Made by a program: the position numbers and the translations under genes
In this document: piece by piece, positions 1 through 64,000 of the stretch
Numbering within the stretch: position 1 is the stretch's first letter
Layout of the letters: each line of letters opens with the position of its first letter
Notes under the pieces: model-generated
Told to the model about the DNA's origin: nothing
Seen by the model: the letters and a program-made list of their open reading frames with translations, nothing else
Database searches by the model: none
Assembly (NCBI RefSeq): GCF_037975245.1
Contig: NC_092568.1
Span: 41,405,631-41,469,630, forward strand
Origin: Apostichopus japonicus
Taxonomy: Eukaryota > Echinodermata > Holothuroidea > Aspidochirotida > Stichopodidae
Length of the DNA: 64,000 bases
Direction of reading: 5' to 3'

Positions 1-249
1 TGATGTTTTGACAAGTTGCCCAATGGTAGTTGAAGCTAACCTCCAGGTATTGGATCAGGGAGCATCCTTCCCCAGAAAAATTTAAATTGTGTTCATTACT
101 TGAACTTTGAAGTTGGGTTTACTTTTGTAAACAAGTGAGTTGCTCATTTTCTAAGACTAAGTTGCCCAATTATCCTTCCTTTCACTATGCTTTGTAAGTT
201 ACTGTACTTAACCATAATGTAATTTTCGGCCATCTTGTTTTATTTTCAG

Positions 250-3200
250 TGGCGGAAATGGTATTGTATTGGAGGCAATCATACATAAAAGGTCACGGCA
301 TGTCATTACAGATTCATCTACTAAGAAGGTACGCTTTTTTTGACATCATACAGTTATCAGTAGATATGTTCAATGTTTCCCCTCCCCTAGATATATTTGA
401 AAAGATGGTCACCAAGCTTGGTTCAAAATATTTGATGTTCTTTCTCTAAATAAACCAAGTATTTTCTCGTATAAAATGATTTGAGGGTACTCTTTGTTGC
501 TAATAACTAACTTTCAAGAAAATACTGTTGTAAAGTACAAGGGCCTGACGTTTTGATCATAGCAGGATATACTTCAGAGGCTAACTGGACATTCTATTCA
601 TAACATAAATACTGTAAATTCAACATTCTAAAAATTTTGGTCAATATACAGATAACAGACCTGTCAACCAGTTTGACCCCAAAATAGGGAGAATAACATT
701 TTTCAGGGCCAAAAAAAGAGGGAGAACAAGGGGAAAATAGGGAGGTTGGTAATTTTCAACTGAAATGATATAAATACTCCTAAATAAGTAAAGTCTACTT
801 ATGCAATACAGTGAGAGAATCATCCAATCAGTGTTTCTTGTTGTAGTTTACAGCAGCTCGCTTCGCTTTCTACAGGGTTTCTTTAGTAGGCTTCCATTTG
901 AAACGGAACAGTGGACTCTGGGTACTGCAACTTCATGGCTAGTATGCTAGATAGAGCCCCATCAAGCTTGAGACTTGACCAACTGTCTGTCTTGTTCTTG
1001 CGAACTACACTGAATAGCCTTTCCTGTTCAACGTTACTGTGGGGAATTACTAAGTATATCACTAATTGTTGGCTATTTTCAGAAATGTCGCAAGTGATGA
1101 AACATTAAAAAACCGGGAGAATAGAATATGAAACCGGGAGGCCGGGAGATTCGGGTAAAAACCGGGAGTCTCCCGGTAAAACCGGGAGAGTTGACGGGTC
1201 TGAGATAACACAAAAAGAAATTCAGGATTCTGGAAATGTTTACATTTCACTTGAAGATATTTGGTAATGGCCGTACTGAACCTTCAGAAATTGCTTTCAG
1301 AATGAAACAACTCTAGACAGCTGCTGAATATGTAGGATGTAAGATAAGGTGTTTTGGTTTCAAAATAACTGTGGAGAACTTTGAACACATACCTAGCTGT
1401 ACCACCACAGAATTAGGTAAATTACAAAACACAATAATTAAGTTCATCTGGATAGTAACACTTTTAAGCTATTACATATTCTCTCTATTTACTTATAACA
1501 TAAATTGTTACGATTGTTGAAATAAATAATTGTGAAGCTTATGTAATGTATCATTAATGCTTCACCGACATTAGCAAGAAATGATGATTCATTGAACATC
1601 ACCTAATACCAAGTTAGCGACAACTATTTGTGTTTTTCTTCGCTATTGTTGTACTGTAGCTGATGCATGTTTTGCATCTCAAAGCAATATGTCAATTCTT
1701 GTGATGCAAAAAGGTTCAGGTGACTTAAAAGGTGAAATGATTAGGGAAAGCAGGAAGAAATATTACACAATGCTAGACTTTCCCTCCCACTTGTCAAGCT
1801 GTTTGCTGAGAACAAGTAATCCACCTGTGCACAGTTTGCTAGGTTGACATTTTGATGGTCTATAATTTGCATACATATAGGCAATATATATAGGCAATAC
1901 ATATAGGTAATACATATAGGCATGATATACAATCTATTGACACTGATACAGTGCAAACTGGCACATGTTGACTTTACTTTGTGTCCGCATTAATTCACAG
2001 TTTAGGTATGTTGTCTTCCATGTCAGGCCAAAGTTCATCTTGAAAAGGAAATTTAACGGCAATGGAGAAGAAGAAGAGCCTAATTTTGACCTGACGAAGA
2101 AGGTAAATACTGGATACCTTCACTCATCTTACAGTAAGTGACTTTATCAGTTACCTATAGATATCTTCAGTCCAGTAACAGTAACCCTAACCTTACAAAG
2201 AAGGTTAATACTGGATACCTTCACTCATCTTACAGTAAGTGACTTTGTCAGTTACCTATAGATATCTTCAGTCTGTTAACAGTAACCCTAACCTGACAAA
2301 GAAGGTAAATACTGGATACCTTCACTCATCTTACAGTAAGTGACTTTGTCAGTTACCTATAGATATCTTCAGTCCAGTAACAGTAACCCTGACCTGACAA
2401 AGAAGGTAAATACTGGATACCTTCACTCATCTTACAGTAAGTGACTTTATCAGTTACCTATAGATATCTTCAGTCCAGTACCAGTAACCCTGACCTGACA
2501 AAGAAGGTAAATACTGGATACCTTCACTCATCCTACAGTAAGTGACTTTGTCAGTTACCTATAGATATCTTCAGTCCAGTACCAGTAACCCTGACCTGAC
2601 AAAGAAGGTAAATACTGGATACCTTCACTCATCTTACAGTAAGTGACTTTGTCAGTTACCTATAGATACCTTCAATCCAGTACCAGTAACCCTAACCTTA
2701 CAAAGAAGGTTAATACTGGATACCTTCACTCATCCTACAGTAAGTGACTTCGTCAGTTACCTATAGATATCTTCAATCCAGTACCAGTAACCCTAACCTG
2801 ACAAAGAAGGTAAATACTGGATACCTTCACTCATCTTACAGTAAGTGACTTTGTCAGTTACCTATAGATATCTTCAGTCCAGTAACAGTAACCCTAACCT
2901 GACAAAGAAGGTAAATACTGGATACCTTCACTCATCTTACAGTAAGTGACTTGATCAGTTACCTATAGATATCTAATTCCGTCCAGTATAACAGTAACCC
3001 TATAAATTTGGTTTCTGAATTCATCGGACAGATTATCTCTATCATTTGTGAATAGTTTCAATTACCTTTCAGTGACTCTACGGCGGAGTGTATAGCCTAG
3101 TGGTTAACGCCGGCGTCTCCCAGTCATGAGATCCCCGGTTCGATTCCCCGCCGACAGCAATGTGTGTCGTCTGGCAAGGGTGTTGTTCAATAACAACATC

Positions 3201-6200
3201 CCGACATGGACGTTAAATGGATGTGTGCCGAGAGATTGGCTACGGTCAGCTTGCGAGTCTATAAGCCTCCATGGCTTCTTTTGCGAGTTCCTGCTTGCGG
3301 GAAGATCACTATACATACATACATACATACATATACTGGATACGTCATTCAACTTACTGAAAGTTACCTATACCGTATGCCGTAAACCTTAATTGATCTT
3401 ATTTTGAGTGAGTTTGTACTGAGTTAATTCACTCATCAAATGCTAAGGTGGCAGTAACTTACTGCCACACCTCCTGCCCCCCCCCCCAGCTCCCCACCAC
3501 CTCAATCCCAAACCTTTACACTTTCTCCAAATATTGTTCAGAATTGACACCTTAATGTCTGAAATGATTTCACCTGTAGACCAGAGTTTGAAAAGTTAAG
3601 AGGATTTCCTACACACTACAGTTCATCCTTATTGTTCCAAATATTCAAAAAAAGCAACGTAATAGTCACTCATGAATATGCAAATTTCAGTAAGACATCT
3701 TAATACTTACAACTGCAAGTTCTGTGATATTTTTTTGCTATTTTGGAGCAATCTTGAAAAAAAAAAAAAAAAAAAAAATGGAGAGTTTTAAATGCATTGA
3801 AGACTTGTCCCAATCCGCGTGCGGCCATCTGAAAAAGTTAACTCTCTGTTCCTTGCAAGTGACGTTTGGTTTGTGTCGCTACAAAATGCAGATTGTGCAG
3901 TAATGAAATGTGATACCTTGTTATCTTTAGCTGGACCTGAGATGTCCATCGCTGTATCGGTTTTAGACTGTGCTGTGGGTATTGACCGCAGCTGTATGTA
4001 CTGACTGTACACTAGTGTCTAATTACCGACAGTAGCAAGCTGTGTGTGTATTTTCATGGATCGATGGTGGTTCTTTTCGCGAGTCTTCACACCCTTTAAA
4101 TCTTCCAGGAAATAAATTTTGGAGATTTGTAGCCATGTTTGGCATCTCAAATTTGGAGGAAATAAATTGTGATCTTTCTGATCATGTTCTAGCTCATCCC
4201 TGTAATAACACACAAGTTGAGTATGTAATAGTTCATTACTTTGTCATGTCATACATTCTAATTTTCTAAATAATGTTAAATGTAATATTTAAATGTAAAT
4301 CTGTATCCCCTCAGACGTACCTTACAATGTATAAGATGTAAGTGACCATCATACAGTAAGTAAACATTTGTGTCTACTGAGTGTTAACAAGCACTCCACA
4401 ATTAATATCAATTAAGCAACATAAAGTAAACAGCCTTGTAGGGAATATCCCTTTCAGACCAAAACAAAAACAATCAAACCATGTAGTAATTAATTTATAT
4501 GGTCAGAAAATACTCTTTTTTTTTCTGAATTCAAGAAAAATTTTGACTGTGAAAAATCCAAAGATATTTCTAGGATTTCTTTCTTTTTTTCTTTATGGTT
4601 GCATTTAATACTCCATAAATAGGTCAACCTGTATATCTCTGTCGGAAGAGACCTTTACTTGGTGTATTATGAACTAAAAAACCTGTAAGTTTAAAGATGT
4701 TGAATCCTCTAAAACTAGTCATGGTATTACTAGAAGAGTGTGCAAAGAAAATAATATATGGCTTGGAATGTAGCATCTAGAACAGGGTTAAGTAATTAAT
4801 TAATGTTGTGCAAATGAGTTAATCATAAACTGGAGGATTCTAATCTGTTTTGTTCTTGGATTATTTGTGGCTAATCCCTATAGCAAATCATTTACTAATT
4901 CTTAAGTCTCTAATCTGCACCTGATGTGGCCATCAAGTTAAATAATTTAGATAAAGAATCATATAGAGCTGTACTTAACATTCTTGCACTGTTTAGCACA
5001 TCAACTCTTCTCTTTTACTGTTGGAATTGTTCTTAAGATTTGTTGCCGTTCCTTCTAATTCTCCACACTCCACACCTATTCACAACAGCTAACTATTAAC
5101 ACTGTGTGGCCTGCATGTGAGTGACCTGTATGTGACCTGGATGCTCGCTTTGTGGCCTGCGTACTTCCAAAATATGCATAAATATTCAAGAGATCAGCTC
5201 AGAGCTCACCTAATAATCACAGTTATAAAGCTAAATGGTAAGGATAAATCCTATCCATAGTGCATTTCCATGAACAAAAGAACACACTGAACTACTCATA
5301 TATTATTCTCAAAGAAGAACATTTCCTAGTGTAGATGGTGTAGATATGGAAAGGGTAGAAGGTCTAAATAATAAGGACATGCTCATGTAATGATCTAAAA
5401 GAGTGGTTCTGTCAATTGAATGTTTATAGAAAATGCAGAATAGTTTTGTTGCAACTGGCTTGTTTTGCAATGCTACAGGGGTAAACGCTAAATGTTAGTT
5501 ACAACTTTCTATTTTTGTGCTTGAAGGGTGATAGTTGACACCGACTGCCTCTAGAATGCAGGTTGTGTCAGCAGAACTAAACAAGCATCTGTCCATCATG
5601 TCTATTATCTACTCCCGTTCCAAGGGACTTGTGATGCTCACTCTGACGTAACACCGACATGATTGTATGGTTACAGTCTTGATTTAAGGTGACTGGGGTG
5701 GAGAGTGGATCAATTTGTTTGGGTTACAGTCTTGATTTAAGGGGACTGGGGTGGACAGTGGATCAAGTTGTATGGTTTACAGTCTGACTTAAGGGGGCTG
5801 GGGTGGAGAGTGGATCAAGTTGTTTGGTTTACAGTCTGACTTAAGGGGACTGGGGTGGAGAGTGGATCAAGTTGTTTGGTTTACAGTCTTGATTTAAGGG
5901 GACTGGGGTGGAGAGTGGATCAAGTTGTATGGTTTACAGTCTGACTTAAGGGGACTGGGGTGGAGAGTGGATCAAGTTGTTTGGTTTACAGTCTTGATTT
6001 AAGGGGGCTGGGGTGGAGAGTGGATCAAGTTGTATGGTTTACAGTCTGACTTAAGGGGACTGGGGTGGAGAGTGGATCAAGTTGGTTGGTTTACAGTCTT
6101 GATTTAAGGGGACTGGGGTGGAGAGTGGATCAAGTTGTATGGTTTACAGTCTGACTTAAGGGGACTGGGGTGGAGAGTGGATCAAGTTGGTTGGTTTACA

Positions 6201-8119
6201 GTCTTGATTTAAGGGGACTGGGGTGGAGAGTGGATCAAGTTGTATGGTTTACAGTCTGACTTAAGGGGACTGGGGTGGAGAGTGGATCAAGTTGGTTGGT
6301 TTACAGTCTTGATTTAAGGGGGCTGGGGTGGAGAGTGGATCAAGTTGTTTGGTTTACAGTCTTGATTTAAGGGGACTGGGGTGGAGAGTGGATCAAGTTG
6401 GTTGGTTTACAGTCTTGATTTAAGGGGGCTGGGGTGGAGAGTGGATCAAGTTGTTTGGTTTACAGTCTTGATTTAAGGGGACTGGGGTGGAGAGTGGATC
6501 AAGTTGTTTGGTTTACAGTCTGACTTAAGGGGACTGGGGTGGAGAGTGGATCAAGTTGGTTGGTTTACAGTCTTGATTTAAGGGGGCTGGGGTGGAGAGT
6601 GGATCAAGTTGTTTGGTTTACAGTCTTGATTTAAGGGGACTGGGGTGGAGAGTGGATCAAGTTGTATGGTTTACAGTCTGACTTAAGGGGACTGGGGTGG
6701 AGAGTGGATCAAGTTGGTTGGTTTACAGTCTTGATTTAAGGGGACTGGGGTGGAGAGTGTATCAAGTTGGTTGGTTTACAGTCTTGATTTAAGGGGGCTG
6801 GGGTGGAGAGTGGATCAAGTTGTTTGGTTTACAGTCTTGATTTAAGGGGGCTGGGGTGGAGAGTGGATCAAGTTGGTTGGTTTACAGTCTTGATTTAAGG
6901 GGGCTGGGGTGGAGAGTGGATCAAGTTGTTTGGTTTACAGTCTTGATTTAAGGGGACTGGGGTGGAGAGTGGATCAAGTTGTTTGGTTTACAGTCTTGAT
7001 TTAAGGGGACTGGGGTGGAGAGTGGATCAAGTTGTTTGGTTTACAGTCTTGATTTAAGGTGACTGGCATCCAGCATTTTCTAATAGTTGTTTCATATCTT
7101 CACAAAGTTGTTACAAATGAATCATTCCTCCAAACTGAAATAATAATTTTGGGTTTAAATGATTAAACTTTTTAGAAACGGAAGCGAAGGGAACTTCTGA
7201 CAAGATTTCTTGGTCTGAAGCAGATCGTATCATCCATCGGCCAGAATTGAAGGCGTGGACAGAGAAGTACTGTAACTTAGGATCAATGTCATTCTGGATC
7301 GAAGAGAGGCAGCTTGATCCCCTAGATCTGGAGGATGGAGATAAAGTCAGGATCAAAAGCAACGGTGACGGACCCTTTATCTGTAAGTCAGACACCTTTG
7401 GAGCTTCATACTGAGTTGTATTTCCTATGATCAACCTACTAGCCAGTAACAATGATTCTGCCCCCCCTGCCCTCCCCCAACACTCATTTCCTATAACCAA
7501 GAATATTACCAAGCTACAATTTTTATAAAAGGTTAATTCATAACTTAACAAGTTAATGTAGACATACTGTAGATAAATGATGATAATACTTTTAATAATA
7601 TTTACACATTTTTCTTACAATCTAATATTCAATAACCTTATGTTTTATTGCAATGTTGAATGTAGTGATTATAAAATGCAACAATGTATATATTCAATCT
7701 TGTTATGTCAAAGAACATGTCAGGCATTTTTCTTAAGCAGTTATCTTCAGCTACTGGAATATCCCTTTAAGGTTGAAAAGTTTTTGCCAGGAGAGAGATA
7801 GAGAGAGTTTAACTGATAAACTATCAATTCTTTAAACTGTGCTCTTCTAAATCTTTACCTTGATGGAGTGTCAATAATGCCAGAATGCTCAACTGTTCCC
7901 TGACAAACTGTCCATTAATTCTAAATTCACTCGGACCCTTCATCAGACTCTATCTCAAAGATTGAACCTGACAGTCAAACCATCAGCAATGCTGCAGGTC
8001 CAGAAAAACAAGTAGGTGAATCCTGGACAGACAAAATCATGGATCTGAAGGCCCAGGGACTACCCCAGGCTGCTACAGGGGGAACAGAGGAGGGTGCTGG
8101 TGCCGACGATGATGAATGG
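250..8119 (+). CDS. ARPIN: ARPIN (Arp2/3 inhibitor), 3' part of gene, 4 exons seen
   Basis: ARPIN inhibits the Arp2/3 complex at the lamellipodial edge through a C-terminal acidic tail. Exons with canonical sites are 250-328, 2001-2133, 7176-7382 and 7947-8119; phases join cleanly (79, 133, 207 and 173 nt). Residues matching the vertebrate family in order are GGNG, VRPKFILKRKFNGNG, EEPNFDLTKKVNTGYLHSSY, then KTEAKGTSDKISW, GDGPF, and ESWTDKIMDLKAQ. The last visible exon ends ADDDEW just before GTGAGT, where human ARPIN ends EEWDD. The first exon, with the start codon, lies before the window. The last one or few residues must come from a further exon (see 10316) or from read-through, which would add 20 residues to a stop at about 8181. 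Intron 2 is 5 kb and packed with repeats. The identification is firm; the two ends are incomplete. Confidence 0.92.
656..1202. mobile_element. Non-autonomous DNA transposon (hAT-like) in ARPIN intron 1
   Basis: The block starts CAGACCTGTCAACC and ends GTTGACGGGTCTG, an imperfect terminal inverted repeat. It is flanked on both sides by AGATAACA (650-657 and 1203-1210). Boundary placement is ambiguous by two bases, so the duplication is 6 or 8 bp. The 3' part carries repeated CCGGGAG words and a CCGGGAGTCTCCCGG palindrome. No transposase frame is visible, so it would need another element to move. Confidence 0.65.
1211..2000. other. ARPIN intron 1, remainder
   Basis: AT-rich intron sequence. 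A short run of TATAGGCAATACATATAGG-like words lies at about 1876-1922. I see nothing else I can name. Confidence 0.5.
2087..2990 (+). repeat. Minisatellite built from the ARPIN exon 2/intron 2 junction, about 9 copies
   Basis: The period is about 101-102 bp. The first unit starts inside exon 2 at the codons for DLTKK and runs over the last 45 or so exon bases, the donor A|GTAAGTG at 2134, and about 55 intron bases. Eight further copies follow, at about 2190, 2291, 2391, 2491, 2591, 2692, 2794 and 2896. Each keeps the exon-like words (AAGAAGGTAAATACTGG, CACTCATC) and the complete donor. Copies differ by only a few substitutions, so the array is young or homogenised. Reading past the first donor gives TAC AGT AAG TGA, an immediate stop. 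Confidence 0.93.
3081..3338 (+). mobile_element. tRNA-derived SINE with (CATA)n tail
   Basis: A tRNA-like head at about 3082-3153 has an A box (TAGCCTAGTGG, 3093-3103), a B box (GGTTCGATTCC, 3137-3147) and pairing ends GGCGG/CCGCC. A roughly 150 bp body unlike a tRNA follows, then a CATA tetranucleotide tail at about 3309-3335. This is classic SINE structure and is not a working tRNA gene. It lies in ARPIN intron 2. Confidence 0.8.
3787..4100 (+). mobile_element. MITE family M1, copy 1
   Basis: One of three copies in the window. The ends are TTTAAA followed by a degenerate six bases and then GAAGACTTG, and the mirror image CGAGTCTTC, CACACCC, TTTAAA. The core includes AAAAAGTTAACT, GTGACGTTTGG, TTGTGTCGCTACAAAATGCA and CCGCAGCTGTATGTACTGAC. 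Compared with the other copies it lacks about 60 bp near the 3' end. TTTAAA or TTAA may be the target-site duplication, which would hint at a piggyBac-like group. It has no coding capacity. Confidence 0.75.
4101..5660. other. ARPIN intron 2, unassigned stretch
   Basis: AT-rich intron sequence with no repeat, RNA or coding signal I can support. Confidence 0.5.
5661..7067 (+). repeat. Minisatellite, period about 57 bp, about 24 copies
   Basis: The unit contains TTAAGGGGACTGGGGTGG, AGAGTGGATCAAGTTG and TTTGGTTTACAGTC. Two main subtypes (CTTGATTTAAG and CTGACTTAAG) and three variants of the join (TTGTTTGG, TTGTATGG, TTGGTTGG) alternate in a partly regular order, which suggests amplification of two-unit blocks. 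It ends about 110 bp before ARPIN exon 3. Every unit carries GGTTTACAG, which resembles a 3' splice site. Confidence 0.92.
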
Positions 8120-8532
8120 GTGAGTTCAAGGATATTCTTCGAGAGACTGGTCAGTTTGGAACCAAGGTATAAAGATTTCTAAGAAAGAAGATACACTAAG
8201 TCAAATCCTGTGTCTGTCAGCCAAGTCCTAAAATTATTAGTGGAGTTTATTTACTCCGCTCCTGGCTTACCTGTCTCCTCACAACCTTAGCACCTTGTTC
8301 TACCGTGCCTATAAAGTCCTGGTAGAATAACATGTTTTGTTGACCCCTCATCGCATGTCTGTATGTTCAGCATGACCCCTCTACAGGACTAGGTTGGCCC
8401 CCTAAAGTGAGAACTGAGAGCATGGGCACCAGGTTTCTTTCTTATTATTAGCTTATTTTAAGTGAAGATATTCTAGTGTTAACCAAATATTAACCTCTTG
8501 AACATTAGAATCAATCACACAAGAAGTTTGCC

Positions 8533-8640
8533 GACGTCAGGCCAACTTACTTTTACACATTCTCCTACACAGGCTCTCTAGTGGATAAGCAGTTTGCTAA
8601 CAGTTTTATATTTTATTTTGACATTCTTATAATTCAGAAA
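8533..8640 (+). mobile_element. 3' tail of a dispersed retroposon, copy 1
   Basis: Shares GACGTCAGGCCAACTTAC, TTACACATTCTCCTACAC and CTCTAGTGGATAAGCAGT with the stretches at 12590-12665 and 22485-22550. All three end at the same GCTAACAG plus T-rich end, the pattern of 5'-truncated retroposition. No coding part is present here. Confidence 0.6.
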
Positions 8641-9477
8641 GAAAAACGGGCACAAAATGGGAACGGGTGATGGCTTTATAACATTTTATGGTACTGTATA
8701 TTTATCGTAGATACAGCAGTCAAAACATGTATTTTTAAACATAAACCGCACCACATTTGGCTCCAAGAAAAAATGCTGTCTGCATCATTTTTTTCTTTAG
8801 GTTCAGGCCCCTTAAGGCTCCAGGGCCTTGGTTTGGTTTATATCAACCCTAGGCATTATGCCACTGCTTCTGATGGCCTCCTGCAGTTATTGTTGTAGTA
8901 CAAACTGACTATTAGCAGGCTTAATACCTTTACATATATTTGTTTCTTTCCAGAGTGACTGATATTCTGCCTGTGCTTTCTTCCAATCACCAGCCGCCAG
9001 TGTTGACATGGTAATGGCCGGCATATCACTGCAAGGTTCACCATCATGCTACTGGTTTATGAAACTAAAGTTATATCTGCATTTATCTGAAATTTAGCAG
9101 TATTGTCAGTAGAGAGCAACTATTGAAGCTTTACTATTATATGTTATAGACAGTAGACAATGACAAATTAGTGTAGCCATAACACAATTGGCATAAAAGG
9201 TCAGTTCTGTGCAACAAATTTTGATTTATTTACATACATGTGTGACTTTTAACTTTCACTTCATAGTAATGGTTACTTTAAGTAATTGCAGTCTGTTTTG
9301 TTGGTAGTACATGGTTTCACAAGAAGCATTCCCAAAGAAACCAGCTTTTTAGGGCATACATTTAACATTACATGCTTTTTGTATGTGATTTAAATACTAA
9401 TTTATTTAAGATGTACAGGCGACAAAACGTTTGAATAGATTCACTAGGTACTCCTCAGTCAATGAAGTGTATCAAAA

Positions 9478-9525
<48 letters not shown>

Positions 9526-10315
9526 AGTGTGTCGTACTTTGATGATTGATCATTGAGGACTCCTTGGGAGGAATGGTATGACAAGCTACAGCCAAATATA
9601 AATAGCTTTTTCAGAATACCAAGAGGATCCTGTTCATGTCCTACAACGAGGCTTTTATCTTGCCCGAGGCTAGGCTTAAGGCATTAAAGACCTAAGTGAG
9701 TATTGATAGTAGCAGAATAAAGTTGCTAAAATACTGTTTCAATTTCCCTTGAAATAACCTTGTTTAATCATCTTGTTTTTTGTTGAGATTTTCAAATGAA
9801 TTGGGATTGTTTCAACATGAGCATTTTTCAATAGATTCCTTTCAATATTCCTGCAAAGTCTTTAACTGTATTTTTTGTGGATTATATACAAGGATAATGT
9901 GCCTTAAGTTTTTTAAACAATAATGAATCTTCAGATACATTTTGGTGTCGGACATATTTTTGTTGTAAATTTTATCATTTGGATTATTAATTTTGTTACT
10001 TTAAATTATTTGAAAACATCATCCTGTTTGTTTTTAAGGATAACTGTGTTAGCCTTCAGAGGTGTTTTATGATCAGAGCATGATGTTACATATTAAAAAA
10101 GTCAGTTTATAAAGCAAGCTTCTGGGGAAGGTCAGCAAGCCGTTTATAAGTAAAAATGTTAGAGAAATTGTCATTGACGAAATCCTGTAACCTAAACAAA
10201 TTAAATAATAAAGAAATATCGCTATATATTAATATTTATTCTCTATGTTTTTGTATTTGTTTTCTGTGAGGTTGCATTACCCTTGCGGCATATGGTAACT
10301 ATATTTCTATTGTAG
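8641..10315. other. Gene-poor stretch downstream of ARPIN exon 4
   Basis: AT-rich sequence holding one (AT)n microsatellite at 9478-9523. If the candidate terminal exon at 10316 is real, this is the last ARPIN intron. Nothing else is supported. Confidence 0.5.
9478..9523. repeat. (AT)n microsatellite
   Basis: About 22 uninterrupted AT dinucleotides preceded by an A run. Confidence 0.95.
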
Positions 10316-10336
10316 ATGACTGTTAGATACCAATAA
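10316..10336 (+). other. Candidate terminal exon and poly(A) signal of ARPIN
   Basis: A pyrimidine-rich acceptor (TATTTCTATTGTAG) at 10302-10315 is followed by ATGACTGTTAG. In the phase left by the exon ending at 8119 this reads M-T-V-R-Y-Q-stop; one frame over it reads D-D-C-stop, closer to the family's usual ending, but that needs a non-canonical splice. AATAAA at 10332-10337 could be the poly(A) signal. This is weak evidence: the exon is tiny and the acceptor could be chance. Confidence 0.25.
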
Positions 10337-12544
10337 AAACAGTCCATGGTATATAACATCCTAGATTTCAAAGATTGCTCAAATTGAAGTTTTCACATTG
10401 GGATAATTATTCACTCTCATCTTTCATGGAATGCAACTATTTGTTGCTTTTCATTGAAATTGTTTCTTTTTTAAAAAGTTAGTTAAGCTCTATTATTAAT
10501 CAATATGAGTAAAATAAATAGTCGAATATTAATAAACGATGAATGGATATTAAAAGACAATGAAATGGTACAGTGAAGTTTACATTTTGCCTTTATCTGC
10601 ATTTCAAGACACCAAGTATGTCATATAACACCTGGTCAGGTCCAGTATCTGTAATAGAAGGCTAACATCTCGAGAACCAAAACCAGAAATAACACAGAAA
10701 TATCATAAATCATAACACAGAAATATCTCTTTCAATAGAGTTGTATTGTTACTCCACACAAACAATTACTATTACAAACATCAAATATCTTTAACTTTGC
10801 ACATAGCTGTTTATAGTCAGTAGATATCTGGCTATTATCAATCATCCTACCCCAACCTTATACCCCAACCTTATACCCCAACCTTATACCCCAACCTCAT
10901 ACCCCAACCTCATACCCCAACCTCATATCCCAACTCATGCAATATATTAATTAACTGGGAACAAGCAATGCCTCAAGTTCCCAACTAACATTAAAGACTT
11001 GCCATGCATTTCAACCAAGTTATGACCTGCTCCCAAACTAATAGACCTGCCCTGCGTCATTACCCACCCCGCCCCATTACCCATCCCACCCCATTACCCC
11101 CGCCCTGCACTATCACCAGTGACTACAGACAGGACAGCATTTCACTCCTCACAGTGACGCTAGAAGGCCCTGTTAGTGTTCCTGCCCAACATCCCTAAAT
11201 AAATGTACATATATAGATCTATCCATCCTAATCTCCCCAAATGAGAGTACATAGGCATGCCTGTCGTATCCAGCTTGGAGGAAGCAGTAATGATTTGGCT
11301 GTTTGTATGCCAAGAGGTTTCATAGCAAATAGTAGTACAGAGTGTGATCAGGACTTTCTTTAGGATCAAAACCAGTTTCCTGGCCGACTCATCCAATTGA
11401 TGGAAATGCAGTTTCATGTTGTTTTAATTTAGGACAATCGACTCGGTAAGGATGAAGTAATGTACTAGTTTACCAAGACTACCTACAGGACGATACACTC
11501 GGTTTATATCGTCATTCATTCCAAATTGACAGCTTGAATACATGTTTACGTTTCTTGACTCTTAAAGTGAACTCATTACATCTGCTGGAACAGATAGGAC
11601 ATTAAAAAATTGAAGGATGTACACAATTGCTTGAAGACAAAGATAAACAGAGGGAACAGGGTAACTTTGACAAGATCAAGCATAAAATTAAGAAGACCTA
11701 AAATCTTTGATAAACCCTTATGTACCATTTAGCTATCCCAAGTCCCCCCCCCCCCTTCCCCGAATGATTTATGTGCTGCAAATCTGCCCACTTATCCCTC
11801 TGATGTGTAATATATCATGAAAACAAAATTAAATTCTACAAATTCTGGAGCTGTGTTGTGGTAAAGTTTGGATATTATTTGTCACAAAATATCTCATAAC
11901 AAGGTAGTATATTAACTTGACTAGCAAATTTAAATTTTAAGAAAAGCCAAAAGAATTGGTAATTTGTCTTTATGAATTTAAATAATACTGATATGCAAAT
12001 CTCATCCAGGAGTCAGAAGTTTTTAAAATTGAATAGATCCGTTCATCACTCCCGACATAATGTTCAAAACAACAAGTTGGAAAGCATTTGATTTTGATCA
12101 AGTTTCATCAAATGCATTCCAGTTTTGAGCAATACTTGGAAGGATTGGTAAAAGTTACAGTAAATTGGTAACCAAATGCTGAAAGTAGCTTTAGTAAAGC
12201 TGAACTTATGATTAATACAGCTGTAACTTAGCAACCACAGCAGCTGGATTGGTTTGCTTAGCACACATGAAAATTAGATGCAGTTCCTTAAAAAGCAAAA
12301 CTAAAATCACAGACTTGTGGTATCAAAGAACATTAACAATGTTCCCTACCCCCTTCCCTTAATCCTCTCTTTGTCCCTCCACTGTTTATCTCCTACCTCT
12401 CCTCTTCCCCTGTTGTTTTCTTTCTTTCTTTCTTCTCTCCATCCCGTGTCGTATAATCCCCTTAAATCTATCTCTTTGTGTTCACCATGCTCATTAACCT
12501 GTCTGTATTCTGTGCGTGTTTTTGTCCCTTCTGTTACTGTTACT
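10337..12544. other. Intergenic stretch between ARPIN and ATP6V1D
   Basis: Contains a small minisatellite at 10847-10935 and a C run at about 11745-11755. Open frames here are short and CT-rich. No gene recognised. Confidence 0.5.
10847..10935. repeat. Short minisatellite, unit TACCCCAACCTTA
   Basis: Six or seven tandem copies of a 13 bp unit, with CTTA drifting to CTCA along the array. Confidence 0.85.
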
Positions 12545-12665
12545 CGTCATTTAGCTTTTGAAGAAGATACTGCTACGATCGAAACGTCAGGCCAACTTAC
12601 ATTTACACACTCTCCTACACATGCTCTCTAGTGGATAAGCAGTTTGCTAACAGTTTTATTTTATT
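12545..12665 (+). mobile_element. 3' tail of a dispersed retroposon, copy 2
   Basis: The longest of the three copies. It adds TTTTGAAGAAGATACTGCTA and CGATCGAAACGTCAGGCC before the shared tail. A GAAGAAG...CGAAACG word close to the 3' end is common in non-LTR and Penelope-like elements. The class is an inference; only the tail is seen. A CT-rich stretch (about 12330-12450) precedes it. Confidence 0.55.
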
Positions 12666-13283
12666 TTAACATTCACAATGCACTACAAATCAAGCCATGT
12701 CAAATAGTTGTGGAATGCATCCTTTAGAGCCCTATTGCTTACATGAATATAAACAAATATGTCATCTAAAGATCCTGCTAGGATCAAAACATGAAGCCCT
12801 CTACATACAAATATCTTGTCATATGAATTTAAAAGCAGGAAGCCAGTTGGCTTTGGGATTCCTTGCCATATAATTTGCTAAAAGTTCCACATACCTGACC
12901 TATGTAGAGCAAGTGAGTTAAATTTGTCTAAGGAATGAAGTGAGAACCAGAAAAGATCAGAGATGTCCATCTCTTATTTGCAACACTTACTTGTGGGCAT
13001 CAACCAATTAATTCAATGGTATGGATTTAACAGTATAGAATTTTTATTCCAAAATGTTGCAACATCCAGAAAGAACAGTCTTCCCATGTAAATATAGACA
13101 CAGAGATGTATGAGCAATGGACATTTTCTCTTACCAATTTTGGACTAGCAAATTAGCTCTGCCACCAACGGGAATCCCTTTAATAATTGTTATTAATGAA
13201 CAAGAGTTACATGACATTGTTTATACACTGTGAACTATTTTCACAACCAACTGCCAAAGTCAAAGTCCTCTAGTGTAGATCAC
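12666..13283. other. Intergenic, nothing recognised
   Basis: AT-rich sequence without repeat or coding signal that I can support. Confidence 0.45.
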
Positions 13284-13484
13284 AGAGAATAAGGCCAATT
13301 TTGGACCATTTGAGATAACCTCTTGAGCCAATTTTGGACCATTTGAGATAACCTCTTGAGCCAATTTTGAGATAACCTGTTGACCCCTTGAGCAATTTTG
13401 AGATAACCTGTTGACCCCTTGAGCAATTTGGGATAACCTGTTGACCCCTTGAGCAATTTGGGATAACCTGTTGACCCCTTGAAG
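13284..13484 (-). repeat. Minisatellite, unit about 30 bp, 6-7 copies
   Basis: Two unit types lie side by side: two copies with CCAATTTTGGACCATTTGAG, then four or five with GATAACCTGTTGACCCCTTG. The minus-strand open frame across it is only a by-product of the repeat. Confidence 0.85.
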
Positions 13485-13724
13485 CTCAGAGTGTAAAAAC
13501 TGATAAGGGCCACTTGAGTGTGTTTAAAGCACCCTACACAAGAATATCAACTAATGGAAGCAGATTTCATATCCTGGATGACTATATATGTATGGTTGAA
13601 GAATACACAAGATCTATTTTATACTGGGCCCGTTCACCGAACTTAATTGAAATTGACTTAACTATGTTCACCAAAAGAAAACCATAGCATGGCAGAACTC
13701 AGAGATTAATAGTATCCTTAATTT

Positions 13725-13865
13725 TGGAGTTAACATGTTCACAAGGATTACATACTTTGACATATGTTGACCTCATGTAACCTTTGACCTCTACCAGTTT
13801 TGATAGGGTTCTTGCACTCACTAAGCTGGTTCTACATACTAAGTATGAAGTTCCACAAATATGTA
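13725..13865 (+). repeat. Dispersed TTTGACCTC repeat, degenerate copy
   Basis: Contains GTTCACAAGG, AACCTTTGACCTCTACC, GGGTTCTTGCACTC and CCAAGT-like words in the same order as the better copies at 58790-59300. Confidence 0.55.
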
Positions 13866-14446
13866 CTTTTCCATCACTGCATACCACCTGGCTATAAACC
13901 TTGGAATAAGAATCTATAACATAATCGAAACACCTCGATAGATGTGACTGTTTGAATCTTGAATGCTGCTCAGCCAACATTATAGTGATGGTGGCCCACG
14001 ACTTGTTTCATTGCTAATTTTAGTTATAATGGATGATACTTGAATGTTTCCATGCCAACCATTCTAGCATTGCTTGGCCAAGCTTGAATATTTCCATGCC
14101 AACCGTTCTCACACATTTACATTATTCTCCTTAGATTAATCCCTTTCCCAAATTTTTACGAAATGATTTTGATGGGTAATCATGAAAGTTAAGATACGAA
14201 TGGAGAACACAACCTTTGTAACTGCACTGAATAGGTTGTTTACTAGAAACTAACTAAGCAAGGCTGTTTGACACATTAATTAAGAGATATAAACACCAAA
14301 GTTGTTCTAGGGGACCATTTATCTTTATATGGGTGATATGCACAACAAGGAGTACTGAATCAACTGATGTCACTTGGCTGTACAATAAAACCTTTCTTCC
14401 TGTTCATACCCCATTCATGCACACCCCACCCCATGTTTTACTGCCG

Positions 14447-17400
14447 TTAACTGTCAAATAATAAGTCCTCATCAATGTCATCATCTATTAAATTGCCTGC
14501 ATCATCATGCTCCATTCCGGCCTCTTTAACCCTCAACTCTTCCTTATCTCTTGCTATCTTCTTCTTTTCTTGTATCTTCTTGAGCCTATAGAACTCCTCT
14601 CTCTCCATCTCGTCAAGTTCAGAGATGATATCAGCTATAGTGTTTGAGATCCTTGGAATGATAACTTTGGAAATGAAAACAAGAAGCAATAGTATACACA
14701 TAGAGTATGAGGCACATGAAATAAATGACCGAGACAGCTAATACAATGGCGACTGCATGCTAAATGAATAACGGTTCTGCACCTTCCAGAATGCTTGAAA
14801 CAAACACTTAACAGACCATGTAAGTAGTGTACTGTACCACAGCCTGACCAAACGTTTTAAATAAGAGCCTATTAAAAGACCACTGAAACATTGGAAAGTA
14901 ATGCTTTAAGTTTAATGTAAATTGGAACTTTTCAACAAACAATTAAACTGCAGCTTCCTGTTGTTGTACAGACAGACATACATGGCACATACATGACACA
15001 TACAAGACACATACAAGACACATAGAAAACACATACAAGACACATCCATGACACATACAAAACACATACAGGGCACTTACATGACACATACATAGCACAT
15101 ATGTGACACATACAAGACACATCCATGACACATGCATTACACATACAAGACACATACATGACACATACAAGACAAATGCAAGACACATACACATGCAAGA
15201 CACATACATGACACATGCAAGACACATACATGACACATGCATGACACATAAATGACACATACAAGACACATGTATGACACATACAAAACACATACATGAC
15301 ACATGCAAGAAATGTGTGACACATACAAGAAATGCATGACACATACAAGACACATGCATGACACATACATGACACATACATGACCCATACAAGACACATG
15401 CAAGACACATACATGACACATACATGACATGTACAAGCCCGTCTCTTCTCTCTCTCAAAGAAAGAAAATAAAACAAGGTATCCATAGGCCAATCCCTTCC
15501 ACACCCAACTCTACCTCCCATCACTCCTGTTTTATACTTCGACGACCAACTCCGCTAGTTATATTTCTGCTAGTAAAAATGCTACAGGCTTGGGACCTTA
15601 TATTTACTGCTCCTTACCAATCAACACACATGCAATGTTGCACAACATGTTCACCACTGTATGTTCTAAGCTGCACGTCATAAATAACTCAGCCTGCATG
15701 AATGTTCACCATATATGTTACTAACAAACTTACCATATTCTATTGCATTTACTCGACGGTTAGTGATTTTAATGACTTCATCTAAGGTGACAAAAGAAGT
15801 TTGGAGGGATGCCAGTTCGACCATCAGCTCAACAGCTTTGGCAAAGTTTTTCTTGACTTTGTCAAGTTGTTGACCACCTCTTGATAATCCAGTCAGCTCG
15901 TATGCTACAAGAAGATGAAGAAAGGCATTAAAGATGGCTCAAGGTGTGACCAAGAACGAAAAACAGAAATGTTCTGGCTTCACCATCAACCAAAGGAATG
16001 GAAACAGATTAAAGTTTTAATGAATAAAATAATGAGAATGAAGGTTAAAATCAGACTTGAGTGTGCATCAAATATTCTTCTAAAGACATCCTTTATTTCA
16101 AGGATCAAACATATATATATGTATTGTATACTCACTGTCTGCACCATCAGTGAAATGTTCAAAGACTGGAAGAGTGACGCCTGAAGAAATGAATCAAATG
16201 ATAAATATAAACCATACTAGCTGTAGTATCATCAAAATAAGCTAAACCAGAATGTAAATACTGCCCTCTGAAGAACAAATGGCTATTGTTAAAAATATTA
16301 ACAACAATACCTCACTGTTTTTTGTTCATCATTGTAGTCTTGATTATTTAGTCTATCTTAATGTTCTACTAGAGACATTTAACTGTGCACCCGATGAATG
16401 GTTGTGAATATATGCATAGTGCACACATGAATTTACTTTTTATATGTAAAAGAGTAACATAATCTATGCATCCTGTTTAAATATTTCATTCAATTTGTTC
16501 ACGTACTCAACTGTTCTATTGGGGAAGAAAGCAGGGATCTCAAAACATAGAAAATTCTGGTGTTTGTAGAAGGCTTGACTGTACCCTACATGGGACATTG
16601 AGAATCCTGGTGGTTGTAGAAGGCTTGGCTGTACCCAACATGGGACATTGAGATTCCTGGTGTTTGTAGAAGGCTTGGCTGTACCCAACATGGGACATTG
16701 AGAATCCTGGTGGTTGTAGAAGGCTTGACTGTACCCTACATGGGACATTGAGAATCCTGGTGGTTGTAGAAAGCTTGGCTGTACCCAACATGGGACATTG
16801 AGATTCCTGGTGTTTGTAGAAGGCTTGGCTGTACCCAACATGGGACATTGAGAATCCTGGTGTTTGTAGAAGGCTTGGCTGTGCCCTACATGGGACATTG
16901 AGAATCCTGGTGGTTGTAGAAGGCTTGACTGTACCCAACATGGGACATTGAGAATCCTGGTGGTTGTAGAAGGCTTGACTGTACCCTACATGGGACATTG
17001 AGAATCCTGGTGGTTGTAGAAGGCTTGACTGTACCCTACATGGGACATTGAGAATCCTGGTGGTTGTAGAAGGCTTGACTGTACCCTACATGGGACATTG
17101 AGAATCCTGGTGGTTGTAGAAGGCTTGGCTGTACCCTACATGGGACATTGAGAATCCTGGTGGTTGTAGAAGGCTTGACTGTACCCTACATGGGACATTG
17201 AGAATCCTGGTGGTTGTAGAAGGCTTGGCTGTACCCTACATGGGACATTGAGCTTCCTGCCACAAATTGTTTTTGGTCAAACTCTTGAAATTCATTTTAC
17301 ATATGGGATATGCTACGTTGCGAATGCAGATTTCCTGATTTCAATGCTCGTCTTATCTTGATTCCATAAATTTCAGTTAAATTATTTAAGTACTCATGGC

Positions 17401-20400
17401 CTTAGTCAACCTCACATAAACTTTGAAGTAGAATCTAAAAAGTTACTCAAATTTGACATCAGTACTAAAGGACAACGATACCACAAAATGGGCATCAGGA
17501 AAACTAAACTGAACATGCAGGCATAGTAAGAAGTTTATTGTTAAGGTTCAATGACTCAAACAAATTTACCTGCAACGTTGTCCTTTCTTGACCTTACTTT
17601 TGTCTGTGCTTTGGTGACATTCTGAAGAACATTATGACTAGAAAAGCAAAAAGGAACACAAGAAATGATAACATAGTATCACACAATATACAGATTAGGC
17701 AGAAACTCTATTCAGATGATATCAGAGAAAAAAAACCCACTTTGTATTGCAAGTGCTGTGGTACATATCTGACTAATTCTCAACTGCTTGTCAAACAACT
17801 GCTTTTAACAACTTGGAGATCTCAATGCAGAAGATAAAAATGTTGTCAACAAGTTAGCACTATTGTTTAATTAGTTTTCATAACATGGACATGACAATGC
17901 TATTACAAACAACACACAGTAAAGGTATAGAAATACTTGTGAATATTTCACTTAGAAGAACTATACACAAATTCTATGTGTGATTTATAAGATGCAAACA
18001 GGCATTTACCAATGTTTGCCTAGTATAACTGTTGTTGCTATTATTACTTCTTTTGCATTAACTCCTGTAAGTTTAATTGTCTTTCACATGTCAACATTTA
18101 AAACATTGTTTGTCACACTTTGAGAAACAGGATCATGCCTTGATTAAATTCAGTTGATTAGTTGGACTAATTTGCACATAACAGCACTCATTAATGTCTG
18201 GTAATACTCTACATGTGAGCTTTTTAACTCCATCAATATTTATAACATATCTGCAATAGAGAGGATCTTACCTAAAATCACCCATAGCAAACTTAGTTTC
18301 AGCTAAGGATAATGAGGCATTCTTCATCACTTCACCCATTAAGGATTTTGTCTGGAAGAAACAGCAAAATATCAAACCAATTTGAAAGATTACTCAATAT
18401 AATGTGAAACATTTTTAATTTTTAGAGTTAAACAATACAACTTCAAGGGGTAGAAACAAGGCAGCAAGGGAAGTTGTTACCAGGGTATATAACTTAGTGT
18501 TTCTACTTTGCATAGCAGTTTGAAGGATTACATGCCTTATCTACTGCAAATAACTGTGAAGCCTTAGATTCTGTAAACAAGAGATAGAGATGCTGTCGTG
18601 AAAATTGTGTCAAGGCGAGAAAAAAGTATTAGCAAACTGATATCTACCACATCATGCCAGTTTGGCTATTTTTTAGAAAAGTAACAGGGCCTAATATTTT
18701 AATTCTATGATCTTCTGACACACTAAGACAGTTTTTTGGGGTTTAATCTGTTTTTTGGGGGTTTTGTTTGTACTTAAATTGAACATTTCTGGTGAGCAGT
18801 TCAACACTATGTGATATCTAATCAATTTATTTCTTGATCATTCCCAGACTGTGAATAGTGAAATAAAATGTTGGCAGCAAACACACATTAGGCTACTAAC
18901 AGCCACCAGTCATACCCCACCCAATAGCTTTACATTGACTTGGACTACAAGATAACCAGATGGACCTAAATGTCTTGAGTCATGAGAGGGGTGAAGGGAC
19001 AACAGAAGGTTTACAACAAGTTTCTTGGGTCTCAGTAATGATGGGAGGGTGCTTGTTACAACAATCAATTTGCACAGAGTATTATATGCTGATCAGCTCA
19101 GGTGTTACTCCCATCACAGACTCTCACACTAAGTCAGAGTGGATAAAATGCTTGAAACAAATAATATCCACACTCAGTCAGAGTGGATATATACCTTGAA
19201 ACAAATTATATCCACACTCAGTCAGTGTGGAAGTATTGCTTGAAACAAATTATATCCACACTCAGTCAGAGTGGATATAATGCTTGAAGCAAATTATATC
19301 CACACTCAGTGTGGAAGTATTGCTTGAAACAAGTTATATCCACACTCAGTCAGAGTGGATATATTCCATGAAACAAATTATATCCACACTCAGTCAGAGT
19401 GGATATAATGCTTGAAGCAAATTATATCCACACTCAGACAGTGTGGAAGTCTTGCTTAAAACAAATTATATCCACACTCAGTCAGAGTGGATATATTCCA
19501 TGAAACAAATTACTGTATATCAACACTCAGTCAGAGTGGAAATATTGCTTGAAACAACTACTGTAACTTCAGATTAACAATTCTGCTTCAACATTGTATC
19601 TATAGAGAAAGTTCTGAACTTTTGACAGTGTACTTTCTACAATGGTCCATCGGAACAAAGGAATGAGCACACATTAACTTGGTTTATGATATTATAATAC
19701 TGTACCTCAATAATTTATGATATTATCATACTGTACCTCAATAATTTGATATTATCATACTGTACCTCAATAATTTATGATATTATAATACTGTACCTCA
19801 ATAATTTATGATATTTTAATACTGCACCTCAATAATTTATGATATCATAATATTGTACCTCAATAATTTATGATATTATAATACTGCACCTCAATAATTT
19901 ATGATATTATAATACTGTACCTCAATAATTTATGATATTATAATACTGTACCTCAATAATTAATGATATTATAATACTGTACCTCAATAATTTATGATAT
20001 TATAATACTGTACCTCAATAATTTATGATATTATAATACTGTACCTCAATAATTTATGATATTATAATACTGTACCTCAATAATTTATGATATTATAATA
20101 CTGTACCTCAATAATTTATGATATTATAATACTGTACCTCAATAATTTATGATATTATAATACTGTACCTCAATAATTTTCTTTAGAATCTGTCTAAACC
20201 TTAATGTCAAGGCATCTGCTTTCTTCTTCAGCAAACTGTGGCCTTTCTCAGCTCCTTTTAGACGAGCCTTCATTGTGGTTAGAGCCCTATAACAAGCAAT
20301 CAAACAAACAGCTTATATTACTCTTTACATATGACAACTTATTTCTGTGTACTTTCACACTGTTAAAGTGGATGTGTTGGATATAGTAAAACATCTTATT

Positions 20401-23113
20401 TTATGATAATCCCAAAACTTACTGGCTTGGAGATTTATGAGTACTGATAATTACTTGTCTCTAAACTCTACACTTAAACACTTTCATATCTACTTCAACT
20501 ATATGACTGGAATGTATAGTACTGCGCCCCCACTTACGGGAACACTGCCCACTTTCCTTCTGAATTTACCAGAAAACATCTTAGATAATGATAGCTATAA
20601 ATTATCCATTGGGTGGTTCACTCTGTATAAGTGTTCAACTTGTTGTCAGCCTTGCTAAACTGATCTATGATATATTTCATATACTGTACTGTAGCTTATA
20701 ATACAGATATGATGACTAGTAATATGATGTAAACTGATCCACAGCTAAAGGAAACACAAAACCTCCAAGTCATCATTATTCTATGTGGCAGGCATCTACC
20801 AGCCGTGGGAGTTAAATATCTGCTAGAGTAGCTAGGCTATAGATATCGTTTTGACATGTGATCATCAGCAGCAACTACAATTGAACTGTCATTCAAATCT
20901 ACTTCTACTGGATCTTGACTGTAATTGCAGGATACGTTATCCGTAAATTATATTATTTCCTCACAAGTCTGCACTATATTTTGTGTCAAATTCACAGACA
21001 TTTTTATCAATGATACTTCAATTTTATGCCCATTGTACTTCTTCTTTCTATGAGGTTTTTACCAAAGATGAGCTAGTCATACTGAAGGATAAGGAGATAT
21101 AAACTTTACATATTTAATTATATGTACATCATCATAAGGCAATATAACATATGAAATAATGACAAAATCTGCTGGTTTTGCTGATTGTTAGTGAATATCA
21201 ATCATAAATTCATATAGTTTGTAACTACTTTTTCCATGAAATAGCATCATAAATGTACTTTAACTATTTTAGAGGTGGGAATGTTCCAAAACTTTGTCAT
21301 TCCCATACCCATTCATTACACATTCAACCTCAACTCGGTCTGTACTATCGGGGCATAACTAAACCCATTGCTGCTACATGTATACTATCAATCACATGTT
21401 GCTTGATTTTTTTCAAGTATGGAAAGCTCTGGTCAACTTTTGTGGGACCATTCCACTAAATTTGACACACACAGGGGGGGGGGGGGGTCAACATATGAGC
21501 CATCCAAGAGTACAAAGGTCAATTTTTGTTGCATTGAAAGTGTGCAAGTACAAAATGCAGAGATGTTGCTTAGGCTGCACAGTATAGTGTACACACGTAA
21601 AAGCAAACGAATGTAGTTCTCGGGCGAGAATAGTAAAAAATTTACAATTAAAATCACTAAGATAAAGGGAATATCACCAAATGATGAGATTACTAAAGAA
21701 AAACATGAAGTTTTTTCCTCCCTGTCATTAATTCGAATAAATATGTAACAGAAAGTGAAGAACAATGTAAGTGATTTTTATGAATTTCTGTACCGGGTTG
21801 AACATGATTGGTCAGTGCCCAGGGTTCCATTTCCATCACTAGTAACCAATAATGTTTTGAGTGCCATATTATGATATGACACTGCTTTGCTAACGTATAA
21901 AGGATCAAAACAACCACTGACAAGAATGTTCAAGCAAATCTGTCCACACAAAAGTTTTGATATAATCTGGCTTAAGAAATAAGACACATGTATATCAATG
22001 TGTTTCTCACTGAACAATTGAAAATTGCCTGCTGCATTAACAAACAAAATTTTGCAGATACTTCAAGGTTCAGCCTTATTACCTGAAAAAGTTAACTTTC
22101 CGGTGCTTGCTAGTGACGTTTTGTTTGTGTCGCTACAAAATGCAGACAGTACAGTAATGAAACGTGATACCTTGTTATCTTTTTTTGGACTTGAGATGTC
22201 CATCGCTGTATTGTTTGAACAGTGCTGTGGGTATTGACCGCAGCTGTATGTACTGACTGTACACTAGTGTCTAATTACCGATGGTAGCAAGCTGTGTGTG
22301 TGTATTTTCTGTGATCAATGGTGGTGTCTGACACTTCTGTTACACCTCATTCGAAACCAGGTCAGATTACTGGCATTAGTCGCATTAGCCGCTTCTTTTT
22401 GCGCGAGTCTTCATGAACGAGAAAATCATGAACCAAATCCACTTCATAGCGTCATTTTTCCTGTCCAAGTTGCCATTAACAGTTACTTACTTTTACACAT
22501 TCTCTTACACAGGCTCTCTAGTGGATAAGCAGTTTGCTAACAGTGTTTTTATTTTTTTGTTTACATTTTTCAAGGATGTTTAGGCTACATTCTAACTTAA
22601 CATTTGGGTTATGGGGATAGGCGTTTGTGCCCCCACCACTAACGTTAAGTAAAGTGATGCTTATTTAATCGAAACAGTCTTTAAAAAACAGCTATTTCAT
22701 CTCGGCTCAGTACAAGCTAAGTAAACAAAAAGCCTAGACCCTAACCTAAAATTCAGGTGTACGCTAGCCCTAGCCAAGCTAGGTCTACTTCAAGACTTTA
22801 TAACTTTAGTAACAATGGTGGATACACAAGTGCACCTTACTTTCTAGGCTTATAAATTATTCTAATGCGGGCAACCAAGGCCTGACTATTAGCCTACACA
22901 TGTTACAAGTTACAACGTGTGGTGGGCTGAGCTGGTCATATGAGTTTGCCATGTGAAGTTAGGCTTAGCATAGGCATAACATTAGACCTAACCCCCAGTT
23001 TAACTATTATTAGCCTACTGTTAGTTATGGTAGACCTAGGCAGAAGCTATTGCTTTAGCTCTTATCACTTACATTCGTGATGGAAAAACTGGAATTTTAT
23101 CTTTTCCGGACAT
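14447..23113 (-). CDS. ATP6V1D: V-type proton ATPase subunit D, 7 exons, complete
   Basis: Subunit D is the central rotor shaft of the V1 sector, coupling ATP hydrolysis to proton pumping in endomembranes. Exons on the minus strand are 23113-23073 (ATG), 20286-20169, 18351-18272, 17637-17570, 16180-16136, 15904-15734 and 14664-14447 (TAA). They total 741 nt and encode 246 residues; the human protein has 247. The protein starts MSGKDKIPVFPSRM and continues MKARLKGAEKGHSLLKKKAD, LMGEVMKNASLSLAE, KDNVAGVTLPVFEHF, YELTGLSRGGQQLDK, ASLQTSFVTLDEVIKITNRR, VIIPRI, EREEFYRLKKIQEKKK and DEDLLFDS. These fit the long N- and C-terminal coiled-coil helices of the family. Introns are canonical. The donor of exon 2 is the founder of the array at 19690-20178. 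No key residue is missing. Confidence 0.97.
14970..15432. repeat. Minisatellite of ACACATACATGAC-type units
   Basis: About 35 irregular copies of a 12-13 bp unit (ACACATACATG, ACACATACAAG, ACACATGCATG) in the last ATP6V1D intron. Because unit lengths vary, all three minus-strand frames stay open as Cys/Met/Val-rich strings. This is repeat coding, not a gene. Confidence 0.95.
16548..17262. repeat. Minisatellite, period 50 bp, about 14 copies
   Basis: The unit contains AAGGCTTGACTGTACCCTAC, ATGGGACATTGAGAATCC and TGGTGGTTGTAG. Subtypes differ at ACCCTAC/ACCCAAC, GGCT/GACT and GGTGG/GGTGT. It lies in ATP6V1D intron 4 and touches neither splice site. Two overlapping minus-strand open frames result from the repeat. 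Confidence 0.95.
17840..18260. other. ATP6V1D intron 3, unassigned part
   Basis: AT-rich intron sequence with nothing recognised. Confidence 0.4.
19085..19560. repeat. Hairpin minisatellite, period about 44 bp, about 9 copies
   Basis: The unit includes AAACAAATTATATCCACACT and CAGTCAGAGTGGATATA. ATCCACACT and AGTGTGGA or AGAGTGGAT face each other around CAGTC, so each unit can fold into a 9-10 bp stem. Some units have lost part of one arm. It lies in ATP6V1D intron 2. Confidence 0.9.
19690..20178 (-). repeat. 31 bp minisatellite built from the ATP6V1D exon 2/intron 2 junction, about 16 copies
   Basis: On the minus strand each unit is AAATTATTGAG followed by GTACAGTATTATAATATCAT. The first 11 bases equal the last 11 bases of exon 2 (codons for the end of ...KKIIE) and the rest is the donor GTACAG and first intron bases. 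The array starts at the true junction (20169) and runs into the intron. The AAATTATTGAG|GTACAG word recurs in nearly every copy. Reading past the first donor gives a TGA just before the second donor. Confidence 0.93.
20290..22056. other. ATP6V1D intron 1, proximal part
   Basis: AT-rich. Contains a G run at about 21474-21487. No repeat family or coding exon recognised. Confidence 0.45.
22075..22412 (+). mobile_element. MITE family M1, copy 2
   Basis: Shares the M1 core (AAAAAGTTAACTTTC, TTTGTGTCGCTACAAAATGC, CCATCGCTGTATTG, CCGCAGCTGTATGTACTGAC, ATTACCGATGGTAGCAAG) and the 3' part (CATTCGAAACCAGG, GCGCGAGTCTTCA). The 5' terminal repeat is not clear. It sits in intron 1 of ATP6V1D. Confidence 0.75.
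22485..22550 (+). mobile_element. 3' tail of a dispersed retroposon, copy 3
   Basis: Carries ACTTACTTTTACACATTCTC, CTCTAGTGGATAAGCAGT and TTGCTAACAGTG, then a T-rich end, just 70 bp downstream of the M1 copy. Confidence 0.55.
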
Positions 23114-23375
23114 ATTGGAAATGAGTTAACTTCTCAACGTTTGAAATTGGTTGTAATAACTGTTCCCAATAATTGCTGCTTTATTTCATTCGGGTTTGCG
23201 CACACTACGGACCAAAATGCAGATTGTTACACATACTGTGTAGCAGAAAAACAGATTACAGATATTGATCATATGACTGTTATGTACGTCTGTGAGTAAA
23301 ACCAAAACACCGAAAAGAGAGGGCGCTGTACAAAATTAAGCCTTGATTACTAAAAGAACTGCTATACATAATTTT

Positions 23376-23972
23376 ATGGAACGCGAAAAGGGTATAACTT
23401 ATTTCGTTGTCTAAACTAAGTTTGTTGCACTAAAGTTGTTGCTGCTGTTTTACCACGCTGTTGCTCAATCTCACGTTGATGTCTAAACTTAAACGTGGGC
23501 TGCTTTCACTTCTACTACTAGGCCTACTACTGTTACACCAACAGCCATATTGGTACTTTTACTACTGCTACTAGTACTAGACTCAACACTGGAAAGAATT
23601 CTAAACAGCAGGCTAGACTACCCACATATCCCAATTAACGACGTGCGTATAATAAGTATATAAAGCCCAAGTTGAAATTCCTGCGAAAGATATTTGTTTT
23701 ACATCATGTGGTTGAGTAATTGTCGAACAGCGCCGATGGCAACAACATCAGTTTAGACAACGAAATATGCCTATGGAACGCGAAAAGAGCAAACTTTTTC
23801 GTTGTCTTAACTAAGTTTGTTGATGTTTAAACTAAAGTTGTTGTTGCTGTTTTACCATGCTGTTGCTCAAACTCACGTTGATGTCTTAAATACCGTTGTC
23901 TTAACTTATGTCGTGGTCTAAACTTACGTTAAACTTAGCAACGAAATAAGTTTGCCATATTCGCGTTCCATA
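23376..23972. mobile_element. Palindromic MITEs (TATGGAACGCGAA ends), one complete copy and one partial
   Basis: The complete copy is 23772-23972, with TATGGAACGCGAA at the left and TTCGCGTTCCATA at the right, the next 20 bases also roughly inverted (ACTTTTTCGTTG / CAACGAAATAAGT), and TA at each end. A second copy starts at about 23376 (ATGGAACGCGAAAAGGG) and shares the core words GTTGTTGCTG, TTTTACCA and GCTGTTGCTCAA. It is interrupted after about 23500, and GTTTAGACAACGAAATATG at 23752-23770 looks like part of its inverted right side. The block lies 260-860 bp upstream of the ATP6V1D start codon. Confidence 0.7.
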
Positions 23973-24489
23973 TATTTTTGGATGCCACGGTAAACCAAAC
24001 AGCGCGGAATGCGATTTTTTTCGTCGTATAGTAATAATAATAATCAGTTATTTTTACGACGCTTAAGCGACCACAAATGTGGGAGAAACCCGCAAATGCT
24101 TATGGATTACAACTTACACGTCTCTGAATCTCTGAATCTGAATGGGTTAAGTCGGCAAAATCATACTAACAAACGCCAACTGAACGAGTAAGTGTTATTA
24201 GTTATTAGATGAAAAAACAAGAGTTAGTAAGCTTGTCTTTGAAACAGTCTAGACTTTAGGTGCATGCACAATGTCTGATGGCAAAGCATTTCAATATTTT
24301 AAAATAAAGGTGCTGGGGAAGAAGGAAGATTTATATAAATTCTTTCTAGCGTTGGGAACTTGGAAGTTAAGATCATGTTTATTTCTTGTGTTAACACTTT
24401 TTGTTCGAATTAGATTGTCTTTATCAATTGATACAAGGTTGTTATTGATTTGATAAAGCATTCATAGACTTGTTTGCTTTCTTTTTGTT

Positions 24490-24845
24490 TTTAGCAGGGG
24501 CCAATCTTATTCCTCAAGCATATTTGTCACACTGGATTTATAAGAGTAGTCTGCCATACAAAATCTGGCTGCTCTTCTCTGAATAGCTTCTATTTTATGC
24601 GCATCACACTGGTGATGGGGGTCCCAGACTACTGAAGCATAATTGAGTACCAGCCTGACAAGAGTTTTGTATGCTGTAGTTTTAGCATCTTTGGGACAGC
24701 TTGAGAGGTTACGTTTTAGAAGGCCAAGAACACCGGGTTTGCTTTATTTGTTATGTGATTGATATGTTTATCCCATCTAAGTTTGCTTTCAATTTCAACA
24801 CCAAGGTAAGGGCGAGAGTCAATAACTTTTAGGGGTTTTATTTCA
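24490..24845 (-). mobile_element. LINE fragment: C-terminal part of the ORF2 reverse transcriptase region
   Basis: The minus strand encodes KLRWDKHINHITNKAN, then, after a frameshift, LLKRNLSSCPKDAKTTAYKT, LVRLVLNYASVVWDPHHQCD and AHKIEAIQRRAARFCMADYS. This is the thumb and post-RT block of CR1/L2/Rex/jockey-type LINEs. The element is dead: it has at least one frameshift, and its 5' portion lies at 25112-25358 beyond an insertion. Confidence 0.85.
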
Positions 24846-25111
24846 TTTATTTGTTTTTCTCACAACATGCATTTAAACTTGTACAAATAACAAATAACAT
24901 TAAGTAGTAGTGAATAATACATGAAATGAAGGAAGCGGAACAAAAAACCCTTGCGGGAAGTTGACCGGGGGTGCTTCGCTTCCTAAAATACAGAGAAATA
25001 GACCAATCAAAGTACAACAGAGCAAAATACACAATTTCATACAATAGGACGATAAGGCCACAACAAAACAATAACACAAGAACACCCCCCCCCCCGAAAA
25101 AAAAAAACAAT
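24846..25111. mobile_element. Insertion of unknown class splitting the LINE
   Basis: About 265 bp lie between two LINE pieces that would otherwise join in order. It ends in a C run and an A run (about 25086-25109). No terminal inverted repeat or coding match recognised. Confidence 0.45.
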
Positions 25112-25358
25112 CCAGTGCATCTGTACACCTGAGTTTGTTGCACAGGGGGTGTTTTGTAACATTTTGTAGATGCAATTCAAAGGATGTAGCACCTTGATGG
25201 GTTAAAATACATTTGCTATTTATTTTTTCATTGTTCCAGTTTATTTAAGTCATCTTGGAGGATTTGTTGGTCAGTTTGGTTATCAATTTTTCTATACACA
25301 AGTCAATCATCAGCAAACAGTCTAACGGTGCTACTTATATTATCAGGAATGTCGTTTA
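25112..25358 (-). mobile_element. LINE fragment: reverse transcriptase catalytic block
   Basis: Minus-strand reading gives VNDIPDNISSTVRLFADD (the catalytic F/Y-A-D-D box), then, after a stop, LVYRKIDNQTDQQILQDDLN, then MYFNPSRCY and TKCYKTP. Same element as 24490-24845. Several stops mark it as inactive. It is cut at its 5' side by the SINE at 25358. Confidence 0.8.
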
Positions 25359-25570
25359 CGTCGGGTGGCTTCCAATTCAACATTTAACTCAAATTTGGAA
25401 TCTTTTCAATTTAGAAAGTCATTTCCTATGGGAAACCGTAAATTGCTCCTGGATGAAAAACTCACCTTACTATGCGGGGAATCGAACTCCGAACCTCCCA
25501 ATTGCTAAGCATAATTTCTTCAGATGCCACTGCCTTTATTCACTCGGCCAACGTACCGAGATGGTAGTAC
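25358..25570 (-). mobile_element. tRNA(Leu/Ser-like)-derived SINE, copy 1
   Basis: On the minus strand the head reads GTACGTTGGCCGAGTGAATA...GGAGTTCGATTCCCCGC, an A box, a long variable-arm-like segment and a good B box, as in Leu or Ser tRNAs. The body then has GGTGAGTTTTTCATCC, TACGGTTTCCCATA and GAAAAGATTCCAAATTTGAG. The same body occurs at 54930-55112 on the other strand. It is inserted in the LINE. Confidence 0.75.
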
Positions 25571-26195
25571 GCAAGCCAATTAGACAATTTCCTAATGCTC
25601 ATACATCTCTAAACTGTTCTCTAATATCATGCTTCAAAGCACTGCTATTGACAGTACAATGAGTTTCTAACCTTCATCTGATAGAAACATGATATTCATA
25701 CTGCTCGTACTGACAGTACGAGTGCTCTGAAGCTGATCATCACACTACAGTGTATAGAAAAAATTGTTCCAACTGGGAAGAATATGAATTATTCATCTGT
25801 GTTGAACGTTTAATTAAACTTATGAATAAAGGCGTTTTACACTGTACCCACTCAAGAGCGTTCATTCACAAAACAAGAAAGCCCCAGTCACTATAGACCT
25901 GTTCTGGTTGCTGATTAGCACATCAACGTATATATGTATCTAGTTCTGGGAACGAAAGACATCAAGCATTGACTCAATTTTATGTGTGACATAGTCCTTA
26001 TATAGTAGGCTATATATCTCTGTCTAAAGAAATGACACGTCTCTCTCACAATGTGATGTTTGAAATAACATAGGCTGGTATACAATTCCCTGCACCAGAC
26101 AATGACACCAAAGGGGATGGGAGTCCCATAAAGTATTTCAATTTTTTTTCCCCCTTGAGGTGATCTAACTGACTTTGATTCCTCACTGCGAGTGG

Positions 26196-26570
26196 ATTAA
26201 AGGGTGTAAAGACTCGCGCAAAAAGAAACGTCTAATGCCGGGAATCTAACCTAGTTTCGAATGAGGTGTAACAGAAGTGTTAGACACCACCATCGATCCC
26301 AGAAAATACACACAATAGTTTGCTACCGTCGGTAATTAGTCACAAGTGTACAGTCAGTACATACAGCTGCGGTCAATACCCACAGCACAGTGTACAAACG
26401 ATACAGCGATGGATATCTCAGGTCCAGCTAAAGATAACAAGTTATCACGTTTCATTACTGTCTGCAGTTTGTAGCGACACGAACAAAACGTCACTAGCAA
26501 GCAACAGAAAGTTAACTTTTTTTCAGATGGCCGCACGCAGTTCGGAACGAGTCTTCAACGCCTTTTATAA
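26196..26570 (-). mobile_element. MITE family M1, copy 3 (longest)
   Basis: Inverted relative to copies 1 and 2. Ends on the plus strand are ATTAAAGGGTGTAAAGACTCG and CGAGTCTTCAACGCCTTTTATAA, about 20 bp imperfect inverted repeats. The core has GGTCAATACCCACAGCACAG, GATGGATATCTCAGGTCCAG and AACTTTTTTTCAGATGG in reverse orientation. It gives the best view of both ends of the family. Confidence 0.8.
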
Positions 26571-27200
26571 ACTGGCTTCCCTACTCACTTTTAGTACTGG
26601 CTTCAAAACCTTTTGTACTGATGTACCCCCGACCCCAATCTCGATTGTACACTTGTAAATACATCTATTTACCAAAACTTCACTTTTGATGTTGCTGAAA
26701 TATTTATTTCTAATAAAACCATCTCGATTTTGCCTCACTCCCTGATCCGTTTCAATTTCCTCGTTATGTCCTCTTCTCCTTCCCCTTCGCCCGTCTGTCC
26801 TTATATTTCCCAGCTCAGTTCAAACCGGCAACGGTTAATGACAGTAACTTAAATTGACTTCGACTGATAACCCTCACTTATGCAATTAAATGATAGATTA
26901 AGGCTGGAAAAATCTCATCAAAATTTGACATTGTTGAATAATATACACAAAGTGACACATAACCCAAATCATAGCACGCTATAATTGCTAGAAGTTTTCA
27001 TAAAGTACTTTCCTGGAGGTCTTTACTCTCCAAATTGTTCTCGGACATTTTTTTAGGAACACACAAGATGACTTATGTCCCATTGAGGAAAATTTCCTCG
27101 AAAGGCTGTGACCATATTTGAATATCTAGCATATGTGAGGCCAATACAGTATACCTGTATACACATTACATGACCGTAATTCTCTCACTAGGACTGGCAC
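26571..27200. other. Intergenic, nothing recognised
   Basis: AT-rich unique-looking sequence between two MITEs. Confidence 0.4.
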
Positions 27201-27208
27201 TGTATCAT

Positions 27209-27490
27209 ACGGAAGCGTAGAATGGACATTGCATTGACGAGTTACCAACTTGACAAAAGATCCGTTATCTCGTCAAAACGACAATTTTCTGAAGTTTGTC
27301 ATCTTGTCGAGATGGTAGTAACTGTGCAACTCGTCAATTTGCAGAAAATTGCTAAATTGACGAGATCCGTTATCTCGTCAAAACGTCAATTTTCTGAATT
27401 TTGTCACGTTACCATCTCGTCAATTTGCAGATAATTGTCGTTTTGTCAAGTTGGCAACCCGTAAATGCAATGTCCTTTCTACGCTTCCGT
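27209..27490. mobile_element. MITE M3 with long terminal inverted repeats
   Basis: The ends pair for about 50 bases: ACGGAAGCGTAGAATGGACA and CCAACTTGACAAAA on the left match their reverse complements on the right. The inside is made of repeated TCGTCAATTTGCAG and AATTTTCTGAA words in both orientations. Flanks are TGTATCAT (27201-27208) and GGTATCAT (27491-27498), an 8 bp duplication with one change. No coding capacity. Confidence 0.85.
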
Positions 27491-27498
27491 GGTATCAT

Positions 27499-29440
27499 GT
27501 TGTAACATTAGTTACGTTATTGCTCTCTCTGATTGGGTACTTTCAATAGTCGTGAATTGAGTGAACCGAAGCAAGAAATATGAATAATTAAAAGTTCTTA
27601 CTTCGCTGGACTGCGTAAAATAGTTCATGTTAAGTCGGTAACCGGTACTCCGTACCATATCGGGGAGGGGATCTTGGCGGAAGTCTTCACAAAATAGCTA
27701 AAAATTGCTTACACTTTCGAAAGTAACGAAACCTTAGATTTCCCAATAATGTAGATTTTTAGGAGTGGTAAATCAAAGTTTCTGTGCTGCCCTATGAAGG
27801 GGATCTAAAACTGTCTCAAGGTTTGTACACATACTTCCCTTCGTGGTCTAATACATACATTTGATGTCGATAACATGACGGAGTGACAACAGAGAAATGG
27901 ATTGAGCACCCTACTATGTCACCTGCATCACTTGAATATTTCCGCGGCGATGGGTTGGATGTAGGAAAGCAAGACCAGTGTATTTCAGCAGGCTCTGAAG
28001 TATGTACAACGACCACTGTCTTGACATTGTGCTATAAAATTGTATAGGAAGGTTTTGTATAGATGGAACATTAACTGAAAAACTGCGAATACGACTAGCG
28101 AGTCAGGATATATGCACTGCAAGAATGCTACAAATTTCAATATTCCTTTGCTTGTAACTTCTAATCTATAAATCTAAACAAAATAAATTATCAACTTGAC
28201 GTCAATAACTACAACAAGCCTATTAGTTTAAGTTATGTGTATCCTCCCACCCCCCTCGTGTAAAATATGAAACAAGTAAAGACTACTCCAGCAAGAGAAG
28301 CAAACGAAAAACAAGAATACACAATTATCAAACAGTTTATTTTTACGTAACAAAAACTAATAAACATCGATTAATTGAATGCACCCCCCTTATGTCAAGG
28401 TCATCATGCAATTGCTTGATTTAACATATTTCAACTGTATGAAATACATTATTAGTAACCAAGGACCAAGCCAAACCTACTAAGAGAACTTATTACCAGA
28501 AGCAAACCATTCAGAACAGCTAATTAACGCCATCATAATCATCCCAATATATTTACAGCCAGGTTTTCAACCCACTATATATGTGTCAAAACATAATGAA
28601 AGACTTGCCTGAATGCATTTTGAATTTGTATGTGGGGTTGGGTGAATTTCAACATACTCAGTTAGGAAATAATTCAGACTTTACTTCTGATGGTTGGTAA
28701 AGCAATTTCATGAAGTCCTTCCCCCACCCCTTCAAATAACAACAATTAACTGTAAATGATTACCACAATTAGCTTGAAATATTTCTTTTTGTGATGCTAA
28801 AATGTTGGAACAGAACTAACCTGGGTATCTTTTGTCACCAAAGAGTATTTCCCCAAAATTGAGTGTCTTTAACCTTGAAAAACAATGGTGGTAGTGCCCA
28901 AAATTCTGGTAAGTTGTGTATTATTTGTTTACCCCTGATGCATTTGCACAACTACTCCTTGGAACCCATCTTCTTATAGTATCTTAGGTATATTGTACAC
29001 AGCATGAAGGATACTTCAAGGCTCATTATATGCAAACGTACATCAAAATGTTTGTGATCGTTAATTACCAAAAACATTGAAAAGCTTTGAATAATGCATA
29101 ACTTGGGATCTTGTGTATTTATATTTTCTATGTCTTGAAGAAACAAAAACTTGATGAAGTAGTTGGTGCCACACAGCTGTTACTATAATTAGAATAATGT
29201 TTAGTTTAACAATAACCATCAGTTTCATTGTTCTTATGGATAGTTACGTTCTTGTCATTTGCTCAAAATGTAGAACTACAAACTTGCAAAGCAACTACTC
29301 CTAAAGAATTTTTTATCATCAAAATTTGTACAAGGAATGACAGTCATTACGTAACAAATGTGATAAGACTGGATCCAATAAAAAATTTGATAGGAATAGC
29401 TAGAATGATCAAGTAGCTTGTTCCATGGGATTTTCTGTTT
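27499..29440. other. Intergenic stretch downstream of HSP90
   Basis: No gene recognised. A minus-strand frame of 66 codons at 27816-28016 has no family resemblance. The distal part may be HSP90 3' UTR: TTTATT at about 28336 is AATAAA on the minus strand. Confidence 0.45.
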
Positions 29441-29519
29441 GATAACTTGAGGACCATTGTTGGGTCCCGCCCTGCTGCTGTCATCACCGAGATTAATCCA
29501 GAAAGACTTAAAATGGTAT

Positions 29520-32500
29520 TTAGTCTACTTCCTCCATCCTGGACACATCCTCCTCATCTCCTTCAAGTGGTGGGAGTTCCTCAGTTGCTGGTTCTTCCAT
29601 AGTTGGGTCTTCTTCATCAATACCTGTCAAGTTGAAATAAGTAGAACAACAAACAATATTAAAGATATCCCCGGTGGTAGTCAATGTAACACACAATATA
29701 AAGATATTACAAGTGGTAGTCAATGTAACACACAATATAAAGATATTACAAGTGGAAGTCAATGTAACACACAATATAAAGATATCCCTAGTGGTAGTCA
29801 ATGTAACACACAATATTAAGATATACAAGTGGTAGTCAATGTAATAAAACAGACGGCTTTTAAGGCAGAAATAACCAATTTGTCTCAGCTTCAAGGCTCA
29901 CACTTAAGAAGCATACATAATATCAATGCCAAGTTTACTGCAACAGATGTAGCTGCCAGGAAAGTGCTCTAGCCATAGGGAAGTCTAAAGACTGCCCTCA
30001 CTGTAGCATACCCTTCACTAGCACTCAGACTATCAGCCCACTCAAGGAAACCCTTGGTTGGACAGACGAGTACTGTCAATGTTCTTCCATAGGCACCATC
30101 CAGACCTCCACCATCACCTCACCAGACAGCATCGAGAGGTAACAAAACACCTTGCGGCAGAGTGCACCTCTCAAAGCACATTCCCGTGAAAGTGATTAAG
30201 GACGGACGCATATTGTGCAGGAAGATGGATGAAATGTGAACCTAGAATTAACAAATATTGGGAGATTCTCTATTCCAGGAGGTCAATGAAGGGCATTTAG
30301 AGTAAGGTGGGTCAACTTACCGAGTCCGAGCTTGATCATTCTGTAGATTCTGCCTGTGTGGGTCTGTGGGTCTTCGAGACTGAATCCAGAAGAGAGCAGA
30401 GCGGTCTCAAATAAGAGCATGACAAAGTCCTTGACAGATTTATCATTTTTGTCTGCATCAACCTTCTTCCTCAGAGTCTCTATGATGGGATGATCTGGGT
30501 TGACTTCTAGATGTTTCTTTGCCGACATGTAGCCCATGGTGCTGGTGTCTCTCAGTGCCTGAGCCTTCATGATTCGTTCCATGTTAGCTGTCCAACCATA
30601 CTGGCTGGTAACAATACAGCATGGTGAGCTGACCAACCTGTTGGACACTGTCACCTAAAAAGATGGGGAAATAAAAGAACATTATTAACTATCAATTTTA
30701 AAGCTGCCCAAGTCATGCAATGAAGCAATTTCCCCTCGATGTTTTCCTTTAGACATAAGAATTAAGCAAGTACATTGTTTGAAAGACTGGAAATGAATGA
30801 ACCCTGATAACTTGGCATAGGAGGAAGGATTAAAGTAGTTCAACTTTTTTTGGGAGGGGGGGGAGAGGGGTTAACATTGAAACACTTGTTCTAAAACATG
30901 TCAAGTTTGGCAAAAATGATTTACCTTTTCAATTTTCTTGTCCAGAATATCTTTGATTACTTTGCAGAGGTTCTCTAACTTGGCATTGGCCTCTTCCCTC
31001 TTTTTCTTTTCCTCCTCATCTTCTGGAAGCTCCAAGCCCTCCTTGGTTACGGAGACCAGTGTCTTGCCATCAAACTCCTTCAGTTGTTGCACACAGTATT
31101 CATCAATAGGCTCCACCATGTACAAAACTTCAAATCCTCGCTTCTTAACTCTCTCAACAAAAGCAGAGTTGGCTACCTGGTCTCTGGTTTCACCTACAAG
31201 AAGAGCAAACAAAGATGAATGCTTACAGTTGATTTGACACCTGTGGTTTGCACACACTGAAGTATGCACTACTACAGACCCAGCATAACTGCTTTGAAGT
31301 GGGGACACAAACAAAAGTTGGGCTATATATTATTACGTCAGGAAGATCATACAATGTTACTACATCAAAGAGCTTAGGGTTAGGGAAATAACAAGAGTGT
31401 ACCACTTACTGCAATCACACACCAATAACACAAGGATTTGTTCTTTCTATCCCCAATCCCCCTTTCTAAGTTAATACCTGAGTGATATGTGGCTTCAAGT
31501 ACTAAGCCCCCTCCCTGTACCCCGCACCCCCCTGCTGTGACTACCTGGATGAATGTGTATCATGGTTGACTTCAGCATCCATACATTGTACTCACCTGTG
31601 ATATAGTAGATCTGAGTCTGGTCCCCATACCCCCCCCCCCCCCCTGTGACTAGCTGGATGAATGTGTATCATGGTTGACTTCAGCATCCATTTTGTACTA
31701 ACCTGTGATATAGTAGATCTGAGTCTGGTTCTCCTTCATCCTGGAGACATAGTCTTTGAGTGAGGTCAGCTCGTCTCCAGAGCTGGATGAGTGGTACCTC
31801 AGGAATGAAGCCAGTTTCGATCTGTTCTGCGAGTCCTCATGAATACCAAGCTGTCACCAAAACATCAAACAAGAGCAATATAAGAAATGCTGTCTGCATC
31901 TGATTGTCCACACTAACAATATATTCAACAGGGTAATGAAGACATGGCAACAGTAACCTTTATTGGCCAATTCATTCCTACTTAGTATTTATTGCACAAT
32001 GAAGACCAACAGGGGCAAATATCCCAGTGCAAACAAGGCATTGTGAGACCATTTTACTCCTGATGAGATGAAAGACCTCACACCAATACACTAAGTTTCT
32101 CTCAAATCTATGACAATCTTTGCAAAAGTATATTAACCAATTGGTTATTTCCTGGTATTCCTTATGTTGCCACTAACCTTGAGGTTCTTGCTGAATTGCT
32201 CGTAGAATTTCTTGTAGTTATCGTTGTCTTCTGACAGCTCTACAATCAGTTCCATGCATTTCTTGACGATGTTCTTGCGGATGACCTTCAGAATCTTGCT
32301 CTGCTGGAGCGTTTCACGAGAAATGTTGAGAGGCAAGTCTTCTGAATCAACCACTCCCTTGACAAAGTCTGCAGAGTGAAAACAAAGGTAACAGCAGTTT
32401 TAACACAGAGAACTACTTTGTTTCATGTTCATTAAAGTAATCACATTGAAAATAAGAAAGGAAAACCAAGTGATTGGTTTCAGATCTTATCGTCACTATT

Positions 32501-35500
32501 ACATCACACATTAAAAATGACAGCCCTGGACAAGACTTGGAAAGTAAACCCATCAAGATTTCCTTGGTTGTTTTGAGGGAAGTTGTTTATCACAAAGATC
32601 TCCACCTAACCAGCCAATGCTCATAGTCTGGACTTTGTTCCTTCTTTATTATATAGGGCTGTGGCAGAATGAAGATGTACTTACTGAGGTATTCTGGGAT
32701 CAGATCCTCACAGTTGTCCATGATGAATACTCTCCTCACATACAGCTTGATGTTGTTCTTCTTCTTCTTGTTCTCAAACAAGTCAAATGGCGCCCTCTTT
32801 GGTACAAACAAGAGTGCACGGAACTCCAACTGACCTTCCACTGAAAAGTGCTGTTACGAAAAAAGGAAAGTCTTGGAATTATGTTTCAATTCACCGAAGC
32901 AGTTCAGACTGAAACTACCAACGAAATTTAGGCTGAATGTAGGCCTAAACTTTCACAATTATGACAACTTACTAAAAATGCATTTTGCTAAATGATAACA
33001 CACATCAGTCACTGGTACAGGCTTTTGAAAGCAGCCCAATATATTCACCGATGATAAACAGTAATAGCCAGCTTATGTTTAATACTGAAATCATGCTCTT
33101 TCTATGAGCAGCCCAATAATATTCCCTGATGATAAGCAGTAATACATGTCTTATGGTACTGAATCATGCTCTTTCTATGAGCAGCCCAATAATATTCCCT
33201 GATGATAAGCAGTAATACATGGTTTATGTTTGGTACTGAAATCATGCTGATTCTATGAGCAGCCCAATATATTCAACGATGATCAACAGTAATAGCCGGC
33301 TTATGTTTGATACTGCAATCATGCCGATTCTATGAGAGCAGCCCAATAATATTCCCTGATGATAAGCAGTAATACATGGTTTATGTTTGGTACTGAAATC
33401 ATGCTGATTCTTTCACTGTTGATTGTTGACCTAGTTGATCAAATGTTCATGTTTTTAATGCCAGTTCTTTTTTTCTCTGCTGGCAAATGGAAATATTCAC
33501 TGGCATTTAGCCGAGTAAATAGCCAAAATTTAATGATGCCTGTACTGGATAAACTGTGGTATAGAAGCCCAGAGTGTGATTTTAATTAGAGTTTAATTAA
33601 TACTATGAGGTCATGAATATTCATTTACCTTGACAGCTAAATGTTCTTCCCAATCATTGGTAAGACTCTTGTAAAACTCTCCATATTCTTCGCTAGTGAT
33701 ATCGTCAGCATTCCTCGTCCAGATGGGCTTGGTTTTGTTCAGCTCCTCCTCGTCAATGTACTTTTCCTGCAACAAAAGAATAATGTGAAGCTTGAAATCT
33801 TTCTAATAGCCCAGCGTTGACATTTAAAATTGCAAGTGAAACATCAATTAATACAGGTATATCCTGTGTTAACACAGACTCAACCCTGATATGCCCAGTA
33901 TACAAGCACACCCATCTGAGGCACTTATTATTCTGTGGAGGGCAACCAATGGATTGGCAGGTAAATATTCCACACCAGAATCTATTACCTCTAAATATGG
34001 TTGTATTAAATCTGTGGGCCAACTTACCCTTCAAATGCTCCTTTTAATTTGTGACATTATATAAATCACTCTATTCTTCCCTTTGTGGGAAAGAAAAGAT
34101 AAATAACTTCTGCAAATTATTTCTCAGTTTTTTCTTACAGTTCTTACCTTGATTTTCTTAGTCTTTTTTTCCTTTTTCTTTCCATCCTCATCGTCTTCAA
34201 CATCTTCAATTTCTGGAGTATCTTCGTCTTTCTTCTCCTCCCCTTCTTTCTCTTCCTTCTCTTCCTCCTTCTCCTCCTCTTCATCATCACTAACCTCTTT
34301 TTCTCGTTCTTTCTCCAACTAACAAAAAGGCAACAGAATCATCATTAAGGAACCAGCAGAGACTGCACTACAGAACAGAACACACACTCCAATGCTTTGT
34401 CAGAGCATAATTTACAAATGGCAACCCAAATCCCAATGAAATTTCTCTGTTGAAATATATCTGTTCATTTTCAAGTATTTTTTACCAAGTTGAATACTCT
34501 TAAAGAGAAGATATCTGAACCTACCTGCAGTTTGATAGGATAGCCAATGAACTGACTGTGTTTCTTGACGATGTCCTTGATTCGTTTTTCCTCTGTGTAC
34601 TCGACCATGTCTTCTTTAAGGGTCAGCACGATCTGAGTGCCACGCCCAAAGTCTTCTGGAGCTAAAAGAGAAATGTATCAAATAATTAATGACTTTTATT
34701 CAAGTTTCATGTGCATTTGTTTTCTTAATTCAGTTTTGAGATATTTTATCAGAGTTCTCCATACTTTAACTGTATATTACCTTGCCCGTCCTGCAAAGAC
34801 CACCAAAGAGAACATTGGTATACAACCCACTAAGCGAGTAATTATTCCTAGTGGACCATCAGGTACTAAGGGATGGCTAGAAATGCTTGAATCAAAGGGT
34901 GAGTCCCTCAGTAACTAGCCGAATTAAATGCTGCTTTACAGTGACAATGGGTGAGTTCAAAACAGTGAGGAAGGAGAGTGAACAACCACTAACAAAACTG
35001 GTCAAAGGTTGATAAATTGGCCTTCACTTTTTACTATACCACGTAGACTGTGTCTAGGTCCCATAGCCAGGAATGTACCACACCATCTTAAACAGGGATG
35101 AGACTGAGCCGGGGAGAAAAAATCTGAAATTTATCTATCGCCGCCCTGGAGGAGGGGTTTAAGGGGGGTGTCCCCCTCCCCTTTAGAAATTTTTTGTCAG
35201 GTAAGGAGGGCTTAGATGCAAAATGGTGGACTCTAGATGGAATCTATCACATCACGTAACTCGCCAAAAAAAGTGTGGAATTTCTGCTTGTATAATTTAT
35301 CCATTAGCTTTTTTGAACCAAAAAAAAGGCTTTTTTGCTTGCTTTGTGCTACTTGATTCCACCACTGGTCAAATTCGGTGTTCCTTCCCTTCACAGTCCA
35401 GCATGTTCAGCAAAAAAATAAAAATAAAAAAATAAATAAAAAATAATAAAAAACGCGAATTACGAGAAAAAACGCGAAAAAACGCGGAAGAGTCTCATGC

Positions 35501-37231
35501 CTGCTTAAAAGACTGAAACCAACTTACTTGGAATTGGCTGGACGGTGAAGCTGCCCCCGGCAGCTGACTCCCACCTGTAGCATTCGTCATCATTGTGTTT
35601 ACTGATAACTGAAACCTTCTCAGCAACCAAGTACGCAGAGTAAAAGCCAACACCAAACTGGCCAATCATAGAAATGTCAGCACCAGCCTAAAGAAAACAA
35701 TCAATAAACAACTTTGACTACAAATGTATGAACTCATTAGCCTTTACACATCAGCAGAAACTTAAAACTGGAACAATGACTGTTTGATTATAAAAGACAG
35801 CTATTAGGATAGAGCTTGGTGATGGACATTGTTGTCAAACTTTGTGCATCGACAAGAAATCTTGCTTCATTTGGGAGATGCTTTTCTTCTCCTTTCATAT
35901 TTTCAAACAGATTGTAACAAACACCAGCAGAAGGGCACGTCAACAACGCTAATATTTTAGAGTCTGCATTAGCACTGCGCTATAAAAAAAAACTAATGAT
36001 TAGTGACTAAACTACCAACTGATAGGTATAGATCTGCCTAATCAATGCTTGGCTAATTTAGATATGGTGGACAGTCTCAAATGTGAAGCTATACAAAAAG
36101 GTGGTACTTCAGAATAAGGTCACATAACAAATACCAACTTCTAATGTTCAGGGAATTTAACAGAACTATAACACAACTGATACTATCCAGGACTCCAATA
36201 CACCCAAAGTAAGGGATAAGACCTCCCACCTCCCTCCCCCCCTGCCCCAATAGGACAACTGTGCGATACAAGAGATATACAAGTAACTTCTGCAAGATAA
36301 AGGTAACAGGATGAACTACATGAGTATAGCCAACTTGTACCACACAACTGTACAACACCTGGTTTCTTGCACTGTAACTAACCTGAAGGGCTTCCATGAA
36401 GGCCTTGGTGCCACTTTTGGCAATGGTACCCAAGTTGTTAATGAGGTGAGCCTTGGTCATACCAATACCACTGTCTTGGATAGTAATGGTCTTCTCCTCT
36501 GCGTTGGGGATGATTTTGATGTAAAACTCTTTCCCAGAGTCCAACTTGCTTGGGTCTGTCAGGCTTTCATAGCGGATTTTGTCAAGGGCCTGTAAAATCA
36601 ACATCATATTGGGGTTCATCATACAAAACCAGTCAAATAATCTGATTCGTCCAACTGATCGATTAGACCTGTAGCTTTAGACTATATATGATACACTAAA
36701 TATTTAACACTCATTCTTGCAATAATGAAAACTAGGACCACCAGATACAAAGTAAAAGCAACTTCAGAACAAACGATGAACATGACATTAATGTGCATAG
36801 TGACCGATGATGTACTGCATGGAATATTCTTTGTGGAAAAACAGGACATTCTGAAGCAACATAACAATGTTCAGTAAATACATATCTATAATCTCGCATC
36901 ACTACATTGACCTCTATGGGTATATTCAACCAATAGGCAGTTCCTACAAAATATCAATATATCTGAAGCCATGGACCAAGAAGTCTGGTCTAGACAATTT
37001 ACACATTTGTTATTTCCTGTCAAAAGTACCACTGGTTCAGGTAATTCACAAAGATGACTGGAATACACTTACATCTGACGAGTTGGAGATGAGTTCCCTA
37101 AGAAAGATTTCTTTGTTGGAGTAGAATGTGTTGATGATGAGGCTCATAAGCTGAGCAATCTCTGCCTGGAAGGCAAAGGTTTCTGGTTCAGCCTCTTCTT
37201 CCATTGGAACATTCTCTGTAATTTCAGGCAT
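29520..37231 (-). CDS. HSP90: Cytosolic heat-shock protein HSP90, 12 coding exons, complete
   Basis: ATP-driven dimeric chaperone of the cytosol. Minus-strand coding exons: 37231-37073, 36589-36383, 35687-35528, 34661-34525, 34318-34148, 33766-33629, 32850-32685, 32368-32178, 31850-31703, 31193-30925, 30654-30321 and 29623-29520. Total 2184 nt, 727 residues (human beta form 724); all phases join. The N-terminal GHKL ATPase shows [42 protein letters not shown] and [17 protein letters not shown]. Exon 5 encodes the acidic/Lys charged linker. The middle domain has [27 protein letters not shown] and [17 protein letters not shown]. The C-terminal dimerisation part has [20 protein letters not shown] and [18 protein letters not shown], and the protein ends MEEVD, the TPR co-chaperone signal of cytosolic HSP90. 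The acceptor lies directly before the ATG, so the 5' UTR comes from another exon. No defect is seen. Confidence 0.98.
29655..29838. repeat. Minisatellite, period about 46 bp, 4 copies, HSP90 intron 11
   Basis: The unit includes GTGGTAGTCAATGTAACACA, CAATATAAAGATAT and TACAA. It lies 30 bp upstream of the last exon's acceptor in the direction of transcription. Confidence 0.9.
29921..30142 (+). other. Coding-like fragment with CxxC pairs inside HSP90 intron 11, antisense
   Basis: A 73-codon open stretch without a start codon, ending in TAA at 30140. It reads [18 protein letters not shown], then [12 protein letters not shown], then [16 protein letters not shown]. Cys spacing (C-x2-C-x-C and CPHC) and balanced composition look like the end of a zinc-binding protein. 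I do not recognise the family. It could be an exon of a nested gene, a retrocopy piece or chance. Confidence 0.35.
31543..31740 (-). repeat. Duplication of the HSP90 exon 9/intron 9 junction
   Basis: The last 27 bases of exon 9, its donor and about 55 intron bases at 31650-31730 recur at about 31543-31618. Shared words on the plus strand are CTGGATGAATGTGTATCATG, GTTGACTTCAGCATCCAT and CTGTGATATAGTAGATCTGA. The real donor (31702-31697) reads GTTAGT, while the copy inside the intron has GTGAGT, closer to consensus. A C run separates the copies. Reading past the real donor gives ACA GGT TAG, an immediate stop. Confidence 0.9.
33010..33400. repeat. Tandem repeat, period about 75 bp, about 5 copies, HSP90 intron 6
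   Basis: The unit has GAGCAGCCCAATAATATTCC, CTGATGATAAGCAGTAATA, GGTACTGAAATCATGC and TTCTATGA. Copies differ by 10-15 percent and by short indels. Confidence 0.85.
35095..35508. mobile_element. hAT-like non-autonomous element, G-rich family, HSP90 intron 3
   Basis: Ends are CAGGGATGAGACT and AGTCTCATGCCTG, with CTTAAA in both flanks (duplication imperfect). Inside is the family signature GGAGGGGTTTAAGGGGGGTG, CCCCCTCCCCTTTAGAAATT and CTTAGATGCAAAATGGTGG shared with 40118, 51714 and 52100. An A-rich stretch fills the 3' part. No transposase. Confidence 0.6.
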
Positions 37232-39124
37232 CTGTAAAAATACAATGAATAAATTATAATGCCATGTGAAGAAATCACCTGCTCCAATTGCGATAAAAAG
37301 AGAACCTACATCACAAATTAATTTGGTTGGGATGTCCTTTAGTGTGTATGCTGCATCACCACCAGGGGATTTTGGTTGGGATGTCCTTTAGTGTGTATCC
37401 TGCATCACCAGCAGGGGATAAGGGGGTCACACTATTTGCAATCCTGTAAGATTCCCTCAACATTGTAGGCTGTACTATAGTGCACACAGGAGCCATTAAC
37501 ATCCACCATTAATCCTTACCCTGATCACTTTGCAGGTTTTCTTGCAATAGTTAATTATTCATGGTTGACCACTTCATTGGCAATCCTAATTATTTTTTGA
37601 AAATGAAGATTTCTGTTGGGAAGCTTCATAATTATCAACATTGTTTTCTGAAGATTCTTCACAAGAGTCACCAATGCCACTGTACACAGACAGTGGCATA
37701 AGGACCAAGCTCTGTCATCTTAACAAGTTTAATTAACTCCAGAGAAGTGCTCTATGCAGTGGTAATTATGGAAAACCCCACACTTTTCTAACAGCTTATT
37801 TTTTGCTGGAGTTTTGCGGTGGGGAACCCATCTATGTCTGTATTAGTTAAACACTTTTGAGATGGTAGTTATATGGCGAAGATGTTATTCTTTTTTTCCC
37901 TTGACTGCGGCTCCACCTGAAATAGAGACCTGAAAGGTGGCTTAAAATTCTACAATTGTACCTAAATCCAAGGACTAGAAAGAATGTTATGTACTTTCCA
38001 TGTACACAAAGCCATAAAAGGCAAGATGCACAAATACAAAAAATGAAGCACCACTGGTTTTGGGTTGCAATAAAAAGGAAGTAACTTAATGGCAAAAGCC
38101 TTGGCACTTTAAGTTTAAATTAACTATAAGTTGGATTGCAAACTAACATCTTCTTGCCAATTGGCTATTGTGTACCTTTCCAATTGCATCATACTATTGA
38201 AACTGCTAAGGGAAATTCCAGCAGCTATTAACAGTATTATTACTAACTTCAACAGCCGATATGGATTATCATAGTATCTGGTTGAAATGAGAATGATCTG
38301 GAAAGATCGCTGAGCTAACAGTGACATGTTGCGAAGAGTGATTAGGATTGGGTGGAATATGCAATCATTTACATGAAATAAGAATTTAGTTTACAAATTG
38401 TTGGTACACATGTCACAAGTCACCATAGCTGGCCGATTGTGTGATCTTCATTTTGCATACAAATTGCAAATGTGTGTAAATGAGTTAATATTTCCAATGA
38501 ATCTGAATTTTTTGCAGTTTTAAAGTTAAAAGTTGAGAGTTGCACAATTTGGCCCCAACACAGGCCCTAAAACAATTGAAATTTTCCAACTGCAACTTGC
38601 AAGGCTAGAATTTTGCCTCACCCAGTTTCTGCAGTTCTTGGCTCGGGATTACATCCTGATGTACACAATAATGCTGTCAGCAATTGAAAAAATATTAATG
38701 TGCGTAACATTACAAAAGATGTGAATTAAAACAACATATTACTGTTAAACTAGCGATTTGTTAGTCCTAACATTAACAAAGCAAACTTTCATTTGGAAAC
38801 GCTGGGAGCACATGTCAAGACAAAAGGCATGGTCTCAATTTAATTCTGTCAGCAATTGAAAAATATTAATGTGCGTAACATTACAAAAGATGTGAATAAA
38901 CAAATCATATGACTTTTAAACTAGCGATTTGTTAGTTCTAACATTAACAAAGCAAATTTTGATTTGGAAACACATGTCAAGACAAAAGGCATGGTCTGAA
39001 CATAGCTCCGGGTTCATGCCGACAAGCCTCAGCCTATTGAACGATACTCAATTTCACCTCATTACAACGTGAAAAATGATTTTTGAAGCTTCTTTTCTCT
39101 TAACAATTGCATTTGTGCTCTTAC
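37232..39124 (-). other. HSP90 5' UTR intron
   Basis: Runs from the donor after the non-coding exon (GTAAGAG at 39124) to the acceptor TTTTTACAG directly before the ATG. Contains a two-copy repeat of about 50 bp (GGTTGGGATGTCCTTTAGTG, 37323-37424) and a 160 bp duplication at 38674-38998. Confidence 0.75.
38674..38998. repeat. Direct duplication of about 160 bp near the HSP90 5' exon
   Basis: Copy 1 is 38674-38835 and copy 2 is 38846-38998. Shared words are CTGTCAGCAATTGAAAAA, TTAATGTGCGTAACATTACA, AACTAGCGATTTGTTAG and CAAGACAAAAGGCATGGTCT. Copy 2 lacks 9 bases. Confidence 0.9.
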
Positions 39125-39207
39125 CTTGTTATTTCCTCGAAGTTGATTCAGCTTAAAGAAACTGTAGATATATTTTGCCGAGCGTCTCTGGCGTGGCTTG
39201 TTCAGTG
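39125..39207 (-). other. HSP90 non-coding first exon (predicted)
   Basis: The downstream limit is a good donor, AACAAG|GTAAGAG. The upstream limit is inferred from the TATA box about 30 bp away. The sequence (CTTCGAGGAAATAACAAG at the end) has no ATG. Placing an intron in the 5' UTR just before the start codon is the usual HSP90 gene layout in animals. Confidence 0.65.
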
Positions 39208-39234
39208 GTTGTCTTCACACGGAATGATAATGAC

Positions 39235-39577
39235 TTATATAGTGTACATGCAGCGTGGTCACGTTGTACTACGAGGGAATTTTCTAGACATGTGCTTCTC
39301 TGAAAACCATACAACTGTATTCGTTTAAATGTTCGATGAATAATTTTAATGTATTCATCCGCATGCGAGTCACATCATTCCATCCAGTTTCTTCTCGAAT
39401 ATTTATTGGATTCCATATATAAGCTGAGTTTCACACTAATTGGCTAGTTTCTTTCGAAAAAGGGCAAAACTGGTGGCAAATATAAAGATAAAATAAAATA
39501 ATCGCAATAATTGCGCACTATTTTGTAGGAAGTTTTGACGTATTGTAGTAAAGAGTCACAAATCCAGAAAGTTCTAA
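39235..39577 (-). promoter_or_regulatory. HSP90 promoter: TATA box and heat-shock elements
   Basis: TATATAA on the minus strand at 39241-39235. Upstream are three matches to the heat-shock factor site, alternating GAA and TTC with two-base gaps: GAAttTTCtaGAC at 39277-39289, TTCtcGAAtaTTT at 39392-39404 and GAAagTTC at 39567-39574. CCAAT on the minus strand lies at about 39404-39408 and 39438-39442. The first element is about 40 bp from the TATA box, as in strongly inducible heat-shock promoters. This predicts HSF1-driven induction. Confidence 0.75.
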
Positions 39578-39599
39578 AACGGAAGTGGCTTTGATCCTT

Positions 39600-40109
39600 T
39601 CATTATTGTGATAGTAAAGTATTTAGGGGTGAATAAAATATTATATAAGCTAAATTGTAAAAATATAGTCGTATGTATAAGCCATTAAAAACATTTTTAC
39701 CTAACTACAGTAAAATATTACATTTTGTTTAGGATTATTGATAGTTATAAGTATTTATAGTTATAAACTAAGAGTTAATTTAGGTTTATAAACTCTAATA
39801 GACCTGTAATGAATTAATACTGCCCCCAGATTTTGACTCACGAGTAATAAAGCTTTGACTAAAATGCTATGGTAGCGTTAGTATGTACAGTGTAACATGA
39901 AGTAGTATATCACACATTTCGACTAGAGCTTTCGCTAGGTAAAGTACGTGCCATAAGTTGACATCACCCATCGTTCGCCATTTTTCGAAATTTCGAGAAA
40001 AAAAACATCTTTAAACCTTCGAGAACAATGTTCAGATAACAAGTTATAAACTTGGTGTAACAGTTTACATTTCGAGAAATATATAGTCGAATTTTCGAGA
40101 TAAAATTTA
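39600..40109. other. Intergenic upstream of HSP90
   Basis: AT-rich with several TTTCGAGAA-like words between 39975 and 40100. No gene recognised. Confidence 0.4.
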
Positions 40110-40117
40110 CGTCAGAG

Positions 40118-40478
40118 CAGTGGCGTAGGAAGGTACTTTTGAGTGGGGGGGGGGGGGGCTGAAGACTGATGGCCGGCCTGGGGGAGGGGTCTAAGGGGAG
40201 GGGTTTCCCCTCCCCTTTGGAAATTTTGTGCATTTCCAGGTGGCCTCAGATGCAATTTGGTGCAATATAGCACACTTCAACACCCACTCCATTTTGTAAA
40301 TAATTTTGCATTTTCACCTGGCCTTAGATGCAATTTGGTGCTCCAAATGAGATTTTTGTTCTCATTTGGAAATGAAAAAGGGGTTTTCTGACTTGCGAAG
40401 CGGGGGGGGGGGGCGGAATGATACTTCCGCCCACCACTGGGGGGCTGGCGCCCCCAGCCCCCGGTTCCTACGCCCTTG
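40118..40478. mobile_element. hAT-like non-autonomous element, G-rich family
   Basis: Ends are CAGTGGCGTAGGAA and TTCCTACGCCCTTG. Flanks are CGTCAGAG (40110-40117) and CGTCAGAT (40479-40486), an 8 bp duplication with one change. Inside are the signature GGGGGAGGGGTCTAAGGGGA, its mirror CCCCTCCCCTTT, and two copies of a TTAGATGCAATTTGGTG or CTCAGATGCAATTTGGTG word. Confidence 0.8.
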
Positions 40479-40486
40479 CGTCAGAT

Positions 40487-41676
40487 AGAAACCACTTGTC
40501 TAAGAAACTTCGAGAAAGGGAGTGTAGTCGAGTAACACTTGCATGATAACTTGCATCGTTTGTTCAATGTTATCCTTTAGTGGTGTAATGTTTATCAAAT
40601 GTATTAAAATATGTTTTCACACCGTGATAGCTAATTTTTATATGCCTTTTTAGTTTCTTTGTCTTGGCCAAAATGTTCCGAAATTTGGTACTTAATCCGA
40701 CTTTCTCAATTGCTGAACTGGTGAATAGCCATGGGTGTAATCATTCCACCAAATCCGGGTCCGAGAGCATATCTTGATCCAATTCTGAGTCGAGTTCACT
40801 ACAGTCCGGATCCACTTAATAAGTTTAAAAACAAACATATTAGATTTACTGAAGATTAAAATAGTACAGAGAGTGAGGAATGGTCGGGGATGAGGGGGGG
40901 GGGCGAGGGGGCTACATCCCTTGATTAATTGATCTGGGGGAAAATGAAGCCCATACTTCTGTATATGCAGTGGTGGAGTCTATTGGTAATGAAATCTTAA
41001 TGACTAATATTGTTTCAGAATCCTATACATGGTAGCATGGCGGGTGAAGCAGGCTGTAGTGAACTTTGATACAATCGATCGATGCTTGTTTAGTTTTCAT
41101 ATACACTACGCTAATGCCTACGACATTGGATTAGTTGCCCCCCCCCCTCTCTCCCTCCGAACGTTGATAAATTTGATTCAATATCTGAGATAAGCTGGAT
41201 CGCCGGCAGCGATGTCTACTCGACAATATACAGTTCATCACTGCAGGGACCGATAATGGTTTGTACCAAAGGGGCAAAGTTACGTTCTGTAAGTGCGGTC
41301 ATCTATAGCTTTCAGTGGAAGAGCGCCCTCATTTAGAGGAGAGGCTGAAAACCAGGATAAGTTGCGATTGGGGGGGGGGGGGGGGGTTAGTAGGTAGGGT
41401 TTCTAACACCATTAAACTTTCCCATGCCACCCCCTAATAAATGTGCGTAATTCAATATCACGGTATAAGCTGGAAAAGTTGTCTCTGTAAGAATCAAGTT
41501 TTAATCCTCAGCCCAATCTATATATCGCCCCTCTGGTATCTGTATATACTAACCCATATATGTTTATTCGATTACATTAATGACACACCAGCTATTCTTG
41601 ATGTAATATTCCATATATCTACCTCTTTTTTATCATTTTTATATAACATGAACAATTTTTCGGATGACATGCATCA
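40487..41676. other. Intergenic, nothing recognised
   Basis: Contains long G runs at about 40897 and 41370-41385 and a C run at about 41140. No gene or named repeat supported. Confidence 0.4.
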
Positions 41677-41830
41677 GGAGCGTATCAAGGATTTTCTAAC
41701 TTTCCGGGGGGGCGCGAATTACTATCTAAGCAGAGCGCCACCATCAGTTGGCGCGTAGCGTATAAGAAAATTTCTGGTTTTGACACCCCCAGGTGTATAC
41801 ACTTTTTGCTTAAGAACCGAGTATTTCCCA
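41677..41830 (+). mobile_element. G-rich repeat family R2, copy 1
   Basis: Starts CAGGAGCGTATCAAGG, then a G run, then the hairpin word GCGCCACCATCAGTTGGCGC and GTAGCGTATAAG. Shared with copies at 42868 and 47736. It may be the left end of a longer composite reaching GGATACGCGCCTG at 43612-43624, since TGCAT flanks both places, but that pairing is uncertain. Confidence 0.55.
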
Positions 41831-42299
41831 GTTTTTTTCCAACTGTTACATTTTTGAAGATTGTCTCCAGTCACATGCATCATGTTCGACCTCATCGTAT
41901 GTCCTGCATGTGGATCATTGCTTTTTTGTAGATGATTCTACGTCGCGGCCCACAATACCCGACACTTTTGAAGGTTTTAAGCCCATTATTTGTTCAGAAT
42001 TTGAAAATTCACATTTCTCGTGAATAAACTCGCTTCAAAACATACCCATAATGTTGCCAAAAAAATTCATCTATGGACAACCAATATAGAAAAACCTCTT
42101 TGAACCCATAAAAGACCGGCCAAAATTGCACGAGTAGAAGGAAGTATGATGAAGAATGTTGGTGAGGAAATTTTCGAAAGTTCAGACACAGTTAATTTAT
42201 TGGTGTACAAATAATAAAACCTTTAATAACGGCTATTATAAAACTTCGTTGAAGGAAATGTAACAAATGCCAGATATTTTCAAAACCGAACACTCCCAC

Positions 42300-42400
42300 A
42301 TAGGCGTAGGAGGCGGGAGGCTGCAGCCCCCCAATATTTTTTTCCTGGAAATTCGGGTAATGTGCTGAGAATTTTTCGGGCACCTATACTGAAAGAAAAA
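42300..42400. repeat. Short GC-rich repeat piece
   Basis: ATAGGCGTAGGAGGCGGGAG followed by GCTGCAGCCCCCCAATATTT resembles the ends of the hAT-like elements here (CAGTGGCGTAGGA type). The other end is not found. Confidence 0.3.
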
Positions 42401-42867
42401 TAAATTGCAATACTTAGCTACATCTAAAGGAAATTAATTTAAAAAATCTCCTTGGTAAGTAAAATAAAGTTCTATGCTTGGACGACTAATTAGCCATTAC
42501 TAATGTAAAAGAGAATTTTGACATAATTGGACCTCCATGCTTTTTCTCCATCTACATAAGACATTTATGGATGGGCATCCCGCGGTGTACTGCGAAACTT
42601 ACACGGACCGTACGGTACACGATGGTATGCGATGTAATAACCGATGCTTGCTTATATGATAATGACAATTACATGTTGAACGCGCGCGAAGCGCGCGAAA
42701 AATGTTGGTTATTTTTTTTCGGGCAAGTCGTTACAGCTCCCCAAATCAAATTGGGCTCCTTCGCCTTTGACTACACACACAGACAGTTTTGAAGCTGTTC
42801 ATCCTGGAACGCCATTTTCATGCTCACTGATATGATTTGATATCTGCGGTTTGCTTTACAAATTCGA

Positions 42868-43080
42868 ACGGGCGCGTAGCTAGGAATTTTCCAAGGGGGG
42901 GGGGGGACGAAGTTTGTAGGCAAACTATTTAAGCGTAGCGCCACCATAAGTTGGCGCGAAGCGTACAAGGAAATTTTGGCCGAAAATGCCTCCCAGATCG
43001 CTGGAAATGACACTTCCCAGGCCTTGTTAGTTGTATCTAAGCATTTTCTATTTTGAAATTACTAGCGATATTATAAAAAA
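42868..43080 (+). mobile_element. G-rich repeat family R2, copy 2
   Basis: GGGCGCGTAGCTAGGAATTT, a G run, AAGCGTAGCGCCACCATAAG, TTGGCGCGAAGCGTAC, then CCTCCCAGATCGCTGGAAAT. The last words recur at 47848-47880 (CTCCCTAGGTCGCCGGAAAT), which fixes the family's order. Confidence 0.6.
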
Positions 43081-43444
43081 TATGCTCGGGGGGGGGGGGG
43101 TGGGGGGTGGTCGTCCCCTTCCCGAAATGCGTCATGTTCCCCGATGACTCGGTCGAGTTCGAGAACAGCCGCAGTTGGTTTCATAGCACAATTGTTTAAG
43201 GCGTTTGTACACACACACACGCGTTATGATAGACCATATATAGTATATATATATATATAGATACATTAGTGAGAGAGGAAAAATGGAAACGTCAAAAATG
43301 GAGTTGTCGGTGTAAGGGGTAGGGTGAGGTGCACGCCCCTTCCGAAATCCTCGATCCGTCACTGGCTACCCTGTATATGTAATAGGGATCAGCGCTATAA
43401 TGATGTCACTGTTCCTTGTTCTCATCCCGGTGTCTTGGCGTTTT

Positions 43445-43580
43445 TCTTTTACTCCCTCCTTTTCTCCTTTTTCTCTCTTTCTTCTTTTTTTCTTTTCCCT
43501 TCCTTCCTCTCCTCTTCCCCTTTCCCCCTCTTTTTTCCCCCTTTTTCTTCTCTTTTTTCTCTCCTCTTTTTCTTACCCGG
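43445..43580. repeat. Homopyrimidine tract, about 130 bases
   Basis: Almost only C and T on the plus strand, in irregular CTTTTTCTC-type runs. All frames stay open as Ser/Phe/Pro/Leu strings, which explains the overlapping open frames here. Long enough to form a triplex in principle. Confidence 0.85.
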
Positions 43581-43625
43581 CGGGCGCGCGCCCCCAACAC
43601 CCCCCCCCCCCTGGATACGCGCCTG

Positions 43626-45047
43626 TGCATTTTGTTAATCTATTTCATAATGTTGGTCACAAAACTAGAGAATACCTAAACTGTTAACAGTTTTTAAAAC
43701 CTTTCTTGAGGTTGAGTTAGATTTAAGGTTTCTGAGTCCGTATATTATCAGACAGTGTACTAATAAATGCGTCAGTCCTGGGAAAATGCTTGAAATATGT
43801 AAGCAATATGTCCAAGTTTGCACACGAGTCAAACATTATTTGAATCTGCTTTCAATGTAATGGCAATACTAATAATGACCTTAATGGAACTTATCACAGA
43901 AATTTAAAAAAAAAATAGAAACTATTCTTCCTTTATTGAGAGAATTATGGAAATTTGTATCCGTGAATAACTGTGAGGATTGATTCCTCGAAATTAATTT
44001 AAGGAGTTTATACTTCTTTAAAGAGAGGGGTTGGGTCGGCCGGTTGGATGTTCAAAAAACCAACCCAACACGGCCTGCAGAAGTGGTGACCCGAAGCTAC
44101 CTGTATCTCACCGTTCCTTCTATAGCCTATATACCGCCAAGCTGTCGTATACTTCCAACAACAACAGTCGGGTTTGAGTAGAAAGTTTGTTATATGCGCC
44201 CTTCTCACAGCAATAACAAACGTCTAAATTAATTTGAAACTTTATCGTTTTTACTGAAACACGTCTGGGTGGGGTCATTTCGGTTAATGTGTGCCTGTAC
44301 CTTGTCTCAAAGAGCGTTTGACACCCTCCACCACTGACCCCACCCAGCCTCGACGAATGACGTAGGCTATCCATTGCCATATACGTCTCATAACATTGTG
44401 TACTATAGATGTATGGTACGTTTTACCTGAGTCATAAACAACCTATCACAGGGAGTAACTGCCAAACATCGATATTTTTACGCCTCACCCTTCAAAGAAC
44501 CTCGAATTCTATGTACTCAGTGACAGCTGACACACTCTATATGGCTCATTTAATATACGTAAGCCATTCAATTTCATATGTACATCACGACATAATATAC
44601 TAATCCAAAAGAACAGTTTTATATATCATCAGCACTATAGCTGTATGCATTGTTGGATATAACGGCAGTTTGTATACGGACCCCAGAACCTCGGTCTTTG
44701 AAATTTAGTAATTATATAATTAAATAGATTTTCCAGATTTCAAGAAAAAACGTTATATTTACACACGAGATTTAATATTGTTTACAGGATTTAATTTTGG
44801 CTATAATTGGTTGATATTTTATTTAGTAAAAATTCTTTTGAGATTTTTTATTTTTTTTATCAGTAGCTGAGTACGATTCCACTGTCTATTTGTTTTAATG
44901 TATAGAAGGAGAAAGAAAACACGTTTATGACTTTCGATTCTACCTGACAAACAAGAAAGTCCACTTCTTGACCTAAGGAAGTACAATTTGTTTGGATACA
45001 ATATCAATAATTTACTTGTTTTGATACAATTTTAATAATTTACTTCA
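43626..45047. other. Intergenic upstream of the GRAM gene
   Basis: No gene recognised. GTTGGGTCGGCCGGTTGG and CCAACCCAACACGGCC at 44029-44076 can pair as a hairpin. The last few hundred bases should hold the promoter of the gene at 45048, but I see no clear TATA or initiator motif. Confidence 0.4.
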
Positions 45048-48000
45048 ATGATGGAGGATATATCCCTCGCTGGCGTAACCACAACGGAAAGTATTACATC
45101 TGGAGGAGACTTGAATGTCATCCAGGAATCTGCAGAGATTCACCAAGAAGATGCAATCTCTCAAGATATGATGTCAGAAATGAGTCTGCCTCTTCCACCT
45201 TCAGAGTATGAGCTTAAGACATCATCCAACGGTATCAAGAAAACCGATAGTGGTTACAGCGGAAGAACGGTTTACGCCGATCTCAAGTTTGAAGACTTCG
45301 AGCAAGCTTCAAAGGTATAGTAATCCCTGTTTTACTTTCATGAAACAACTTTAATGGTTACATGTTGTAGCAAAGGTATAGTACACTCTGTTTCACCTTC
45401 CTGAAACAAAGTTAAAATGTTAGAGGTTGTATAGCAAAGGTATAATACTCTATGTTTCAATGTCATTAACAAATTTAAATGTTCAAATGTTGTAGCAAAG
45501 ACGGGTTGACATGCATATCTGGTCACAAATTCTATTCAGGGATCCATGATATGAGAGCGAACAATTATCATTACACGATAAGCATTTAGGATACCAGTCA
45601 CATTTCTAGGTTTATAGAGTGGCTGTTGTCTTGATGTTGGACTCGAACACAAAAATTACAGCAAATGTGACCCACGAGTTACGTAATTTACCCAGGTATA
45701 TTTGTAGATATCTCAACAAGCATTAATCCAACGAAGTACTCTTTTAGTGTCACTGATTGAATATATGACTGGATCATTGCTATAGGGCAATTCCATGAGA
45801 AAGTGGACATGATACCCAAAAAAGTGTGTGATAATAGTAAATTTAGTGTCAAATGAAAGCTCAGAGTCCATATTTTCCAGAATCAGGTTCAGAAATGCAA
45901 TTTTCATGCATTTTGGAATAAAAATATATGGGTGATGAAATTTCAGGAGTTGATACAGAAAATTGGATAATTGGTAATAAAAACTATTCGTCACTGCTAA
46001 TTGATAGCGAGTATATAAATGATATCAGCCACTACCAGAGAGTATAGATCATGGAAAACTGAATGGATAATATTTTCGCCCCTTTTCCTCATTGGTTCCG
46101 CTTCAATGGCCTTCGGTATTTTGCCACTTGAAATGTCCTTCCGTTACCGAAAATACCACTTTTTTTAAAGTTTTTTTCAGGAAAAGTTGCAGCATGATTA
46201 AAATGAAAGTTCATCTTCAAAGCAAGTTTAGATTGGCCAACAAAATGAAATAAAAAACCCTTGTCCGTTTGCTGTCCTTCCATTACCGACCTCATTAATA
46301 TTCATATTTCAAAAATGGGAAGGGTTTGTGTAAAAAAAAATATGTGGAAATTGAAGTGCGTAGTTATAGGTATAGTCAATGATGACAATTATTTGTTATA
46401 ATTAATGGGGATATTCATGATATACTTGTTCAAATGTCAGAAAATTAGTCCCAATGTCCTTCCGTTACCATGGAATTGCCCTTAGTTAAACAATTACAGT
46501 GGTGGTGTCGCGCGCGAGAGAGAGAGGGAGAACAACTTACAGCATGATGAGCCCTCCCCCACCCAGGCCCAGCCCGACCCACCCTCCCGCACCTCAGAAA
46601 GAAAAAAACAATATCTAAATATCATTGCGACTCTAACTATATGTGTGGCGTTAGCAGTTGTATCTACATTGGGACAATTGGGAACGTATTATCTGTTCGT
46701 TCGATCATCGATTAGAGTACTTCCTTATCATTGATTACCAACCTTCCACCCTACCCTACCCGAACCCCTCCCCCCCTCCAACGCCAGCGGGTACTTATAC
46801 TAGCATCATAGTGTGCCGGGCACGCACCAGGTCTACCAATGTAGTATGTTAGTGTTAAACGTTTAATATCTCCCTCCCAACACACAGACTGGAGGATTGA
46901 AACTAGGTCCCTCATTCACTGACTTGGACAGTCTTGACGTCTCATGTGTTGACGATGATGAAATGGAAACAAAAGATAATATGAGCAAAGATGATGACGA
47001 CAATAACGCGACAGAGGCAGGAAATCCATCCTTCCATCCTCTTCAGAGGAATGAGAGGAAAGAAACAGAATCAAAACGACGGTATAACCCACGTGAATCG
47101 ACTCGCAACCTACTGTCGGAGGCCGACGACGATGACAATGATAGTGAACATTCGGTAGTTGTTCGGCAACCATCGGTACTTATTCGACGACAACCGTCAT
47201 CTTCCGGGATGGTGGTCTTCCCCTATGATCCTGAGTCCAAAGAGACACTGGAGCGGCTTTCTGTCGAGCATCGCTCCCATTCACAGCTTAAGAGGTTAAT
47301 TAACAAGGAACTCACCAAGATTACCAGAGATGCTGACATTAGAGTTCAGAGTCTGAATGGCGGACTGTCGTACCCTGCCTTCCTCAAAGGTGAGCAGCGG
47401 GCTGTAGTCTATTTAAAACTTACAAATGTCCTTAGTAACATTGACCAGTTGAAGCTGATGAAAGCGAATCAAATACAAAAGAAAGAAAGAAAAAAGAAAG
47501 AAAAAAGAACGTAAATTACCAATATTATTACACCATGCAGGGACACCAATTTGCGTAGATAAATGTTGCTTAAAGCAGGCGTGACGGGGGGGGGGGGGGT
47601 CAGAGGGGAATACTGCCAGCATCCCGGGGGGATTAAAGGGCCCGTGAAATTGTGGGTAAAGAACAGTGTATTTTCGTTTCCATAATATACATAAGGCAAC
47701 AGGAAGGCCCTGTGGCATAATTGCGTACTGGACGTCAGTGGAGGAGCTAGAGGTATTGGTCAGAGGGGGCGAGAATGGTCTGTAGGGGCGCTTTCGACAC
47801 TATCTAAGCGGAGCCACAGGTTGGCGCGTAGCGTACAGAAATTGAGTAAAGATACTCCCTAGGTCGCCGGAAATGACCCTTTCTGGGCCTGGCTAATTTG
47901 CAGACAAACGAAGAATAAATAGGTGTCATCGCCAAATTACACCAACAAAATGTGACAAATGTCAATAGGTAGATGAGAGCGCAATAAAAAAAGTCAATAA

Positions 48001-49796
48001 TCGCGAATAAGTTAAAAGTGGTAAAGAGCTGAAAAGGGCGCCAGCAGTCCATTTGAGTCCGTCAGGGGGGGGGGGGGATCTGCCCCTTTGACTGTAAATA
48101 CGCCCCGCCACTGCTGGACGTTTTACTTTCCAAATTATTCCCAGAGACATTCATGAACTTCAAAGTAGTTGATAAAAAGGGCAAACTAAATATAAATTTT
48201 ACGAGAATGACAGTAAATGACGTCTACAAATTAACCATTATTTGGGTATTTTCAGGCTAAAGTTGGATTTGATTTGATTTAGAAGTTGTTTCTGTGTTAT
48301 GACTTTTTATCTGATTTTTTTGCACAGATATGCTTTTTGACGACGAGATTTATATGTTCAACAAGAACCATCTCAGGTTCTCATCAGTCGTTTTCCAAAA
48401 TCTTCAAGAAATTATCAGCGATTCCGTTCAGGGACCAGGCAGAGCAAGGACGTTTGGTGTTAAGGCTCCCCCTAAAGCGCCGATGCTCTCAGGAAGAGCT
48501 TACCTGACAAATCACCGTTTAATTCTCTTGTCGGCCGAAAAGCAAAGAGGTAAACGGTTTGACAAGCTGACAACTTGTCATAACGTTTTTGTTATCTTTC
48601 ATACAGACCTTCCATTTGTGATGTAATATATCATTACGATATATATCAGACAGAGTAACATTTATTAAGAATGAAAGACAAAATGCTAAAACAATTTGGC
48701 ACAGGTTCATTTCATGAGTGCTGACTTTACTTTTTAATGTTCTGCTTACAGGAGCGTCTGTTGCACCCAAGGGACCTCAAAATTCAAGCTATCATCTGAA
48801 GGCGGTAAATAGAGATACCCTGGAGTTTCTGAGCATTCCTCTCTACAACATCCGAGGGATGGAGCTCCATGCATCTTTGGGGTACAGTGCCAGTGCAAAT
48901 ATATCCAGCAGGAATATTTTCTTTGGTCTTTTGGACTGTTGTGAGGTAAGACTTCTACTTTAATTGCAGCCTTTATCGCAGCACCTAGGTATAGGACACC
49001 CCTCCCCCTTCCCGTCCCCGTTATGTCCATTCGTGCTATGGTATATCTGTTCAAGGTATACTTGCTGTACCTATACCAGCCTTTCGCTCTCAGGGACATA
49101 AAAGTGAACGTGTAAAGGCTTCCAGCTCCGTGGTCTCACGTACACGTGAGACCATGGCTTTGATTGCACAAACCTGTGGCTGACAACAGCTGCGTCGGTA
49201 CCTTGTGTCACAGCGTACTTTATGGTTATAAAGTGCATTACCATGACCAAAGGAACATACTCCCTTCGTTTATATCCCTCACAAAGAAGAATATTTCATA
49301 TGGAGGTTTCCTGTCCAGTGTACGGATAATTGGGAAGTATCGACCGAGATCATTTTAATTATCCAGTGTGCGTGGCTGACAGTTTAGTTTGCATACGTCT
49401 GTATAACATAACTAGGCTACTTGTAAACAGTTGATTTGTTAACATGTTTTGTTTTATCTTGAGTTGTAATTTACGTATTCATGATCGACTTCATTATATA
49501 TGGATACTTTTGCAGTACCATTATTAATTACACTCTCTTGTTGTGTCTAGTCTTTGTTACCAGGAGAGAGCAGTTGCACGAAATGGAGGACAAGAGATAG
49601 GACATCCCACGGTACCAATAACCGTACCGTTACACTTGGTGTGATGCTGCCACCATGGTTACACCCAACAAACATAAACATCCACGCAGCCGCAGACACT
49701 GGAATGAGATCGATAAGAGATTTTATGGTGGAGCTTCAACACATCACCCCTGCTCTGAGAACAAAGCCCATCACACCACCCGACGGAGAGTTGTAA
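45048..49796 (+). CDS. Uncharacterised protein with GRAM/WBP2-like domain, 5 exons
   Basis: Exons are 45048-45314, 46888-47389, 48328-48549, 48752-48945 and 49551-49796 (TAA). Phases join (0, 1, 1, 0) and give 476 residues. Exons 1-2 encode an acidic, Ser-rich, probably disordered half with DDDDNN and EADDDDNDSEH stretches and EHRSHSQLKRLINKELTKI. Exons 3-5 encode a folded part: LFDDEIYMFNKNHLRF, GRAYLTNHRLILLS, LEFLSIPLYNIRGMELH, NIFFGLLDCCE and MLPPWLHPTNINIHAAADTG. The alternation of YLTNHRLILLS with a later FLSIPLYNIRGMEL strand resembles GRAM/WBP2-type PH folds, which bind membrane lipids or proteins; that function is an inference from fold resemblance. No signal peptide or membrane segment seen. 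The start could be either of two adjacent ATGs. I cannot name an orthologue. Confidence 0.8.
45310..45500 (+). repeat. Tandem repeat starting at the exon 1 donor of the GRAM gene, 3 copies
   Basis: Units of about 62-64 bp each begin CAAAG|GTATA: the real junction at 45314, then at about 45371-45379 and 45433-45441. A fourth CAAAG at 45495 lacks GT. Units share TTTCA...CATGAAACAA-type words and TGTTGTAGC before each CAAAG. Reading past the first donor gives AAG GTA TAG, an immediate stop. Divergence is higher than in the ARPIN and ATP6V1D arrays. Confidence 0.75.
45785..46481. mobile_element. Non-autonomous DNA transposon in GRAM gene intron 1
   Basis: Ends are GGGCAATTCCATG and CATGGAATTGCCC, a perfect 13 bp inverted repeat. 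Inside, TGTCCTTCCGTTACC or a close variant occurs three times (46133, 46272, 46454), the last joining the right end. No clear target-site duplication beyond TA/TT, so the superfamily is open. About 697 bp, no transposase frame. Confidence 0.65.
47736..48113. mobile_element. hAT-like non-autonomous element (R2 family copy 3) in GRAM gene intron 2
   Basis: CTGGACGT flanks both ends exactly (47728-47735 and 48114-48121). Ends are CAGTGG and CCACTG. The inside has the R2 words GAGCCACAGGTTGGCGCGTA and CTCCCTAGGTCGCCGGAAAT and a G run at 48065-48077. A perfect 8 bp duplication marks it as hAT-type and fairly recent. Confidence 0.85.
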
Positions 49797-51705
49797 GCGC
49801 GAAGGGAATGTGGACCATTAAGCGCGCAGAAAGGAATTTGTACCTTTGAGTAATAACAAAAAAAGAATGCAAAAGCCTAAAACATTGAAAGGGTCATGAC
49901 AGATCCGTCTCGCTAGGCGTCCAGTCAAAAACCTAAAATAATGGAGGTTTTTATTAGCGATAACTTCAGAAGTAAGACAATATTATATATGAGCTATCGG
50001 CGAAACGGACTTAGCAAGCAAGAGAATTGACACTTCAAGTGACAGGAGACAATTCGCATAAGCCAACATCAAGCTTCCGTTATAGATCAGAAAAGGAATT
50101 CCTAAGGTACAAACTCAACGTTGAAAACTTCTAACAGTGAACATGCGAAGGTATATACATAAGTCCCATACAAACCAACTAATGGTGAAGGAACGTTGAA
50201 TTTATGTAAGATATATGATTTGAATTACAAAAATCCAGCAGATTTTAATACAAGCTGGTGAAGATATTTAAGTTATTGAGAATTAAAGGTGTGGAATATT
50301 TCCTAATATATATTAATATTATATCTCATAAAGAATGGTTCAGGCTTTACGTTTCTCTGATATTAATTTTGTATAACGTAATATATTAGCTAGGAAATAT
50401 TCACTATATTTTCAATGTTTCGGATGAACTGCGTATCGCTTCGAAGCGGTATAAAGCAGGTTAAGGATGAGGAGAGGGGTGGAGAAGGGAGAAGAGTACG
50501 GGACTTACAGGGTGCCAATCAGGACGGGACTTACATGACGCCAATCATACAACCGTGTACAATGACATATACCATTCACAGTAAGAAAGGGAAATTTTGT
50601 ATATACCGTATTAAAACAATTGTTTTAACGCAGAAATGTTTTGTAAATATCTTGTGTCACCGCTGTTCATATTTTAAATTATGTAGTATAAATTCATTGT
50701 CCCCACTCAGCGTGGCAACATCGAGAAAAAGGTTCATATTTTTATGTCTCTAATGCCTTAGAGATATTACGAGATAACATTGTTAACATTTAGCGTGATA
50801 TTACATCCTAAAAGTGTGGCGCAATTTCTGATTATTTACAGTGTAGTTGAGTGTAAAGATGTGGGCCCATAGAGTTTCAGTTCAAATCTATGTGAATTAC
50901 TCTGCCTGTTAGCCAGCCAAATAACCGTATTGGCCGGGCACTTTTGGTGGCAACATGCATGCAGAGGCTTATCAATGTACGGCCAACGTTAGTGAGTTTT
51001 ATTTTTTAATAACAGTTTCAATTTTTCAGTATTTATTTTCAAGTATAAATGTAAGTTAAGAATATCAACAGATATCACGAAGCCTTTCATATTATAAAAT
51101 TAGAACTATATCTCACATATAGGTTGTATGTAACTTCAATCGAAAACTAATATAAAAAATATTGTACTATATAGCGCAGCAACCACAATTTGTCGAATTC
51201 GGACTCCCGGTATACAATTAAAAAAATGTTATGAACCTTTAAGACGGGAAAAGAACAAAGAAATTTATGGCGGTTCTATAGGGGTAACTTTCTTTGATCT
51301 TTTCCATTCTTCATTTATTTGTATGATCCTTTAAAGAGCACCTCGAATTAAAAATGAAAATTTACTGAAAATTGTGTTTAAGTATTTAACACTTGCTATA
51401 ACTTTAACAAATTTGCTCTGGAACCCTACTGGGGGGTTAGTTTGTGATTGCTATTATTTCTTTGTCTGTTGGAGAATTTTCCGAAGAAGGCAAAAAATAA
51501 ATCCGATATCAAATTGTCCAAATATTCGAAAGATATGCATTGTCAAATGCCATTGCAGTTGCTCTTTAAGGTCAGAAGATCCTACGAATATGTTAAAAAG
51601 TGAGATAATGGTCAATAATGTCGCCCTTGATCTCCTAAATTGGATATTTTATAGGTTACTTTAAGCCAGCTCCACCATATCATCTGGAAATAATTTTGAA
51701 TTCAC
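49797..51705. other. Intergenic, nothing recognised
   Basis: AT-rich. A plus-strand frame at 50415-50753 has no family resemblance. No repeat family seen. Confidence 0.45.
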
Positions 51706-51713
51706 AACTGAGT

Positions 51714-52736
51714 CACTGGCGGATCCAGGGCCTTTGTTTGGGAGGGGCCAAAGTGGCATTAGAGTGATATGGGGGAGGGGTCTAAGGGGAGGGGGTGCCC
51801 CCCTCCCCTTTGGAAAATTTTCTATTGCTAGATGCCCTCAGATGCAAGTTGGTGCGACAAAAGTGTACAATGGTGATGTTAATTTACTTCTAAAAAAATT
51901 GTTTCCCAGGTGTAATTTTCTAAAATATTTATGAAACAAAGTTGGGATCATCCTTCTAAAGAAATTTTATTTCTCATAGGTTATAAATTTCTTACAACCA
52001 GCCTGTAACTGCAAAATGGTGTTATACTGTAAATCCTCATGCTCATACATTTACATAGCTCCCAACTCTTGAGAAGGCAAATGGTGGTCCATGCCACGAA
52101 TCGCCGTCCTGGGGGAGGGGTATAAGGGGGAGGGGGTGTCCCCCTCCCCTTTTGAATTTTTTTGGAATCCTGGTGATGCCTACATGTAAAATGGTGGCAC
52201 TTAGAAAGGCTTTTGTCACCCAAAATTTTCTGAGAAATATGCATTTTTTTGTGTGTAACATCAATAAATTGAATAGTAGGTGATAATTCATTCTTTCCCG
52301 TGGCATGAAAATGTTCGCTGCTCGCCCCAATGAAAAGAAATATAGGCTAATTTGAGGTTCAAATGATGCTGTTAAGGTTTTATACTCTATTATGCTAAAT
52401 GCTAAAGAAATGATGGTAGCTAAGTCAAAATTTGATGCAAATTTTTTTATGCATACTTGACAATTACAATGCGGTTTTTTCGGACGCTTGTGCGGGTCAG
52501 CGGGTTTGGGTGTTAGAATGCGGGTCTAATTCCCGCGAATTGCGGGTCAGTTGGGAGCTCTGCATTTAATTTTAAACCAGAAAACGAAAAGGTTTAGACT
52601 AGTCTACCACTGCTATTCCTCTCGATTTTTTAATTTCCAATCATATGATTTAGCGGATGTTCGGAAACACTTTTTGGCTCACCTTTGGGGGGGGGGCATG
52701 GCCCCCCTTGCCCCCCCCCCCTTGGATCCGCCAGTG
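51714..52736. mobile_element. hAT-type non-autonomous DNA transposon, complete ends, 1.02 kb
   Basis: Ends are CACTGGCGGATCCAGGGCC and CTTGGATCCGCCAGTG. Target-site duplications AACTGAGT at 51706-51713 and 52737-52744 match perfectly. The inside carries the G-rich signature twice (GGGGGAGGGGTCTAAGGGGA at about 51772 and GGGGGAGGGGTATAAGGGGG at about 52112), each followed by CCCCTCCCCTTT and a GATGC...ATGGTG or GATGCAAGTTGGTG word. No transposase frame; the structure otherwise looks whole. Confidence 0.9.
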
Positions 52737-52744
52737 AACTGAGT

Positions 52745-54925
52745 CCGGGAGAGTACTTTTGTAGCACGCTAACTAATTTGGATGGGCGGAATATGATAAC
52801 CTTAAACAAAACTACTGTATAAAAACTGTACCACTCAATTTTTCTGTTTTGGGTAGGCTCATATTTATATGTGCGTATTCCACAAGGCACGGATGGAGTC
52901 GGGTGGAGCTGGGATGGTTATCGCCTCTAATAATGCGTAAGCATATTGTTGGTAGTGCCTACACCATACCGTATTGGTTTATCATCCCGAAAATTGGGGG
53001 AAGCATAAAGAAGAACTGAGATGGGACTATGACAAACCCGCCTGAATATAACGATGTGGGTATTTAGGTTATGGCTATTAACTACTATATCCACGCTACG
53101 AACACCATACGTACTGACATTTTAACGCACAGCAGACAACCAAACCCAACTTCATTGCCGGGCGATTTTCTGTAGTATAGATTGCGCAGTCCTCCCAACA
53201 GATGTGGCGGTATATTAGGCGCAGTATCGATCCATCAACTGGTTCTCACGGTTTTCGTTTATCGCGAAGGTTTACCGACTCTCATGCACAAAAGGCAGAA
53301 TAACAGCTTTACTGCACGAACCACATTTTGCAGATACCAAAGGTTGAAAGTTCAGTAGCTATAACCTCTATTATAGTGGAGAAACCACCATTGTTGTACG
53401 GCGAGTGAGGGCGGTAGGATGTTGCATCGTCCAGGGAGGGGAACTTCTTGTAAAATGTATACTATAAATGATACTAGATTTCCCAACTTTTTAAACAATT
53501 TTCGACTGTTAAGGTTGTACTATGACGAACATGTTATAAATTTATGTACTGAAGCCTACACTAGACATGTTTTAATGGTTCTACTGCCAGTTGGGGGGGG
53601 GGGGGGATTCATCCCCTGATCAAGTTTTCCTAGGGGAGGCTAAACTCCCAGAAATGTACACCTTTCACCTTTGTGGCCGATGGAGCCATGTTTGCTTGAC
53701 GTGTGTGTGGGGTTGAAGGGGAGGGGGGGGTGAGGGATGAACTACTGCAGTTACGATATACAAAAATAATGCCTGAAGTTTTACCAGTAATGATCCCCAC
53801 CACGTTCCAGACACATTCAGTCATGCTGCAGAGAAACCTGTTCAGTCCTAGTTAAAATGTTTACATAGCACCAAAATGAAATTCGTATAAGATAACAATT
53901 TTCGCATGAGATAACAATTTTTGGTTACTTTTCGATTTCTGGCAACGTGTGTTTACCCTCCTTGCCCATGTGACTGCACACTCGACTGGCATGGCGAAAA
54001 ATAACTGGTTACAAAATGGAGGGCAATCTAAGCCACCTTCTAATAGGGACAAGTATGATGACTGGGGTATGGGAAGTTGGGAGAAGAGTCACAGGGTGAA
54101 GAGGGGGGCGGGGGGGGGGGGGGGCGACTGGGTGGCCGTTATTGATCACTGTTTACAAAACAGACAGCATTAACTGAATCTTTTGTTCACAATAAATGAG
54201 TTTGAATAGATGAAAGCAAATGCGATCTTCTTTTGTATTTTTCAAATAAACATTCACAGAAGTTGTAACTTTAGAAGAGAAAACACAGCTTTCATTTTTC
54301 AACACATTAGAAGTGTCCATTACCCATTAATATCTACCTTCTAGGAGGTTGCATTGGAAGTATTATTTCAACTAGGATATATAAAACAAATTTCAATGAA
54401 GATACAAGGTCATTGGTTAGATCAAGAAAGTAATCATGAATATATGACATCATGGGCTATTTATAGGTACTGAAGACAGCAGCAAGATCAAGGTTCTCGT
54501 TGCTTTTGGCACCTCTCTAACATAATGCAACACGGCCATTGTCTCAGTAAGTACCCAGGCACATTCTGTATGACAGCTATTGGAATGCATCTATTGGTCA
54601 AACTCATCTCAAAGAGGAAATCATGAACTTTTCTTACCTTAATCAAAACAAATTTCAGAAAATTCAAAAGAAAACTGTAACTACTGTAAGACCTCCACAT
54701 CCAATTGAAATGTTTTCACGTAAGATATGTAAGGTTGTATCATATATTATAATCAACACTCAATGTACATTACTCTCTACATCAGAGTTTGGGGGGGGGG
54801 GGGAGCGGAGGGGCTCAATTCATAGGAACAAATAATGTCTCGTATATATGAGAAGTGCTGAACCAAATATCAAACGCTTAAATATATACCATTAGCATCC
54901 TGGCATGAACCCACAGCAGTCTCTA
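52745..54925. other. Intergenic, nothing recognised
   Basis: Contains G runs at about 53593, 54107 and 54790. Otherwise no gene, RNA or repeat family supported. Confidence 0.45.
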
Positions 54926-54929
54926 ATAT

Positions 54930-55112
54930 TACCAGTGTTGTGGTTGAGTGGATACAGCCAGTGGCATTTACAGCAGGATTTGATTCTGGCCGGGTCATAT
55001 TGAGGTGAGTTTTTCATCCCGAGCAATCTACGGTTTTCCCATATGAAATGACCTTCTACATTGAAAAGATTCCAAATTTTAGTTAAAATGTTGAACTGGA
55101 GGGCCACTCAAC
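54930..55112 (+). mobile_element. tRNA(Leu/Ser-like)-derived SINE, copy 2
   Basis: Head TGTGGTTGAGTGGATACAGC ... GGATTTGATTCTGGCC is a decayed A and B box. Body words GAGGTGAGTTTTTCATCCCG, TACGGTTTTCCCATATG, TGAAAAGATTCCAAATTTTA and TTGAACTGGAGGGCCAC match the copy at 25358 in the other orientation. Confidence 0.75.
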
Positions 55113-55239
55113 CTGAAAACCATAAGCCCTTTAGGGACTTCTCCTACATTAACGGTCACTTTGTCTTCGTAAAGATAACTGCCTGATTATTATCATTATT
55201 ATGAAAGGATGATTGTTGGCTGGCACAAAATTGACTTGG

Positions 55240-55372
55240 GTATCTTATACACAGTCACAAACCACTGTTATTGGTTCAGGTTGCAATTCTGCATCAGCTA
55301 TTATCTTATACACAGTCACAAACCACTGTTATTGGTTCAGGTCACAATTCTGTATCAGCTATTTTCTTTGCG
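55240..55372 (+). repeat. Two-copy tandem duplication, about 64 bp
   Basis: TATCTTATACACAGTCACAA, ACCACTGTTATTGGTTCAGG and CAATTCTG-ATCAGCTATT occur twice in a row with a few changes. Confidence 0.9.
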
Positions 55373-56428
55373 ATAAATACAGCTTTAAACATCAAAGGCT
55401 CATCAATTAAATTGGAGGGATTATTTGAATCTTGGAATAACGACCAATTAGGTCAGTTTTATACTCCTACAAATAACATCATTACAATGCAATGAAAGCA
55501 CCATAAATGTGTCTAGGTTACAAAAATGTGTTGGATGCCATCTAAGGGTGTTCTGTTGTTTATATGATGTAAAAAAATTATCTTTGCTTGAGTAAGGATA
55601 AACATTACACAAAAATTTGGCATCATCCTTTTCACATCCAATTACTGATTCATTTAGGACATTCTTTACAAAATCACAGCTGAAAATTATTGAATATAAT
55701 CATCTCCTTCAGTAATCATGTGCTTGAAATACAAACTGCCAAGACCACTAATTAATCCCTTATTTGTATACGTACGGGGGTAAACTGACACCATGTTGGA
55801 ATGAATCTAGATGAAATGAGATTAGCCTATCAGAGTAAATTACAGATGAGTTCAATCATGACCCAGTTTATTAAAAGTATTATTCTCGACGATTTGAATA
55901 TGACTATATTGTTACAGGGTTGAAAGACACTGCAATGCATATCTGTCTAACAATTATTTCAGATTTATCAAACAATGTAATCACTTTGAAAATTTAATCT
56001 CTTGATGATCAAGGTTTTGTAAAGAAACTGTTATTTTTTCTCTGCAAATATTTGACTATCAATTAAATTGATATTTGTCCATTTTTCTAAAAAGGTTTTG
56101 AGTTATAAACATAGTAATTTAATACCATACAAAATCCAAGCCACAATCAATGCTCCTGAGTGGACAATACAGTTTCTAAAGGTATCTGTACTTGAAATAT
56201 TAAATTGAGGAGTAGAAATAGAAAAGAAAAAAATTATTTACATCTTTGAGAATTTTGTAAATCCTTCTGCTTTCAATAAATCATTTTCAATTTTAAAAGT
56301 TTAAAGGGCTTGCTTCAAACAAAATTCATGAAGTGGTAACAAAAGTATTTTGGAACCAATTAACCCTGTCATAACTGTGTTTATCTTACAACCAATTTGC
56401 AAAAATAGAAATATTACCTTTGTGCTTG
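55373..56428. other. Intergenic, nothing recognised
   Basis: AT-rich sequence between the SINE/duplication block and the DNAAF2 3' end. Confidence 0.45.
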
Positions 56429-56434
56429 TTTATT
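56429..56434 (-). terminator. Candidate DNAAF2 poly(A) signal
   Basis: AATAAA on the minus strand, about 180 bases after the stop codon. A fair position, but not proven. Confidence 0.4.
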
Positions 56435-56610
56435 TTGGCAGTTTCTTTTGGTCTTGTGCCTAAACTAATATTGAATATTGATAAACTATGACTATCCCAA
56501 ACCTAAGAAGTACAATAGAAGAGGAAACAGGGAATGAAAAAAAAAAAAAAAAAGATAAAGGAAAAAGGAAAAAAGATTGAAAAAGTTCTTTGAAAATACT
56601 GACTGTTGAA

Positions 56611-59600
56611 TCAGTCATCTAAATCAAACATGACGTCATTAGAGAACTCTACAGCACTCTGAGTACGGTGCTCTATCTTATCCAGGTCTGCCTCATCTTC
56701 GTCTGCCTTGTTACCATGACTACCAGTAGTCTGCTCCCCATCACCCACCTCTGCCTTGTGATGCCTCCTCTTGGTTACAGTTGTCCACTCCCCATCTTCT
56801 TCAGGCTCTTTATCCTCCTTCTCCTCATTTGCTTCCTGGTCATCAGGCATTGGACTTTCATCTCCATCACCTCCGGAGGATATTTCTGGACTTTCGGATG
56901 GAGTGACCTCTTCGGGTGGAGTGAACTCTTTGGCATTTGCAACGACCTCTGACTTTCCAATTTTATCATCTGCCTCTTTCGGTGACTGGACCGTAAACAC
57001 TTCCTCATCTGGGTTTGTATCCTCCGAGGAACCCTCCATCATCAGGGCTTTCCTGGCCTTTTCCTTTCTTCTTCGTCGTGAGCCTTTGGACTTTTTATGC
57101 TTTCCTTTCGGTGAACTAAGTACATCTGATTCTGATTCGCTGCTGGACTGTCGGTAAATTGCTCTCCGAGGAGGGACAATATTCCAGAGATCTTCCTCAC
57201 TATCCTCTCCTCCTTTGTACGACATAACCAACTCAGAGTCGCTACAGGTCTCTAGAGCGGGAGCTTTCAGCTTCTGTTTGGATCTACGGATATGAGGAGA
57301 CTTCTTCCTTCCTTTACGACCCTGGAAGGGAACAAAGGTACCGACCACGACCTCATCGCTGAAACTCACCGACTTGGATGACCTTTGCCGCTTGTTCTTC
57401 AGAGAGCTTTTCAAGAGACTGTGAGGTGAGAGAGGAGTGACATCAGAAGATGAAGCTGCCTCTGAGATGCTGCTACTGCAGATATCAATGCTAAGCTCTG
57501 AATCAGCAGCAGCTTTAGCATCCTTGTTAGTATTCCTCTGCTTCTCCTCCTCCTCCTTCTCCTTATCAATGGTGATCTGCAAAAGAAGAGAAGCAAACAA
57601 TTTATGTATAACAAGGTTCTAAAAGAGTTGACTGGGAAGGTTATTGCTTTAAGATGTTGTCACCAGTGGTGTGCACAGGATTTCAAAGTTTGGTGGAAAG
57701 TCTAAAATTCCCCTTACTAATTTTAGAGGCTCGATTTCAGGCACAAATCTTTTTGCATGGGCCAAAGGCGAATAAAACTCTTCATAAAAGGAGGGGTGTT
57801 GCCCTGGGTTCGTCGAAGCCAACAACATCAAATGGTGAATGCTGAGGCATAGCCGATAAATGAGTTCTCAAAGCAAGGCTGTGCAATTAAATACTGTAGA
57901 TTGTTGTGTGACATTGAAAAGCAGGGACACCCAGAGGAGTGGTGTAATTCGTCCCTGACTGAATGTTAACATTTCCTCAACTGAACCATTTACCCCTGGC
58001 GGACAACAAAGGAGGGGTATGTTCCTCCCTGGCCACTGGATGGCTATGTGTTTTTGGGGAGCAAGGGATGCTTCATCTCTTGTTTAAGTAGAATCTTTTC
58101 ACAAATTAGACCTAACTAAAAAACTATATACATATTTCATCGTCCTAAGAGGTCATTGGGGTTTATCATGCTAAGAGTTGCTTCAAGTTCTCATAAATAC
58201 TTCCCTGAAGATTTAAATTTAATTAAAATGACCACACAGACAGTACTTTTGGTTGTGTTATTGCATAACTCATAGAGGTACAGTAGATAATTTCTAAGGG
58301 GCAATGAATGCTCATTCAATTTTTAGCAGGAGTTCAATTTCCTGGCATATTTGGGACTAGAGTGAATGGCCTTTGTATAACTTTATGAAATATGAACTGA
58401 GTAAAATCAAATTGGGCATGTTTACCTCAAATTCAACATCCAGATTGCTGGAATGTGCCCCATCATCACTTGGAATGACTTTTACTGACTTCAAGTCAGT
58501 TTCTTTGAATTCTTTTCCTTGCTTCTGGTTGTCCAGTTCCAGGTCATCAATGCATTTCTCGATGCTACTTTGTGTCGTAAATGTCTTCATCTGTGAATCA
58601 AAAGAAAGACCAGAAAGCTGAATGGCTAAAGTGATTCCTTGCTCATAGGTAATATATTTTAAGTAATGTGGTTTCAAATTGACATGTCCTCATTGTGAAG
58701 TTACTGTGTTTACACTTAGATATAGAATGTTTAAGATCCATGGGCATTGACTTACAGTACATTATTGTGAACCATGAATCACAGAATGAGTCATCAAAGT
58801 TTTACCTCTGAGATATCATGTTTACAAGGCACTCACAGTTTGACCTCATGCTCTCTGTTGTACTCACCACATTACTTAATAATAGAAGATCTAATGGATT
58901 GATGTTATGTTAACATGGTCATAAATCAGTTTCTTACATTCAATTTTGGCATTACATGCCAGATATACTGTACTGTAGGATCCCATACATGTTTTCTTGT
59001 TTACAAGGTTTTCACATTTTGACCTCTATGACCTCATATGACATTTGACCTCTGCCAAAAACAACAGGGTTCTTCTACTCAATACAGGGCACCCACACAC
59101 CAAGTATGTGATTCATCAAAGTTCCCTTTGTGAGATATCCTGTTCACAAGGCTTTCACAGTTTGACATCTGGTTATCCCAAATGACCTTTGACCTCCACC
59201 AAAAGCAATACAATTCTTGTACTCATTATGGGGCATCCATATGCCAAGTTTGAGATTCCTCAAGATTATGCTTCTTGAGATATTGTGTTCACAAGCAGCA
59301 TCACATATACACGCACGCACACACACTACAGTAAACTAACACACACATACACGCCATCACCATCACATAGATTCCTTTGCCAAGGAACTATAAAATGGAA
59401 GAAGTGAAACTGATGATAACAAGAAAAGAAAAAAAAAACACTCATGTTGTTTTACTTCTTTCAGTAGAAACCCACTGATTACATGTAGGACTAGAATTCA
59501 AAGTACTGTCTCAAGAAGCCCAAGAGGTTCAACACAATACTGCATGTGAGCTGTCATGGCACTACAGTAAGACAAGAGAGTGTGCAGCAATAAATGATAT

Positions 59601-61806
59601 CATAAATCCAATGTGATGTTTAATGAAAACTATAGTACCTAGCTAGAAGGCTTGAACATAGCAGTTTGTCCCCTAACATGTTAGAAATTTAAGGGGCTAC
59701 ACTATACTTCTTAGCTTCAAAGAAATGAAGAGATGGCTTGAACAAGCTTCATTCATCCAACCACTTCACAGATCTGGAAATTTATGTTCTGTCCTTAGTT
59801 TACTATTAATGCTCCCCCTCCCCCCCCCCCCGGCCCCCTCTTACTGGTCGGTCCGAGAATGTGTTTACAACATATTTAATTCTCCTGAAAAGGACGGTTT
59901 TGCGATGAAATCGGTTAAATTCATCACCTGTCATATAAAACTCCAGATTCATAAATGTCATCCTTTTTAAGTCTAGTATGATTTCATAATGGTCATCAAC
60001 AGAAATGTATTGCTACAGCAACAAAGATTTACAAATAAAATGGTAAATCTCCATTGCAATTACCTGTAAGTTTCCTTTACTTGGTCCAGCTTGGAATGAC
60101 TGCAATTCTCCAATAAATCCTTCTTCTTTATGGAGTACTATGACCAAGTTACAGCTGCTGACATTGTAGGTAACAGAACCCATCTTTGAACCATCAGGAA
60201 AAGACAGCTGTAGGCCATAGAGGGATTCTTCATCTTCATTTGCCTTTGAGGCTCGAAAATGAATCCAACAATCTCTTCCATCTTTGGACAATTGAGTTTC
60301 CACAGTTGCAGGCATTACCGAAGGAACTTCCATAATTACTGAAATTGAACGATCACTTTGATGGAAGGAAAATTCTGGCAAAAGAAAAGTCTCTTTAAGG
60401 GAATTTGTATCCTTTTCTACCTCAGCAGTTTGCTCGTCCAATTCATGGTCTTCTTGAGGCATTGTAGATCCCTCTATGATTTCAGTTTGCTTTGTTTCAC
60501 TTGGAGAGTTTTTATAATTTTCCTGCTTTGGATTCCCAGCAACAGTGCAAGCATTTTCATTTTGTGCTGCTACTTTATTAGTTGAGGGGCTGATCTCTTT
60601 CACCTCTTTATTTTCCTCCCTGCTGTTCCCATCCATCATTTCCTCTACCAATGGCTTGTCATCAATCAAACTAGGTGCAAAGGATGGTAAAGCTAGTATG
60701 TCTGGTGGTTGGACAGGAAGGGTAACAACCATGCATGATTTGCTTTTGTCAAACTTGGCACTCCCATTGTCTTCATCAACAGGGAATGGTAAGGGTATAT
60801 CCAACCTGTAAGCTGCTGGTTTAGTGCTCTCTAGATAAAGCCGTTTCTCAAAGACATCAAGTTGTATGCCACTTGCCGATTTAAGGAGAGGTAGATCGAT
60901 ACGTACTACCAGCTCTTGTGGGCGAGTTGATGGTCTTGCATCAGGTGCATTGACAAATTGCTGCATGTCCAAGACACCACGGTGGGTCATCGTGTACTGA
61001 GGTGTTGTTGGACCAACAATTTTACTATTACTACTTACATTTCCCCCATTTTTTAACGTTCCTTTGCACTGAGCACCTTCATTTCTGGAAGATAAACTAT
61101 CTGCTTTAACAGTTTTATTAGCATTGATATCTGTGCTTGGACTCTCATATGGATAAGGCAAGTCAAGGGCAGACACACCATCCACCTTGGCTGATGGACC
61201 CTCGGAATTTGCGGTTCGAATGACTGTAGTGGACATTCTGCCTTTGTATTTCATGTTCTGCAATTGCTTGACATTATTTCTGTCCAATTTTACTTTGAAT
61301 TCTCTTTCAATTCCATCCATTGCTGTATCTTTAATCATGTTTAGAAATCGAGGGTCTTTTTCAGCTGCTGTGAAACAGTCCGGGTGAAAGACACAGTCGA
61401 ATACTGTACATTTCTTGCCCTCTTTATTAACATCTTCTCTACTAGGAGATAAACTGTGTGGGATAGACCACTGGTAACCTGAATGGCCATTCTGCTCTGT
61501 GAACTTAGATTCTGGCTTACCTATGTTTTCATTTTTGCAGCAATTTATGAAAGCTTTCTTATCCCCATCAACACCTGTTTTCAGAACGAACGCTGGTTCA
61601 GGGTTGATAAATTTAACGTCCATACCTCGATTTCTTTCCAACTCCGCTATCTCATCTTCATACCGTTTCCGATTTTCAGGGTTGCTAATTTCCTCAGCGT
61701 ATTCGACAAACATTTTACGGAACTTTTCATCTTTCAATGCCTTCTGCAACCGACCAAGTTCTTCGTTAGTGATGTCAAGATCTTTCAAAGCCTCATTAGA
61801 TGCCAT
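56611..61806 (-). CDS. DNAAF2: Kintoun / dynein axonemal assembly factor 2, 3 exons, complete
   Basis: DNAAF2 helps fold and pre-assemble ciliary dynein arms in the cytoplasm, working with HSP70/HSP90 as a PIH-family co-chaperone. Minus-strand exons are 61806-60064, 58590-58426 and 57576-56611; 2874 nt, 957 residues (human 837), all phase 0. Residues 1-180 form the PIH1 N domain, with KFRKMFVEYAEEISNPENRK, INPEPAFVLKT, FINCCKNENIGKP, YQWSIPHSLSPSREDVNKEG and VFDCVFHPDCF. Around residues 295-365 a CS/p23-like fold follows (ELVVRIDLPLLKSASGIQLD, KRLYLEST, SCMVVTLPV), with a second beta-rich block near 490-580 (VETQLSKDGRDCWIHFRAS). Exon 3 encodes a long acidic, Ser/Lys-rich tail. KSVSFSDEV there fits the RVxF protein-phosphatase-1 docking pattern. 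The ATG at 61806 starts the conserved region, so I chose it. Confidence 0.95.
58790..59300 (+). repeat. Dispersed TTTGACCTC repeat, three tandem copies in DNAAF2 intron 1
   Basis: Units of about 160 bp start near TGTTTACAAGG or TGTTCACAAGG and carry TCACAGTTTGACCTC or TCACATTTTGACCTC, TGACCTTTGACCTCCACC, CAAAAACAACAGGGTTCTT, ACTCAATACAGGGCACCCA and GAGATATCCTG-like words. Copies begin at about 58820, 58995 and 59145. An (AC)n-rich tail follows at 59308-59360. A fourth, weaker copy is at 13725. The class of the repeat is unknown to me. Confidence 0.75.
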
Positions 61807-64000
61807 TTTCCTAACTTTTCACGATGTTTTGTCTTCTCGAAAGTTGAGCATGAAATTACGGTTGTACTTGCGGCACAGTACTTGTGAGTTATGTGTCTGT
61901 TGTAGTTCCACGATGCTCTATTGTTGACAAAACACAACAGTACCTGGTTTGTCTAGACTATGTACCACAGCCGTTTCTATCGATTTGGCAAATTTTGAAC
62001 ACAGCAGACGATGCTAGAACTTTCTGTAATTTCAATGTTTCGGTTTTGCGTGAAAAAGTTGATTTAGAATCCAACTCAATCTTAAAGGATTGTTTCTCAT
62101 TTGGAGCTAAAACAAAAAATACAAACAAAGGGCATAAACACTCCGTGAGCGACTGTATATTATATTACGCACACAACGATTTTGAACACGCTGAATGTAG
62201 GTTTTGGGAAGGGTACACTAAACTGGCGAGTATATGAGCTATTTATTTTCACCATGAAAATATAATTAGAAAACAGTAGGAAGTGAAAAGTTTAACTCTT
62301 ACAACTATCATGTCTTTTGAGCTTTAGTATCTCACACACTGCGTATAGATGATAAATGAGGTGGGTTTTTTTTTTGCTTTCGTGTTCAGGATTATTTACT
62401 TTTTTGCTTTTGGTAGGGAGGGCATGGAGGAAGCTCTAACTTGTAATCACAAGTATATTTCTAACATGAAACAAAGATAATGGCTGGGTTTCCTTCAATA
62501 AAGTCAATCTCCATCAAAGCAAGGTTTTAATTTGGTCAAGAAGTTCATCATGTAAATAAGGCGATTTCCCAGCCTGGCCAGTTTCTTTTGACACAGTAAG
62601 ATGTCGCACAAAATAATAGAAAATGATGTGACCTTTTTCTTTTGGAGGGAAGGGTTTAGGACTTTTATTTCAGTGGTTACCTATTCCATAACTACAACAT
62701 GACGTATTACTTCCAAGGGAGCAGTCAAGAAGGATTTTGTTAATTTCTAATGCCATATGGTTTCATTAATTATTACATACATCACTATATTGAATAACTG
62801 AACTAATTATGACAATGTTTCAAACAATGAAACATATTTCTCTCACCACAAATTTGCAATGAGCTAATTGGCTTGGCTTACCCTAGTAAATGAAAAGAAC
62901 TCCACTGTAATGTTTATTATACAAACTATGTTAGGCCTGGGTACAACTATCATGTAAGTGTAAGTCTAGGCTAAGCTTTGGTGTTTGTTTTAACAATCAA
63001 CAGCCTTTGTTGAGGTGTATGACATTAATGTAACATTGTTACGCTCAAATGTATTTGCCCTGGTGAAAGACAATGCATATAGCAAAAGAAATAAAATAAA
63101 AAAATGTTCAATTAAACAGTGCATCTATAGGCATAAAATTAATTTTGTAGACCGTTGAAACACTGCTTTTAGTCCAGGTTGTTTGTCTTTATAATGTTGA
63201 GACATGCCCCTTTAAACAGCTGCTGCGATGAATCAATTCAGTGAAGTGCCTGGATTATATAGTCTATAATACACAAACCATTAGTTCCTCAGATGCAACT
63301 CAAAACTCAATAAGACTAAGACAACCTTCTTGGCCTCATATCACATGATCACAATGTTTTACAAATGTGTGAAGGACAAATGGTGTTGAATGTCAGTCAC
63401 CCAAGGATGCAGCCCCCCCCCCCAAAAAAAAAAAAACCCATGTTGTATTTGATATACTGTAGTAGCATTTTAAGAAGCATATTAGCAATTTAGCATAGTT
63501 TTAATCATAAATAGTTAATACCTTGAAATCTAGAGGAGCTATAGCTACAGAAACATATCACGACCAACTTATTCTACCTCAAGATATCCTTTAACCAATC
63601 AGGTAATCAGTTTACCAAAAACAACTTGTGGCCAGTAAACTCAAATTGAGAAAAATGAAGAACCAGAAAAAGAATGAATTTCCAATACTTGTGTTGTATT
63701 TTACAGGCTTAGCAATTCATATAATACAGATATATGTCTGTGAACAAAGCACAAATTCAGTGGCTCAAGAGTTACAGATATATAATCTCACATTTCATTT
63801 ATAAAACCAGCTTAAAAGAAGAATGAAAAAAATGAATGAACATTTATCTAAATGTAACAAAAATCTCAGTATATTTCAAATTACTACCAAAGACCAAGTT
63901 GTACAAGAACCCATTTATTTCTTTTCTCTCTCTATCTCTCATTTTTGGCCTTATTTCTAACTGAGCAATTACCTGCAGTGATAAAATAAGTCAACCACTT
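61807..64000. other. Upstream of DNAAF2 to window end, no gene recognised
   Basis: The first few hundred bases should hold the DNAAF2 promoter; I found no clear X-box (RFX site) by eye. A plus-strand frame of 117 codons at 61884-62237 has no recognised family and no splice support. Past 62240 the sequence is AT-rich with a C run and A run at about 63412-63435. Confidence 0.45.

What the first reader, a model, noticed from the sequence alone, without database searches (positions are those of the whole stretch)
2087..45500. Splice-donor-anchored tandem arrays in four of the five genes
In ARPIN, ATP6V1D, HSP90 and the GRAM gene the tandemly repeated unit straddles a 5' splice site: exon tail, donor, intron head. 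Unit lengths differ (about 101, 31, about 110 and 63 bp) and sequences are unrelated, so these are independent events with the same geometry: the array always starts at the true junction and grows into the intron. In each case the frame hits a stop at or just after the first donor (TGA, TGA, TAG, TAG), so use of a spare donor would truncate the protein. Possible explanations are a mutational bias to duplicate at donors (for example an R-loop or U1-linked break), selection for tolerated duplications that keep a donor first in line, or a regulated unproductive-splicing device. Acceptors show no such arrays in this window. Tandem duplication containing a splice site has been proposed as a route to new introns, but a repeated donor-side pattern in one 64 kb region is, to my knowledge, not a described class.
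Basis: partly seen in the sequence, partly recalled or inferred. Interest (0 to 1): 0.87.

Follow-up and report, generated by a model that had tools for sequence, protein, structure and literature searches.

The report
Minisatellites spanning four splice donors
In an animal genome stretch rich in tandem repeats, four genes carry a small tandem repeat that copies the end of an exon together with its splice-donor signal; the geometry is real and resembles repeats already known in human CBS and IFI6, and the simplest reading is that such copies are tolerated because the first donor is still the one used.

Summary
With gene models rebuilt here (28 donors, 29 acceptors), four tandem arrays contain the 5' splice site of their gene: ARPIN (101 bp x 9), ATP6V1D (31 bp x 16), HSP90 (about 107 bp x 2) and an unnamed "GRAM" gene (61-64 bp x 3). 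No acceptor lies in an array. Three donors are fixed by protein homology; the GRAM one rests on coding signal, and no GRAM domain was found.

The claim of a new class is weaker. If each array is one founder unit placed at random, 0.37-0.78 donor hits are expected; four gives P 0.0006-0.008 by choice of rows, for a pattern picked after the fact in one window. The acceptor contrast has Fisher P 0.052. "Starts at the true junction" is partly built in.

Precedents: the 31-bp CBS VNTR and the IFI6 minisatellite. Best reading: ordinary minisatellite formation plus tolerance. Under exon definition the upstream of identical donors is used, so donor-side duplications are nearly silent. No genome of this organism was held; the genome-wide test remains open.

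The parts
2001..2133 (+). ARPIN exon whose last 45 bp are the head of the array
   Evidence: In-frame model; aligns with Arpin of PDB 25yr_B across the junction; Pfam PF10574
2089..3002 (+). ARPIN array: 9 copies of a 101-bp unit (45 exon + 56 intron bases), each with donor ACA|GTAAGT
20169..20286 (-). ATP6V1D exon whose last 11 bp are in the array
   Evidence: Aligns with V-ATPase subunit D of PDB 7u8o_H across KKIIE|TK
19683..20179 (-). ATP6V1D array: 16 copies of a 31-bp unit, donors GAG|GTACAG and variants
31703..31850 (-). HSP90 exon whose last 27 bp are in the duplication
   Evidence: Aligns with HSP90-alpha of PDB 7rxz_A across IYYIT|GET (139 of 727 residues sent)
31518..31729 (-). HSP90 tandem duplication: 2 copies, donors CAG|GTTAGT and CAG|GTGAGT 107 bp apart
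45049..45314 (+).
   Evidence: Open frame and coding composition; no Pfam match and no convincing PDB match
45310..45500 (+). Array of 3 copies (61-64 bp) with donors AAG|GTATAG, AAG|GTATAG, AAG|GTATAA; 5 bp of exon

Best explanation
These are four independent minisatellites (one of them a bare tandem duplication) that formed by ordinary slippage or unequal exchange in a repeat-rich genome and happened to include a 5' splice site. They persist because donor-side duplication is close to silent: in genes read by exon definition the upstream-most of several identical donors is used, so the mature mRNA is unchanged and every further copy is just intron. Shown here: the geometry, the independence of the units, GT donors in every copy, intron contexts above 250 nt, and no array at an acceptor. 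Inferred: formation by slippage, use of the first donor in this species, and removal by selection of arrays that change the mRNA (exon interiors, acceptors). Rare use of a spare donor would keep an in-frame stop in the mRNA and lower output, as reported for CBS copy number.
For: Three of four donors are fixed by protein alignments across the junction, so the first copy is the donor that gives the conserved protein. The window is dense in tandem repeats (60 rows in 36 clusters), and 9 of the 25 arrays that I kept lie inside introns without touching a donor, so donor arrays are part of an ordinary population. Donors lie in arrays about as often as any base (2.4-2.8 expected, P 0.22-0.31) or any non-exonic position (171 of 1395). 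Flanking introns of the array exons are 1672 and 5042 (ARPIN), 2786 and 1817 (ATP6V1D), 327 and 509 (HSP90), 1573 downstream of GRAM exon 1, above the 200-250 nt limit quoted for exon definition (PMC9225289, passages). In that paper minigenes with two identical strong donors 52 nt apart used the upstream donor exclusively. Arrays near acceptors stop 24, 78, 90 and 109 nt short. Units unrelated. Non-donor intronic arrays are not rich in donor-like motifs (1 of 9 with P below 0.1).
Against: Donor hits exceed random founder placement: 0.37-0.53 expected, P 0.0006-0.002; 0.49-0.57, P 0.0008-0.0018 by constrained re-placement; 0.53-0.78, P 0.002-0.008 with all 36 clusters. [quoted passage not shown] Zero of 29 acceptors is uninformative (0.39-0.55 expected). 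Intron length says little, since 25 of 28 introns exceed 250 nt. Two of four array donors are weaker than all 24 others; with weak identical donors the longer minigene exons were skipped. Two short arrays do lie wholly inside coding exons (34221-34282, 56893-56930). No RNA shows which donor is used; the splicing rule comes from human data and reverses under intron definition.
Confidence: 0.58

Rival explanations
1. A mutational bias duplicates DNA at splice donors (for example an R-loop or U1-linked break), so arrays are seeded there more often than elsewhere.
For: 4 donor hits against 0.37-0.78 expected; 0 of 29 acceptors.
Against: Acceptor expectation is only 0.39-0.55, so zero is uninformative; Fisher P 0.052 for 4/28 against 0/29. 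The other 9 intronic arrays are not centred on donor-like motifs. Pattern chosen after the fact in one window.
Confidence: 0.15
2. A functional device: spare donors either tune output through unproductive splicing and decay, or back up a weak donor.
For: Use of any later donor keeps an in-frame stop (27 nt or less into the intron in all four). Two of four array donors are weaker than all 24 others. More CBS units are reported to lower CBS activity (passage of PMC5188458).
Against: Stops that close are common: 12 of 23 others within 30 nt. The other two array donors are ordinary in strength (8.65 and 9.9 against a median of 8.98). The genes and units are unrelated. Donor bases of ARPIN copies 2-9 are unchanged (0 of 72) but the neighbouring exon-derived bases are nearly as invariant (6 of 336), and ATP6V1D copies 2-16 show 3 changes of 135 at the donor against 0 of 105 and 6 of 225 beside it, so no selection on spare donors is visible.
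Confidence: 0.08
3. [quoted passage not shown]
For: Known route (passages of PMC2891723).
Against: The acceptors of the four introns lie 324-4173 bp beyond the arrays and do not resemble the units (shuffle P 0.16-0.85).
Confidence: 0.03
4. Coincidence or assembly error: four placements in one window picked out by a reader scanning for patterns, or wrongly built arrays in the assembly.
For: P 0.0006-0.008 in one window of a large scan may turn up by chance (inference). No reads were available.
Against: Copies carry point variants, and the HSP90 and GRAM arrays have diverged (91% and 73% matches), which simple assembly duplication would not give.
Confidence: 0.14

Closest known systems
Human CBS 31-bp VNTR, c.1444_1467+7(16_21)
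   Same: Unit straddles a 5' splice site (24 exon + 7 intron bases, counted from its name), 16-21 copies, at the exon 13/intron 13 boundary (passages of PMC2630376 and PMC5188458)
   Different: One gene in human; copy number varies and is reported to affect activity. Here four genes, no population or RNA data. The original paper was not held.
Human IFI6 (6-16, G1P3) minisatellite
   Same: Repeat units supply several splice donors (passages of PMC4526556, citing Turri et al. 1995)
   Different: Two downstream units are used in IFI6 mRNAs; use is unknown here. The original paper was not held.
Internal tandem repeats at exon-intron boundaries of human segmental duplications
   Same: Minisatellites at exon-intron boundaries that affect splicing (abstract and passages of PMC2812944)
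   Different: Found by comparing paralogs; a donor-specific geometry is not tested in the passages seen.
Intron gain by tandem duplication of AG/GY
   Same: Tandem duplication that includes a splice-site motif (passages of PMC2891723)
   Different: Here the introns' acceptors are unrelated to the unit.

Membership tests
Donor-spanning minisatellite (CBS/IFI6 type) | Repeat unit contains exon tail, donor and intron head | tested here: met
   45, 11, 27 and 5 exon bp inside the arrays; copies listed
Donor-spanning minisatellite (CBS/IFI6 type) | Several tandem copies each with a GT donor | tested here: met
   9, 16, 2 and 3 donor copies, all GT; HSP90 is only a duplication
Donor-spanning minisatellite (CBS/IFI6 type) | Copy number varies between individuals | not testable with these tools
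   No genome held for the window and no second individual
Donor-spanning minisatellite (CBS/IFI6 type) | Downstream donors appear in mRNA | not testable with these tools
   No RNA data
Intron gain by tandem duplication | Acceptor side of the intron is a copy of the unit | tested here: not met
   Acceptor against unit, shuffle P 0.16-0.85
Donor-targeted duplication bias | Excess of arrays at donors over acceptors and intron positions | tested here: inconclusive
   P 0.0006-0.008 over founder placement; no excess over base-by-base placement (P 0.22-0.31); acceptor contrast Fisher P 0.052; one window
Donor-targeted duplication bias | Other intronic arrays centre on donor-like motifs (expected if the motif seeds duplication) | tested here: not met
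   1 of 9 with P below 0.1, mean P 0.49

The most novel reading that the evidence does not exclude
In this genome, tandem duplications are seeded at splice donors several times more often than at any other intron position, through a transcription- or U1-linked process that acts at used donors but not at donor-like motifs elsewhere. Donor-repeat introns would then be a recurrent, clustered class.
Probability: 0.12. Interest if true: 0.8.

Novelty: new member of a known kind. Interest (0 to 1): 0.4.

Why it matters
If donor-spanning arrays prove common and donor-specific genome-wide, they would give natural series of near-identical competing donors (2, 3, 9 and 16 copies here) to test which donor the spliceosome picks, and would separate mutational bias from selective tolerance at splice sites. 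If they are not in excess, they are further examples of a kind known from CBS and IFI6.

Tried and rejected
An exact 35-base piece of an interspersed repeat found nothing in viral contigs, so no related animal DNA was obtained; the other collections were not scanned for it. Position-based null (circular shift of junctions): 2.4-2.8 donors expected, P(4 or more) 0.22-0.31, and zero acceptors P 0.04-0.08; 171 of 1395 non-exonic and 1 of 200 exonic positions have a nearby copy. I do not use this as the main test because it counts expanded copies rather than founder units. Intron birth by duplication: rejected. Donor-motif-seeded arrays: not supported. GRAM identity: no Pfam match at E 0.001 or 10; one PDB hit at E 0.37. 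tRNA scan: none. Ten paper searches ran. Those found 0 papers; one search was the only one naming echinoderms. One search listed 20 of 51 papers and I opened one. Seven papers were opened, all by passages, plus one section of PMC9225289; one search showed only a reference line.

Rows and slips: the 25 arrays were picked by hand from the 60 rows. I dropped redundant periods, runs of short units and several weak or A-rich rows, and kept two overlapping rows at 13294-13482. One search repeats the count with all 60 rows merged into 36 clusters, giving P 0.002 (smallest period) to 0.008 (largest period). In some searches the last ARPIN donor was set at 8118 instead of 8119. It touches no array and was corrected; one search gives corrected donor scores, and its stop starts at 60 nt, so the counts stand. 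In one search the figures 3/4 and 2/23 were typed in.
Full report
What is there. Pfam gives Arpin (PF10574, E 5e-65), ATP-synt_D (PF01813, E 1.3e-68) and PIH1 (PF08190, E 9e-59, first 231 residues sent). HSP90 is identified by a 139-residue stretch against the PDB. The models hold 28 introns (28 donors) and 29 acceptors, one acceptor belonging to an intron cut by the window start. One donor (HSP90 39125) is in the 5' untranslated part, and the last ARPIN intron is a hand prediction.

The four arrays. Tandem Repeats Finder lists them at 2089-3002, 19683-20179, 31518-31729 and 45310-45500. Each contains the donor of its gene and reaches 45, 11, 27 and 5 bp into the exon. Donor copies number 9, 16, 2 and 3, spaced 101, 31 (once 29), 107, and 61/64 bp. 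Protein alignments across the junction fix the first copy as the donor that yields the conserved protein in ARPIN (25yr_B), ATP6V1D (7u8o_H) and HSP90 (7rxz_A). For the fourth gene there is no homologue: Pfam at E up to 10 gives nothing and the PDB one hit at E 0.37. Its first exon is coding by composition (0.44 per codon; noncoding 99th percentile -0.14), including the last 141 nt before the junction (0.47; 99th percentile 0.01). The frame meets a stop three bases into the intron, so the donor must be at or before it. This member is the least certain. Donor strength, scored with a matrix from the 24 other donors, is 8.65 (ARPIN), 9.9 (HSP90), 2.58 (ATP6V1D) and 0.81 (GRAM) against 5.18 or more for all 24 others; so two of the four are the weakest donors of the window.

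Is it more than chance? For the main null, each array counts as one founder unit, because copies made later by expansion do not raise the chance that a given junction was captured. The 25 arrays of period 10 or more that I picked (15 of period 25 or more) give 0.37-0.53 expected donor hits; four has P 0.0006-0.002, and three (without GRAM) 0.007-0.017. Re-placement with exon overlap limited to one unit (at most 60 bp) gives 0.49-0.57 expected and P 0.0008-0.0018. With all 60 rows in 36 clusters, 0.53-0.78 are expected, P 0.002-0.008 for four and 0.017-0.045 for three. By contrast, donors lie in arrays no more often than any base of the window (2.4-2.8 expected; P 0.22-0.31) or any non-exonic position (171 of 1395 against 4 of 28). 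The pattern was chosen by eye from the same data, so this is suggestive, not proof. The acceptor contrast is weak: 0 of 29 where 0.39-0.55 were expected, Fisher P 0.052 against donors.

What follows from the geometry. 'Starts at the junction and grows into the intron' is what a donor-containing array looks like once the first donor is called the exon end. 'Stop at or just after the donor' holds for three of four (2, 3 and 5 nt); the fourth is 27 nt in. Among 23 other coding donors 2 have a stop within 10 nt and 12 within 30 nt. The contrast within 5 nt (3/4 against 2/23) has Fisher P 0.013 but is post hoc.

Mechanism. (1) Units are unrelated to each other, so the events are independent. (2) The acceptors of these introns do not resemble the units and lie 324-4173 bp away, so the introns were not born from the duplication. 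(3) Nine other intronic arrays do not centre on donor-like motifs (1 of 9 with P below 0.1), which speaks against a motif-driven origin though not against a process limited to used donors. (4) The introns next to the array exons exceed 250 nt (327 to 5042), as do 25 of 28 introns here. In that regime, minigenes with two identical strong donors used the upstream one exclusively, and near-equal natural donor pairs used it in 60% of events; with weakened donors the shorter exons kept that preference and the longer ones were skipped (PMC9225289, passages). A donor duplication would therefore usually leave the mRNA unchanged. For acceptors the same paper finds a lean to the upstream site that shrinks under exon definition, and concludes that sites closest across the exon are then favoured (section 9), so acceptor duplications need not be much worse. 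[quoted passage not shown] Arrays that come close to acceptors here stop 24, 78, 90 and 109 nt short. Two short arrays lie wholly inside coding exons (34221-34282 and 56893-56930, with 18 among their periods), so exon interiors are not free of repeats. I read the whole as ordinary minisatellite formation with tolerance at donors. Shown: geometry, independence, GT in every spare donor, intron lengths. Inferred: first-donor use in this species, and purging elsewhere.

Selection on the spare donors is not visible: ARPIN copies 2-9 differ at 0 of 72 donor-site bases, 6 of 336 other exon-derived bases and 35 of 400 intron bases, the last figure inflated by the broken ninth copy; ATP6V1D copies 2-16 differ at 3 of 135, 0 of 105 and 6 of 225.

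Comparison with the known. The CBS 31-bp VNTR, named c.1444_1467+7(16_21) in PMC2630376 (passages), has the same geometry, and more units are said to lower CBS activity (passage of PMC5188458). The IFI6 minisatellite gives three mRNAs, two downstream repeat units serving as donors (passage of PMC4526556). PMC2812944 (abstract and passages) reports 27 intron modifications from tandem repeats at exon-intron boundaries in human segmental duplications. So the kind is known; four cases in one 64-kb window is unusual. My searches of the open library showed me no genome-wide test of donors against acceptors, but I opened seven papers only, and the library lacks most subscription journals.

Limits. 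No genome, reads, RNA or related species were available.

Noticed in passing
5663-7066: A 53-bp minisatellite of about 27 copies in the same ARPIN intron ends 109 nt before the acceptor; three further arrays end 24, 78 and 90 nt before acceptors (29648-29844, 1871-1922, 37322-37419), none overlapping.
   Followed up: partly
19683-20179: In the ATP6V1D array, copies 1-6, 8 and 9 nearest the exon match the consensus, and 8 of the 9 substitutions lie in copies 10-15, as if expansion were recent at the exon end.
   Followed up: partly
20169 and 45314: Two of the four array donors score below all 24 other donors of the window (2.58 and 0.81 against 5.18 or more).
   Followed up: partly
34221-34282 and 56893-56930: Two short tandem arrays, with 18 bp among their periods, lie wholly inside coding exons of HSP90 and the PIH1 gene.
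   Followed up: no
3790-4071, 22086-22411, 26209-26565: Three copies of an interspersed repeat of about 245-330 bp, 87-89% identical, two on one strand and one inverted.
   Followed up: no
25371-25474 and 54996-55100: A second dispersed repeat of about 105 bp, 89% identical, inverted.
   Followed up: no
   Followed up: partly
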